NCBI GenBank assembly: GCA_025766275.1
Contig: JAFKAC010000032.1
Location: forward strand, 186,001 to 250,000
DNA length: 64,000 bases
Source of the DNA: Lactarius indigo
Lineage: Eukaryota > Basidiomycota > Agaricomycetes > Russulales > Russulaceae
Direction: 5' to 3'
The translations under genes were made by a program, and so were the position numbers. Shown here one piece after another: positions 1-64,000 of the stretch; positions within the stretch are counted from its first letter, which is position 1; every line of letters begins with the position of its first letter. The notes under the pieces are model-generated. The model saw only the letters and a list, made by a program, of their open reading frames with translations, was not told the origin of the DNA and ran no database searches.

Positions 1-588
1 GTCCAACCGGCGCCGGCTGGAAGCGGGGTGTCCGCTTTTCGATTATTAGCACACACAAGTCGAAACATGCCTCATAGTAACACATATTAGTGACAGGAAG
101 TACAGGGAATATGGATATACAAGGGACGACAAAAGGAACTCAGTGAATGGATGTGGGGGTATGCTTTTATGGTCTGTTGATTGTGAAACAAGTCAATAAG
201 ATGTTTAGAGAGTTTGGATGAAATTGTAATAAGTCCTTACTACTCCAGGAGTTGGAATCAGTGGTCGTGATCATTATTTGATTGAGGGTAATATTCACAT
301 AGAATGAATAGATATAGAAAGGCTATACAAATGTGAAGGGGTTGGAAGATACCATCCCTCATGAATGGACATGACTCGGTGCCTAACCAGCTAATATACC
401 CAAGAATACACCTTGCATTGGCTGGTATCCATATGTGTCCAGTGGATCTATGATTGTAGCAGAGTCGGACACTCCGTCAATGTCACCATATACATACTTC
501 TATCCATCTGAATATATTAACATAAGAGTATGGATATCCTGCAAAGAACTGATATCTATCCATATGTAAAATAATGGGAATGCATGTG

Positions 589-3500
589 TTAGAACAAGTG
601 GATTGATTTAACTTTACAATGCTTTAATGGAGCATCTGTGATTGGGGTGAGGGCCTTAACTGAGCTTCTGGAGAGTTCTTCCCATGCATGCATCTGATAT
701 GATGCATATGCTTGGTGCCCCTTAAGCGAATCCTGTGCAGCAATGGTCATGAGCTTCTTCCACATCTTTGCCTTGGCATGGAAGTATGCAGGGACCCATT
801 CAGCTTCATTATGGATGCTGTGCTGCTCCTCCAACCATCGTTCAAACTGTGCCCTTGCACGGAGCCAATGAACCCTTTCAACTGTTAAATAATTGAGTCC
901 ATCAATATAAGCACTGATGAATATGAGAACCTACAATCATCCATCCATGTTCCATCATCTTCAACAGTGTGGCCAAACCCCCAGATCCAGGATGTTTGCT
1001 TGTTACGCTGTCCTATTGGCTCTGATCCAAGAACCAAGGTTGCTACATGGAAGTCCTCTGCACGTAATCTTGGAAGGTCCTGTAGATTCATTGATGCCTG
1101 TCGGAGACTCCGGTATGCATCACGTGCCATGCTGTATATGCGTGCATGCTCATGGACAGTAGTATCAACACTGTGTATGGCATTCCAAGCACGGGTCTTT
1201 GTCTGCTGTGTGTTAGCAGGTCTAACCTGAGTGCGGAACAGAGCTGACTTGAATCCAAGGGCAAGGCGGATCCTGTGAATGGAATCACTGGCTTGTGCAT
1301 GGCGTAGCTGTACCTCCTTCCTGGCAAGAGATTGGGCTCCATGCTTGACACACCATTCCCATCCAAGGGATGAGGGAAGAAGAATGGGAAGATCTTCTGG
1401 ATTGATGCCATCCATCCCAGATCCATCCAATGCCTGATGAGTGTGATGATGGAAATCATGACCTGAATGATTGTCATCTGTATTATCGGGAGGTCCGAGA
1501 TCATCCACATGGTCGTACTCTTCATAATTACCCAATGGTGATATTGGGGAATCATCTGTGAGTTTCTGTTGGAGGAGGAAAGAATCTCCCTGATGCTCAA
1601 ATATGTCAATGAGCTTCTGGAGGCGACTCCGCTTATTTTCAATGACTTGGACCTCCTCTGTGTTGATCTTTGGACCATATGCCCGTAGTTGATATCTGAT
1701 GGCCAGTCTTCACAGGACATCAGCCAACAGTCACATATACCATTGAAGGGACCAACTGTAGCTCCTGAATCTTTATCCCACAAGAAATCCAAGATGTTTG
1801 CCCATGAGTAGTAATATCTCTACTTTCCTCTGAAATCAGTTGTTGCTGGATTTCTGCACGAGAGGGAGCTAATGATATTCATCAGTGTAGAATAGATTGG
1901 TTTATTGGGTAACAATACCTTTGGATGATGCTGTATCATATATGTCCATTAAAGTAGGGTCTTCATACCTGTTAGATTGAGCATGGTTCTCTGCCTCAAG
2001 CCATCGCTTGGTCTTCTTCCTGAAGCGTGCATTGAGTGTATTGAATGTCTCAGCACTGAGATCTATTCCAGTTTCCATGCGCTTCCACCACTTCAGAAGT
2101 GATGGAACTGGAACATGGATTATTATATTAGAATGTAGCATGGATATGGATGTGACAGACCAATGCGGACCATCTTCTTCCAATTGGAATGGTTCATGTG
2201 TGCATCCAAGACCTCCTGGCGATGGGCCAGGGACATCCCGCGGATACTCCGTGAGATATTATTGAGTGGTGCCCACAATGTCTCAATGATCTCCCCATCC
2301 ACCTGCTTCGCTCCAGGAATATAGCTTGGTGAAAAGCGGGGTAAGCATGAATCTTGATGGCCATGAATATGAAAGAGGCCAATCCCAGTCCGAAGTTGTA
2401 AAGAGCTAGACAGAGATAACTCTGGGCTCTTTTCCACCCTTTCCCTGAAGTGGACACCATATTGGCACATGATGTCATACATAACCAGGGCCACAGGGAT
2501 GTCCTCCATGTTGTAGGAGAGGGCCTTGCAAAGGCTATAGTCCATATTTATTTGCCTAGCATAAGAGCGATGTCATATCCACACCTAGAGTCTTTAAACA
2601 TTGGACATACCTCTCTCCCTTCTGGAAGTCAACTACAGATGTAGGGACAAAGAATCCATGACAGCATGCGGTTGCCCCGATGCCTGTAACATCAAGGTGT
2701 GGACGACTTGAATTGGCCTGTTCAATGGCCCTATATGTGTTACATGTGCTGGGCTATGAGAATATAAGACAACAGTCACTGTCAATAGTATCTGACATAC
2801 CTGGGAAATCTCTTGCCCACTATGCAGGTGAGCCTTATATGAATTGGGATTTGCCATGAAGGCCATCCCTGCCGACAGCGGAACGTCCGCTTCCCCAGTT
2901 CTGCATCTCATATGCTCTGCTGAGAAGTTACCATCCATTATAAATGTTCGGATGAGCTGATTCCTTTGAGCAAGTCAACAATGGGATATTTGACATGTTT
3001 AATGAATGCATACGGTTCATCATTATATCTGTCCTTCCAATCATCAGGTAGATTGATACCTGGCTGTGGACAGGCTGGACAGAATATGGCCATGGATCCA
3101 TCATTAGCGGGGTCCCCGACTTGGAGATGTCCCAGACCATTCTGAATCCTATTCCTTAAATCTCGCCATTGCCTGGATGCTCTCAAGAGCTGTTTGTAGA
3201 GATTCTGTAAATGTTTATCAGTGATACAGTATGTGGTGCTGGGATGGCATTGTAACATACTGGGACATGGTCAGGGAACATCCGATTGGTGATGCTCTGA
3301 AGCTTAGAGTAGTACTGTTGTGCAGTTGTCTTGCACTCCAGGTTGTCAGCCAAGAAGTCATCCAGAACTGAGAAGGTAAATGCAGTCTCAATCTGCTTGA
3401 AGGTTGAAGGAAATATTCCAGCTTGGAGTAGTTGCTCATCATCGGCACCAGCATTGGGGCATATGCAGAAGAGTACATCCATATCAAAGACACCTGTCTG

Positions 3501-4459
3501 ATTGACAATTGTGATCAGTGGATTGCCTGACTTTGCGGTCCGTGTGCGTCTTGTGTTTCCCTCAGAGGGATCCAACACATCCCCAGGAAAGTCATACAAT
3601 GTGTCTGAAATCCCATGCATATCCTCAAGAGCTTGCAAAGGAGGTTGCGGGCCTCCTGAGGAATGGGCCTGCTCCTCCTCAACAGATATTAGTGATGTAG
3701 ACCGAGTGTGTCGGGACCTCCGCCTGCTTGTCTGTGGCTCTTTAGCTGCTTGAACTCCCTGGGTATAGATAAGTGCATATGACATTTCATAGGACTGATG
3801 TATTCATACCTCTACTGTAAGTGGGCATGGCTTTCCATCATGACCCAAACAGAGCTTAAATCCAATTGATATTAATGATATTGGTGCAAAGTGTGTGCCA
3901 GTCCAGCGGGACATCCGATGGAATGGGGATCTTGTATGTATTTGAAGGCAACATTCCTTGCAAAAGTAGTTACCTCCAACACAGTCGGAACACTTGATCT
4001 GCATTGACATGGTGCACATGGAGCATTTTGGGGCCCTTGTCAAACCCTCCATCTCTAGTAACAGGTGAAGATATCTGCTCCGGATGTCTATCCATTGGCC
4101 CATATGTGTCCGCAATGGTGTCTGTAAATGATCAGTATTTGATGGATGATGAAGGGTATTGTGTCGCATACATGTGGTTGGGGTTGTGTGTCATCAAGTT
4201 GAAGGTCTTGCATGTCAGCTTCATATGGTTCTATGGGTTGAAGGGTATGTGACTCCTGAACCCCCTGCGTTTGTTGCTTGGATGACTGCTCCTCAACTAT
4301 TGTAGCTTGGTTTGAAGCCTGGCCTGACTTCTTCTGCTTTGAAGAATGGAATGGGACCTCCTTCACAGTGGTTCGGAGTCCCCGCTTAGACTTTGATGTT
4401 TTAGAGACAACCTCAGAGACATCTCCCATAGGAATGGTAAAGGTGTTCTTGCGAGGCAT
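589..4459 (-). CDS. Gene A: KDZ transposase with CxC2 cysteine cluster
   Basis: Spliced transposase gene of about 1,100 residues with roughly nine short GT-AG introns. The ATG is at 4459-4457 and the TAA at 591-589. The N-terminus is basic and low complexity. A CxC2-like cluster follows at about 4060-3830, visible as CSMC, CSDC, CKECC and a distal CLGHDGKPCP. The KDZ core lies at about 2950-2120: MDGNFSAEHM, LDVTGIGATACCHGFF, DFQKGER, then YDIMCQYG, FHIHGHQDSC and DGEIIETLWAPLN, which supply the expected acidic catalytic residues. The C-terminal third (1900-589) is helical. The product should cut and join the element ends in the nucleus. Exons join in frame by eye and I saw no stop in them. 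Copy 2 has a nonsense codon at residue 29, so this copy is the likely functional source. Confidence 0.85.
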
Positions 4460-4668
4460 GATAGACAGTTTCAATGGAGTTAGGAGGATATGGATGATAG
4501 CAATTGGGACAGCATCAATCCTTTCACGCATTAAATACATTTACAACACCTTGGATATTCTACACATTGGAATATTGGGCTCGCTGCACAATCATACACC
4601 TGAAGAATGTGTACCCAATTCTAATCTGAAACTGTGGAGTGTATCTGATAGGAATACCATCATCTGTT

Positions 4669-5276
4669 CTATGTCATTTCGGGTGCTCCGAAACTACCGC
4701 TACCATTATCAACACCTTCAGATCCTGATGCCATCTCTGATGCATGTGGGGAGTGACCTTGATACTGTCCATCTTGTGTTTCACTTGTCGTTTGTGACAT
4801 ATTGATTCCCTCTGTTTCACATAGTGCCCTTACCATAAGGGAGATATCCTTAAGATCCATGCACATCTCCTCTGTCTCCAATATGAGGTCTGCATGCTCC
4901 TGACCATGTCAGACATGTTAAGTGGTTCCATATTATCGTGTACATACCATATGGTCATTGGGCAGACTTGCATGGTCCACATGGGCAGGGGAATGTGGTT
5001 CGATGGAGTCAGGTTTCAGGTTAATGGTTTCAGCATTAGAATCTGATCCATACATGTCATCTTCATCAAATGACATTGCATCGGAGGAAGAGCTATCAAC
5101 TGGATCGGAAAACATGGTGGGTGGATGTTTGGAGTATGCTTGGGGAGTCCGCCTATCCCTCAAGTGGGTTTTCTGATTCTTATGGTGGGTTCCTGGGATA
5201 GTGGCAATTAGTGAATATTCATGGAAGTACCTGAAATGGAGGGCATACGTTTTACTTTGGATGTGGATGGCTGCAT
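4669..5276 (-). CDS. Gene E: small acidic element-encoded protein, unknown function
   Basis: A small spliced gene just upstream of the transposase on the same strand (about 210 bp gap). The ATG is at 5276-5274; a 46-nt first exon is followed by introns ending in CCCAG and GTCAG. The product is about 175 residues, rich in Ser, Asp and Glu (DPVDSSSSDAMSFDEDDMYG), with a short helical stretch (ILETEEMCMDLKDISLMV) that could form a coiled coil. I do not recognise a family. Its reading frame is kept in KDZ-2 (41546-42153) with only a few substitutions, which supports it being a real gene. A role as transposase partner is possible but unproven. A TATA-like run lies just upstream at about 5306-5313. 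Confidence 0.6.
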
Positions 5277-5922
5277 GGTGTATAATGTAGTCTAGCTGTT
5301 ACACGGTATAAATATCCCCTAATTGAACTATCATGTGTGGAACACAGTTACATGTTTGCCTCATATGTAGGAGCATTGTGTATGCCATCTAGTATCATGC
5401 CGGACTCCCCATCTAATCGCACAACTATCTCCCATACGTGTTTCGCGAATCCCTGTAGCATTACATCTAATACAGGTATCACAATACCCACCAAACCACA
5501 TACGGATATCCCATGCATTACAGCGGGGTCCCCGCCACACTGTACGCATATTTGTAACAAATATATTTGATTGTTTGATGCAGATGTCACATAGACCTTC
5601 AGATATACCACAAGGAAATAACAAACATATTGAAGCAGGGTTCTGGACTGTTGCATATGTAAAACATGTTTTATGTGTACCAGGTAGCAATTGTAATACA
5701 GTCCCACACAACGCTTCAATCAGCATATCCAATTGAGCGGACCTCCCGACACATCACATGACACCTTCCCATCATACATTGATACAGGGACCCCAAACTG
5801 TTGCATATGGAAAATGTAAATCTAGATACAGTCCCACACGACACGTCATCAGGTATCCCCCAATACCACATGATGCTCTCCTATTCATAGAAGCGGGGAC
5901 CCCGACACATCACACGTATCAC
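5277..5922. repeat. Intergenic spacer with ~156-bp imperfect tandem units, each carrying the 11-bp palindrome
   Basis: No gene is seen. Related blocks recur about 156 bp apart: a ctgttgcatatg stretch, then acagtcccacac, then the palindrome followed by acacatcac. The two clearest copies put palindromes at 5738-5748 and 5894-5904. A third palindrome lies at 5524-5534. The same layout is kept in KDZ-2 (about 40870-41540), where one unit has an extra 18 bp. The spacer lies between gene E (leftward) and the 3' end of gene B, so it probably holds the promoter for the A/E side and a cluster of binding sites. Confidence 0.55.
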
Positions 5923-5927
5923 GCCTG
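5923..5927. repeat. Target site duplication of gypsy-1, left copy (gcctg)
   Basis: The bases gcctg here are repeated at 13750-13754. The uninterrupted site is seen on the other strand in KDZ-2 near 40880, which has a single gcctg between cac and cttc. That proves both the insertion and its 5-bp duplication. Confidence 0.95.
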
Positions 5928-6436
5928 TGTTACGATACGGACTTGGTGACTCATTATACACGACTCATGACCGGTTATGACTACGGTCCGGTATCAGTAT
6001 TAGTCATGGACTCTTACATCGCATCAGTCAGCATAGTAGTTCGCATGTGATTGTGACTCATGTATGACTCATTCCTAGGATAGCTGTACTAGGGTTCGAG
6101 CTAGTTACGCTATTGGTTATTTACTGTTCCAGCGGCGCTTTAAAGCCCGCGTGTATCTGTATAAATAGTCGACTCGGAAGACCAAGAGTCTCCATCTTGG
6201 TCTTCTTCAATCCACCACTTGACTCGTCCTCTATTTGCCTTAGTCTCGGACTAAGTGTGCTTCCACTTGTATCCATCTATCGGATACTCCTTCTTCACCT
6301 TTAGCTGCAGCGTGTGCCTGAGTGCCCCTGTTCAGCTCGCGTTGGGTTGACACGTGATCCCCATTCGCTTACCTTTCGCTAAGTCGATTACGCCTCTCTC
6401 AAGTCCAAGTCGGACTGACGCCGGTGGAGCGTAACA
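5928..6436 (+). repeat. gypsy-1 5' LTR
   Basis: Starts TGTTACGATACGG and ends GGAGCGTAACA. It carries the promoter and the sequence that becomes the self-primer. I found no difference from the 3' LTR. A 63-codon open frame at 6113-6304 occurs in both LTRs and is not a gene. Confidence 0.95.
6160..6167 (+). promoter_or_regulatory. TATA box of gypsy-1 LTR
   Basis: TATAAATA lies 34 bp before the segment atcttggtctt (6194-6204). This is the right distance for transcription to begin at or just before that segment, which would make it the RNA 5' end and hence the self-primer. An inverted copy (aagaccaaga) lies just upstream, so the DNA can also form a hairpin here. Confidence 0.65.
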
Positions 6437-6438
6437 TT

Positions 6439-6449
6439 AAGACCAAGAT
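6439..6449 (+). other. Primer binding site, self-priming (Tf1-type)
   Basis: AAGACCAAGAT begins two bases after the LTR end and is an exact 11-nt complement of atcttggtctt at 6194-6204, near the predicted RNA 5' end. No tRNA-like TGG start is found at this position. This matches self-priming in Tf1 of fission yeast, where the first 11 nt of the mRNA prime minus-strand synthesis. gypsy-2 has the same arrangement. Confidence 0.75.
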
Positions 6450-6456
6450 CCTCATC

Positions 6457-8430
6457 GTGGCGTATTCGACTAGAGACCAGTGGACGTCCTTTCGTCCCTA
6501 TCATATTGAACGACGAGGAGATCGCAACGTACCCACAAGATTCCTAGGAGCAGCTCAGTGGAGAGAAAGAGGAGAAGACACCGGATATTTCGTAGAATTT
6601 AACGGTCCTAACCGTTTTCGACCCGTTGAGTTTAACTTCGAGCATCTCTGTTGGGTCGAGGTTACTTGGAACCCTATAGATCATCGCTGGGACATCGTAC
6701 GACCAGCAGGAAGAAATTACAATTGCGACATCGACGTGCGAGAGCTTAATAGCCGCGCAGACTACGGTCCCATTGACGGACAAGCACAAGAACACACAGA
6801 CGAAGGAATCAGTGGAGAAGAAGCGTCTGAAAGTCAGTCGCCAAGCAGAGGAACAACACCAGCAGAAGAAGCCAGTCTAGGAGCAATTGGCGATCATATT
6901 ATACAACGAACTGAGTCCCTTACCATTCACCAACCCGAACCCGAAGTAATTCACATTCATAGCCCAGCAGCCGCAATGGCAACTGCCACTATCACACACG
7001 AAGAGCTGCAGCTCACCATAGAAGCAAGGGATCAGATAGCCCTAGAAGAACAAAGACGCATCGCCGAAGAATCAAGAGCTAATCTAGCTCCTATTAATCC
7101 CTACACCGGCCACCGAATGACCGAAGACGATGTAGCAATCCATCGTGCAATTGGGCCCGATGTCGCTGACCCCCCCAGCGGAGGAGGAGGACCTCCTAAC
7201 GATCTACCAGGGGGAGGAGGAGGACCCCCATCTCGAGGACCCGGATTTGGGGGATTCCCCGGAGGATTCCCCGGAGGATTCCCAGGGGGACCACCAGAAG
7301 GAGGACCTCCGGGAGGAGGATTACCAGGTGCAGGTCCTATTGTTCCCCCTCCAAGTAACAAGTTAGCTGGCGAAGCACCTACAGTATTCGATGGAGAACG
7401 CGCCAAGGTGGAGGCGTTCCTCACCCAATGGCACGTCTACTGGGGCATGAATGCCGACGAGGGCATCATGGCGACTCCATATCGACGTGCCCTACTTTTC
7501 CTATCATACATCAAAGGCGTTAACGTCAGCGAATGGGTATTGGCGATGCTTACCTGGCTTAACGGCCAGATACAAGCCGGCATACCTCGAACTAGTGAAG
7601 GACTATGGAACGAAGTCACGCGCAGCTTTATGCAACGTTTCCGCAATACAATGGAACAGGAACAAGCTCAATACGAGCTCAAGAAAGGAGTCAAGATGAT
7701 TGGGGGCAATTTAGATGAGTATTGCACCCAATTCGAACAGTTAATACGCCGCGCTCAGTACAGGCTTGACGATCCGCAAACGCTCGACTTATTCGCAAGC
7801 GGCTTACCAAAAGACCTATATGAAAAGGTCTACACCCTTGACAACCCCCGCAACTACCGCGAATGGAAAGAAGCAGCCACTACCCGGCAACAACAGTATC
7901 TTCACCTAAAAGCGGTATTGAATAAGGGAGTCCCTCCAGGACAAGGACAAGGAAGACAACGACAACAACGACAATGGCAGGGACCACCGAGAAGTTCGTG
8001 GCAACCAAGGAATTTGCGAGATCCAAACGCCATGGATACCTCGGCGGACCGAATCAGAGGGCGACTCGCAGGAGCCGAAGACATACTCGCTCCTCGCCCT
8101 CCATACCGACCACGAGGAGGATTCCTCCAAAGAGGAGGAGGACGTAGTAACCCAAGGCCAGTCACATGTTATAACTGTAGAAAGGACGGACACATGGCCC
8201 GTGATTGCAGACAACCGCGCGGAGAGTACCAACCCCAAGCATCAACTAGTCGATATGTTGACACCGACTATCATCAACAAGAACCCGAGGTCGCTACCAG
8301 GGCGGTCCAAGACGTACCCCCTCAACAGCGCGCCAGCGATTGGCTTAACGGAGTGGCAGGAGAATCAGACGACGTAAAAGACATTATCCTCCAACAGTTG
8401 TGGAAGAAGGAGGGTTTTCAGGACGCCTGA
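6457..8430 (+). CDS. gag: gypsy-1 Gag polyprotein (probable GUG start)
   Basis: Gag of about 657 residues that builds the virus-like particle. A conserved N-terminal region (about residues 7-120, including YFVEFNGPNRF and NSRADYGPIDGQ) precedes an acidic linker, a Gly/Pro-rich stretch and the retrotransposon Gag core (VFDGERAKVEAFLTQWHVYW to about 7920). A CCHC zinc knuckle, CYNCRKDGHMARDC, lies at about 8169-8210. The frame is open from 6358 but has no ATG before 6976. The GTG at 6457 has A at -3 and G at +4 and is matched by a GTG at the same place in gypsy-2, so I chose it as the start. The last codons contain the slip site into pol. Confidence 0.85.
   Translation: MAYSTRDQWTSFRPYHIERRGDRNVPTRFLGAAQWRERGEDTGYFVEFNGPNRFRPVEFNFEHLCWVEVTWNPIDHRWDIVRPAGRNYNCDIDVRELNSRADYGPIDGQAQEHTDEGISGEEASESQSPSRGTTPAEEASLGAIGDHIIQRTESLTIHQPEPEVIHIHSPAAAMATATITHEELQLTIEARDQIALEEQRRIAEESRANLAPINPYTGHRMTEDDVAIHRAIGPDVADPPSGGGGPPNDLPGGGGGPPSRGPGFGGFPGGFPGGFPGGPPEGGPPGGGLPGAGPIVPPPSNKLAGEAPTVFDGERAKVEAFLTQWHVYWGMNADEGIMATPYRRALLFLSYIKGVNVSEWVLAMLTWLNGQIQAGIPRTSEGLWNEVTRSFMQRFRNTMEQEQAQYELKKGVKMIGGNLDEYCTQFEQLIRRAQYRLDDPQTLDLFASGLPKDLYEKVYTLDNPRNYREWKEAATTRQQQYLHLKAVLNKGVPPGQGQGRQRQQRQWQGPPRSSWQPRNLRDPNAMDTSADRIRGRLAGAEDILAPRPPYRPRGGFLQRGGGRSNPRPVTCYNCRKDGHMARDCRQPRGEYQPQASTSRYVDTDYHQQEPEVATRAVQDVPPQQRASDWLNGVAGESDDVKDIILQQLWKKEGFQDA
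8412..8418 (+). promoter_or_regulatory. -1 ribosomal frameshift heptamer GGGTTTT
   Basis: Read in the gag frame this is G GGT TTT, a canonical X XXY YYZ slippery site four codons before the gag stop at 8428-8430. A -1 slip leads into the pol frame as GGG TTT TCA. The same heptamer sits at the matching place in gypsy-2 (58444-58450). The following conserved ctgggtgaggg may be part of a stimulatory structure, which I could not fold. Confidence 0.7.
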
Positions 8431-11400
8431 ACCCATCGGCCTGGGTGAGGGCAGTTAATTGTAACAGTGTAATCATGACTCGCTATCGTTCTATGAGAGT
8501 TCCAGTATCGATTCGCACCAGTTACGCAATGGCCGACATACGAGCATTAGTCGATTCAGGAGCAACCCATTGCTTCATGAAACCCTCCTTCGCAAAAAGG
8601 ATGGGACTAGGGACCAAATTACTCGACATCCCAAAGAAAATATGGAACATCGACAATACGGAAAACAAGTCGGGGCGTATCACCCATTATACAGATGTTG
8701 ATGTCCAAACTAAAGGCATTCATAAGGAGATCCGTTTCCTTATTACAGATATTGGAAACGAAGACATCGTACTAGGATATCCCTGGCTTGCCATCTATGA
8801 CCCGCATATCAAATGGTCGCAAGCGGCTATTCACGAAGACATGCTCCCTATCATTATTCGTTCCACCAATCCCTACGTCAAAACCACACCAATAGTGGCC
8901 GCAACCACCGTCCAAAACGATGACTATGAAGTTGTACACTCCTGTGTTATCACGGACGAACAACGACAACAATTTGAGGAAGGATGCCAAATTAGAGCCA
9001 CTGCCACCGACCTCGCTATTGCCGCTCAACAATACACCACTAAAGCTGAGTTACCCCTAGAGTATCGCGAATTCGAACGTCTCTTCAGTGAAGAAGCGTC
9101 GGACAGGTTTCCACCCAGCAGGCCCTGGGATCATGCTATCGAGTTCAAACCAGGAACAGCCGATGCCATAGACTGCAAGATATACCCTATGACTCAAGAG
9201 GAAGACAAGAAATTACGCGAATGGATCGACGAGCAATTAAAGAAGGGGTATATACGACCTTCTAAGTCCCCATATGCGTCGTCCTTCTTCTTTATCAAAA
9301 AGAAAGACGGTAAATTACGACCCGTCCAGGACTATCGAAAAATTAACGCGGTTACCATCCGCAACCAATATCCACTTCCCCTCATCTCCGATCTCATCAC
9401 CGACCTCAGCAACGCCCACATCTACACGAAGCTTGACGTTAGATGGGGTTACAACAACATACGTATCAAAGAGGGGGACGAAGAAAAGGCAGCGTTCAAA
9501 ACGCGATACGGGTTATTCGAACCAACGGTGATGTTCTTCGGCTTAACGAACTCCCCTGCGACGTTCCAGACCATGATGAACTTCATCTTTAGAGACGTTA
9601 TCGCAAAACACGAAAAACGCGGCACAACTATTCGGGTCTACATGGATGACATCGGTATCGCCACGGGACTTAACCACTCTCTACCCGACCACATCGAAGC
9701 AGTCAAAGACGTTCTCCGCGTATCCGCGGAGCATGACCTGTATTATAAACTTGAGAAATGCCTCTTCCACTCCCCGCGTATGGATTACCTGGGGGTAATC
9801 CTTGAAAAGGGGGTGACACGCATGGACCCCGTCAAAATTTCGGGCATCAAAGACTGGCCTACGCCGACCAAAGTTAAGGACGTCCGCTCTTTCCTGGGTT
9901 TTTGCAATTTTTACCGACCATTCATACGAGGATTCGCAACCAAAGCACGACCTCTCAACAAACTCACACGAAAAGACACTGAGTGGCATTGGGGAACTGA
10001 AGAAGAGAAAGCGTTCCAAGACCTCAAAACCCTTGTCACTAGTGAACCTGTCCTCGCACACCCGGACCTTACCCAACAATTCGAACTAGAGGTCGACGCA
10101 TCGGGATTTGCGACCGGAGCCGTTCTCCTACAACGCAAAGCAGACGGCAAACGACATCCCATCGGCTACTATTCATCCACTCTCAATGAAGCCGAGCGAA
10201 ACTACGACATCTACGATCTTGAACTTTTAGCAATCGTCAAGGCCTTCCGCCACTGGAGACCCCTTCTAGCGGGCTCTCCTCACAAAATTAAAGTATTCTC
10301 CGACCACCTCAATCTGCAATACTGGAAGTCACCTCAGAAAATTAGCAGACGTGTGGCTAGGGAAGTACTCGAACTCTCAGAATACGACTTTGAGATTCAT
10401 CACATTAAGGGAACTTCCAATGGACGCGCCGACGCACTGTCACGAAGGCCAGACTACGATCAAGGAGAAAACGACAACGAAGGGGTAACCGTGTTACCAG
10501 AAAACGTCTTTGCACGCGCCACTACGCTGGAAGAACCACGACATCCACATTGGAGACCTGAGATCCTACCGGTTGAAATGACTCCAGAACATCCAATTTA
10601 CGAGCAAGATACAGCTAAGTTGAAACCCTGGGTTGACGCTCACAAACTAAAAGATATTGAAGGAACGTGGTACAAAGATGGACGCCGAGTGGTCACCGGC
10701 GGTATCCACGATAAACGCACCATCATCGCTGCGCACCACGACTCTCCTGTCTACGGTCACCCCGGCATTAAACGAACTCTCCAGCTCACTGAACGGCATT
10801 ACTGGTGGCCCCAAATGAAGAATGACATCACAGACTACGTCAAAGGCTGCGCAGAATGCCAGCGACACAAAGTCAACCTTCGCCCCATTAGGGCGCCCCT
10901 ACAACCTATCTATCCGAAACCAGAAGCCCTGCCATTCGAGACTATTGCAGTGGACTTTATTACCAAACTCCCTATTTCTCGGGGATACGACTCTATTTTA
11001 ACGATAACAGATCACGATTGTACCAAAGCCGCCGTTTTTATCCCTTGCAACGAGGAAATAACGGCGGAGGGGACGGCTGCCCTGTACGTTTCTCACGTCT
11101 TCCCACGATTCGGACTCCCCTCGCGCGTTATCAGTGATCGAGATCCCCGCTTCGCATCCAAGTTTATGCGGGAGATATGTAAAATCCTTGGCATCAGCCA
11201 AAATATCTCAACCGCTTATCACCCCAGAACCGACGGCCAATCAGAACGGACGAACCAATGGCTAGAACAATACCTCCGCTTCTGGGTAAATGAGCGACAA
11301 GACGACTGGGTCCGCTATCTGCCTATGGCGGAATTCACGCACAACAATTGGCCTAACGAAACCACAAGGGAATCCCCCTTCTTCCTCCTATCTGGGTTCA

Positions 11401-13208
11401 ATCCTCGCGCTGATTGGACCGATAGGCCTTCCCCTATCCCACAGGTGTCACTAAGACTTGACCAATTCAAGCAAGCACGGCAACGCGCCTTTTCTTGCAT
11501 GCTCCGGGCGCAAAAGTCATGGGTCAAGCACAAAGACACGCCCAGATTCAAGGAAGGAGACCTCGTGTGGCTAGAAGGACGCCACTTACGCACTCATCAA
11601 CCAACCGCAAAACTAGCTGCAAAGCGCCATGGACCATTTAAGGTCATCCAGGTGATGTCTCCTGTCAACTATCGCCTTGAACTTCCCACACAGTGGAGCA
11701 TCCACGATGTTTTCCACATAGATCTTCTCACACCTTATCGTGAGACACCCACGCACGGACCAAATTATCAGCGCCCACCACCTGATTTGGTTGATAACGA
11801 AGAAGAATATGAGGTCGAGAAGATTCTAGACTCTCGGCGGTTCGGCAGAAGACGTCGGCTCCAATACCTTGTCAAATGGAAGGGCTATCCAGACTCAGAC
11901 AATCAATGGATAGATAAGGATGACGTATTTGCCGATGAAGCCGTTCGGAACTTCAAACATTCAAACCCCGACAGAGAGACGCATATAAGGATGGCATTCT
12001 GTCGTGATAAGTCCCCATCTCCCATTCACTCCATGCCCTCCACTCGACGCAATGACCAGCTCGCACTCCTCTCTACCCTCGTCAACGACTCCTCCGCCAC
12101 GCTTGTTGACCCCGACACCACCAACAACACCGCAACCACTGGAGTTGCAGTTGGAGGCCGTACCCCCATGCAGCATGAGGAAGACGGCCCTATCACTAGT
12201 GAAGAACTGCACCAGACACTGCAACGATTCCCTATGCCCGTACAGGGAACTCTCGACGACGATCCAGCAGCAACTCAACCAACACCTCCGCAACCAATGT
12301 ACGCCCTTACAAACCCCGATACCGGTGAGCCCGAAGTCTTCCTCACCGAGGACGAGCTCTTTCGGCTTCAAGCAGCTGTCCCGCGCGGTGAAACCGCCCG
12401 ACGCCATGAAGAAGTACGAACAAGAATGGAAGGAGACGGCGGCGCGGTGGCAGCGGGAGCAACTGCATATCGCCGCCTGCCGACGCCGAATGATGAAGGA
12501 GCGGAAGGAGTACTGGACGAAGATGAGGATGAAGACGAGCTTAGAGACCACTACCCCATCAGGCATGCATTTCTTAACCATGAATTCTACACTGAAGATC
12601 CAGCCGCCACTCCCTACCTCGTCGACGCAGCGGGGGGGCCTCTACACAGAGGACGAGTCGCCGTGGCACAAGCGGCTCGTTATACACCAATGGGCGAACG
12701 AGACCCCGCAACCAGGGCCGTCGTCCCTGAGGGGTTCCGGGTCAATCGAGGACCCGATTACATTCCGTTCCCGATCAAGCTCCCCAACGGACCGACGGTA
12801 CAAGCCTCCCACGTACAGGTTATCCGAGGAGGAGACCCCTTCGTACTCGGACTAGCTCCGGGGTCGGGCTTCCTTTACGGTAAACCCCTCTACGCCACTC
12901 CTCACCTCCCCAAGAACAACCGCGCATTCATCCCCCACGAGGAGTACTTTATGCTCCGTGACCGACACCCCACCGACCTACTACTAATGCGCATTGGGGA
13001 TGTCACACTCACTCAGGAGCTACGCCGGTTCCGGCAGTTTGCCTTTGCCGAGGACCAGTTAGAGAAGCGCATTCGGCAATTGCAGATGGAGAGGGAGATG
13101 GTGACGGCGGACAAAAAGGACAGTCTTTACCGTTTGGAGCGTGCTAACATATTGGCAAGGATGGAAGATGAAGCAGAACGGATGAGGCAGGAATCGGTGG
13201 CGGATTAG
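8412..13208 (+). CDS. pol: gypsy-1 Pol polyprotein: protease, RT, RNase H, integrase, chromodomain, C-terminal extension
   Basis: About 1,600 residues in the -1 frame relative to gag. In order: aspartic protease (ALVDSGATHCF, about 8546-8580); reverse transcriptase with PLPLISDL, KLDVRWGYNNI and catalytic YMDDIGIAT (about 9640); RNase H (EVDASGFATGAVLL, IYDLELLAIVKA, SDHLNLQYW); integrase HHCC zinc region ending CAECQRHK (about 10850) and D,D,E residues in VDFITKLP, ISDRDPRF and TDGQSERTNQW; chromodomain YLVKWKGYPDSDNQW (about 11865). A further ~430 residues follow the chromodomain. They are conserved in gypsy-2 and gypsy-3 (VPEGF, ASHVQ, YGKPLYA) and end in a helical segment with DSLYRLERA. 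All catalytic motifs are intact. Confidence 0.93.
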   Translation, partial: GFSGRLNPSAWVRAVNCNSVIMTRYRSMRVPVSIRTSYAMADIRALVDSGATHCFMKPSFAKRMGLGTKLLDIPKKIWNIDNTENKSGRITHYTDVDVQTKGIHKEIRFLITDIGNEDIVLGYPWLAIYDPHIKWSQAAIHEDMLPIIIRSTNPYVKTTPIVAATTVQNDDYEVVHSCVITDEQRQQFEEGCQIRATATDLAIAAQQYTTKAELPLEYREFERLFSEEASDRFPPSRPWDHAIEFKPGTADAIDCKIYPMTQEEDKKLREWIDEQLKKGYIRPSKSPYASSFFFIKKKDGKLRPVQDYRKINAVTIRNQYPLPLISDLITDLSNAHIYTKLDVRWGYNNIRIKEGDEEKAAFKTRYGLFEPTVMFFGLTNSPATFQTMMNFIFRDVIAKHEKRGTTIRVYMDDIGIATGLNHSLPDHIEAVKDVLRVSAEHDLYYKLEKCLFHSPRMDYLGVILEKGVTRMDPVKISGIKDWPTPTKVKDVRSFLGFCNFYRPFIRGFATKARPLNKLTRKDTEWHWGTEEEKAFQDLKTLVTSEPVLAHPDLTQQFELEVDASGFATGAVLLQRKADGKRHPIGYYSSTLNEAERNYDIYDLELLAIVKAFRHWRPLLAGSPHKIKVFSDHLNLQYWKSPQKISRRVAREVLELSEYDFEIHHIKGTSNGRADALSRRPDYDQGENDNEGVTVLPENVFARATTLEEPRHPHWRPEILPVEMTPEHPIYEQDTAKLKPWVDAHKLKDIEGTWYKDGRRVVTGGIHDKRTIIAAHHDSPVYGHPGIKRTLQLTERHYWWPQMKNDITDYVKGCAECQRHKVNLRPIRAPLQPIYPKPEALPFETIAVDFITKLPISRGYDSILTITDHDCTKAAVFIPCNEEITAEGTAALYVSHVFPRFGLPSRVISDRDPRFASKFMREICKILGISQNISTAYHPRTDGQSERTNQWLEQYLRFWVNERQDDWVRYLPMAEFTHNNWPNETTRESPFFLLSGFNPRADWTDRPSPIPQVSLRLDQFKQARQRAFSCMLRAQKSWVKHKDTPRFKEGDLVWLEGRHLRTHQPTAKLAAKRHGPFKVIQVMSPVNYRLELPTQWSIHDVFHIDLLTPYRETPTHGPNYQRPPPDLVDNEEEYEVEKILDSRRFGRRRRLQYLVKWKGYPDSDNQWIDKDDVFADEAVRNFKHSNPDRETHIRMAFCRDKSPSPIHSMPSTRRNDQLALLSTLVNDSSATLVDPDTTNNTATTGVAVGGRTPMQHEEDGPITSEELHQTLQRFPMPVQGTLDDDPAATQPTPPQPMYALTNPDTGEPEVFLTEDELFRLQAAVPRGETARRHEEVRTRMEGDGGAVAAGATAYRRLPTPNDEGAEGVLDEDEDEDELRDHYPIRHAFLNHEFYTEDPAATPYLVDAAGGPLHRGRVAVAQAARYTPMGERDPATRAVVPEGFRVNRGPDYIPFPIKLPNGPTVQASHVQVIRGGDPFVLGLAPGSGFLYGKPLYATPHLPKNNRAFIPHEEYFMLRDRHPTDLLLMRIGDVTLTQELRRFRQFAFAEDQLEKRIRQLQMEREMVTADKKDSLYRLERANILARMEDEAERMRQESVAD
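12052..12855 (+). CDS. Overlapping +1 ORF inside gypsy-1 pol
   Basis: A 267-codon frame in +1 relative to pol, opening at an ATG just after the chromodomain. Homologous frames with the ATG at the matching spot occur in gypsy-3 (25957-26772, minus) and gypsy-2 (62045-62548). The shared core is a charged, probably helical block: DAMKKYEQEWKETAARWQ, then EQLHIAACRRRMMKERKEYW. In this block the +1 frame appears better conserved between gypsy-1 and gypsy-2 than the pol frame. I do not recognise the family. It could be an accessory protein translated separately or a relict exon read in another frame. No expression signal was identified. Confidence 0.5.
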   Translation: MTSSHSSLPSSTTPPPRLLTPTPPTTPQPLELQLEAVPPCSMRKTALSLVKNCTRHCNDSLCPYRELSTTIQQQLNQHLRNQCTPLQTPIPVSPKSSSPRTSSFGFKQLSRAVKPPDAMKKYEQEWKETAARWQREQLHIAACRRRMMKERKEYWTKMRMKTSLETTTPSGMHFLTMNSTLKIQPPLPTSSTQRGGLYTEDESPWHKRLVIHQWANETPQPGPSSLRGSGSIEDPITFRSRSSSPTDRRYKPPTYRLSEEETPSYSD

Positions 13209-13228
13209 TGAGGTGGGCCTCACTCCTG

Positions 13229-13240
13229 AAAAGGGGGTGA
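13229..13240 (+). other. gypsy-1 polypurine tract
   Basis: The purine run gaaaagggggtga immediately precedes the 3' LTR and is where plus-strand DNA synthesis would begin. It is identical next to the gypsy-2 3' LTR and (inverted) next to the gypsy-3 LTR. Confidence 0.85.
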
Positions 13241-13749
13241 TGTTACGATACGGACTTGGTGACTCATTATACACGACTCATGACCGGTTATGACTACGGT
13301 CCGGTATCAGTATTAGTCATGGACTCTTACATCGCATCAGTCAGCATAGTAGTTCGCATGTGATTGTGACTCATGTATGACTCATTCCTAGGATAGCTGT
13401 ACTAGGGTTCGAGCTAGTTACGCTATTGGTTATTTACTGTTCCAGCGGCGCTTTAAAGCCCGCGTGTATCTGTATAAATAGTCGACTCGGAAGACCAAGA
13501 GTCTCCATCTTGGTCTTCTTCAATCCACCACTTGACTCGTCCTCTATTTGCCTTAGTCTCGGACTAAGTGTGCTTCCACTTGTATCCATCTATCGGATAC
13601 TCCTTCTTCACCTTTAGCTGCAGCGTGTGCCTGAGTGCCCCTGTTCAGCTCGCGTTGGGTTGACACGTGATCCCCATTCGCTTACCTTTCGCTAAGTCGA
13701 TTACGCCTCTCTCAAGTCCAAGTCGGACTGACGCCGGTGGAGCGTAACA
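13241..13749 (+). repeat. gypsy-1 3' LTR
   Basis: The 509-bp partner of 5928-6436, with TG...CA ends, followed at 13750-13754 by the gcctg target duplication. Confidence 0.95.
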
Positions 13750-13944
13750 GCCTGCTTCAAATACAAGTCATCATATATTCGAAACGAAGGCCCCTTAGTC
13801 ACTGGATCACATGGTGATTATTACGTTGATATGGTCACATGCAAACAGTCCTGACACATCATATATTTCGACCCTCAATGGGCCGGACCTCCCGAACATG
13901 CGTTTACAGAATAGTATACATCATTTAAATAGAAACACTCCATT

Positions 13945-15682
13945 CTAAGCCACAGGACCAGCCGATGATGACCCACCAGATATTCCAGATGGGGTCAGAC
14001 GTCCCCCTGAGGCAACGCTCTCCCCTGTAATGTGGATGAGCCTGTGTTTCCGATTCAGATGATATAAGTGCTTACCTGATGGTTGGCGAGAGCGGCTTGG
14101 GGGTGCACTTGAAAGGGAAGAAGGAGGCCGAATGTCAGAGAGAGTGAGGCCAGACATATGTGCTCCAACTGATGAGGTCGACTGGACACCAGGGGATACT
14201 GAGCGACGATTGGTGGGGGGCATCCCGACACCAGGAATCGATGTCGATTCGATACCCTGGTGAGACAGGAGTTTCCCAACCATAAGCCGTGTGTCATGCG
14301 AATCCTGGCGTGTGTTTACGACCTCAAATAGCACACGGTCTACTGTCTGAGTGACATCACCAAGTTTCGATGTCAATGACTCCACTTTGCGCTCCAGTGC
14401 ATCAACGCGGGAGTCCCCGAAGCTTCCTACTAGGTGTGTGATGCATGTGGGTTTCGTTTACGCTTGCAGAAAACAGGTGGGACGTACCCGGGGACCCCGC
14501 TCCCATCGATGGTGTTGATCTGGCCTCCATTGCACGATGCAGCGGGATGGCCCACGTCGCAGGGGGTTCACATGGCTTGTGCCTCTGCGCACACTTCACA
14601 CATGCGATTGACCGCTTATTGGCCTGGGCTTTGCATTCAGAATCCCCAAAATGGATGCAGGGGCCACAGCGGTCCTACAAGTAGTGCACATATACATCAG
14701 ATCGTTATTTGGATGCAGGAGGATGGAATAAGAATACTTACATTCCCATAGGCAACAATATCACCAGCATCCGTACGCTGACGTTGTGTGGGTCGAGGGG
14801 GAGATGCCTGCTCCACTTCGACACGTGGAACGGGGGGGTTCTGATGTGGGACCGTTTCGGATGCTTCTCCCGGGTTGCCCGGTGAATCGCGTTTCGTTCC
14901 TCGCAGCGCATATGGAGCAGTGTGGCGTTTGGATGGAGCATCGGCCGGGCGGTCCGACGAACGTGTCTGTATGGCACGTGCCTTTACTGTGCCTCGTGTA
15001 TTGTGTACGGGTGGGGGGGTGGCTGGGGGGTCCGGGGGTTCCGGGGGGTCCGTGGAGGCGGAAGGAGGGGCAAGTGTCAATCGTGAAGACGACGACTGGG
15101 ATGGGAGATTGTCAACTGTAGCTGTGCATGAGGATGTGAATAGGTATGAATCGATACAATATATCTGACACACATTCTGAGGGCATCTGTGGTATGGTGT
15201 TCTCTTCGAGCCACCACATCTTGCTCGGATGGAGGCCATCCAGATATGAGTTCAGATCAAGGGATGAGAGTTTGAGGTGCCAGTCCGGGTTCTCCGACGA
15301 TACATATTCACAAAGCGTAGTAATGTATTCAGTTGTTAGTATGAACCAATCAGGGTAGCGGTCCTCTATTGCAGCTGACTGCCACTCGGTCCCAATGACC
15401 TGGATGATCGGATGGACACGGGGGGTCTTGGAATGTATCCCATAGCCTGCAAATATCGAATTAATGGTTCTCTGAATAGCATACCATTAGATACATCGCA
15501 TATGCGTTGAGGATATTAAATCGACTCACCACTTCTTGGTTGATCTTTGTATCCATTATGTCCAGCTCCATTGGTGACGGACCAGTCTCCTCCACACGTT
15601 TCATGGCAGCCATGAACTTAGCTGCTATGGTGAGCAACTGAACTTCATGCTTTGTCAATTCGGATGGGCCTTTCCTACCCAT
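13945..15682 (-). CDS. Gene B: Zn2Cys6-like cysteine cluster plus coiled-coil protein
   Basis: Spliced gene, ATG at 15682-15680, stop at 13945, about 480 residues. Exons in order: a helical N-terminus (MGRKGPSELTKHEVQLL); a folded segment with EWQSAAIEDRYPDWFIL and SKMWWLEEN; a long Pro/Ser/Arg linker; then at about 14690-14590 the cluster CGPC-x7-C-x10-CVKC-x6-C. That spacing (C-x2-C-x7-C-x10-C-x2-C-x6-C) is one residue off the classic Gal4-type Zn2Cys6 pattern. The next exon starts DALERKVESLTSKLGDV, a coiled coil suited to dimerisation. The tail is Ser/Pro-rich. It is transcribed divergently from gene C across about 260 bp. The inferred role is binding the element's CGG palindromes. The homologous gene in KDZ-2 is frameshifted. 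Confidence 0.68.
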
Positions 15683-15941
15683 TGAGCGTGGGGGTGTCTA
15701 ATGTGAATGATAGCGAAGTCACAGATGGAAGCGCCTCAGACGGAAGCACCTTGAAACGTTTGGGGGTCCCACTATTGATTATCGATCTCCTCTGGTATCC
15801 GGGAACCCCGAAATCTGATTTAGGAAATTTGGAAAATATATATCCGATTGATCCGAAGATCAAGCGATGACTGTGGTGACTAGATATGATATATATCTAC
15901 GCAGGTGGCGAGCTCCAATATCCCACAGAGACCCCTCCAGT

Positions 15942-16889
15942 ATGTCTGATACCTCTCGTGGTTCGCGTTCGCGATCTCGTGCAGCTGCGGGAACCCCGCA
16001 GTCTCAACAAGCGTCACCAAAGCCTCAGTCTATGGGCCCTCCATCGAAACAGCGTTCTGAAGCATCCGGGGTGTCCACTGGCTTTGAATTCCTATCCAAG
16101 GTACCGTCGCCTGTCGTACCTATTCCATCTGGGCCACGTCTTTCGGATACCCCGCGGGTGCGTAACTGTATTTACATATTCGACAGCACTAACAGTGTGT
16201 TGTATAGGATGATGGCAAGCGCAAGAAGAGGCGCACACCCTCTCCACCCAAAGACTTTATGGATCGCATCCCACTCTCACAACGTGTTATCCGTGAACCC
16301 ACTGTGGTCGCTAAGCCTGTATCACCAGCACCTGAGATCATCTCTATTGATGATCAACCAAGTGACGCTCCAACTGCGGGTGCCCCGACAGGTTCCCCAA
16401 CGTCAGCAGGACTTGCTCTGAGCGTATGTGATAATTACCCATCGTCTATAGCTTATCTGATGCATCATATAAAAGTCACAGATAGCTGATACGATGGACG
16501 TCGATGATCCAGGGAGTTCTGTTCAGCGTGCAATCACCCCATCGCAGTCGGACGCCCCGAAACGCAAGGTACGTATATACAATTACATACGACTATTCTA
16601 TTAATCTGTACAAATGGTCAAGGCCGCTGGGAGGTCCGCCCCTCGTGCACGAACTGGGGGGATACCCCCATCCACCCGTACAATCAAGCATCGAATGGGC
16701 ATCACCATCCCTGCGTCTCCCCTCCCTGAGGACCTCGGAAACGTCGAGTCCAGGATTGAGAGATGCAAGCTGACACTTGCTGATGTGTGGGATGAGCTCA
16801 CAGAGCTGCGGGGTCGAGTTCAAGCAATCAATGACTCAATCCTGAAGACTTTGATTGATCTGGAGAATATGGCGAAATACTTGGAGTAA
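15942..16889 (+). CDS. Gene C: basic, coiled-coil protein of the KDZ element
   Basis: Spliced gene of about 260 residues with three introns (first at about 16159-16208). The ATG at 15942 opens MSDTSRGSRSRSRAAAG. Exon 2 has a clear nuclear localisation signal, GKRKKRRTPSPPK, then a Ser/Pro-rich stretch. Exon 3 is short (MDVDDPGSSVQRAITPSQSD). The last exon is basic (SAPRARTGG) and ends in a coiled coil from LGNVESRIERCKLTLADVWD to NMAKYLE. It points away from gene B and probably shares its promoter region. I do not recognise the family. A nuclear partner of gene B or of the transposase is a reasonable inference from location, signal and coiled coil. The KDZ-2 copy is frameshifted. Confidence 0.6.
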
Positions 16890-17935
16890 GGACTGTAACT
16901 ATGTAGCACATGTATTGTGATCGTCTTGCATGTGTCGGTAACAATATCACGCATTGAGATCATGTTTCGGTACCATTTTGGTACCAATTTGGTACCATGT
17001 CGGAGTGTCCGCAACCATTAAATACATCAGTTATGTAACGTGTCTGACATGCGGACTTCCCACGTCCCTTTGTTCATATTTACCTTTGATATTTACCTTT
17101 GTCTCTTAAGATGACGTGATATGTACATGTCGGGAGGTCCGGCGTATCAGATACGCTTGATGACATATTAGTTCAGACCATGTCAAAACACTACTTGCCG
17201 CATGAATCACTAGGAACTATCTACGATGTCCATATCAAACGCGTGCCACAGATGGGATGTTTCAGATCCCCAGTTTGATGTATGGATGTATGGGAGAATG
17301 CCACGTGATATGTCAGGTGGCCCAACACACCTGAAATATCGATGACATGCTGTGCAGGACCGAATCTGATACGTACAATGTGTCGGGGTCCCCGATGCAA
17401 CAGGTGAGACATCGTCATATGATGTACTATGTGAGCAGGAGGCACGATCTCCTTGCACAAGCATGTCTAGCCAAATATGAAATATATGTGAAGCCATGCA
17501 TCATATTCACACCCCCTCCTTGATGTATAGGCTCAGTACCATTTCTCATTGATATACATCCTATTCTCCATGTAGATAGCTGTCACGATTCATCAAAAGC
17601 GGGAGGTCCGCTCTTGAGGTACAAGCATATCTAGCCCATGCGTGAAACATATGTGAAACCATAATTCATGTCCATATTTCCCATCCATGTCATGTGGCAC
17701 CTCTCACCCAGATCCGTATTCAAACCCATTGAAACCTGTTATATTATCTTACCACATATATTAACCTATGTGTCCCTGTTTTACCCTCACTATATCCCGA
17801 TTGCCAGTGTCCATATTTTGTTTTCTGATCCAACACAACCAAACTACTGTCATGTATTTAAACTACTTCATGCTCAATATATCTATCCACACACACCGTA
17901 TCCATATCCTCTGATCACCTTTGATTAATATCCCC
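16890..17935. other. Intergenic region between genes C and D with four palindromes and a diverged repeat
   Basis: No gene is seen. CGGRNNNYCCG sites occur at 17001, 17131, 17384 and 17600, three of them preceded by ATGT or GTGT. A block containing caagcatgtctagcc and atatatgtgaagccatg (about 17460) recurs in diverged form about 165 bp later. The matching stretch of KDZ-2 is interrupted by an LTR remnant at 37180-37666. Confidence 0.55.
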
Positions 17936-19973
17936 ATGCAGAACGAGGACATCACTTACTCTGGCTCTGGCGGAGAGTCCGAGATATCACAGAGTCAAAG
18001 AGCACAGTCTGGTGACACAGGATTTATCATTACTCCTGAAGATGCAGATGTATTGCAGGAATATCTTGAAGAGTTCCAAGCTGCTGATACAAGCCTTCGT
18101 ACCAGGATAATTGAGAAAGCCATGGCCCAGTTATATCTGCTCCGCCCTTCTAGTGCACCATTTGATAAGAAGGTGGCCACAAAGGTGGGCTTCATTTATA
18201 CAGTGACGGATATATTGCTCATTTCAGATTTCAGAAAATTCAGAAATGGTTTTATAACCACTACATCCGCCCCAGGCGTCAATATATCAAGTTCACTCGC
18301 AAATGGTCTGCCAGGAATGCATTCTATCACCTGCACCGTGAGGAAGTCTTGGAGCGTGCTAGGGAGGACTCTGGGACAGAGCCAGGGAACCCCGCATTCC
18401 TGGGGGCCCTTCAAGATGCAACCACTGCTTTATGGAATGATGTATCCCCTAAAGATCAAAGGGAGTATGTAGATGCTGCTAAGGAATGGTCAGAGAAGAC
18501 TCCACCAAAGCATATTCAATCCAGGTACGCAAATATGTATCACCTTGGATCCATTTCTCTCATCTCTTCTATACAGAATGGCATCTTCTATGCGTGAGCG
18601 GATCATCCAAGACTTTCAAAGTCAACTCTACAAGACATGTGGTATTCGTTCCATTGTTCTCACAGCATATGAGGGTGAAGACAACAACCTCAAGATTGGC
18701 TTGTAAGTCATCCAAAAATGTATCCTTAATCTGTACTGACCATCAATTGATGCAAACCAATTTCAGCAATGATGTGAACAGTGTATTGCAGGATGGAAAG
18801 GACTTTCGGAAATTCTGCCCAGACTGGAAGAGTGCTGCCCTCTGGGAGCAGTGGACTCAATTTGGATTAAAGTGCTTTGCAAAAGGTTTGACAAGCTTCT
18901 TATCCCAGTGAGTGAATATCATTCATGTACATTCTAGAGACTGTCCAGGAGCATCCAAAAAAGGACAACTCAAGGACAATCCAATCCCCAATCCCCCTTG
19001 TATTTGATGCAGATGGATGTCCGGAGCTTCCGACAGTTACTCAGCGTCATGGATATAAAGCCAAGATTGTTCAGTCATTGCTCAGGGATTATTGCACTGC
19101 ACATATCCGTAAGCCATTCTTTTAATAAATGTGTATCAGTATTTAATATGTCGGAATAAGGTTATGTCACTGGAAAGCCAACACTGACCATTCCATGGGG
19201 ATCATTGGTCAAGGATCCATCTTCCTGGATTCGTGATGAATGTATTCCAGATGGGTTTGAGTGGAAGGACCCATCTAAGATCCAGATTGGAGAGGTCTTT
19301 CGTCTACTGTACCACTGGAGTGACAGGCAAGATAAAGGCATTGACCCCTTGATGTGGGTATCAACGTCCCCACTCTTTAGTAATTTGGAAGATTCCCCAA
19401 GGCCTATGCGGAGTGTCCGAAGGGCTCGAAAGCAGCAATCACCAGCATCTGATGAAGAGTGCTTCATTCTTCCAGCTAGTCGGGACTCTGATCAGGAGGA
19501 TGACATTACTGATGCTGAAGATTCTTCAGATGATTCATCCAGGAATGATGATTCATCTGACAGGACTGATCCATCTGAGGATGAAGTGGCTATGAGGTCT
19601 CCACCCTTGAATATGTCTTATATACAGGAGGACGCTTGTCCTGGTGAGTCCGATTGTTATTGGGTTACCCTCAACTTATCAATGACAACATTGCATGTAG
19701 ATGATGATGGAGGTCCCAGTCCCACCTCTGCTGGACACGATTATCTGAGCATGAATAGATCTTCATTTCCAGGTTTGCATCCTATCCACATTACATCCGG
19801 CACCACCAATCATTCATCAATGCACAGAAATGGCAGGACCATCACACTCTCCTCAGCTTCAATGGAAAGAAATGCAAGTTGGCCATCAGCCTCATGTAGC
19901 AAAAGGGAAAGGGAAAGAAATCAAACGAACTATCAAGGTCTCAGAGAAGGTCAGGTTAGTGGCTAACAATTAG
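17936..19973 (+). CDS. Gene D: large spliced gene of the KDZ element, function unknown
   Basis: About 540 residues from roughly eight short-intron exons, ATG at 17936, stop at 19971-19973. The N-terminal part is acidic and helical (DADVLQEYLEEFQAA). The central part has KWSARNAFYHLHREEV, LWNDVSPKDQREYVDAAKEW, YKTCGIRSIVLTAY and WEQWTQFGLKCFAK. A later part has TIPWGSLVKDPSSWIRDECI and DGFEWKDPSKI. The C-terminal third is an acidic Ser/Asp tract followed by a basic tail (AKGKGKEIKRTIKV). The overall layout resembles a protein group that is greatly expanded in Agaricomycetes, often near transposons, for which I know no function. It is not a TET/JBP oxygenase: the expected HxD iron site is absent. 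The copy in KDZ-2 looks identical. Confidence 0.62.
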
Positions 19974-20519
19974 CCCCTTCCCCAGACTTCTGATCACTTC
20001 ACAGGAATATGGATACTGGTCGGGGTGCAGCTAAAGTCCATCCTGACATCTGGAGCATGAATAGATAGATATAAACATGTATATAGTCATGCTGGCGGAG
20101 TGTCCGCCCATAGCTTCAATGATGTGCCCTGAACCCATATGGATATTGGTCAACTAATTGTTTACAAACTGGTTGTGTATTTCATCGAGGATATCCCTGC
20201 TGGATGCACTTATATGTTAGTCTCTTCAAACCCCTTTTCATTTGAACAGTATTTCTACATCTCTTTGTTGTATATGAGTATGACCCTCAATCAAATAATG
20301 ACAAGACCCACTGGTTCCTACTCCTGGAACACTCATGGTCAAGCTCAGGGTTCACTGAAAATTCATCCGAACTCCCCATACATCCTATGGACTTGTTATA
20401 CTGTAAAGGTATCCCCCAACATCCATTCAGGAGTAACCTTTGGTCATTGCTTATATATCCACATTCCCTGTACTTCCTGCCACCAATATGTATCACAATG
20501 AGTCATGTATTGACTTGTT
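19974..20519. other. Subterminal region of KDZ-1, right side
   Basis: No gene is seen. It contains the palindrome at 20096-20106. From about 20250 it shows weak inverted similarity to the first ~420 bp of the window (for example the ctcaatcaaataatga stretch), extending the terminal repeat in diverged form. Confidence 0.5.
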
Positions 20520-20688
20520 TATGCTAATAATCGAAAAGCGGACACCCCGCTTCCAGCCGGCACCGGTTGGACTATCAATTACGTCGGATTCTCCGACGTC
20601 GGCCGGCGCCGGCTGAGTATGAATTACAGAAGATTCTCACCGTCGGTTGGGGGTATCAATTACATAAGCCACCACTATCCATTGGCTG
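20520..20688. repeat. Right terminal inverted repeat of KDZ-1
   Basis: A 169-bp terminal repeat ending CCATTGGCTG. It matches the inverted left end of KDZ-2 (33428-33597). Inside are nested palindromes built on CCGGCGCCGG and GACGTCGGA/TCCGACGT, plus two CGGRNNNYCCG sites (20539, 20585). Comparing all three visible ends, identity stops exactly at the terminal CTG, which fixes the element boundary. Confidence 0.88.
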
Positions 20689-21362
20689 AGATGTCTTCCT
20701 GTGGGGCTCCTTGAACCGTAACCACCACCAGGGAACGGAATTCCCACGGCAAAGCCGGGGCAAGGACGGACTAGGACCAAGAGCAAGCTGCAATGGCAGA
20801 TGAGCCCTATCCCAGTCCCCGAATACCACCGGCCCTGCTGTAACAATACACACTCATACAACCATCACACGGTCAAAAAGACCAACAATCATACTGAGAG
20901 AACTGAGCAAGAACGAGAACACTCCACCCCCCCCCCCCAACAAACCAAGGGCCCGCCAAAACGACCCACCAACCAGAACCCAACCAACGAACACCCACAC
21001 TCTCTGCCAATATGACTCATAAACAGGAAGAACCCCCACTACCACCAAAACACAACCCCCACAGACGACGCAGAGCAACAACACCACCAGACACCTGGGA
21101 CCCTCAACAGAAGCCCGACACCGACACCGACCCGGCAAACAAAACCGTCACGCCCCACAACCGTCACCCCAAGTACGCACAACGCCACCATCAACCCCTC
21201 TCATACCGCATAGTAAGTACACCAATCGACAACTAAACTAAAAACAACGCTAATCCAAATCCCAACCCACACGCACCCCTGACGGAACCACCCATTCCGA
21301 GGACCCTCCCCCAACGAACATTTAAACACCACAAGACCGCCCACCACCCGCAGCTACCAACG

Positions 21363-22984
21363 ATGGACGCACCACCCCCCTCTCCCACTGCCGCCGCCAC
21401 CACCGCCCCCAAGCCACCACAAAACCCAACCCAACCCCCAGAACGCCCCACCAAAGAACCCCCCAACAAGATAACAACAATCCAATCTGCCCGCATCTCC
21501 GTGACAAGCAGCCCTGCCACCGCTGCAACAGAAAACAGGAAAAACAGGAAGAGACCCCTAAGTAAGCCCCACACTAAAGCGAGCAAAAACGAGCACACAC
21601 TAACGCACACACAGGGCTAACAAATGAAGAGGACGACCAGGACCTACGCACGGTCAACGACCTTGTAGGCACCTCCCTTGTCCCCTCCATCACCTCAATT
21701 GAGGTCCCGGAGGAAGCCATACAACCACCGCCCACCACACCTCTCGCCCCAATAGTCCACTATCCCTCCTCAGGCCCGATGTACTCCCTGTCTCCATACG
21801 TACTCCCACCCATCTCTGGTGAAGGCTCCCCGACCCCCCTGGCCACACCCACCAGATACTCACAGGGACACGCCAACAGCCTCACCCATCAGAGTACACC
21901 GGACGACGACATCCCAATGATCTTCGCCAATCTCACGCCCCAAGAAGACTGCATGCAACGTGAACATCACACCCCCCCCAGCCCCGCCATGGGAACCGGA
22001 AGACCCACCGCCTCGGTCAGAGGCCTAGTGGAAGCGGACCGTACTGACCCTAACGTGAGAGGCGCAAACCCCCTTGCCATCGTCGACAAATTCACCCCAG
22101 GCCCCATGCCCCAGGTGCAGGACGCGCACCCAACGTCCATCTTCAAATACCTTGACCTTGACCTTATCAGTGACTGGGAAAACTTCCAATGAGGGAAACT
22201 CATAGCCATTCCCTTCGAAAACGAGGCAAGGAATGTCAACATGTACGAAGACATTAAAGCAAGACTCATGGCTGCCATTACGGAAATCACCAAATCGCAG
22301 AATGTAGGAGTAGCCACTCCACGAGCCAGCACTGAAGCCATCACCGCCAAGCGTCACCCCAACGCTTTTCTAGTCTTCAACCTAACACCTGAGCAAGTCG
22401 ACACCCTCCTCCAACAAACAATATGGTCATCCCCAGCCATCACCTTCCGGGCCACCCCTCTGGGACGTGTATGTCCGGAGTTCCTCTTTGCAATCAGAGG
22501 CTTTCACTCCATGACAAAAGAAGACATTGAAGTCATCATCAAAAGTGTCTGGGAAGACCCTGAGACAAGGAACTACATTGTAACGGTCGCAAACAAGCAC
22601 CCGGAGGAAGAAAGGCTACAAGTATATGAAGCCCTCCTCAAGCTCACCAGCTTGGTCCACCTCACCCGCCTCGACATCAAGCAACCCGGAGACCTACTAA
22701 TCCTGCAATTCAACGTCTACACAAAAGGATGAGAGGCGATCAACCTAGGAGTCTGGCCCAGGGTAAGAAAATACCTAGCTAACCACACCTACTCGGCCCC
22801 GATGATGGGAACTGGGATAACGAACATCAGTCCCTACAACTGTGGTATCTGTCATGGAGTAGACCACCCTAGGGGCCTCTGCCCGTTCCCCGACGTCGAT
22901 GGCTGGAACGGCCCTAAGAGACGCAACGAAAAAGGCAAAGCCAGGGGCCGAGGCAGGGGATCTGGACCCATCACCTACACGTAG
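21363..22984 (+). pseudogene. LINE-A ORF1 (nucleic acid-binding, CCHC), two in-frame TGA
   Basis: Gag-like ORF1, which in LINEs coats the RNA. The N-terminus is Pro/Thr-rich (MDAPPPSPTAAATTAP). A 53-bp intron-like segment (21562-21614, GTAAGC to ACACAG) joins it in frame to NEEDDQDLRTVNDLVG. A conserved central region follows (FLVFNLTPEQVDTLL, CPEFLFAIRGFHSM). The C-terminus has a knuckle CGICHGVDHPRGLC and a basic tail. TGA codons at 22190-22192 and 22730-22732 interrupt a single reading frame. No frameshift was seen, so decay is by point change only, or the stops are read through. Confidence 0.65.
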
Positions 22985-23107
22985 TGAACCAGCAATCGGA
23001 ATTGCACTAGATACCCCCCAATGTAAATAAAAATGATCCGACCAATAACTAGCTAGTTTCCATAGAATGCTTAAATACGAGACGCCCCTGCTCACCTCCT
23101 CTCACGC

Positions 23108-25064
23108 ATGATGCCCATAAGCACCGCCGCCCCCCACCCTAGCCCCCTGCCTGCCCAAGTCCATACCTGGACAAACGGTGAACCCCCCCAACAAGGGAGG
23201 ATACACCGAGGTACAGAACCGTACCACCCAATACCTGGGCAACAATTGCCCCCCACCCGTAGTCAAACAGTACTACGACGTAAAGCCAACATTAATATAG
23301 CAACCCTAAACGTGAACGGCTTCACAGCTCCATCGCACCAAATGAACGGGGTCGAAAAATGGTCAACAATAAACCGAACACTTAATACATACAAAATAGC
23401 AATATTAGCTATCCAAGAAACTCACCTGGACGACGAAAGAGTCCAAAATATACTCACCTGCTTCAGCCAGAAATTTGACCTAATCACCTCACACAACCCG
23501 ACAAACCCGTGAGCATCAGCGGGAGTTGCCTTCATTATAAACAAAAGTATAATCGCCCCTAAAACATACACGATGATGGAGCTCATCCCAGGACGAGCCA
23601 TTGCTCTAACAATCAATTGGCATGGGTCAGAAGAGACCACACTGATCAACATCTACGCACTGAACAACAGAGCTGAGCACCCCGACTTCTGGAGAACAAT
23701 AAACCAGGAACGTGTAAACCGCGGTGTGAACCGCCCAGACTTCCTGCTGGGGGATTTTAACGTCACAGAAGACCCAATAGACAGAGCCCCAATACACCAC
23801 GACAACCAAAACGCTGTGGAAGCCCTAAGAGACCTATGGCACCACCTTGACCTGGAAGACACATGGAGGCATAGAAACCCCAAAGAACGATGTTTCACAT
23901 ACCGCGCAAATGCAAGCAGACACCAGATCCAATCCAGACTAGACAGGATATACGTGAAAGCTGAGAAGGCGGCGCACACGCTAGACTGGAGAATGGGCCC
24001 AACCCCAGTCCCGACCGACCACTGGATTGCGACGACCAAATTCACCCCAGCAAGCAACCCCCAAATCGGGAAAGGCCGATGGACATGGCCGCTAATGATC
24101 CTAAGAAATAAAAAACTAAGCAAAGTGATAGACGAAAAAGGTCAACAACTCTTGAAAGATATGGCAGAGACGGAAAGGAACGACGTACCACGACACACAA
24201 CTAACCCACAGCTTCTCTGGAAAAGCTTCAAGGATGACATAACCAAGCAAGCACAACAAACCACGAAAGAAATACAATGGAAACATACCGTGCGAAAAAG
24301 AAACCTAGTAAAAGACCTTGAAGAGATAGCAAAAAAGCCGGAACTAGACTGGGATGAAAGCACCAGAATAAACGAGGCATACCTCGCAAACGAGCTCACA
24401 AACCTAGAGAAAATCGAAGCCCGAAACCAAAAGGAACTATACCGAGCAAAACTTCTAGACCATGGGGAACGCCTTGGAGGTATATGGTCAAAACAGAGCA
24501 AGAAAAATAAACCGAGAGACCTAATCGGCCGACTCAAGATCCCTGGATCAAACCCCCCCCAATACAAACGAGGTACCAAACGGATGGCCAAACTAGCAAG
24601 AGATTACCATGAAAAACTACAACAAGATGGAAACCTGTTAGCAGACGATGAGGAGGAATACCTGAACAAAGTATGAAGCCAACTGAGGGAAATCCCCCAC
24701 GAACAGAAACTACGAAGATCCCAAAGGGACCCCCAAAACTGGAACATCTACAAAGCACAGGTGAAAAAGGCGATAAAACTAGCAAAGAATGGATCCGCAA
24801 CCGGGATGGATGGATGCCCATATGAACTCTGGAAACTGCTAGACGAACGCTACGAAGCTGCACAGAAAGTGAACCAAGAAGCCTTCAATATAGTTAAAGC
24901 ACTTACAATACTGTTCTGCAACATACAAAAACACGGAGTTGACGAAAACTCCGACTTTGCCCTAGGATGGATGTGCCCGATCTTCAAAAAGAAAGACCCT
25001 ACTGAGATCAGTAATTACCGCCCGATAACGCTGCTAAACACAGACTACAAAATCCTTACCAAGG
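23108..25064 (+). pseudogene. LINE-A ORF2 (APE endonuclease + partial RT), two in-frame TGA, truncated
   Basis: The APE-type endonuclease is recognisable from ATLNVNGF, IQETHLDD, LLGDFNVTEDP, SRLDRIYV and PTDHW (about 23300-24030). The reverse transcriptase begins at about 24760 (NGSATGMDGCPYELW, NYRPITLLNTDYKILTK). It stops where the gypsy-3 LTR begins, before the catalytic YxDD box. TGA codons at 23510-23512 and 24674-24676 break the frame. The protein would nick target DNA and copy the LINE RNA, but this copy is dead. Confidence 0.85.
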
Positions 25065-25565
25065 TGTTATGCTCCACCAGCATTAGTCCGACTTGGACTT
25101 GAGATAGGCGTAATCGACTTAGCGAAGACTAGGCAAATGGGGACTGGTGTCAACCCAATGCGAACTGAACAGGGGCTCACTGGCACACACTGCAGCAAGG
25201 ATGAAGAAGTACTATCCCTTGGTGGATAGCAGCGGAAGTACTCTTAGTCCGGGACTAAGGCAAGAGGCGAGGCAAATGGTGGATTGAAGAAGACCAAGAT
25301 GGAGACTCTTGGTCTTCTAAGACAACTACTTATACAGATACGCACGGGCTTTGAAGCGCCGCTAGAAGGTAACCTATCCAGTAGCGTAACTAGCTCGAAC
25401 CCTAGTACAGCTATCCTAGGAATGAGTCATACATGAGTCACGAATCACATGCTAACTACATGCTGACTGATACGATGTAAAAGTCCATGACTAATGACAC
25501 GTCGGGCTGTAGTCATAACCGGCCATGAGTCGTACACTTCCTGCAGTAAAGTCCGTACCATAACA
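25065..25565 (-). repeat. gypsy-3 3' LTR
   Basis: About 501 bp, reading TGTTATGCTCC to CCATAACA on the plus strand. It is the inverted form of the gypsy-1 LTR with many substitutions. It keeps the hairpin segment with aagaccaagat and tcttggtctt and is followed by the complement of the polypurine tract at 25566-25580. Confidence 0.9.
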
Positions 25566-25594
25566 TCACCCCCTTTTCAGGAGTGAGGCCCACC

Positions 25595-28404
25595 TCACAA
25601 GTCGATGGTATCCCTGCTGACCCTCCGTACAGCCTCCATCTCATCCTCAACCCTTGGTAAGGCATTAGCACGCTCCAACCTGTAGATAGAGTCCATCTTG
25701 CGATGGTGGACGACCCCCTTCTCTTCTTGAAGACGCCGGATACGCCCTTCAAGCTGTTCTTCGGCAAACGCATTTTGCCTGTAACGACGCACCTCTTCTG
25801 TAAGCGTAACGTCGTTGATGTGTTGGAGCATGGCGTCAGCGGGATGACGGTCTCTGAGCAAGAAGAGGTCTTCATGCGCAATGAAGGCGCAGTTGTCATG
25901 TGGGAGATGCGGCGTGGCATATAGTGGTTTCCCATAAATGTATGGGGATCCTGGGACTAGTCTGAGAACGAAGGGGTCGCCGGCCTTGATAACTTGTACG
26001 TGCGAGGCCTGTACTGTAAGTCCGTTGGGGAGACGGACCGGGAATGGAATGTAATCGGGTCGTCCATTGACCTGGAACCCCTCAGGGATGATGATGCTGA
26101 GGGCGCTGTCGTCTGCTCCAAGTGGCGTACAATGAGCAGCGTGGGGTGCTGTAATGTATCCCCTGTGCATAGGCGTTCCGTCTGTGTTGACGAGATAGGG
26201 AGTAGCCTCTGGGGCTCCAGGGTGCTGTTCATAGTCAAGGAACGGGTGTCGTGAGGGGTAGTAATCGTCATAGAGGTCGTCATGCGTAGCTTGGTCCAAT
26301 ACTCCTTCCGCTCCTTTGCCATCTTGTGCCGTGAGGTGGCGATATGCAATTGCTCGGCCTGCCACTTCCGCACCGTCTCCTTCCACTCCCGTTCGTAGTT
26401 CTTCATCGCGTCGGGCCCCTTCAGAGCTCGTGAGAGCCGCTTGAAGTTGGAAGAGTTCATCTTCCATGATGGTGTGGGTGGTGGCTCCGGTGTCGGGATC
26501 AACAATGTTGTACAGTGGCTGAGGTGCTGGTTGAATTGGCGTAGGGTCATCGGAGACCACTCCCGTCGTGGGCATGGGAAATCGTCACAATGCCTCGGAC
26601 AGGTCTGCCACACTGTCTTGTCGTCGCAACAATTGTTCTTCTTCGGATTGTTCATTGCGAGGCTGCTGTGTAGTTTGTTGGTGAGATCGTCACTGTTCAG
26701 TGGTGGCGGGAACGATAAGGTTGGGGGAGACAAGGGGGGCGATGATGGTTTCAAGGAGGTCAAGGTGGTCATTGCGAGGGATAGAGGACATGAGAGGGGA
26801 TGGTGACTTATCGCGTTGAATGGCAGTCCTTATATGCACTTCTTGTTCGGCGTTGGAATTTTTAAACTCCCGAATGGCTTCATCAGCAAAGACGTTGTCC
26901 TTATCGACCCACTGGTTGTCCGAGTCAGGGTAGCCCTTCCATTTGACAAGATACTGAAGCTGACGTCTCCTGCCGAATCGCCGAGAGTCCAGAATCTTCT
27001 CGACCTCGTATTCTTCTTCATTATCGACCAAATCTGGTGGTGGGTGCTGATAGTTTGGTCCGTGCGTGGGGGTTTTGCGATAAGGTGTGAGAAGATCTAT
27101 GTGGAAGACATCATGGATGCTCCACTGCATGGGAAGTTCGAGGCGATAATTGACAGGAGACATCACCTGGATGACCTTAAACGGTCCATGTCGTTTGGCA
27201 GCTAGTTTTGCGGTTGGCTGATGTGTACGTAGGTGGCGTCCTTCAAGCCACACGAGATCTCCTTCCTTGAACGTGGGCGTATCTTTGTGTTTGACCCATG
27301 ACTTCTGCGCCCTGAGCATGCACGAGAACGCACGCTGTCGCGCTTGCTTGAACTGGTCTAGCCTCAGGGATACTTGTGGAATAGGGGAAGGCCTATCGGT
27401 CCAATCAGCGTGGGGGTTGAACCCTGATAAGAGGAAAAATGGGGACTCTCGCGTGGTTTTGTTGGGCCAATTGTTATGCGTGAATTCTGCCATAGGGAGA
27501 TAACGAACCCAATCGTCCTGTCGTTCGTTTACCCAGAAGCGGAGATATTGTTCCAGCCACTGATTTGTTCGTTCTGATTGACCATCGGTTCTGGGGTGGT
27601 AAGCGGTTGAGATATTTTGGCTGATGCCAAGGATTTTGCATATCTCTCGCATGAACTTAGATGCAAAGTGAGGATCTCGGTCACTGATAACACGCGAGGG
27701 AAGTCCGAATCGTGGGAATATGTGGGAAATGTACAGCGCGGCTGTCCCTTCGGCGGTTATCTCCTCATTGCATGGAATGAAAACGGCGGCCTTAGTGCAA
27801 TCGTGGTCTGTTATTGTTAGAATAGAGTCATAACCACAAGAGACGGGGAGTTTGGTGATAAAGTCCACCGCAATGGTTTCGAATGGTAAAGACTCCGGTT
27901 TGGGGTAAATGGGTTGTAGTGGCGCTCTGATGGGTCGAAGGTTGACTTTGTGTCGCTGGCAATCTGCACAGCCTTTGACATAGTCCATAACATCATTTTT
28001 CATTTGCAGCCACCAGTAGTGTCGTTCGGTGAGTTGGAGAGTCCGTTTGATGCCAGGGTGGCTGTAGACAGGGGAGTCGTGGTGAGCAGCAATGATGGTG
28101 CGTTTATCATGGATGCCGCCGGTAACCACTCGTTGTCCTTCCTTGTACCATGTCCCTTCAATGTCTTTTAGCTTGTGCGCGTCGACCCAAGGCTTTAACT
28201 TAGCTATGTCCTGTTCGTAGATGGGGTGTTTCGGGGTCATCTCTACTGGCAGGATCTTGGGTCTCCAGTGGGGATGTTGGGGTTCTTCCAGCGTAGTGGC
28301 GCGTATGAAGACGCTTTCTGGTAGCACCGTTATTCCTTCATTGTCGTTCTCCCCTTGGTTGTAGTCTGGTCTTCGTGATAGTGCATCGGCGTGACTTCCT
28401 TTTC
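25595..28404 (-). pseudogene. pol: gypsy-3 pol remnant: integrase, chromodomain, C-terminal extension
   Basis: Single reading frame interrupted by two TGA codons, at 26690-26692 and near 26587, with no frameshift. It begins at ADALSRRPDY (end of RNase H), then the integrase zinc region (HRHKVNLRP after CADCQ), VDFITKLP, ISDRDPHF and TDGQSERTNQW, the chromodomain YLVKWKGYPDSDNQWVDK, and the C-terminal extension ending with DSIYRLERANAL. Protease and reverse transcriptase are missing, so it cannot work alone. Confidence 0.88.
25957..26772 (-). CDS. Overlapping +1 ORF inside gypsy-3 pol
   Basis: A 271-codon frame in +1 relative to pol with ATG at 26772-26770, matching the gypsy-1 overlapping ORF (12052-12855) along most of its length, including DAMKNYEREWKETVRKWQ, ERKEYWTKLRM and a shared PSFSD/PSYSD end. 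It stays open although the overlapped pol frame has acquired two TGA codons. The function is unknown. Confidence 0.45.
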   Translation of the reverse strand: MTTLTSLKPSSPPLSPPTLSFPPPLNSDDLTNKLHSSLAMNNPKKNNCCDDKTVWQTCPRHCDDFPCPRREWSPMTLRQFNQHLSHCTTLLIPTPEPPPTPSWKMNSSNFKRLSRALKGPDAMKNYEREWKETVRKWQAEQLHIATSRHKMAKERKEYWTKLRMTTSMTITTPHDTRSLTMNSTLEPQRLLPISSTQTERLCTGDTLQHPTLLIVRHLEQTTAPSASSSLRGSRSMDDPITFHSRSVSPTDLQYRPRTYKLSRPATPSFSD

Positions 28405-28573
28405 CGGTAACCACCACCACTGCGCCACTTCGTGACTCAGAGGTAGAGGCATACTAGGATACGCTACATAGTAGTACAGGAAACACACCCCATCCACATT
28501 CATACTCCTTAAAGCATTAGACCTTAAAAACGAACGATCCATAACAGGAACAGTTCAAAAGAAAACGGAAGAT

Positions 28574-30397
28574 ATGGCCTCCAAGGGCCTATCACCTCCG
28601 AGCGCTCCCGGGCGCAACCCCCCCGCACACCCCATGACCACAAGGGCCAGTTCAAAAGTGGACACCCAACAGACCCCCTCTCCTACGCATCAACCCAAAT
28701 CAGGGCAGAAAAGCACAAGCGTCAGCGAAGCCAAAGCCCACCTAATCAGCGAAAGCTGCATGAGCAACGAGACCCCCATATCTCATTCCTCGCTTGTACA
28801 ATCTCTCGTACTGATAATCAAAAAGTACTCTAGATCCTCCCCCCTGGCTCTCATCAAAACGCTGCAAGCATACGGGACGATCCTGCAGGAGTCGAAAGAG
28901 ACAATCCCCACACAACCGCAGCCACAAGTACTAGAAGTCCTAACGGCGAAGATAGGGGAGATGGTCACAAGCTCAGTTCAGAAGGGCATCAACGAGCTAA
29001 GTACCTCTCTAAAGAGCACCCTCGCTGATCAATCGAAACTCCAGGAATCAGCCGAAGCCCTAAACAGCGCGGCCAGCACGCTAAACAAAGTAGTGTCAGA
29101 TATGAGCAAAAGCATCCTAGAAGCCAACATGGCAACATCTAAGATCACTGAAACCGCAACCTCATACAAAGAAGCACTCCTCACCACTACCGCCCGCCCA
29201 CCACAGACCCTCCCACGCACAACAAAAGCTCACCTCACCCCCGCCGACCACAAGCTCAACCTCCACCTGGGGATCAACAGGAAAGCTCGGCAGATCCTCA
29301 TGGACTTGGCCACAGGAGAAGGTCCATGCCTCAACATACACGAGATCAAAGAGAAAGCGGAGGCGGTGCTCACCAACTTCTCACCGCCTCCCCCGGAAGG
29401 CACCAAAATTCAAGAGGTGAAGAAACTGAAGAATGGAAGCATCATCATACAATTCGAAACAAAGGAAGCAGCAGAATGGATTAGAATCCCCACCAACGAA
29501 GCTATCTTCACAAGAGGATTCGATCCTGACATGTGCATAAGAGACCGCGTACACCCCCTTATGATTCCCAGGATCCCAATCACTTTCGACCCAAACAACC
29601 CCGCCCACCTCTGGGAGATCGAAGAGATCAACAGAATCCCTACAAACGGCATCAAAAAAGCAAGATGGATCAAGCCAAGCTATAGACGCGCCCCGGAACA
29701 ACGCTTTGCCCACGCTATTTTCTCCTTCACCTCGGCCGCAGAAGCTAATAGAGCGCTTAGAGAAGGGATATACGTCTGCAGCATCAGAACATTCCCCAAA
29801 AAGCTCAAATTCGAACCAAAGCAGTGTATGAAATGCCACAAATGGGGACACTTTGCAACAGAATGCCTCACCCTGCATGACACCTGCGGTACCTGCGGAG
29901 GCAAGCACAAAACTAAAGAGTGCAAAGAAGCCAACAAAAGATACTGCGTATCATGCAAAACGGACACTCACGCAAGTTGGGATCGGGACTGCCCCAAATT
30001 CCGTAGGAAATGCGAAGAATACAACGGATTCTACCCAGAGAACAACCTAGTATATTTCCCAACAGACGAAGACTGGACGCTGACAACGCGCCCAGATAGA
30101 ATCCCCTTTGAAGGCAAATTCCCAGAACGGTTCGCAGTAGCCAGCCTCCCCCTCCCTAACAACAAGACTCGCCAGCTACCCACCTGCCCCATAGGCAAAA
30201 AGACAAAGCATCATAACAACAATGCCACGGGAGGTCAGGCAGTACTAGAAGCTTTCTTCAGCAAATGCTCCAACCCTCAAGACACAAAAAATGTGCCACC
30301 AAACTGCACAGAAGATGACGACGTAGACTACTATTCTCACTTCACATCCGACAACACAGACCAGCTGACAGACCCAACACTGAACCTTAACCTATGA
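28574..30397 (+). CDS. LINE-B ORF1: zinc-knuckle RNA-binding protein
   Basis: 607 residues, open throughout. The N-terminal part is low complexity with a long helical, possibly coiled-coil stretch (STLADQSKLQESAEAL, VSDMSKSILEAN). A folded region follows (KAEAVLTNF, QFETKEAAEWIRI). The C-terminal region has three knuckles: CMKCHKWGHFATEC, CGTCGGKHKTKEC and CVSCKTDTHASWDRDC. Such proteins bind LINE RNA as a chaperone. The stop overlaps the ORF2 start as ATGA (30394-30397), which suggests ORF2 is translated by termination and re-initiation. Confidence 0.85.
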   Translation: MASKGLSPPSAPGRNPPAHPMTTRASSKVDTQQTPSPTHQPKSGQKSTSVSEAKAHLISESCMSNETPISHSSLVQSLVLIIKKYSRSSPLALIKTLQAYGTILQESKETIPTQPQPQVLEVLTAKIGEMVTSSVQKGINELSTSLKSTLADQSKLQESAEALNSAASTLNKVVSDMSKSILEANMATSKITETATSYKEALLTTTARPPQTLPRTTKAHLTPADHKLNLHLGINRKARQILMDLATGEGPCLNIHEIKEKAEAVLTNFSPPPPEGTKIQEVKKLKNGSIIIQFETKEAAEWIRIPTNEAIFTRGFDPDMCIRDRVHPLMIPRIPITFDPNNPAHLWEIEEINRIPTNGIKKARWIKPSYRRAPEQRFAHAIFSFTSAAEANRALREGIYVCSIRTFPKKLKFEPKQCMKCHKWGHFATECLTLHDTCGTCGGKHKTKECKEANKRYCVSCKTDTHASWDRDCPKFRRKCEEYNGFYPENNLVYFPTDEDWTLTTRPDRIPFEGKFPERFAVASLPLPNNKTRQLPTCPIGKKTKHHNNNATGGQAVLEAFFSKCSNPQDTKNVPPNCTEDDDVDYYSHFTSDNTDQLTDPTLNLNL

Positions 30398-33300
30398 AGA
30401 CACAACCGATAAACAAGGAACGCAAGGCAATCACTATCTGGCAGCAAAACATCAACCGCTCCCCAACCTGCCAACACGGGATCATCAGCAGCGGCAGACT
30501 AATTGAGCACAACATCGACATCATAGCGCTTCAGGAGCCATCAATCAACTTCCTCAATAAGACCATCGCATCTAAAGATTGGGTCCCAATCTACCCATCA
30601 ACGCACGACGCACTCCCCAACAAAACAAGATCGGTTCTACTCGTAAGAGGGGACCTACTTACAGAAAGCTGGGAACAACTGGACTTCCCATCCGGGGATG
30701 TCACAGCCATACATGTAAAAGAAAAATGGGGGACCCTAACCCTATTTAATATATACAACGACTGCGAGCACGATAACACGCTCAAAGAGCTAACATCGTA
30801 CCACAGAGCACACACTCAACAAATCCTAGGCTCAGAATTGTCACAAAATGAACACCATCTAATCTGGCTAGGTGACTTTAACCGCCACCACCCATACTGG
30901 GACAACCCGGAAGACAATAGACTCTTCACGAGCGAAGCACTAGAGGCGGCGGAAACTCTACTAAGAACCATGGCTGACCTAGGCTTAGACATGGCACTGG
31001 CAAAAGAAACCCCGACACACATCCACAATGTCACTAAGAAATGGTCAAGACTGGACAACGTCTTCGCCACCGAGCACACAATTGAAGCGCTCACAACATG
31101 CAACACTCTACCGGAGGAACGAGGCAACTCAGACCACCTCCCCGTGGTCACGATCATTGACCTAGAACTTACAAAAGCCCCAGTGAAGACCATCAGAAAC
31201 TTCAAGGATGTGGACTGGGAAAGTTTCTCCGAATCGCTTCGGAAGAAGCTTAACAGCCACGGTCTCCCGTTGCAAATCAACACTCAATCTTTCCTCAACC
31301 GAGAATGTGACACCCTGACCAAAGCACTACAAGACACAATCGAAGCTGAAGTGCCCATCACGGACATCAGCGCTAAGTCCAAACGCTGTTGGTCGAAAGA
31401 TCTAAAGAAACTCCGCAGAAATGCAGACAAACTAGGAAGAAAGGCCTACAAGTACAGAAAATGGCCCGACCACCCAATCCACACGGAACACACAAGCGCA
31501 CGCAACAGATACACCCAAGCCATTGAATACGCGAAGAAACATCACTGGAGAGACTGGCTAGAAAGATCGTCAGATCCAGACATATGGACGATACACAAAT
31601 ACATTTCGGCCCCGGCCAGTGACGGAGGAAAGACACGAATCCCAAACCTAAAAGTGACAAACGCAGAAGGTGACCCCGCAATAGCAAGCAACAATGCAGA
31701 CAAGAGCAGAGCCCTAGCAAAAACCTTCTTCCCGAAGAAACCTCAAGAGATGCAAGACAACATCCTAGGGCAAGCACACCCTACGCCAGTCTGCAAAGCA
31801 TGAACTCTCACCAAGGAACAAATCCACAAGCACATCGCTCACCTCGGCCCATTCAAGGCCCCCGGCCCGGATGGTATCCCAAACATCGTCCTGATCAAAT
31901 GCGTTAACATTATAGTCGACAGACTCTGGGAAATATACAACGCTATATACAAAAGAGGACTATATTATGCCCCCTGGAAGCAGTTCACAACGGTGGTCCT
32001 CAGGAAACCGGGCAAGCCCAGCTACGACATCCCCAAAGCCTACAGACCAATAGCACTATTAAACACCATGTCGAAAGTGCTCACATCCATCGTCGCGGAA
32101 CAGCTATCATACTGCGCCGAAAAATACAGTCTACTACCGAAGCACCACTACAGAGGCCGACCAGCACGCACCACCACAGACGCAATGCACACGCTCACAT
32201 ACCAGATCAAAGGCGCCTGGCGGAACAAGAAAGTCATCTCCGTACTCTTCCTCGACATTGAGGGTGCTTTCCCCAACGCGGTGAACGAGAGGCTAATCCA
32301 CAACATGAGAAAGCGCAGAGTACCCAAGGCGCTGGTAGACTTCACAAAAAACCTATTGAGAAACTGCTCCACCACGCTGAAGTTTGACGACTTCACCTCA
32401 GATAGCATCCCAATTGACAACGGGATCGGGCAAGGTGACCCACTCTCAATGATCCTCTATCAATTCTACAATGCGGACCTCCTCGACATCCCAGAAGGAG
32501 ACGATGAATCGGCAATGGCATACGTCGACGATGCCATCCTAATAGCCACAGGACCCAACTTCACCGACACACACCAAACTCTCGCAAACATGATGACTAA
32601 GACAGGGGGCGCAATAGAATGGTCGAAAGACCACAACTCCAGATTCGAATTCAGCAAACTAGCTCTAATCGACTTCGCACATAAGTCCAGCAAGAAGGAG
32701 AGACGCCCCCCAAAGTTGCTAAACACCACGCCAGAGCCGGCCGCAAACACGAAGTATCTGGGAGTATACTTCGACCAACACCTCGACTGGGGGAAACAAC
32801 GCAACTACGCCCTACAAAAGGGCGTCAAATGGGCCTCACAGATCAGGCGAGCAGCGGCACCAAGTTGGGGTATCACCCCGAAACGCGCCCGACAACTCTA
32901 CATCGGAGTCGCAATACCAAGGACACTTTACGCAGTCGACATATGGGGAAGTCACGCCGCAAAAGATGAAACATCAAGCGAATTAGGGAGGACAAAAAGA
33001 AGAAGAAACAAGCTGAACTCAGTACAAAGAGCCGGCACACTAGCCATCACAGGCGGGCTCCGTACCTCCCCAACTGACACGCTCAATGCGCACGCAGACA
33101 CCATCCCGATGCATCTGGAAATAGAAAAACACCTCTTCAGAGCAGCATCCCGCATCGCAACGTTGCTGCCAGAGCACCCCCTTTACAAACCCGCAAGAAA
33201 GGCCGCAAATAAGAACATCAAGAGACACAAATCCCCACTTCACGACCTGATGCAAACGTTCAGCATCAGGCTGGACGACTTCAAAACAATTCCAGCCATA

Positions 33301-33427
33301 GGCACAAACCCGGCAACAGCACACAAAAGACCATTTGGTATAGAGATAGCGGGCAACAAAGAAGCATCAAAGAAAGCCGACAAGGAAGGAAGCGAAGAAA
33401 TCAAAGTATATTCGGACGGCTCAGCTC
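30394..33427 (+). pseudogene. LINE-B ORF2: APE endonuclease, RT, start of RNase H; one TGA, truncated
   Basis: The endonuclease motifs are WQQNINRS, ALQEPSINF, WLGDFNRHH, SRLDNVFATE and NSDHLPVV (30440-31160). A TGA at 31801-31803 interrupts the linker before reverse transcriptase. RT motifs follow: FKAPGPDGIPN, YRPIALLNT, LFLDIEGAFPNAV, GIGQGDPLSM and MAYVDDAILIA (about 32520). An RNase H domain begins as KVYSDGSA and is cut at 33427 by the KDZ-2 terminus. Apart from one stop and the 3' loss the frame is intact. Confidence 0.88.
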
Positions 33428-33597
33428 CAGCCAATGGATAGTGGTGGCTTATGTAATTGATACCCCCAACCGACGGTGAGAATCTTCTGTAATTCATACT
33501 CAGCCGGCGCCGGCCGACGTCGGAGAATCCGACGTAATTGATAGTCCAACCGGCGCCGGCTGGAAGCGGGGTGTCCGCTTTTCGATTATTAGCATAA
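33428..33597. repeat. Left terminal inverted repeat of KDZ-2
   Basis: It pairs with 46764-46933. Arms 33501-33513 and 33550-33562 are exact inverted copies of each other (CAGCCGGCGCCGG), and between them ACGTCGGA and TCCGACGT form an inner stem at 33517-33535. CGGRNNNYCCG sites lie at 33521 and 33567. Confidence 0.9.
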
Positions 33598-34142
33598 ACA
33601 AGTCAATACATGACTCATTGTGATACATATTGGTGGCAGGAAGTACAGGGAATGTGGATATATAAGCAATGACCAAAGGTTACTCCTGAATGGATGTTGG
33701 GGGATACCTTTACAGTATAACAAGTCCATAGGATGTATGGGGAGTTCGGATGAATTTTCAGTGAACCCTGAGCTTGACCATGAGTGTTCCAGGAGTAGGA
33801 ACCAGTGGGTCTTGTCATTATTTGATTGAGGGTCATACTCATATACAACAAAGAGATGTAGAAATACTGTTCAAATGAAAAGGGGTTTGAAGAGACTAAC
33901 ATATAAGTGCATCCAGCAGGGATATCCTCGATGAAATACACAACCAGTTTGTAAACAATTAGTTGACCAATATCCATATGGGTTCAGGGCACATCATTGA
34001 AGCTATGGGCGGACACTCCGCCAGCATGACTATATACATGTTTATATCTATCTATTCATGCTCCAGATGTCAGGATGGACTTTAGCTGCACCCCGACCAG
34101 TATCCATATTCCTGTGAAGTGATCAGAAGTCTGGGGAAGGGG
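33598..34142. other. Subterminal region of KDZ-2, left side
   Basis: No gene is seen. It mirrors 19974-20519 of KDZ-1, including a palindrome near 34012-34022, and appears identical to that stretch. Confidence 0.5.
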
Positions 34143-36180
34143 CTAATTGTTAGCCACTAACCTGACCTTCTCTGAGACCTTGATAGTTCGTTTGATTTCT
34201 TTCCCTTTCCCTTTTGCTACATGAGGCTGATGGCCAACTTGCATTTCTTTCCATTGAAGCTGAGGAGAGTGTGATGGTCCTGCCATTTCTGTGCATTGAT
34301 GAATGATTGGTGGTGCCGGATGTAATGTGGATAGGATGCAAACCTGGAAATGAAGATCTATTCATGCTCAGATAATCGTGTCCAGCAGAGGTGGGACTGG
34401 GACCTCCATCATCATCTACATGCAATGTTGTCATTGATAAGTTGAGGGTAACCCAATAACAATCGGACTCACCAGGACAAGCGTCCTCCTGTATATAAGA
34501 CATATTCAAGGGTGGAGACCTCATAGCCACTTCATCCTCAGATGGATCAGTCCTGTCAGATGAATCATCATTCCTGGATGAATCATCTGAAGAATCTTCA
34601 GCATCAGTAATGTCATCCTCCTGATCAGAGTCCCGACTAGCTGGAAGAATGAAGCACTCTTCATCAGATGCTGGTGATTGCTGCTTTCGAGCCCTTCGGA
34701 CACTCCGCATAGGCCTTGGGGAATCTTCCAAATTACTAAAGAGTGGGGACGTTGATACCCACATCAAGGGGTCAATGCCTTTATCTTGCCTGTCACTCCA
34801 GTGGTACAGTAGACGAAAGACCTCTCCAATCTGGATCTTAGATGGGTCCTTCCACTCAAACCCATCTGGAATACATTCATCACGAATCCAGGAAGATGGA
34901 TCCTTGACCAATGATCCCCATGGAATGGTCAGTGTTGGCTTTCCAGTGACATAACCTTATTCCGACATATTAAATACTGATACACATTTATTAAAAGAAT
35001 GGCTTACGGATATGTGCAGTGCAATAATCCCTGAGCAATGACTGAACAATCTTGGCTTTATATCCATGACGCTGAGTAACTGTCGGAAGCTCCGGACATC
35101 CATCTGCATCAAATACAAGGGGGATTGGGGATTGGATTGTCCTTGAGTTGTCCTTTTTTGGATGCTCCTGGACAGTCTCTAGAATGTACATGAATGATAT
35201 TCACTCACTGGGATAAGAAGCTTGTCAAACCTTTTGCAAAGCACTTTAATCCAAATTGAGTCCACTGCTCCCAGAGGGCAGCACTCTTCCAGTCTGGGCA
35301 GAATTTCCGAAAGTCCTTTCCATCCTGCAATACACTGTTCACATCATTGCTGAAATTGGTTTGCATCAATTGATGGTCAGTACAGATTAAGGATACATTT
35401 TTGGATGACTTACAAGCCAATCTTGAGGTTGTTGTCTTCACCCTCATATGCTGTGAGAACAATGGAACGAATACCACATGTCTTGTAGAGTTGACTTTGA
35501 AAGTCTTGGATGATCCGCTCACGCATAGAAGATGCCATTCTGTATAGAAGAGATGAGAGAAATGGATCCAAGGTGATACATATTTGCGTACCTGGATTGA
35601 ATATGCTTTGGTGGAGTCTTCTCTGACCATTCCTTAGCAGCATCTACATACTCCCTTTGATCTTTAGGGGATACATCATTCCATAAAGCAGTGGTTGCAT
35701 CTTGAAGGGCCCCCAGGAATGCGGGGTTCCCTGGCTCTGTCCCAGAGTCCTCCCTAGCACGCTCCAAGACTTCCTCACGGTGCAGGTGATAGAATGCATT
35801 CCTGGCAGACCATTTGCGAGTGAACTTGATATATTGACGCCTGGGGCGGATGTAGTGGTTATAAAACCATTTCTGAATTTTCTGAAATCTGAAATGAGCA
35901 ATATATCCGTCACTGTATAAATGAAGCCCACCTTTGTGGCCACCTTCTTATCAAATGGTGCACTAGAAGGGCGGAGCAGATATAACTGGGCCATGGCTTT
36001 CTCAATTATCCTGGTACGAAGGCTTGTATCAGCAGCTTGGAACTCTTCAAGATATTCCTGCAATACATCTGCATCTTCAGGAGTAATGATAAATCCTGTG
36101 TCACCAGACTGTGCTCTTTGACTCTGTGATATCTCGGACTCTCCGCCAGAGCCAGAGTAAGTGATGTCCTCGTTCTGCAT
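34143..36180 (-). CDS. Gene D of KDZ-2
   Basis: The inverted copy of 17936-19973 with the same exon layout, ATG at 36180-36178 and stop at 34145-34143. All exon-level reading frames I compared are identical to those in KDZ-1, so this copy should still encode the full ~540-residue protein with the KWSARNAFYHLHREEV core and basic tail. That contrasts with the damage in genes A, B and C of the same element. Confidence 0.62.
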
Positions 36181-37179
36181 GGGGATATTAATCAAAGGTG
36201 ATCAGAGGATATGGATACGGTGTGTGTGGATAGATATATTGAGCATGAAGTAGTTTAAATACATGACAGTAGTTTGGTTGTGTTGGATCAGAAAACAAAA
36301 TATGGACACTGGCAATCGGGATATAGTGAGGGTAAAACAGGGACACATAGGTTAATATATGTGGTAAGATAATATAACAGGTTTCAATGGGTTTGAATAC
36401 GGATCTGGGTGAGAGGTGCCACATGACATGGATGGGAAATATGGACATGAATTATGGTTTCACATATGTTTCACGCATGGGCTAGATATGCTTGTACCTC
36501 AAGAGCGGACCTCCCGCTTTTGATGAATCGTGACAGCTATCTACATGGAGAATAGGATGTATATCAATGAGAAATGGTACTGAGCCTATACATCAAGGAG
36601 GGGGTGTGAATATGATGCATGGCTTCACATATATTTCATATTTGGCTAGACATGCTTGTGCAAGGAGATCGTGCCTCCTGCTCACATAGTACATCATATG
36701 ACGATGTCTCACCTGTTGCATCGGGGACCCCGACACATTGTACGTATCAGATTCGGTCCTGCACAGCATGTCATCGATATTTCAGGTGTGTTGGGCCACC
36801 TGACATATCACGTGGCATTCTCCCATACATCCATACATCAAACTGGGGATCTGAAACATCCCATCTGTGGCACGCGTTTGATATGGACATCGTAGATAGT
36901 TCCTAGTGATTCATGCGGCAAGTAGTGTTTTGACATGGTCTGAACTAATATGTCATCAAGCGTATCTGATACGCCGGACCTCCCGACATGTACATATCAC
37001 GTCATCTTAAGAGACAAAGGTAAATATCAAAGGTAAATATGAACAAAGGGACGTGGGAAGTCCGCATGTCAGACACGTTACATAACTGATGTATTTAATG
37101 GTTGCGGACACTCCGACATGGTACCAAATTGGTACCAAAATGGTACCGAAACATGATCTCAATGCTGATTGTAACGTCG

Positions 37180-37666
37180 TCACGACGTTAGCCCTACTTG
37201 AGCTCGAGTAGCGGTAACCACTTAGCGAATGTCCTGATCTTGACACGTCGATGCGAAGGTCCGTGTTCTTGTCTGAGTGAATGCTCGGAGGCACACTGAC
37301 AAGTACAGTCTTAGTCTTGGAGATTGACATGAGGGAGAGAGAGAGAGAGAGAGCGAGAGGAGAGAGAGTAGAGAAGAGACAAACAGGTGACGATTCAAGA
37401 AGACCAAGATGGCATATCTTGGTCTTCACAGGACAACTTAAATACATATCGAGCAGGCTTAGAAGCGCTGCTATGAGTCAGAGTAAGTAGTGTCCAACGT
37501 ATCGTGTAAGTATCTCGAACCCTAGTACTACTAGTACTAGTATTGGTGGCGTCCATCCTCAGTCAGCAATCAGTACCGTATCTCCTATCGTGCTACCGTA
37601 TCACCGTAGTAAAGTCTGCGACTAATATACCTTACCGCCGTAATCGCAACCGGTACAGTAAGGGTC
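37180..37666 (-). repeat. Solo LTR remnant of the gypsy-2 family inside KDZ-2
   Basis: Starts TGTAACGTCGTCACGACG on the plus strand, the inverted gypsy-2 LTR end, and runs about 487 bp to gtaagggtc. The last ~35 bp expected for this LTR family are absent. The flanks (c)tgat at 37175-37179 and gtgat at 37667-37671 fit a 5-bp duplication of the KDZ-1 sequence gcgtgat, with one base lost on the left. A GA-rich microsatellite lies at about 37331-37369. KDZ-1 has the empty site near 16950. Confidence 0.78.
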
Positions 37667-37727
37667 GTGATATTGTTACCGACACATGCAAGACGATCAC
37701 AATACATGTGCTACATAGTTACAGTCC

Positions 37728-38677
37728 TTACTCCAAGTATTTCGCCATATTCTCCAGATCAATCAAAGTCTTCAGGATTGAGTCATTGATTGCTTGAACT
37801 CGACCCCGCAGCTCTGTGAGCTCATCCCACACATCAGCAAGTGTCAGCTTGCATCTCTCAATCCTGGACTCGACGTTTCCGAGGTCCTCAGGGAGGGGAG
37901 ACGCAGGGATGGTGATGCCCATTCGATGCTTGATTGTACGGGTGGATGGGGGTATCCCCCCAGTTCGTGCACGAGGGGCGGACCTCCCAGCGGCCTTGAC
38001 CATTTGTACAGATTAATAGAATAGTCGTATGTAATTGTATATACGTACCTTGCGTTTCGGGGCGTCCGACTGCGATGGGGTGATTGCACGCTGAACAGAA
38101 CTCCCTGGATCATCGACGTCCATCGTATCAGCTATCTGTGACTTTTATATGATGCATCAGATAAGCTATAGACGATGGGTAATTATCACATACGCTCAGA
38201 GCAAGTCCTGCTGACGTTGGGGAACCTGTCGGGGCACCCGCAGTTGGAGCGTCACTTGGTTGATCATCAATAGAGATGATCTCAGGTGCTGGTGATACAG
38301 GCTTAGCGACCACAGTGGGTTCACGGATAACACAGTTGTGAGAGTGGGATGCGATCCATAAAGTCTTTGGGTGGAGAGGGTGTGCGCCTCTTCTTGCGCT
38401 TGCCATCATCCTATACAACACACTGTTAGTGCTGTCGAATATGTAAATACAGTTACGCACCCGCGGGGTATCCGAAAGACGTGGCCCAGATGGAATAGGT
38501 ACGACAGGCGACGGTACCTTGGATAGGAATTCAAAGCCAGTGGACACCCCGGATGCTTCAGAACGCTGTTTCGATGGAGGGCCCATAGACTGAGGCTTTG
38601 GTGACGCTTGTTGAGACTGCAGGGGTTCCCGCAGCTGCACGAGATCGCGAACGCGAACCACGAGAGGTATCAGACAT
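37728..38677 (-). pseudogene. Gene C of KDZ-2, frameshifted
   Basis: The inverted copy of 15942-16889. The coiled-coil exon is unchanged. Two single-base insertions break the upstream exons: near 38619 (ccccgcag in KDZ-1 becomes cccctgcag) and near 38335 (caacgtgt becomes caactgtgt). Both place a T between the C and G of a CpG on the coding strand, and the first also destroys a CGGRNNNYCCG site. Unless these are sequencing errors the protein is lost. Confidence 0.65.
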
Positions 38678-38937
38678 ACTGGAAGGGGTCTCTGTGGGAT
38701 ATTGGAGCTCGCCACCTGCGTAGATATATATCATATCTAGTCACCACAGTCATCGCTTGATCTTCGGATCAATCGGATATATATTTTCCAAATTTCCTAA
38801 ATCAGATTTCGGGGTTCCCGGATACCAGAGGAGATCGATAATCAATAGTGGGACCCCCAAACGTTTCAAGGTGCTTCCGTCTGAGGCGCTTCCATCTGTG
38901 ACTTCGCTATCATTCACATTAGACACCCCCACGCTCA

Positions 38938-40685
38938 ATGGGTAGGAAAGGCCCATCCGAATTGACAAAGCATGAAGTTCAGTTGCTCACCATAGCAGCT
39001 AAGTTCATGGCTGCCATGAAACGTGTGGAGGAGACTGGTCCGTCACCAATGGAGCTGGACATAATGGATACAAAGATCAACCAAGAAGTGGTGAGTCGAT
39101 TTAATATCCTCAACTGCATATGCGATGTATCTAATGGTATGCTATTCAGAGAACCATTAATTCGATATTTGCAGGCTATGGGATACATTCCAAGACCCCC
39201 CGTGTCCATCCGATCATCCAGGTCATTGGGACCGAGTGGCAGTCAGCTGCAATAGAGGACCGCTACCCTGATTGGTTCATACTAACAACTGAATACATTA
39301 CTACGCTTTGTGAATATGTATCGTCGGAGAACCTGGACTGGCACCTCAAACTCTCATCCCTTGATCTGAACTCATATCTGGATGGCCTCCATCCGAGCAA
39401 GATGTGGTGGCTTCGAAGAGAACACCATACCACAGATGCCCTCAGAATGTGTGTCAGATATATTGTATCGATTCATACCTATTCACATCCTCATGCACAG
39501 CTACAGTTGACAATCTCCCATCCCAGTCGTCGTCTTCACGATTGACACTTGCCCCTCCTTCCGCCTCCACTGGACCCCCCTGGAACCCCCGGACCCCCAG
39601 CCACCCCCCCACCCGTACACAATACACGAGGCACAGTAAAGGCACGTGCCATACAGACACGTTCGTCGGACCGCCTGGCCGATGCTCCATCCAAACGCCA
39701 CACTGCTCCATATGTGCTGCAGAGGAACGAAACGCGATTCACCAGGAAATCCAGGAGAAGCATCCGAAACGGTCCCACATCAGAACCCCCCCTGTTCCAC
39801 AGTGTCGAAGTGGAGCAGGCATCTCCCCCTCGACCCACACAACGTCAGCGTACAGATGCTGGTGATATTGTTGCCTATGGGAATGTAAGTATTCTTATTC
39901 CATCCTCCTGCATCCAAATAACTGATCTGATGTATATGTGCACTACTTGTAGGACCGCTGTGGCCCCTGCATCCATTTTGGGGATGCTGAATGCAAAGCC
40001 CAGGCCAATAAGCGGTCAATCACATGTGTGAAGTGTGCACAGAGGCACAAGCCATGTGAACCCCCTGCGACGTGGGCCATCCCGCTGCATCGTGCAATGG
40101 AGGCCAGATCAACACCATCGATGGGAGCGGGGTCCCCGGGTACGTCCCACCTGTTTTCTGCAAGCAGTAAACGAAACCCACATGCATCACACACCTAGTA
40201 GGAAGCTTCGGGGACTCCCAGCGTTGATGCACTGGAGCGCAAAGTGGAGTCATTGACATCGAAACTTGGTGATGTCACTCAGACAGTAGACCGTGTGCTA
40301 TTTGAGGTCGTAAACACACGCCAGGATTCGCATGACACACGTGCTTATGGTTGGGAAACTCCTGTCTCACCAGGGTATCGAATCGACATCGATTCCTGGT
40401 GTCGGGATGCCCCCCACCAATCGTCGCTCAGTATCCCCTGGTGTCCAGTCGACCTCATCAGTTGGAGCACATATGTCTGGCCTCACTCTCTCTGACATTC
40501 GGCCTCCTTCTTCCCTTTCAAGTGCACCCCCAAGCCACTCTCGCCAACCATCAGGTAAGCACTTATATCATCTGAATCAGAAACACAGGCTCATCCACAT
40601 TACAGGGGAGAGCGTTGCCTCAGGGGGACGTCTGACCCCATCTGGAATATCTGGTGGGTCATCATCGGCTGGTCCTGTGGCTTAG
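38938..40685 (+). pseudogene. Gene B of KDZ-2 (Cys6 cluster protein), frameshifted
   Basis: The inverted copy of 13945-15682. The cysteine cluster exon (39953-40140) is intact, with CGPC, C, CVKC and C in place. At least four single-base insertions relative to KDZ-1 disrupt the frame: near 39412 (ggctcgaag to ggcttcgaag), near 39720 (tgcgagg to tgcagagg), near 40230 (cccgcg to cccagcg, just before the coiled coil) and near 40343 (cacggc to cacgtgc). CpG-to-TpG/CpA changes are also frequent in the linker exon. Confidence 0.68.
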
Positions 40686-41545
40686 AATGGAGTTTTTCGA
40701 TTTAAATGATGTATACTATTCTGTAAACGCATGTTCGGGAGGTCCGGCCCATTGAGGGTCGAAATATATGATGTGTCAGGACTGTTTGCATGTGACCATA
40801 TCAACGTAATAATCACCATGTGATCCAGTGACTAAGGGGCCTTCGTTTCAAATATATGATGACTTGTATTTGAAGCAGGCGTGATACGTGTGATGTGTCG
40901 GGGTCCCCGCTTCTATGAATAGGAGAGCATCATGTGGTATTGGGGGATACCTGATGCATCAGATATACCTGATGACGTGTCGTGTGGGACTGTATCTAGA
41001 TTTACGTTTTCCATATGCAACAGTTTGGGGTCCCTGTATCAATGTATGATGGGAAGGTGTCATGTGATGTGTCGGGAGGTCCGCTCAATTGGATATGCTG
41101 ATTGAAGCGTTGTGTGGGACTGTATTACAATTGCTACCTGGTACACATAAAACATGTTCTACATATGCAACAGTCCAGAACCCCTGCTTCAATATGTTTG
41201 TTATTTCCTTGTGGTATATCTGAAGGTCTATGTGACATCTGCGTCAAACAATCAAATATATTTGTTACATATATGCGTACAGTGTGGCGGGGACCCCGCC
41301 ATAATGCATGGGATATCCGTATGTGGTTTGGTGGGTATTGTGATACCTGTATTAGATGTAATGCTACAGGGATTCGTGAAACACGTATGGGAGATAGTTG
41401 TGCGATTAGATGGGGAGTCTGGCATAATACTAGATGGCATACACAATGCTCCTACATATGAGGCAAACATGTAACTGTGTTCCACACACGATAGTTCAAT
41501 TAGGGGATATTTATACCGTGTAACATCTAGACTACATTATACACC
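40686..41545. repeat. Intergenic spacer of KDZ-2 with tandem units; empty gypsy-1 site
   Basis: It matches 5277-5922 plus 13755-13944 of KDZ-1 on the opposite strand. Around 40880 the sequence reads through gaagcaggcgtgat with no insertion, the pre-insertion form of the gypsy-1 target. Palindromes preceded by gatgtgt occur near 40897 and 41071. No gene is seen. Confidence 0.6.
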
Positions 41546-42153
41546 ATGCAGCCATCCACATCCAAAGTAAAACGTATGCCCTCCATTTCAGGTACTTCCA
41601 TGAATATTCACTAATTGCCACTATCCCAGGAACCCACCATAAGAATCAGAAAACCCACTTGAGGGATAGGCGGACTCCCCAAGCATACTCCAAACATCCA
41701 CCCACCATGTTTTATGATCCAGTTGATAGCTCTTCCTCCAATGCAATGTCATTTGATGAAGATGACATGTATGGATCAGATTCTAATGCTGAAACCATTA
41801 ACCTGAAACCTGACTCCATCGAACCACATTCCCCTGCCCATGTGGACCATGCAAGTATGCCCAATGACCATATGGTATGTACACAATAATATGGAACCAT
41901 TTAACATGTCTGACATGGTCAGGAGCATGCAGACCTCATATTGGAGACAGAGGAGATGTGCATGGATCTTAAGGATATCTCCCTTATGGTAAGGGCACTA
42001 TGTGAAACAGAGGGAATCAATATGTCACAAATGACAAGTGAAACACAAGATGGACAGTATCAAGGTCACTCCCCACATGCATCAGAGATGGCATCAGGAT
42101 CTGAAGGTGTTGATAATGGTAGCGGTAGTTTCAGAGCACCCGAAATGACATAG
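41546..42153 (+). CDS. Gene E of KDZ-2
   Basis: The copy of 4669-5276: ATG at 41546, same introns, about 175 residues. It differs from the KDZ-1 protein at a few positions (for example FYDPVDSSSSNAMSF here against FSDPVDSSSSDAMSF) and stays open, unlike A, B and C of this element. Confidence 0.58.
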
Positions 42154-42362
42154 AACAGATGATGGTATTCCTATCAGATACACTCCACAGTTTTAGATTA
42201 GAATTGGGTACACATTCTTCAGGTGTATGATTGTGCAGCGAGCCCAATATTCCAATGTGTAGAATATCCAAGGTGTTGTAAATGTATTTAATGCGTGAAA
42301 GGATTGATGCTGTCCCAATTGCTATCATCCATATCCTCCTAACTCCATTGAAACTGTCTATC

Positions 42363-45300
42363 ATGCCTCGCAAGAACACCTTTACCATTCCTATGGGAGA
42401 TGTCTCTGAGGTTGTCTCTAAAACATCAAAGTCTAAGTGGGGACTCTGAACCACTGTGAAGGAGGTCCCATTCCATTCTTCAAAGCAGAAGAAGTCAGGC
42501 CAGGCTTCAAACCAAGCTACAATAGTTGAGGAGCAGTCATCCAAGCAACAAACGCAGGGGGTTCAGGAGTCACATACCCTTCAACCCATAGAACCATATG
42601 AAGCTGACATGCAAGACCTTCAACTTGATGACACACAACCCCAACCACATGTATGCGACACAATACCCTTCATCATCCATCAAATACTGATCATTTACAG
42701 ACACCATTGCGGACACATATGGGCCAATGGATAGACATCCGGAGCAGATATCTTCTCCTGTTACTAGAGATGGAGGGTTTGACAAGGGCCCCAAAATGCT
42801 CCATGTGCACCATGTCAATGCAGATCAAGTGTTCCGACTGTGTTGGAGGTAACTACTTTTGCAAGGAATGTTGCCTTCAAATACATACAAGATCCCCATT
42901 CCATCGGATGTCCCGCTGGACTGGCACACACTTTGCACCAATATCATTAATATCAATTGGATTTAAGCTCTGTTTGGGTCATGATGGAAAGCCATGCCCA
43001 CTTACAGTAGAGGTATGAATATATCAGTCCTATGAAATGTCATATGCACTTATCTATACCCAGGGAGTTCAAGCAGCTAAAGAGCCACAGACAAGCAGGT
43101 GGAGGTCCCGACACACTTGGTCTACATCACTAATATCTGTTGAGGAGGAGCAGGCCCATTCCTTGGGAGGCCCGCAACCTCCTTTGCAAGCTCTTGAGGA
43201 TATGCATGGGATTTCAGACACATTGTATGACTTTCCTGGGGATGTGTTGGATCCCTCTGAGGGAAACACAAGACGCACACGGACCGCAAAGTCAGGCAAT
43301 CCACTGATCACAATTGTCAATCAGACAGGTGTCTTTGATATGGATGTACTCTTCTGTATATGCCCCAATGCTGGTGCCGATGATGAGCAACTACTCCAAG
43401 CTGGAATATTTCCTTCAACCTTCAAGCAGATTGAGACTGCATTTACCTTCTCAGTTCTGGATGACTTCTTGGCTGACAACCTGGAGTGCAAGACAACTGC
43501 ACAACAGTACTACTCTAAGCTTCAGAGCATCACCAATCGGATGTTCCCTGACCATGTCCCAGTATGTTACAATGCCATCCCAGCACCACATACTGTATCA
43601 CTGATAAACATTTACAGAATCTCTACAAACAGCTCTTGAGAGCATCCAGGCAATGGCGAGATTTAAGGAATAGGATTCAGAATGGTCTGGGACATCTGCA
43701 AGTCAGGGACCCCGCTAATGATGGATCCATGGCCATATTCTGTCCAGCCTGTCCACAGCCAGGTATCAATCTACCTGATGATTGGAAGGACAGATATAAT
43801 GATGAACCGTATGCATTCATTAAACATGTCAAATATCCCATTGTTGACTTGCTCAAAGGAATCAGCTCATCCGAACATTTATAATGGATGGTAACTTCTC
43901 AGCAGAGCATATGAAATGCAGAACTGGGGAAGCAGACGTTCCACTGTCGGCAGGGATGGCCTTCATGGCAAATCCCAATTCATATAAGGCTCACCTGCAT
44001 AGTGGGCAAGAGATTTCCCAGGTATGTCAGATACTATTGACAGTGACTGTTGTCTTATATTCTCATAGCCCAGCACATGTAACACATATAGGGCCATTGA
44101 ACAGGCCAATTCAAGTCGTCCACACCTTGATGTTACAGGCATCGGGGCAACCGCATGCTGTCATGGATTCTTTGTCCCTACATCTGTAGTTGACTTCCAG
44201 AAGGGAGAGAGGTATGTCCAATGTTTAAAGACTCTAGGTGTGGATATGACATCGCTCTTATGCTAGGCAAATAAATATGGACTATAGCCTTTGCAAGACC
44301 CTCTCCTACAACATGGAGGACATCCCTGTGGCCCTGGTTATGTATGACATCATGTGCCAATATGGTGTCCACTTCAGGGAAAGGGTGGAAAAGAGCCCAG
44401 AGTTATCTCTGTCTAGCTCTTTACAACTTTGGACTGGGATTGGCCTCTTTCATATTCATGGCCATCAAGATTCATGCTTACCCCACTTTTCACCAAGCTA
44501 TATTCCTGGAGCGAAGCAGGTGGATGGGGAGATCATTGAGACATTGTGGGCACCACTCAATAATATCTCACGGAGTATCCGCGGGATGTCCCTGGCCCAT
44601 CGCCAGGAGGTCTTGGATGCACACATGAACCATTCCAATTGGAAGAAGATGGTCCGCATTGGTCTGTCACATCCATATCCATGCTACATTCTAATATAAT
44701 AATCCATGTTCCAGTTCCATCACTTCTGAAGCAGTGGAAGCGCATGGAAACTGGAATAGATCTCAGTGCTGAGACATTCAATACACTCAATGCATGCTTC
44801 AGGAAGAAGACCAAGCGATGGCTTGAGGCAGAGAACCATGCTCAATCTAACAGGCATGAAGACCCTACTTTAATGGACATATATGATACAGCATCATCCA
44901 AAGGTATTGTTACCCAATAAACCAATCTATTCTACACTGATGAATATCATTAGCTCCCTCTCGTGCAGAAATCCAGCAACAACTGATTTCAGAGGAAAGT
45001 AGAGATATTACTACTCATGGGCAAACATCTTGGATTTCTTGTGGGATAAAGATTCAGGAGCTACAGTTGGTCCCTTCAATGGTATATGTGACTGTTGGCT
45101 GACGTCCTGTGAAGACTGGCCATCAGATATCAACTACGGGCATATGGTCCAAAGATCAACACAGAGGAGGTCCAAGTCATTGAAAATAAGCGGAGTCGCC
45201 TCCAGAAGCTCATTGACATATTTGAGCATCAGGGAGATTCTTTCCTCCTCCAACAGAAACTCACAGATGATTCCCCAATATCACCATTGGGTAATTATGA

Positions 45301-46233
45301 AGAGTACGACCATGTGGATGATCTCGGACCTCCCGATAATACAGATGACAATCATTCAGGTCGTGATTTCCATCATCACACTCATCAGGCATTGGATGGA
45401 TCTGGGATGGATGGCATCAATCCAGAAGATCTTCCCATTCTTCTTCCCTCATCCCTTGGATGGGAATGGTGTGTCAGGCATGGAGCCCAATCTCTTGCCA
45501 GGAAGGAGGTACAGCTACGCCATGCACAAGCCAGTGATTCCATTCACAGGATCCGCCTCGCCCTTGGATTCAAGTCAGCTCTGTTCCGCACTCAGGTTAG
45601 ACCTGCTAACACACAGCAGACAAAGACCCGTGCTTGGAATGCCATACACAGTGTTGATACTACTGTCCATGAGCATGCACGCATATACAGCATGGCACGT
45701 GATGCATACCAGAGTCTCCGACAGGCATCAATGAATCTACAGGACCTTCCAAGATTACATGCAGAGGACTTCCATGTAGCAACCTTGGTCCTTGGATCAG
45801 AGCCAATAGGACAGCGTAACAAGCAAACATCCTGGATCTGGGGGTTTGGCCACACTGTTGAAGATGATGGAACATGGATGGATGATTGTAGGTTCTCATA
45901 TTCATCAGTGCTTATATTGATGGACTCAATTATTTAACAGTTGAAAGGGTTCATTGGCTCCGTGCAAGGGCACAGTTTGAACGATGGTTGGAGGAGCAGC
46001 ACAGCATCCATAATGAAGCTGAATGGGTCCCTGCATACTTCCATGCCAAGGCAAAGATGTGGAAGAAGCTCATGACCATTGCTGCACAGGATTTGCTTAA
46101 GGGGCACCAAGCATATGCATCATATCAGATGCATGCATGGGAAGAACTCTCCAGAAGCTCAGTTAAGGCCCTCACCCCAATCACAGATGCTCCATTAAAG
46201 CATTGTAAAGTTAAATCAATCCACTTGTTCTAA
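42363..46233 (+). pseudogene. Gene A of KDZ-2 (KDZ transposase) with early nonsense codon
   Basis: The copy of 589-4459. Codon 26 has changed from CGG to TGG and codon 29 from CGA to TGA (42447-42449), so translation would stop after 28 residues. Both changes are C-to-T at CpG, and the two codons are the two half-sites of a CGGRNNNYCCG palindrome (KDZ-1 4374-4384). The rest of the gene, including the CxC2 cluster (42800-43010) and KDZ core with YDIMCQYG and DGEIIETLWAPLN (44140-44560), has only scattered missense changes. The element may still be moved by KDZ-1 transposase. Confidence 0.82.
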
Positions 46234-46763
46234 CACATGCATTCCCATTATTTTACATATGGAATCAGTTCTTTGCAGGATATCCATACTCTTATGTTAA
46301 TATATTCAGATGGATAGAAGTATGTATATGGTGACATTGACGGAGTGTCCGACTCTGCTACAATCATAGATCCACTGGACACATATGGATACCAGCCAAT
46401 GCAAGGTGTATTCTTGGGTATACTAGCTGGTTAGGCATCGAGTCATGTCCATTCATGAGGGATGGTATCTTCCAACCCCTTCACATTTGTATAGCCTTTC
46501 TATATCTATTCATTCTATGTGAATATTACCCTCAATCAAATAATGATCACAACCACTGTTTCCAGCTCCTGGAGTAGTAAGGACTTATTACAATTTCATC
46601 CAAACTCTCTAAACATCTTATTGACTTGTTTCACAATCAACAAGACCATCAAAGCATACCCCCACATCCATTCACTGAGTTCCTTTTGTCGTCCCTTGTA
46701 TATCCATATTCCCTGTACTTCCTGTCACTAATATGTGTTACTATGAGGCATGTTTCGACTTGT
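46234..46763. other. Subterminal region of KDZ-2, right side
   Basis: No gene is seen. It mirrors 54-588 of KDZ-1, including a palindrome near 46341-46351, and shows diverged inverted similarity to the other end of the element. Confidence 0.5.
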
Positions 46764-46933
46764 GTGTGCTAATAATCGAAAAGTGGACACCCCGCTTCCA
46801 GCCAGCGCCAGTTGGACTATCAATTACGTCAGATTCTCCGACGTCGGCCGGCGCTGGCTGAGTATGAATCACAGAAGATTCTCACCGTCGGTTGGGGGTA
46901 TCAATTACATAAGCCACCACTATCCATTGGCTG
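46764..46933. repeat. Right terminal inverted repeat of KDZ-2
   Basis: It pairs with 33428-33597 with several mismatches, nearly all CpG-to-TpG/CpA. The outer CCGGCGCCGG palindromes are damaged, and the palindrome near 46783 reads tggacaccccg instead of cggacaccccg. Confidence 0.88.
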
Positions 46934-46934
46934 C

Positions 46935-48019
46935 TGCTCTTGCTTGGTGGAGAGCGCTGGATAAATCCATGGGCACTCTAAGTTGTACATGTCTACAATC
47001 AGACTCAGGTCTGTTTGTAAATGAGGATAAAACAGTTGTAGTAATTGTTTACGTCAATGATGTCCTCTTCCTTGGAAAACATAAAAAACAAATTGATTCC
47101 CTGAAGCAGCGCTTCATGAGAATCTGGGAATGCAGAGACCTTGGTGATACCAAAGAGTTTCTTCGAATGCGCATACTACATTCTAAAGGTAGAATCCTAA
47201 TTGATCAACAAGATTACCTTCAGAAAGTGTTGCAGTGCTTCAAACTGATTAACGCCAAATCAGTACCCACTCCACTACTGGAAGGGTATCATCCTACCTC
47301 TAATAAGGGAACTGCATCTCCAGATCTCTGCACTTCATACCAACAAGTGATAGGATCACTCCTATACATTATGATTGGTACACGACTGGATATTGCCTAT
47401 GCTGTTACCAATATGGTGCAGTTTGCTGCCAACCCATCAGAAGACCATTTGAAGCGTGCTCTTTATATATCCCGCTACTTACTTGGTACTTCAAACTATG
47501 CCTTAGTCTATGACAGCAAGAGTGATGCTGGTATAATAGCATACGCAGATTCCGACTGGGCTTCTGACCCAGTTACCAGGAAGTCCACTATGGGCTACTT
47601 AGTAAAAATGGCAAATGGAATATTTTGCTGGAATTCAAGAGCACAAAAGTCAATTGCACTCTCATCCACTGAAGCAGAATATATGTTGCTGTGTGATACC
47701 AGCAGACAATTGGTTTGGATATGATCGCTCTTTCATGAGCTTGGAATAAATCTAGAACCAATTCCATTATGCGGAGATAATCAAGGCTCCATATTTCTAT
47801 CTTCTAATCCTGTTTAAGAGAAACAGATTAAACACATTGATTTACGTCACCACTACATATGTGAAGTAATCTGTGATAAGAAGATAGAGTTATTCTTTAT
47901 AGAAGGAGCTGAGAACCCTGCAGATCTTTTTACTAAGAACCTGGGTCGCATTAAGTTCCTAAAATTCAGGGAACAGCTTGGGCTTGAGTTTTCCTCACCC
48001 ACGCAAGCTCGAGCAACTT
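46935..48019 (+). pseudogene. Copia RT-RNase H remnant
   Basis: It begins in frame with ALAWWRALDKSM, typical of Copia RT. The catalytic box reads YVNDVLFLG instead of YVDD, so one catalytic aspartate is lost. RNase H follows (YADSDWASDPVTRKSTMG, SSTEAEYMLL, HIDLRHHYI, ADLFTKNLG). Stops: TGA at 47722-47724 (probable former CGA) and TAA near 47815 (probable former CAA, in NPVQEK). The element is inactive. Confidence 0.85.
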
Positions 48020-48532
48020 GACCACTATGCTTGAAGTGTAGTAGATAAAAAGGGTTTTTTGTAGCTTCTCAGTGTACATCGCTTCTTCTTTAGAAGTGTG
48101 TCATGAACAACTTGTTCTTTTCAGAATCTTTCTGAAAAGACTGTTCCAAGAAAGCTGTTTTGTCACAAACCATAGAAGTTTATTGAGTCATCTGACTCTA
48201 AGCCTCTCATGGTTTTGCGTCAAACAACCCTGGTATCTCTACCAGAAGGAAGTTCACACATCCTGTTCCATCAAGGCATAGTACGAGAGGTCAAATTGCT
48301 CATAAGAAACTGAGGATCAACAACCATTGTTGGGGTGTAGCATCTTTACTATGATTTCCAAAACCCCTCACAAAAAGGATGTTGCAATGACCCCGCAACC
48401 AAATCCCCTATACATCCCTATGACATTTGAGGGTCAAGGTCTTTCCAGTCAATGTTTATTACCAATCCTTATGTCTATAGAGTAAGGCTATTGCTTAGAA
48501 GCGCTTTACTAGCTGCACTAAGCAAGGGGGAG

Positions 48533-48933
48533 TGTTGGAATGTGATAAGTACATAAGGACCTTATCTATAGCAGTTACGACATTATGGTACTATGTTTAC
48601 CATATTAGGCAAGTTAGGATATGTACGGTAGTGGGTGTATCATGTCCAGTGATGAGGAGAAGTCTCATGACTGTCTCAGAAGTGTGAAACACATCAGGCA
48701 TGTGTAAAAATGTGATATTGTGGACACCTTTACTCATCACTTTTGCACAAATGGACATGGTGGGGCCATAGAGCATAAATATCCCCCTATGGGGATGGAG
48801 GCGAATACAGAACTTCACCCCTCTTCACTTGTGCACACTCTCCCCTCTGAAACAGTCTCTCAACCTACTGCAAAGGTGAGAATGTCCCTCCTGCATGCTG
48901 CGCTTTAGCCTGTAAGGCTTTTGCTGCGCAACA
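48533..48933 (+). repeat. Copia 3' LTR
   Basis: Starts TGTTGGAATGTGATAAG and ends GCTGCGCAACA, a 5-bp inverted terminus. It contains a TATA-like cataaatat at about 48775. The sequence right after it belongs to a gypsy-1-type LTR, so Copia may have inserted into that LTR. Confidence 0.75.
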
Positions 48934-49421
48934 AGTCCAACTTGGACTCAGAGAAGGTGTAGTTGACTTAGCAAAAGTCAGGCAAATGGGGATCACATGT
49001 CAACCCAATGCAAGCTGAACAGGGGCACTTCAGGCACATGCTGCAGCGAAGGTGGAAGAGGACTATCCCTTGGTGGATAGGAGTGGAAGTACTCTTAGTC
49101 AGGGACTAAGGCAAGCAATAGACAAGTCAATAGGGTGGATTGAAGAAGACCAAGATGGGGACTCTTGGTCTTCTAAAGCAACTATTTATACAGATACACA
49201 TGGGCTTTAAAGCGCCACTGAAATGGTAACTACCCAGTAGCGTAACTAGCTCAAACCCTAGTACAGCTATCCTAGGAATGAGTCATGCACAAGTCACAAT
49301 CACATGCGAGCTACTATGCTGACTGATACAATGTAAGAGTTCATGACTAATACTAAGTCGCACCATAGTCATAACTGGCCGTGAGTCATACACAAAGCGT
49401 AGTAGAGTCTGTACTGTAACA
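48934..49421 (-). repeat. Decayed gypsy-1-family LTR fragment
   Basis: Minus-orientation LTR ending CTGTACTGTAACA on the plus strand. It keeps the diagnostic hairpin (gaagaagaccaagatgg ... tcttggtcttc) and the ggctttaaagcgcc segment but has many substitutions. Its first ~25 bp are missing where the Copia LTR abuts. It is older than the other LTRs of this family in the window. Confidence 0.8.
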
Positions 49422-50038
49422 GAATGGCTCTTGCCATTCACCAGGTATGGAGAGCACTGGTGTGAGAGATGAAAGATTGTGGATTGTAACCTTCATCCTG
49501 GTGTGGTGACTCAATACCACCACAAAATAGAAGAAAATACACGCACACTTCTGAGTCAGCTCCTTGCAGCTCCCGTGGACTTCCATGGTCATGTTGATTT
49601 GTCAGTGGTTCTCTTCATTAGCTCACACTGCACACTTGAAATGATTTCACAGATCTCATGTGTTATGGTTTGACCCTCATGATCCCAGCAAATGGTGATA
49701 CAAAGGACACAATCATGAGACAAAGAAGAGGATGATGAAGAAAAGGCTGAAATAAGCCATAAGCCAAGAGATAAGTGCCCTGGACCATGATATCACTGGA
49801 CCTTCTGTGATAATGCACAGAATTGCAGGTATCACCAGCCTGGATAAAACAGACCTAAGTCACCCATCATGTGACCCTGGCATGTGACCTGGCTAGAATG
49901 CACTGGAAGAGTCCAGATGAGCTTGTGCCTGGCTGACTGATGTGTGGTACCTGATGACTGATACGGGCTGCAGAGTACTCATAAACAATTACACTGTTAT
50001 GATAAGGATGACTGATGATTGGTTGACAGACTGTATGC
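49422..50038. other. Unassigned stretch before the first solo LTR
   Basis: About 620 bp with no convincing gene, RNA or repeat structure that I can identify. Open frames here are short and unsupported. Confidence 0.4.
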
Positions 50039-50043
50039 TGACT

Positions 50044-50669
50044 TGTTGATAAGTGACCCTTGCACACTTAGCGGCTCGTACGGACTGGACTTACAGCATG
50101 GACTGCTTTAGATTAGATATACAGGACTTGTAGATTAGATACTTTTTGATCTGTACAATCTGGACTTACCATTGCGTCATATATGACATCACTGTACTTC
50201 TAATGACATCATACATCCGGACTCTGCGTTGTATAACACCCTTGTACTTTCCTTTGTTCTTTACTTGGTATTATCTTTATTATGATGTCAGTATGATATC
50301 ATCTAGTTCTGGACTCTTCTTGTTCTCCTCTCCCTTGTTCTCAAAGTGTCCACTCTTTTGTCCCTTTGTAGAACAATGGCACCTTTGTACTTTGTGACTA
50401 GCGTTACTTATGTTGTACTACTGTCACCCTCTGTAGGAGTATAAGTAGAGTATCATGTACGCTCCTGGTCCACATCAGTTCTCACTGCTTGTGTGCCAGG
50501 TAAGTTTCCTTCCCTCCAATGTAACAATATCAGTTCTCACTGCTTGTGTGCCAGACACCCTCTGCTTCACTGCTTGACATTCCCCTCTGCTGCTAACCAG
50601 CTTGCCACTAGTATCTCACCACAGACTCTTTGCCTCTGTGAGTACTGGTTATGTCTTTGCTGTTCATCA
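50044..50669 (+). repeat. Solo LTR 1 (family S) with target duplication tgact
   Basis: 626 bp from TGTTGATAAGTGACC to TGTTCATCA, flanked by tgact at 50039-50043 and 50670-50674. A TATA-like gtataagtag lies at about 50440. It is similar along its whole length to 51826-52379. As each copy has its own duplication, the two are separate solo LTRs rather than the ends of one element. Confidence 0.85.
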
Positions 50670-50674
50670 TGACT

Positions 50675-51111
50675 GATACTTACACATTCCTGATGACACT
50701 CTTACTGTATGATTACTCACCCTAGGATCATTGTAATAGGGTTTCTGAGTCTGAACCTCATGATAGCTGGAGTATAAGTAGAGTAGTTTGTATCCCCTAC
50801 TCTCCAGCTTGAGATTTTGGAGAATTGTACTGGCTGTTCACCATCTTCCCTCAATCTTTTGAGCTGGGCTGTCTGCCACCCCCCCTTTGGCTGTCTGTCA
50901 ATTTCCCCCTTTCCTCTCTTATCTGCCATTTTCTGCCTCTCAGTGCTCTTGCCTGATAGAGTGCTGCTAGTACCTTTGTCAACTAGGGGACACCTTGGCT
51001 GTATTTGCCCTTCCCCATAAGTTGACCAACAATTTGGGGCACAGTGCTCCCACAGAACCATCCAAGTTGGATACTATGCCCATACAAGTGTAACATCATG
51101 GATGACTTATC
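50675..51111. other. Region between solo LTR 1 and the P450 pseudogene
   Basis: No gene is recognised. It may hold the lost 5' end or promoter of P450 pseudogene 1. It contains a second gagtataagtagagta segment (about 50770) resembling the one in solo LTR 1, so part may be an older LTR piece. Confidence 0.35.
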
Positions 51112-51825
51112 ATGTCTCTTGTGTATGAGTACGACCTAAAGGAGAATGACGAAATAACCAAGGCTCCAGTGGAACTGGTTCACACGCTGAGTTGTTTACT
51201 TCTACCTGGAGCAGCTCTAGTAAACCACTTCCCATTCCATATGAATCCCCACTTCATGATCACTGTCAGGAAAAACTGACAACCGTCTCCAGTGTGACAT
51301 ATCCCTTTATGGGTCCCTTGGCTTAGCTATGAGCTGCTGGCTTGGCTAGGCAGGGAACTCAGTCAGAGGACAATGAATGAACCCATGGATTTTGTGAAAA
51401 AGGCTATGGTTTGTGGTCATGACATTTATGAGTCATTCATGTCACGCAGTACGTCTCAACTATGGCCATCTAGCAAGACGGAACAGCAGTATCATCGCTG
51501 GCCCATGATCAACTCCTGGAGGTAGAAAGTCTGAATGGCCCCAAGCAACAAATGCAGGAGAACCTCGTCAAACAAGTCCTGGGTTCCATGTATGAAGGTG
51601 AATCTTTCTATCTAATATGAAGGAACAAGATGCTGATCGTGAACATCAGCTGGTGTGGACACAGTGCGTGTTTGGGCTTTTGAGTCTGAGTCTCCTTCAA
51701 CAATTGAGCTCCCTATCAGAGTGCGTCCACCATGACTTCCCTCTTTGTTGCACTCTCCCTCTATCCAGAGGTACAGAGATGGGTGCAAGCTCAAATCAAC
51801 TCTGTCATATTGAGAGACAGGCTTC

Positions 51826-52379
51826 TGTTGATAAGTGACCCTTGCACACTTAGTGGCTCTAACAAACCAGACTTACAGATATGGACTGCTGTAGATTAAT
51901 TAGGACCGCTTTAGATTAGATTTGATCTGTACAATCTACAATCTAGGACTTCTATGACATCACTGTATAATGACATCATATGGACTACTTCTGGACTTTT
52001 CATTGTACTATGTTTCTTTGTTCTACTTTTGTTCTTATCTTTATTATGATGTCACTATGATATCATCCTGCTCTGGACTCTTCTTATTCTCATCGCCTTG
52101 TTCTCTCTATGTCCACTCTTTTGTGTCCTGTATAGAACAAATGTGTCTTGTATTCTGTGACTAGGTGTTACTTACCTTGTAGTACTGTCACTCCCTGTAT
52201 GAGTATAAGTAGAGTACCATGTACGATCCTGGTCCACATCAGTTCTCACTGTTTGTGTGCCAGAATACTTCTTTGCTTCACTTGCTTGACATCCCCTCTG
52301 CTACTATCCAGCTGCTACCTGTATCTCACCACAGTCACCTTGCCACTGTGAGTATAGGTTCTGTCTTTGCGGTTCATCA
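51826..52379 (+). repeat. Solo LTR 2 (family S) inside P450 pseudogene 1, duplication gcttc
   Basis: 554 bp from TGTTGATAAGTGACC to GGTTCATCA, flanked by gcttc at 51821-51825 and 52380-52384. Removing the LTR and one gcttc restores the frame ...RDRLPTFNDR... of the P450, which proves insertion into an exon. The internal region was lost by LTR-LTR recombination. Confidence 0.88.
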
Positions 52380-52594
52380 GCTTCCAACTTTCAACGACAG
52401 ATCGCATCTTCCATACATTGAGGCAATCTGCAAGGAGCTGATCAGGTGGCAAATCATTGGGCCCCTAGGTACAAGTTCCTCTCCTGTGGGTGAATCAGAG
52501 TATCTCATCATTTTTACAAGGTGTCCCCCATTCATCAACCAAGGATAGTGTCTACCGAGGATTCTTCATTCCAAAAGGTTTCCATGTCACTAGA

Positions 52595-53130
52595 TTGAAA
52601 TATCTGTGGACTGTTGCTGAGGTGTCAAGGCTCAGCGGAGCCTCGGTGCACGACATGCACTGACTAACACAGGAATTCTGCTGAGTTCAGAAACTCAGTG
52701 GCTGAGTGTGACTCTTGTTATAGCACAGAGTCCAAGCTTCGGAAATGATCCCCACTCAAGGGGAATCTAGTATAGATGGTGAGAGTAGAGAGGGGCACTC
52801 AAGAGAACAAGGTAATGATATTCACTGATGAGAGATAAAGACAAGTCTAAGTAATACTGGGTTTTCGTCTATGGTTTATATAGGTCCCTAGCGCATGTAT
52901 GACTAAGGGAATGGAAACACGGAGAACGTACTGGTGACAGTAGAGAAAAGGGTGAAACATGTATCAGTCATCGGACTATGAGTCGTCGGAGTATTCAGGA
53001 AGGGAAGAGAAGAGAAAGGATTATGGTAGAAAGTTCTAGATTGTTATGGGATCATGACATGAGGACCAATTTGATAGGTTCAATGGTGATCGTTAACTCG
53101 TGGTATGTACTATGAGCTGCTTTTCCTGAT
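52595..53130. other. Foreign insertion inside P450 pseudogene 1, type unresolved
   Basis: P450 coding similarity stops after FFIPKG (about 52590) and resumes near 53135. The ~540 bp between do not encode P450 and are longer than the introns here. There is a TATA-like tttatatagg at about 52878, and the left part begins gtgtcaaggctcagcgg, so an LTR or small non-autonomous element is possible. I could not define its ends or a duplication. Confidence 0.4.
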
Positions 53131-53473
53131 GTTTTTCCAAGAGGAGGTCTCTAGGGGGATCCTACACAACCCAGAATTGTATCTGGATCTGGAAACATTC
53201 AATCCTGAGCGATTCCTGAACAAAGACAGAACATTCAGAGATGACCCGACCATCTCCCTTGCATTTGGCAGTGGCAAACAGATCTGCCCTGGGTGTCACT
53301 TGGTAGACACGATACTTTTCATGGTCGTTGTGTCTGTGCTCTCTGTTTTCAATGTTACCAAGGCAAAAGATGAGAACAGTCGTGAAATTCCAGTCAGTTC
53401 AATGCTTAAGGTCAACAATGTCACATGGTGCATAGCCCTTCAATCGCTGCAGCCATCTCTTGGCCCTTACTAG

Positions 53474-54600
53474 TGGTCCCTTACAGTTACCCAGCAAAGT
53501 TCAAGTGTTCCGTCACTCCAAGAGACAAGGTCGCAGAAGATTTGATTAGGGAGAATGCTCAAGCTTGATGTTACATCCCTTGACTCTTGGTTCTTCATAT
53601 TTGTACAGATGTCCTGCCTAACTTTTGAAATGTGTTGTGCTTCTGAGTGGCTTGGCAAAAAGTCAGTTCAAATCCACTGTTGTTGAGGACATCTTGCCTA
53701 CCACTCCTGTTTTAAGGATGCCTCATGTGCTGAGCCCAAAATCATTACTAGTTTTTGGTCTTTTTAGTCTTGGTCCTTGGCCCCGCATGTGATACTTTCG
53801 TTCTGTGTGATACATCATTGTACCAATCGTCTGTCTCCTCTCAAGTATAACGCAGGTTAGCCAAGTGGAAATGCAACGTACAGTACTTGTCATGAACTCC
53901 CCTGTTACCTTCCTGTTTTCTGCCCTTAGCTGATCCACTTCCTTTCTTGGTAGTTACCTTCTTATGCTCCCCCTTATCTGATTGTTCTAGCACCTTCTGT
54001 GCTATTCTTAATTCACCCTTCTTGTTGCCTTGCTGGCATGATACCATCTTGCACCATACTCACATCATCCTGCCAGCACATCACTCTATCTATAGCAGCC
54101 AGTAGCATTATGTGCTCAGGCACAATCCTGTACTATATAGGGACTCCTGTAGTGTGCCTTAGCTCCTTAGCTTTGGCTTAATCAACTATCTGCGTTGTAT
54201 CTCCCATTGACTCCTTGAGTGCCTCAGTTCCTTCAGCACTCAAGCCCTTGACCCAGAACCTCAGACCCTTGACCCTTATCCCCTTTGGGTCATTCCCCTC
54301 TCAGCCTCTGTGCAGGCTTCCCCTTGACTTCGCTCTTATCCTCTTCCTGTCTTACTGGTCAGCCCAGTGACATGTGACCTTTGAACTTAGGCCATCGAGC
54401 TCATCCATTGCTACAGACTCAGTCACCTTAGCACAAGGGGCTGTTACAGAAGGACCTTCCCACCTCAGCATAGGGGGATCGCCACAGACTCAGCTACCTT
54501 AGCGTAGGAGCTGTTACAGAGGACCTTAGGAGTCGTTGCACACAGTGCTGATCCGACTTGGCTGTTGACTGCCATGTGACAGGAAGCCATTACAGAAGAC
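53474..54600. repeat. Spacer between the two P450 pseudogenes, with an imperfect ~80-bp tandem duplication
   Basis: No gene is recognised. At about 54411-54490 and 54491-54570 a unit containing acagactcag, accttagc and gctgttacagaggacctt is present twice in imperfect form. The rest is unassigned. Confidence 0.45.
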
Positions 54601-54679
54601 CACGCCCCTGCAGAGGCGTGACAGTACTGGTTTGTTCAGGACTCACTCATGTTTTGGCATCTTCTCAGAAAGTTCCTAA

Positions 54680-55089
54680 TGACTTGGTATGCGCTGGTTG
54701 GATTGATCAACCAAGTTTCGGTGCTACCATAATCAAAACTCCAAGAAAACATGGCCTTTCAAAACTCGAGCAAGCCTGGCTTGCTGGCGACATGCTGTAT
54801 GTCCCCCTAACATAGACTTTGAGACAGGCCTCAAGAATCTGAAGGCATGTAGCGCTGTGGGTGGCGAGACAACGTCTACTACACTCCATTGGTGGCTTTT
54901 TGCCATGTTCATGTATCCTGATGTCTAAGCCCACGCCCACGCTGAGCTTGATGAAGTCGTAGGCTGTGCTGGTCCTCAATAGTTCCCTTTGGCAGGCCGC
55001 ATGCATCGACCTGGCTCAACTGTGGACAACTGGTACGAAGGTATGTCCATCCCTGAGGGCACTATCTACTTCCTGAACATGATGCACAC
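54680..55089 (+). pseudogene. Cytochrome P450 pseudogene 2, part before the hAT-like insertion
   Basis: It contains FGATIIKTPRKHGLSKLEQAW and, across a GTATGT...GTAG intron, the I-helix AVGGETTSTTLHWWLFAMF with the oxygen-activating Glu/Asp-Thr motif. It continues PDV-stop-AHAHAELDEVVG (stop probably CAA to TAA), then DNWYEGMSIPEGTIYFLN and MMH. The K-helix ExxR segment between ELDEVVG and DNWYEG is deleted. The exon is split at the 8-bp duplication atgcacac (55082-55089) and continues in frame at 63916. Confidence 0.82.
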
Positions 55090-55853
55090 CAAGGGGGTCG
55101 CGGAAGTGTAGTTAGATATAGGGGGTACAAAAATCTCATAAGGCCGATGGGGAAAGGGGGGTAGGTATTTACATAAGCGAGCGCCTATCCAAATATGGTA
55201 TTACATTCTCACACCTACTAAATACAGCAATCGGCTTGGTAATTCACTGCTACCTTTTGCTGTCCAGCCCCAACTCTCCCAGCCCATCCTCAGGCTCTCC
55301 ATCTTCAGTGCGATCTGGAGTCTTGCCTCATTTTGACGCTCTCTTCTCTCCACCCCCATCAACTACTCCTTTTCTCTCTCACAGACAATAGTAGACTTTT
55401 TCCTTTAGATTTCGGACTTTTGAGTGCAATGAGCCTAATCTCTTGTGTTCCCCAACGTGCCCCAATTGCACGCGGCCTTAGAGATTCAAACCCAACACGT
55501 TCCCAACTCTGGCGGTTACCTCTGTGAGGTTTCGCACCATGCAGAAGCGTGCACAACCATTTGCGACCACCCTCATTCCATGGGCTCTGTAGCCCACCAT
55601 TTCCATTCCTGACCTCTCCGCACTTACATGCGGCCCTAACCCTTGTACAATGAGGCGTACATGATCTTTGTGGGTCCATATACGACAGATCGTGCCCCGC
55701 AGAAGCCCGCACAACACCTGGCAATGCTTCAGACACCACCACATCTTGCACGTGTTGCAAGACCATTTCCTCTTCAAACAATCTCTTTCATGGTCTGTTA
55801 ACTGTCCCATTTACCGATTCCATTACCACTTAATGCACTCTTCTCACCCATGC

Positions 55854-56383
55854 TGTCACGTTTCTACCATTGTCTGTGAGTCGGATGGGACCCTTACTGT
55901 ACCGGTTGCAACTATGGCGGTAAGGTAGATTAGTTGCGGACTTACCTACGGTGATACGGCTGTGCGATAGGCAATTGCGTACAATAGCTGACTGAGCGGT
56001 ACCTGGGTGACTCGATACTAGTACAGGTACTAGTAGTATTAGTGTTTGAGATGTTTCTGCGATACGTTGGACGCTACCTACTGTGACTCATAGCAGCGCT
56101 TGAAAGCCTGCTCAATATGTATTTAAGACTCTACGCGAAGACCAAGATATGCCATCTTGGTCTTCTTGAATCGTCACTTGTTCTATTCTCTTTCTCTTCT
56201 CGTCTCTAAGTATCCGACTTCGCTCGTGATCAGTCAGCAGTACAACTCCTTTAGGTGTGCCTCCGCGCATTCACCAGAACTACGAATTGGACCTCCGAGT
56301 CTTCAAGCAAACGACGGGACTAACGCTAAGTTGTTATCGCCTCTATAGAGCTCAAGTCGAGCTAACGTCATCACGACGTTACA
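55854..56383 (+). repeat. gypsy-2 5' LTR
   Basis: Starts TGTCACGTTTCTACC and ends CATCACGACGTTACA. A TATA-like tatttaag (56119-56126) lies about 34 bp before atcttggtctt (56154-56164), the predicted RNA 5' end. The terminal cgtca/tcacgacg portion differs slightly from the 3' LTR. Confidence 0.93.
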
Positions 56384-56385
56384 TT

Positions 56386-56396
56386 AAGACCAAGAT
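56386..56396 (+). other. gypsy-2 self-priming primer binding site
   Basis: AAGACCAAGAT begins two bases after the LTR and is exactly complementary to 56154-56164. Position and length are the same as in gypsy-1. Confidence 0.75.
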
Positions 56397-56404
56397 CCAC
56401 CACC

Positions 56405-58462
56405 GTGGCCACAACAACCAGAGAACAGTGGACGAGTTTCCGTCCATACTCGCTACAAAGGAGGGGAGAACGAAACGTCCCCACACGCTTTTTACAAGCT
56501 GCCAGCTGGAGAGAAAGACAAGAAGAAACCGGATACTTCGTGGAATTTAACGGACCTAGCAGGTTCCACCCAGTTGAGTTCAACTTCGACCATCTGTGTT
56601 GGGTAGAAGTTATGTGGAACCCCATAGACTCCCAGTGGGACGCAGTACGACCAGCAGGACCTAGATATTGGTGTGATATCGACGCAAGAGAGCTAAACAG
56701 TAGGGCGGACTGGGGCCCTATCGACGGACAGTTACGAGAACACTCCACTGGAGAAGTCGTCTCGGAAGAAGGAGAAAGCGAGCAAAGCCAAGAAGAAAGT
56801 GAAGGACGAGAGCCAAATCAAACAGAGACTAGCGGAGGGGCAATACAAGACCTCCTTATAGAACGAGCTGAGTCCGCGCATATTACCGAGCCAGAACCGA
56901 TTCATATTCGATCACCAGCAATCATGGCAACCCTAACACAAGCCATGGAAGAAGTCGTGCTGGAAGAGACACGTGCTATACGGGCCGAAGTGAGAGACAT
57001 CCTCATGCCCATCAATCCAGAAACCAGAACACGCATGACCGCGGAAGACGCCGCAATTTTCAGAGCCATAGGGTCAGACAGAGGAGACCCCCCATCCGGA
57101 CGACAACCACCACTAGAACTACTGCCAGGAGTGGGAGGGCCAGGTGGAGACCCACCACCGCCACCCGGCGGAGGAGTCCCCTTTGACCTACGAAGGACAG
57201 AACCACCAAGAAGACCACCCCCCGGACCACCCGGAGGCGGAGGGGGAGGAGGAGATAGTGGCGGAGGCGCTGGAGGAGGTGGAGGACACCACAACGAAAA
57301 ACTTACTGGCGAGCCACCTTCTATTTTTGACGGGGACAGGCTTAAAGTGGATCAATTCCTAACGCAGTGGCACGTCTATTGGGGCATGAATCTGGATGCG
57401 CCCATCATGCAAAATGACTACAGGAGATGCCTCCTGTTTCTGTCATACATCAAAGGAGGAGCCGTCAGCGAATGGGTTTTGTCCTTCCTGAACTGGCTCA
57501 ACAGGCAAATACAACGAGGGATCAGCCCCTATACCAGAGATTTGTGGGAAGCCGTAGCCGACGGCTTCAGCCAGCGATTCGAAAACACATTGGAACGAGA
57601 ACAAGCACAGGCCATACTGAGAAAGGGCTTCAAGATGATGGGAGAGGACATCGATAAGTACGTCAACGATTTCGAACAGTTAGCGCGGAAGGCTCATTAC
57701 CGCCTCAATGAACCCCAAACCATCGATCTCTTCACATCGGGGCTGCCAAAGGAGTTATTCAAAAATGTGTTCCAATTCGACAACCCGGTCACGTTTGACG
57801 ACTGGAAGAGAGCCGTCCTCAAGCGACAAAAAAACTACATACACCTCAAGGCCAGACTAAACGAATACAAGAATACAACAACACAACCGAAGAAGCAGAG
57901 TGGGAATGCGGGATGGACGCTTCCCCAGAATCTACCGCAAACTAATCCGTGGGCGATGGACACTTCCGCCGATCGCGCCAAAGTGCGACTTGCTGGATCG
58001 GAAGACATCGATTTCAACAAGCTGCCCCACGTCGGAGCTTCGCCCCCGTTCCTGCCGAGGGGGGGACCGGGAGTTAGAGGACGAGGAAGAGGAGGGGCTA
58101 GAAGAGATTTAAGGAACATCCTCTGTTATAACTGCAATGCGCCAGGACACCTCTCACGAAACTGCCCCTATCCGCGAATGCCGAGACAGTGGCAAAATCC
58201 CCCCTCCAGCAGCAGAGCGACCGAAACAATGTGGTCCACTCAATGGCCAACATCGCCGGGACCTGTGTCGCAGTACGAACCATCGTTACCAGGGTATGCG
58301 ACACCAGCACCAAGTGCAACACCCGCACCGCAAATCAACGCCGCAAAAACAGCTGGAGAACAGGCGAAGGAATGGCTCACACAGGTGGCCAATAGCACGG
58401 ACGAGGTAAAAGACCTCATACTTCAAGACCTGTGGGGGAAAGAGGGTTTTCGGGACGCCTAA
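56405..58462 (+). CDS. gag: gypsy-2 Gag polyprotein (probable GUG start)
   Basis: 685 residues. The N-terminal domain (REQWTSFRPY, GYFVEFNGPSRF, NSRADWGPIDGQ) is conserved with gypsy-1. Then come an acidic linker, a Gly/Pro-rich stretch, the Gag core (IFDGDRLKVDQFLTQWHVYW) and a CCHC knuckle CYNCNAPGHLSRNC (about 58123-58164). The first ATG in frame is at 56612, inside the conserved N-terminal domain, so translation should start upstream; the GTG at 56405 (A at -3, G at +4) is at the same place as in gypsy-1. Confidence 0.85.
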   Translation: MATTTREQWTSFRPYSLQRRGERNVPTRFLQAASWRERQEETGYFVEFNGPSRFHPVEFNFDHLCWVEVMWNPIDSQWDAVRPAGPRYWCDIDARELNSRADWGPIDGQLREHSTGEVVSEEGESEQSQEESEGREPNQTETSGGAIQDLLIERAESAHITEPEPIHIRSPAIMATLTQAMEEVVLEETRAIRAEVRDILMPINPETRTRMTAEDAAIFRAIGSDRGDPPSGRQPPLELLPGVGGPGGDPPPPPGGGVPFDLRRTEPPRRPPPGPPGGGGGGGDSGGGAGGGGGHHNEKLTGEPPSIFDGDRLKVDQFLTQWHVYWGMNLDAPIMQNDYRRCLLFLSYIKGGAVSEWVLSFLNWLNRQIQRGISPYTRDLWEAVADGFSQRFENTLEREQAQAILRKGFKMMGEDIDKYVNDFEQLARKAHYRLNEPQTIDLFTSGLPKELFKNVFQFDNPVTFDDWKRAVLKRQKNYIHLKARLNEYKNTTTQPKKQSGNAGWTLPQNLPQTNPWAMDTSADRAKVRLAGSEDIDFNKLPHVGASPPFLPRGGPGVRGRGRGGARRDLRNILCYNCNAPGHLSRNCPYPRMPRQWQNPPSSSRATETMWSTQWPTSPGPVSQYEPSLPGYATPAPSATPAPQINAAKTAGEQAKEWLTQVANSTDEVKDLILQDLWGKEGFRDA
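58444..58450 (+). promoter_or_regulatory. -1 ribosomal frameshift heptamer GGGTTTT
   Basis: Read as G GGT TTT in gag, four codons before the gag TAA (58460-58462). A -1 slip enters pol as GGG TTT TCG. Heptamer and distance to the stop are the same as in gypsy-1. Confidence 0.7.
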
Positions 58463-61400
58463 ACCCGTCAGTCTGGGTGAGGGCTTTACAATGTAATTCT
58501 GTAATCGTGACAACGCGCTATCGATCTTTGCGACTTCCAGTAACTGTCCGAATGAATTGCAAAACAACTGAAACCAACGCATTGGTCGACTCTGGAGCGA
58601 CCGACAACTTTATCCGGCCAAGCATGGCAGTACGGGCAGGTGTCCCGGTACAGCCGTTAGACACGCCTCGCAAAATATGGAATATAGACAACACGGAAAA
58701 CAAAGCTGGGTTAATCACTCATTATGTTAACCTGGAGGTAACAACACGAGGACAGGTGAAGAAGATGACCTTCCTGGTCACCGACCTCAGCAGCGAAGAC
58801 ATGGTGCTGGGCTATCCATGGCTGAGCGCCTTCAAGCCCACAATCAGCTGGGCAAACGCAACCATACATCCAGACATGTTACCAGTCGTGCTAGCCACTA
58901 CTGAGGAACTGCTGCACAAAACCGTCGTCCGAGCTCTGATTACGGCCGAAAAAGAACAAATCGTACAAGAACTGGAGGAAGAAGCCTTCGCAAGGGCCAC
59001 CACTTCGACAGAGCTGGCCATACAAGCCAAGCAACAACAGACAACAGTGCCGCTTCCCTCAGAATACGCAGCATTCGCAAAATTCTTCAGTGAACAGGCG
59101 TCACACCGCTTCCCCCCGGCCAGACCGTGGGACCATGCAATCGACTTCAAACCATCCGCGCCGGCCGCCATAGACTGCAAAGTATACCCCATGACACAAA
59201 AGGAAGAAAGCAAGCTCAAGGAGTTCTTGGAAGAAAAGTTGAAACAGGGGTACTTGCGCCCCTCCATTTCGCCGTACGCATCCTCCTTTTTCTTTATTAA
59301 AAAGAAGGACGGAAAACTACGCCCCATCCAGGATTACCGGGTCATCAATTCTCATACCATCCGCAACCAATACCTGTTGCCTCTAATCCAAGACCTCATT
59401 CTGGATCTCAGCAACGCGCACATTTACACCAAACTCGACATCCGCTGGGGATACAACAATATACACATACGCGACGGCGACCAGGAGAAAGCGGCGTTCA
59501 AAACTAAGTTTGGCCTGTTTGAACCAACGGTCATGTTCTTCGGCCTTACCAACTCCCCCGCCACCTTTCAAGCAATGATGAACCACATCTACAGGGACAC
59601 AATAGCAAAGCACGAACGTCTGGGCACCACGATACGTGTTTACATGGATGACATCGGAATAGCCACTCACTTCGATCACGATCTCTCAGCTCACGTCGCC
59701 GCCGTCCGCGATGTCTTACGCGTCGCGGAGGAACATGACCTCTACTTCAAACTGGAGAAATGCCTATTCCACCAACCGCGAATGGATTACCTGGGGGTAA
59801 TCCTTGAAAGGGGGGTAACTCGCATGGACCCTGTAAAAGTCCAAGGCATTAAAGACTGGCCAACGCCAACAAAAGTCAAGGATGTACGATCTTTCCTGGG
59901 CTTTTGCAACTTTTACAGACTTTTCATTCGCGGCTTCGCAAATCACGCCAAACCACTAACCAAGCTGACAAGAAAAGACGAAGAATGGCGATGGACGGCG
60001 GAAGAGGACAAAGCGTTTAACACACTGAAAAATCTCGTCACAGAAGAACCAGTACTGGCACACCCCGTCCTCCAAGACCCATTCGAACTGGAAGTAGACG
60101 CTTCGGGCTACGCGGTGGGAGCAGTCCTATTGCAAAAGAAGTCTGACGGCAAACGACACCCCATAGGCTATTACTCAGCCACACTCTCTGAAGCCGAGAG
60201 AAACTACGACATTTACAACTTAGAGTTACTCGCGATCGTCAAAGCCCTGCAGAACTGGAGACCGCTACTAGCAGGAGCCCCTCACAAAATCAAGATCTTT
60301 TCGGACCATCTCAATCTACAGTACTGGAAGTCCCCGCAAAAGATCAGTAGGTGTGTAGCCAGGGAAGTACTCGAACTCTCTGAATACGACTTCGAGATTC
60401 ACCACATCAAGGGAAAGAATAACGGAAGGGCGGACACGTTATCACGCAGACCTGACTACAACCAGGGGATCGAAGACAATAACGAGGTCATTGTTCTTCC
60501 CCCTGAGGTCTTCGTACGAACTCTCAACTCCGCGCGTACCTTCATTGCGAACCCAAATCTACTGCAACCACACCATCAACAAGACGAAGAAGTAATCAAA
60601 GTATGGGTAGATCCCCACAACCTTAAGAAGATACAGGGAGAGTGGTACAAAGACGGCAAGTTCGTAATAACCGGACCTGCGTCAACTCACCGAGTGCTAA
60701 TACACGACCACCATGACCTGCCGATACACGGCCACCTGGGAATCGCGAGAACACAGCGAATCCTGGAGAGACACTACTGGTGGCCACGGCTACGAAGAGA
60801 CGTATACGAATACGTGCAAGGATGCGCAGAATGTCAAAGGAATAAAGTAAACACCCGACCCATCCGCGCCGCGCTACACCCCATAACACCAATACTGGAA
60901 GCCACGCCGTTCTACACGATCGCCATGGACTTCATCACTAAACTCCCACCGTCCAAGGGGTATGATAGTATTCTGACCGTCACAGATCATGACTGCAGCA
61001 AAGCCTCCGTCTTCATACCATGCAAAGAAGAAATTTCCGCGGAAGAAACAGCGATTCTGTATGTGACTCATGTGTTCAAACGCTTTGGATTACCGCATAA
61101 AATCATCAGCAATCGAGACCCCCGCTTCGCGTCCAAATTCGCAAGGGAAATCTGCCGAGTTTTAGGGATCCAGCAAAACATATCCACGGCGTACCACCCG
61201 CGGACCGACGGACAGTCCGAAAGGACTAATCAATGGCTGGAGCAGTACTTGCGCTTTTGGGTAAACGAGCGACAAGATAACTGGACTGCTTATCTACCGA
61301 TCGCAGAATTCGCGCACAATAACTGGCCACATGAACACACCAAGCAATCACCGTTCCAACTTCTGATGGGATACGGCCCGCATGCGGATTGGACCGATAA

Positions 61401-63171
61401 GCCATCTCCTATCCCGCAGGTAGTGAAACGACTAACACAGCTAAAAGAAGCACGAGAGGACGCCCAACGCCTCATGAAGAAGGCACAGGAAGCTTGGGTG
61501 CACAACAAAGATACGCCCAAGTTCCATATCAACGACCTCGTATGGCTAGAAGGGAAACACCTCAGGACCAATCAACCCACGGCGAAGTTGGCGGCAAAAC
61601 GCCATGGCCCCTTTCGAGTAACTCAGGTGATGTCCCCCTACAATTATCGATTGGAACTTCCCACGCAGTGGAGCATCCATCCAGTATCCCACATCGATCT
61701 TCTCACACCGTACAAACAAACTCTCCTTCATGGGGAAAACTTCACGCGCCCGCCGCCCGAACTGATTGATGGAGAAGAGGAGTACAAGGTCGAGGCTATT
61801 CTGGACTCACGGCATTTCGGCAGGGGGAGACGCCTCCAATACCTCGTCAAATGGAAGGGGTACCCGGACTCGGAGAATCAGTGGGTCAACAAGGATGACA
61901 TCTTTGCGCCAGAAGCACTTCGTCTTTATCAGGAAGCGCAGGCACACGGGAAAGAGGTTAAAACAAGCTCAATTCGCACTCAGGAAAGTCATCCCCTCTT
62001 CCTTCGCTCTATCATTACTTCCATGCCCACTTCTCCTCTTCGACATGTCACCCAAGCAGAACTCCTTGACTCCCTTGCCAAAGACGCCCGCGCCCTCCTG
62101 GCTGAGGACGACGACACCAAAATCCCAAACACTCAGCTCACCCCATGGACACCTCTTGTGCCAGCAGAGGGGCCTATCACCGCGCAAGAATGGGCCCACA
62201 TCATCACCCGATTCCCCGACCCAACTACCACTCCAGACGACGAGCAAGCCGTCGTCCACGTCTTCCGAAACGATCGCGGCGAGCGAGAACCCATCGCCGC
62301 TATCCCCCCAAGCGACGACCTCATCGGCATTCGTGGAGTTTTCCCGAGCAACGACCAGCGTTCAAGCGCTGATGGAGTACGAGTTGGAGGGCTGGAGGAA
62401 AGTAGCGGCAGCGTGGCAGAAGGAGCAGCTCGACTCAGCCGCGGCCCGACTGAGAGAGATGCGAGAGCGACGGCAGCGATGGCAGCAGCTAAGGCTGGCC
62501 ATGACGACGAAGATTACTACCCGTCAGCACATTCCTTCCTACGAATGAAGCGCAACGCTGATAATCCCGGCATCACGCCATGGCTCGTCTACACCGACGG
62601 CTCCCCCATGTATCGAGGACGTGTGCGCGTGCCTGGCGCCGCCGATCACCGTCCGTTCACCGCCGCCGATGACCCCGCGCACGTCATTGCGCCTGAAGGG
62701 TTCCGGGCGAACAGACGACCCCATCACATTCGATACCCCATCACCGGCCCCGACAGAGTAGAGAGGGACGCATCCCACGTCCAAATCATCGGAGGGGCAG
62801 ACCCAATCATACTAGGGGTCATACTGGGCTCGCCACACGTCTATGGTAAGCCCTTCTACGCCGAGCCCCACGTATCCGCCGTGCTCCGCCCCACATACCC
62901 ACACGAGGACTTGGTCGTCTTCGAGGCGGACAAGATCACCAACCGCGCACTCAACCGAATCAACGACGAATCCCTCATGGCGGAGGTCACGCGCTTCCGC
63001 GCGGCCAGTTATGAACTGGACCGACTTCGCGCTAGGGTGAGTCAACTTCGCGCGATGATCGAATGCATGCAGGACGACAGGCGCGACTCCATCTATCGAT
63101 TGGAGCGCGCCACCACCCTCGAACGTATTGCCGACGAACAACAGGGCTGGCCGGCGCGGGACTTTCGGTGA
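58444..63171 (+). CDS. pol: gypsy-2 Pol polyprotein: protease, RT, RNase H, integrase, chromodomain, C-terminal extension
   Basis: About 1,575 residues, uninterrupted. Protease ALVDSGATDNFI; RT with KLDIRWGYNNI and YMDDIGIAT (about 59640); RNase H EVDASGYAVGAVLL and SDHLNLQYW; integrase zinc region ending CAECQRNK, and D,D,E in MDFITKLP, ISNRDPRF and TDGQSERTNQW. The second integrase motif reads SNRD where gypsy-1 has SDRD. The chromodomain is YLVKWKGYPDSENQW (about 61840). The C-terminal extension shares APEGFRANRRP, ASHVQII, GSPHVYGKPFYAEPH and DSIYRLERATTL with gypsy-1. Confidence 0.93.
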   Translation, partial: GFSGRLNPSVWVRALQCNSVIVTTRYRSLRLPVTVRMNCKTTETNALVDSGATDNFIRPSMAVRAGVPVQPLDTPRKIWNIDNTENKAGLITHYVNLEVTTRGQVKKMTFLVTDLSSEDMVLGYPWLSAFKPTISWANATIHPDMLPVVLATTEELLHKTVVRALITAEKEQIVQELEEEAFARATTSTELAIQAKQQQTTVPLPSEYAAFAKFFSEQASHRFPPARPWDHAIDFKPSAPAAIDCKVYPMTQKEESKLKEFLEEKLKQGYLRPSISPYASSFFFIKKKDGKLRPIQDYRVINSHTIRNQYLLPLIQDLILDLSNAHIYTKLDIRWGYNNIHIRDGDQEKAAFKTKFGLFEPTVMFFGLTNSPATFQAMMNHIYRDTIAKHERLGTTIRVYMDDIGIATHFDHDLSAHVAAVRDVLRVAEEHDLYFKLEKCLFHQPRMDYLGVILERGVTRMDPVKVQGIKDWPTPTKVKDVRSFLGFCNFYRLFIRGFANHAKPLTKLTRKDEEWRWTAEEDKAFNTLKNLVTEEPVLAHPVLQDPFELEVDASGYAVGAVLLQKKSDGKRHPIGYYSATLSEAERNYDIYNLELLAIVKALQNWRPLLAGAPHKIKIFSDHLNLQYWKSPQKISRCVAREVLELSEYDFEIHHIKGKNNGRADTLSRRPDYNQGIEDNNEVIVLPPEVFVRTLNSARTFIANPNLLQPHHQQDEEVIKVWVDPHNLKKIQGEWYKDGKFVITGPASTHRVLIHDHHDLPIHGHLGIARTQRILERHYWWPRLRRDVYEYVQGCAECQRNKVNTRPIRAALHPITPILEATPFYTIAMDFITKLPPSKGYDSILTVTDHDCSKASVFIPCKEEISAEETAILYVTHVFKRFGLPHKIISNRDPRFASKFAREICRVLGIQQNISTAYHPRTDGQSERTNQWLEQYLRFWVNERQDNWTAYLPIAEFAHNNWPHEHTKQSPFQLLMGYGPHADWTDKPSPIPQVVKRLTQLKEAREDAQRLMKKAQEAWVHNKDTPKFHINDLVWLEGKHLRTNQPTAKLAAKRHGPFRVTQVMSPYNYRLELPTQWSIHPVSHIDLLTPYKQTLLHGENFTRPPPELIDGEEEYKVEAILDSRHFGRGRRLQYLVKWKGYPDSENQWVNKDDIFAPEALRLYQEAQAHGKEVKTSSIRTQESHPLFLRSIITSMPTSPLRHVTQAELLDSLAKDARALLAEDDDTKIPNTQLTPWTPLVPAEGPITAQEWAHIITRFPDPTTTPDDEQAVVHVFRNDRGEREPIAAIPPSDDLIGIRGVFPSNDQRSSADGVRVGGLEESSGSVAEGAARLSRGPTERDARATAAMAAAKAGHDDEDYYPSAHSFLRMKRNADNPGITPWLVYTDGSPMYRGRVRVPGAADHRPFTAADDPAHVIAPEGFRANRRPHHIRYPITGPDRVERDASHVQIIGGADPIILGVILGSPHVYGKPFYAEPHVSAVLRPTYPHEDLVVFEADKITNRALNRINDESLMAEVTRFRAASYELDRLRARVSQLRAMIECMQDDRRDSIYRLERATTLERIADEQQGWPARDFR
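62045..62548 (+). CDS. Overlapping +1 ORF inside gypsy-2 pol
   Basis: A 167-codon frame in +1 relative to pol, starting with ATG at 62045 in the same alignment position as the gypsy-1 and gypsy-3 overlapping ORFs. It shares the charged helical core: YELEGWRKVAAAWQKEQLD then REMRERRQRWQQLRL. It ends earlier than the other two. The function is unknown. Confidence 0.45.
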   Translation: MSPKQNSLTPLPKTPAPSWLRTTTPKSQTLSSPHGHLLCQQRGLSPRKNGPTSSPDSPTQLPLQTTSKPSSTSSETIAASENPSPLSPQATTSSAFVEFSRATTSVQALMEYELEGWRKVAAAWQKEQLDSAAARLREMRERRQRWQQLRLAMTTKITTRQHIPSYE

Positions 63172-63188
63172 GTTGGGGTCTCATGCTG

Positions 63189-63200
63189 AAAAGGGGGTGA
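63189..63200 (+). other. gypsy-2 polypurine tract
   Basis: The purine run aaaagggggtga directly before the 3' LTR, identical to that of gypsy-1. Confidence 0.85.
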
Positions 63201-63730
63201 TGTCACGTTTCTACCATTGTCTGTGAGTCGGATGGGACCCTTACTGTACCGGTTGCAACTACGGCGGTAAGGTAGATTAGTTGCGGACTTATCTACGGTG
63301 ATACGGCTGTGCGATAGGCAATTGCGTACAATAGCTGACTGAGCGGTACCTGGGTGACTCGATACTAGTACAGGTACTAGTAGTATTAGTGTTTGAGATG
63401 TTTCTGTGATACGTTGGACGCTACCTACTGTGACTCATAGCAGCGCTTGAAAGCCTGCTCGATATGTATTTAAGACTCTACGCGAAGACCAAGATATGCC
63501 ATCTTGGTCTTCTTGAATCGTCACTTGTTCTATTCTCTTTCTCTTCTCGTCTCTAAGTATCCGACTTCGCTCGTGATCAGTCAGCAGTACAACTCCTTTA
63601 GGTGAGCCTCCGCGCATTCACCAGAACTACGAATTGGACCTCCGAGTCTTCAAGCAAACGACGGGACTAACGCTAAGTTGTTATCGCCTCTATAGAGCTC
63701 AAGTCGAGCTAACGTCGTGACGACGTTACA
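63201..63730 (+). repeat. gypsy-2 3' LTR
   Basis: The 530-bp partner of 55854-56383. Differences seen by eye are mostly C/T or G/A. Followed by catgc at 63731-63735. Confidence 0.93.
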
Positions 63731-63915
63731 CATGCAGTCATGAGTACTAGTAGGAATAGATTAATGTATAAATTGTTCTTCACATTCACTAGATTTGGCT
63801 AGAGTAGAGTTAGCGCCCTATAGGCGCTGGTAAATAAAAATCTGCTAAGGGTCCGCTATACCCCCCCTATCCCCCTAACTGGGGTATGGGCGCTTAAAAT
63901 CCCGTGACCCCCTTG

Positions 63916-64000
63916 ATGCACACGCTCAACTTCAACCTGGAAGTGTTTGGCAGAAACGTGGCAGAGTTTGACCCGATTAGGTATCTGGATGAGAAGGGTC
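63916..64000 (+). pseudogene. Cytochrome P450 pseudogene 2, part after the hAT-like insertion
   Basis: It continues the exon split at 55089: HTLNFNLEVFGRNVAEFDPI then RYLDEKG, the stretch that precedes the haem loop in P450s. It runs off the window, so the haem-binding region cannot be judged. Confidence 0.8.

Follow-up and report, generated by a model that had tools for sequence, protein, structure and literature searches.

A CGGRNNNYCCG array in a KDZ transposon family of Lactarius indigo as a possible family-specific address label

KDZ transposons of the mushroom Lactarius indigo may carry address labels that differ from family to family, with the 11-bp palindrome CGGRNNNYCCG as one family's version. 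We analyzed a window of 64,000 nt (assembly GCA_025766275.1, contig JAFKAC010000032.1, positions 186,001-250,000 of the forward strand) that harbors two elements of this family, KDZ-1 and KDZ-2. The reading toward which we lean, with modest confidence, is that the 36 sites in KDZ-1 constitute the family's label, and that the element itself encodes their likely reader, a Zn2Cys6 protein predicted to be dimeric, which probably counters CpG-methylation silencing.

The array in the window family

The features of the two elements are as follows.
1..5927, minus strand: left part of KDZ-1, transposase side, with 14 CGGRNNNYCCG sites (24, 466, 1102, 1487, 2241, 2879, 3108, 3712, 3907, 4374, 4680, 5524, 5738, 5894)
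2126..2572, minus strand: transposase exon, C-terminal half of the KDZ domain (PF18758, E 2.4e-29)
3186..3803, minus strand: transposase exon, CxC2 cysteine cluster (PF18803, E 4.7e-20)
5928..13749, no strand given: gypsy insertion within KDZ-1, with 0 CGGRNNNYCCG sites
13750..20688, minus strand: right part of KDZ-1, with 22 CGGRNNNYCCG sites between 13884 and 20585
14420..14674, minus strand: Zn2Cys6-like exon of KDZ-1, the candidate site reader (six cysteines, CX2CX7CX10CX2CX6C)
15139..15483, minus strand: likely upstream exon or exons of the Zn2Cys6-like protein, from translated similarity at the matching place in elements C1, 152, and 160
17915..19513, plus strand: third gene region, running opposite to the transposase and similar in translation to C1, 171, 153, and 154 (the last over 39 residues)
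33428..46933, plus strand: KDZ-2, of the KDZ-1 family and opposite to it in orientation, with 23 CGGRNNNYCCG sites
39953..40147, plus strand: KDZ-2 copy of the Zn2Cys6-like exon

The PF18758 and CxC2 matches identify a KDZ superfamily transposase domain in the window family; the third gene region has no Pfam match within the curated cut-off. The terminal inverted repeats span about 350-470 bp and are 78-81% identical, and their alignments put the start of KDZ-1 outside the window, about 116 bases to its left. KDZ-2 is interrupted by an LTR-like stretch at about 37169-37666. Its apparent ends read CAGCC...GGCTG, that is, CA...TG termini, and show no 7-10 bp repeat that could represent the 7-8 bp target-site duplication typical of KDZ elements; the left end of KDZ-1 lies outside the window. 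A KDZ transposase and CA...TG termini are likewise features of the TET-bearing Kyakuja/Zisupton elements of mushrooms, as given in part of PMC12730594. Unlike those elements, the window family lacks a TET match (neither KDZ-1 nor KDZ-2 contains any of the genome's 39 Tet_JBP matches), and unlike the Kyakuja families, which that part of PMC12730594 describes as having no terminal inverted repeats, it possesses them.

Exact CGGRNNNYCCG sites number 61 in the window, versus a mean of 1.88 and a maximum of 7 in 100 shuffles. KDZ-1 holds 36, KDZ-2 holds 23, the gypsy insertion holds none, and two lie elsewhere (57223 and 61209). Markov-1 shuffles of KDZ-1 give a mean of 0.2 sites, which bears out a preliminary description of this DNA that had expected well under one by chance. 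That description had counted at least 34 sites, each with a spacer running from purine to pyrimidine; the array stands, the count is 36, and the purine-pyrimidine rule has one exception. Specifically, when the rule is dropped, KDZ-1 contains 37 CGGN5CCG sites, and only the site at 2669 (CGGTTGCCCCG) breaks it (flanking spacer pairs: GT 11, AT 10, GC 9, AC 6, TC 1). Spacing is strict: for CGGNkCCG with k from 0 to 15, 35 matches occur at k = 5 and at most 3 at each other value. The CGG-N5-CCG geometry seen in the sequence is exact, with two independent CGGR half-sites. All 24 CGGN5CCG sites of KDZ-2 are intact in KDZ-1.

The sites are spread along the element, as the preliminary description had observed. 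Ten of the 37 fall within the 11 open frames tested, which are mostly transposase, and occupy all three codon phases (5, 2, and 3 sites); sites also lie in the terminal inverted repeats (24, 20539, and 20585). The latter sites, along with the CxC2 cluster of the transposase, speak for binding of the word by the transposase via CxC2, in order to assemble the transposition complex or select the ends. We consider this explanation unlikely: sites throughout the element, exons included, bring no obvious gain for end recognition, and we know of no CxC2 cluster that reads CGG pairs.

Could the array have arisen merely from base composition, biased CpG mutation, tandem duplication, a peptide repeat, or hairpin formation? 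The notion draws on the CpG depletion of KDZ DNA (CpG o/e of 0.36 in one part of KDZ-1 and 0.65 in the other) and on tandem arrays, to which families 154, 160, and 152 owe many of their words. Masking tandem repeats, however, leaves 34 sites in KDZ-1 versus a shuffle mean of 0.23 and a maximum of 2 (100 shuffles), which rules out tandem duplication as the source of the window-family array. The three codon phases rule out a repeated peptide. A hairpin or RNA structure is ruled out by the lack of pairing of the arms beyond CGG/CCG (the inner spacer bases could pair at 8 of 37 sites), and CpG decay destroys sites. Together with the shuffles and the exact spacing, these findings lead us to reject the by-product reading in the window family as well as in families 171 and 153, and we regard it as barely credible overall.

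Non-KDZ DNA of the window lacks the array, a comparison that the preliminary description had proposed: three control stretches of 7.7, 12.7, and 16.9 kb contain 3, 1, and 4 CGGN5CCG sites. Genome-wide, CGGRNNNYCCG occurs 4762 times, only slightly above the 4444 of the reversed control. Thus, the special feature of the word is its local density.

Words of other KDZ families

We compiled a masked matrix of five words by 13 stretches. The window word is dense in its own family and rare elsewhere. Masked CGGN5CCG counts are 35 in KDZ-1, 2 in family 171, and 0 in family 153, and an element elsewhere in the genome, 83-84% identical, contains 13 CGGRNNNYCCG. The word is thus nearly absent from 171 and 153. 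Those two families, in which TET/JBP genes adjoin the KDZ matches, as in TET-bearing Kyakuja/Zisupton (PMC12730594, in part), favor TCGGCAG, some of it in tandem repeats and the rest scattered along their length: 73 words each before masking and 56 each after, versus 1 in KDZ-1 and 2-4 in controls. Family 154 favors CTCGGAC, mostly within tandem arrays (37 unmasked, 6 masked) of 14-, 16-, and 23-bp units that are unrelated to each other and all contain TCGGAC. Tandem duplication also lies behind most TCACGGA words of family 160 (17 seed matches, all within 566 bases) and half of the 20 CATCCG words of family 152, and these two families were left out as clear word cases owing to their tandem arrays. 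Elements 358 and 537 (8 and 10 kb analyzed) yielded 4 CGGN5CCG and 5 CTGCCGA.

Between families 171 and 153, which are 80% identical where aligned, TCGGCAG is kept at 16 of 25 positions, versus 1868 of 7530 for other 7-mers and 118 of 501 (24%) for 7-mers matched in GC and CpG (binomial P 2e-5 to 4e-5, with sites treated as independent). In resident copies, site decay proceeds almost only via CpG transitions, and window-family copies retain 7 to 19 of 19 sites; loss between related copies, which the preliminary description had named as a point against its own idea, is thus partly observed. Site CpGs changed at 83 of 850 positions versus 288 of 3965 other CpGs among 12 window-family copies (p 0.016, copies not independent). 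Between KDZ-1 and KDZ-2, the corresponding counts are 13 of 73 versus 22 of 286 (p 0.014); in family 171, they are 16 of 386 versus 238 of 3541, and in family 153, 16 of 312 versus 154 of 2904. The three families give no consistent sign that site CpGs of resident copies are shielded from mutation, and we discard that idea. In the window family, non-CpG word bases changed at 0 of 451 positions versus 288 of 43142 (p 0.13); the counts are 0 of 780 versus 278 of 36509 in family 153 and 30 of 966 versus 1488 of 54801 in family 171, a mixed outcome that does not establish constraint in resident copies.

A candidate zinc-cluster reader

Exactly one six-cysteine Zn2Cys6-like exon is present in 8 of 10 elements (KDZ-1, KDZ-2, C1, 171, 153, 154, 160, and 152); the two elements devoid of it, 358 and 537, are old, CpG-depleted copies. 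The exon is absent from the controls, namely, the gypsy insertion, two other window stretches, eight unrelated loci, and 2.18 Mb of shuffled sequence. All six cysteines are invariant in the eight aligned rows. Zn2Cys6 proteins have the cysteine spacing CX2CX6CX5-12CX2CX6-8C, and spacing of this type occurs in the same proportion of elements, 8/10, with seven rather than six residues in the first loop of the window, C1, and 154 copies. Unlike in fungal Zn2Cys6 factors, the basic residues lie mostly in the second cysteine loop, and the Pfam Zn_clus score is below the cut-off (best 14.8 bits, family 171, versus 21; no match for the window pieces).

AlphaFold models the window cluster with pLDDT 83-90 over residues 1-40 and a full-length relative at a poor pLDDT of 39.5. 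Foldseek matches to the window model are weak and headed by Zn2Cys6 DNA-binding domains, with Leu3 filling the top three rows, and VIA-align rows comprise Ppr1, Hap1, Pho7, Gal4, and Leu3 domains; a PDB sequence search with the family 152 cluster found no Zn2Cys6 chain. These models, confident over about 40 residues and with weak structural matches, point weakly to a Zn2Cys6 fold, and a helix predicted at low confidence after the cluster may mediate dimerization.

The word itself suits such a reader. As in the sites of Ppr1, Gal4, Leu3, Hap1, and Pho7, CGG triplets are paired, which fits the preliminary pointer to Zn2Cys6 dimers, known to bind CGG half-sites in inverted orientation. Spacers between CGG pairs are N6 for Ppr1, N10 for Put3, and N11 for Gal4, and the window sites, at N5, depart from all three. 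Zn2Cys6 proteins typically read CGG pairs as coiled-coil homodimers, and Pho7 reads a TCG(G/C)-type site (PMC5559640, in part), which TCGGCAG and TCGGAC of the other KDZ families resemble. Since many fungal host regulators of this class read CGG pairs (PMC5559640, in part), a host Zn2Cys6 protein could be the reader, the element having gathered the sites as promoter or enhancer elements. We hold this to be quite unlikely, given that words differ between families, that 8/10 elements possess their own cluster exon, and that the window word barely exceeds its control genome-wide. An element-encoded reader would itself differ from the known fungal factors in being carried within a transposon and in having tens of sites per target.

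Proposed action and known systems

The hypothesis is that the predicted dimeric Zn2Cys6 protein of a KDZ element likely binds its own family's word and would thereby mark element DNA over its whole length, presumably with many sites acting together. The outcome, by analogy with plant VANC, would be loss of methylation or of silent chromatin. Given that KDZ-1 and KDZ-2 lack a TET/JBP match, demethylation there would have to occur passively, come from the host, or depend on an activity borrowed in trans. The preliminary proposal of a label read by an element-encoded protein gains indirect support from the family-specific words, from positions kept above matched 7-mers between 171 and 153, and from one Zn2Cys6-like exon, with a fold predicted weakly, in 8/10 elements; site loss in some window-family copies weighs against it. 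The identical sequence evidence would accommodate an element-encoded zinc-cluster reader acting in self-repression, copy counting, or copy pairing, with no anti-silencing. We deem this improbable, as the TET/JBP genes beside 171 and 153 better fit a conflict over methylation, although that is a weak point to set against it.

A wider proposal, which we advance tentatively and with some doubt, is an exchangeable self-recognition code: each KDZ family would have a Zn2Cys6 reader of its own, paired with a CpG-bearing word peculiar to that family; TET families would aim oxidation at themselves alone via the reader, and TET-less families such as the window family would either employ the reader with no oxidase or borrow an oxidase. 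Such a code would be a fungal invention, in exons and spacers, convergent on VANDAL/VANC. If true, it would account for the way in which TETs of transposons locate the element that encodes them; mushroom-type KDZ TET/JBP proteins have been speculated to act without target specificity (2025 survey, PMC12730594, in part). A family-specific array of CpG-bearing words and a candidate zinc-cluster reader render TET/JBP targeting testable with one protein, one 11-bp site, and one spacing rule. The readers, if so, would make up a collection of DNA-binding modules that recognize different words, and the array would be a rare regulatory code written across coding exons.

The closest known system is VANDAL/VANC of Arabidopsis, in which VANC binding and demethylation have been shown by experiment (PMC5735166 and PMC10398659, each in part); for KDZ elements, we infer both. 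According to those portions, the two systems share a short motif whose high density is confined to its own family, different motifs in related families, motif growth via tandem arrays (here in family 154), and a non-transposase element protein as candidate reader. They differ in that the candidate KDZ reader is Zn2Cys6-like (the VANC domains DUF1985/DUF287 have no Pfam match among the KDZ element pieces scanned), in that the window word is a scattered CpG-bearing palindrome with no tandem arrays in its family, and in that VANDAL motifs are mainly non-coding, whereas KDZ-1 sites occur in exons as well as spacers. If the code is real, plants and fungi have arrived independently at transposons that use motif density to address their own DNA.

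The part of PMC12730594 on TET-Kyakuja/Zisupton includes neither a word array nor a zinc-cluster partner. Open-licence PMC titles and abstracts yielded no description of such arrays in KDZ elements (subscription literature, including the original fungal KDZ/TET papers, lay outside the search), and "subterminal" occurs 0 times in the KDZ papers text-searched.

In CACTA/Spm elements, TnpA reads repeated short subterminal sites, with a link to methylation. KDZ-1 similarly combines repeated short sites with a candidate element-encoded reader; unlike the subterminal Spm sites, its sites run through the whole element.

An array of palindromes in the window family

The window holds two copies of one KDZ transposon family, in a genome of 90.3 Mb.

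From roughly 116 bases outside the window's left edge to 20688: KDZ-1, interrupted by a gypsy element
5928-13749: gypsy element inserted in KDZ-1
17915-19513 (+): third gene region, on the opposite strand from the transposase
33428-46933: KDZ-2, same family as KDZ-1, inverted

KDZ-1 and KDZ-2 are 98.6-99.9% identical over three long aligned pieces, and a Pfam scan matches the transposase pieces to the KDZ and CxC2 domains. The KDZ-2 termini, CAGCC...GGCTG, are intact; a search of its apparent ends for a 7-10 bp repeat found none. The third gene region has translated similarity in a related element on contig C1 (C1 below) and in the further KDZ families 171, 153, and 154, with no Pfam match within the curated cut-off.

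The palindrome CGGRNNNYCCG occurs 36 times in KDZ-1, 23 times in KDZ-2, and twice in the rest of the window, for a total of 61 versus a shuffle mean of 1.88. The shuffle mean for KDZ-1 alone is 0.2, bearing out the preliminary description of an array scattered through that element. With tandem repeats masked, observed and expected counts are 34 and 0.23 in KDZ-1, 23 and 0.25 in KDZ-2, and 12 (13 unmasked) and 0.16 in C1, which is 83-84% identical to the window family in the longest aligned pieces.

The spacing is fixed: among CGG/CCG gaps of 0 to 15 in KDZ-1, gap 5 occurs 35 times and any other gap at most 3. The outer spacer bases of the 37 KDZ-1 CGGN5CCG sites pair as GT (11), AT (10), GC (9), AC (6), and TC (1), and complementary inner bases occur at 8 of 37. 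Such independent variation of the outer purine and pyrimidine, with inner complementarity this infrequent, is what a pair of CGGR half-sites read separately would give; a hairpin reading was rejected on the same features. Ten of the 37 sites lie inside the 11 open frames tested, and every codon phase is represented, as had been noted for the exons.

Two hexamers, CATCCA and ATCCAT, are likewise far in excess across the window family: KDZ-1 has 39 of each for approximately 6-7 expected. The excess was noted for window 1-5927, 13750-20688, and 33428-46933 and for the genome stretches L039 and L040. CATCCA could be CpG-decayed CATCCG, perhaps an older second word.

Different words in other KDZ families

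The genome contains at least 175 KDZ domain matches. Our sample drew a single element, whole or in large part, from every one of eight additional KDZ domain groups, which are named by open-frame length; C1 represents group 207. Masked families 171 and 153 contain only 2 and 0 CGGN5CCG and carry instead 56 TCGGCAG/CTGCCGA each, versus 1.69 expected, with strands split 30 and 26. Masked counts of these first two words are 1-4 in the gypsy element and in two further stretches of the window.

Family 154 favors CTCGGAC: 6 scattered copies versus 0.35 expected (masked) and 37 unmasked. Most of these sit in separate tandem arrays on one fetched stretch, whose units differ and share only TCGGAC, as if selection had favored repeats with this core.

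L044:4279-4928: 16-bp units
L044:5452-5529: 23-bp units
L044:6658-6885: 14-bp units

Scattered word signals in families 160 and 152 are weak, and words are few in elements 358 and 537. The family-171 element has tandem repeats rich in TGGGCCCA in its two flanks (L041:1-840, L042:7800-8940), in contrast to the scattered TCGGCAG; the 18 kb covered contain 20 copies of TGGGCCCA.

Conservation and decay of the words

The alignment of families 171 and 153 spans 7454 columns at 80% identity. Sixteen of 25 aligned words of family 171 are intact in 153, whereas the intact fraction is 1868 of 7530 for other 7-mers and 118 of 501 for those matched in GC and CpG (P 2e-5 to 4e-5, sites treated as independent); 9 words are lost, and 10 are present only in 153.

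Within the window family, all 24 KDZ-2 CGGN5CCG are intact in KDZ-1, and 14 of 15 in-site substitutions between the two are C>T or G>A. Across 12 copies (12 of the 15 matches given loci; 4180 columns), 7 to 19 of 19 sites are kept per copy, and 79 of 83 core CpG changes are transitions. Resident copies thus lose words through CpG transition; whether site CpGs decay faster or slower than other CpGs varies between families. This mutation pattern suggests that resident copies are CpG-methylated and decay at the sites as they do elsewhere. In our reading, still-jumping lineages would keep or regain the words.

A candidate reader and known systems

Eight of 10 elements have one zinc-cluster exon each, encoding a six-cysteine product. 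A Zn2Cys6-like fold is predicted for the window family's cluster, and a dimer weakly so. The database clusters holding the family 160 and 152 zinc-cluster proteins (P0012, P0022) have 7 and 11 member sequences, sizes that hint at recent spread of intact copies.

The reading to which we commit is family-specific self-recognition by the element's predicted zinc-cluster protein, which would bind its own family's word. A dense array would be needed for the effect, and recognition would alter methylation of the element; anti-silencing is the likeliest use. The closest working analogy is the VANDAL transposons of Arabidopsis and their anti-silencing VANC proteins. PMC5735166 describes a short motif dense in its own family only, different motifs in related families, and motif growth via tandem arrays. 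The KDZ words resemble VANDAL in the first two, and growth via tandem arrays is seen in family 154. Unlike that system, the candidate reader belongs to another protein family, sites extend beyond non-coding DNA, and the word is palindromic and CpG-bearing. The KDZ system may work like VANC, and we do not class it as VANC. Literature titles and abstract openings yielded no description of such arrays in KDZ elements.

Mushroom TETs act without a target, in the speculation of a survey of TET-bearing transposons (PMC12730594); word arrays offer these transposon TETs a possible targeting route. None of the genome's 39 TET/JBP oxidase matches lies inside KDZ-1 or KDZ-2, so the window family is without its own TET. 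Comparison of the two match lists places 37 of the 39 no more than 12.5 kb from a KDZ match on the list; the exceptions are C101:345288 (KDZ match 22 kb away) and C262:222485 (no KDZ match listed). Contigs with TET/JBP matches include C46, C237, C79, C95, and C50, and the family 171 and 153 elements are among the KDZ matches with TET/JBP within 12.5 kb.
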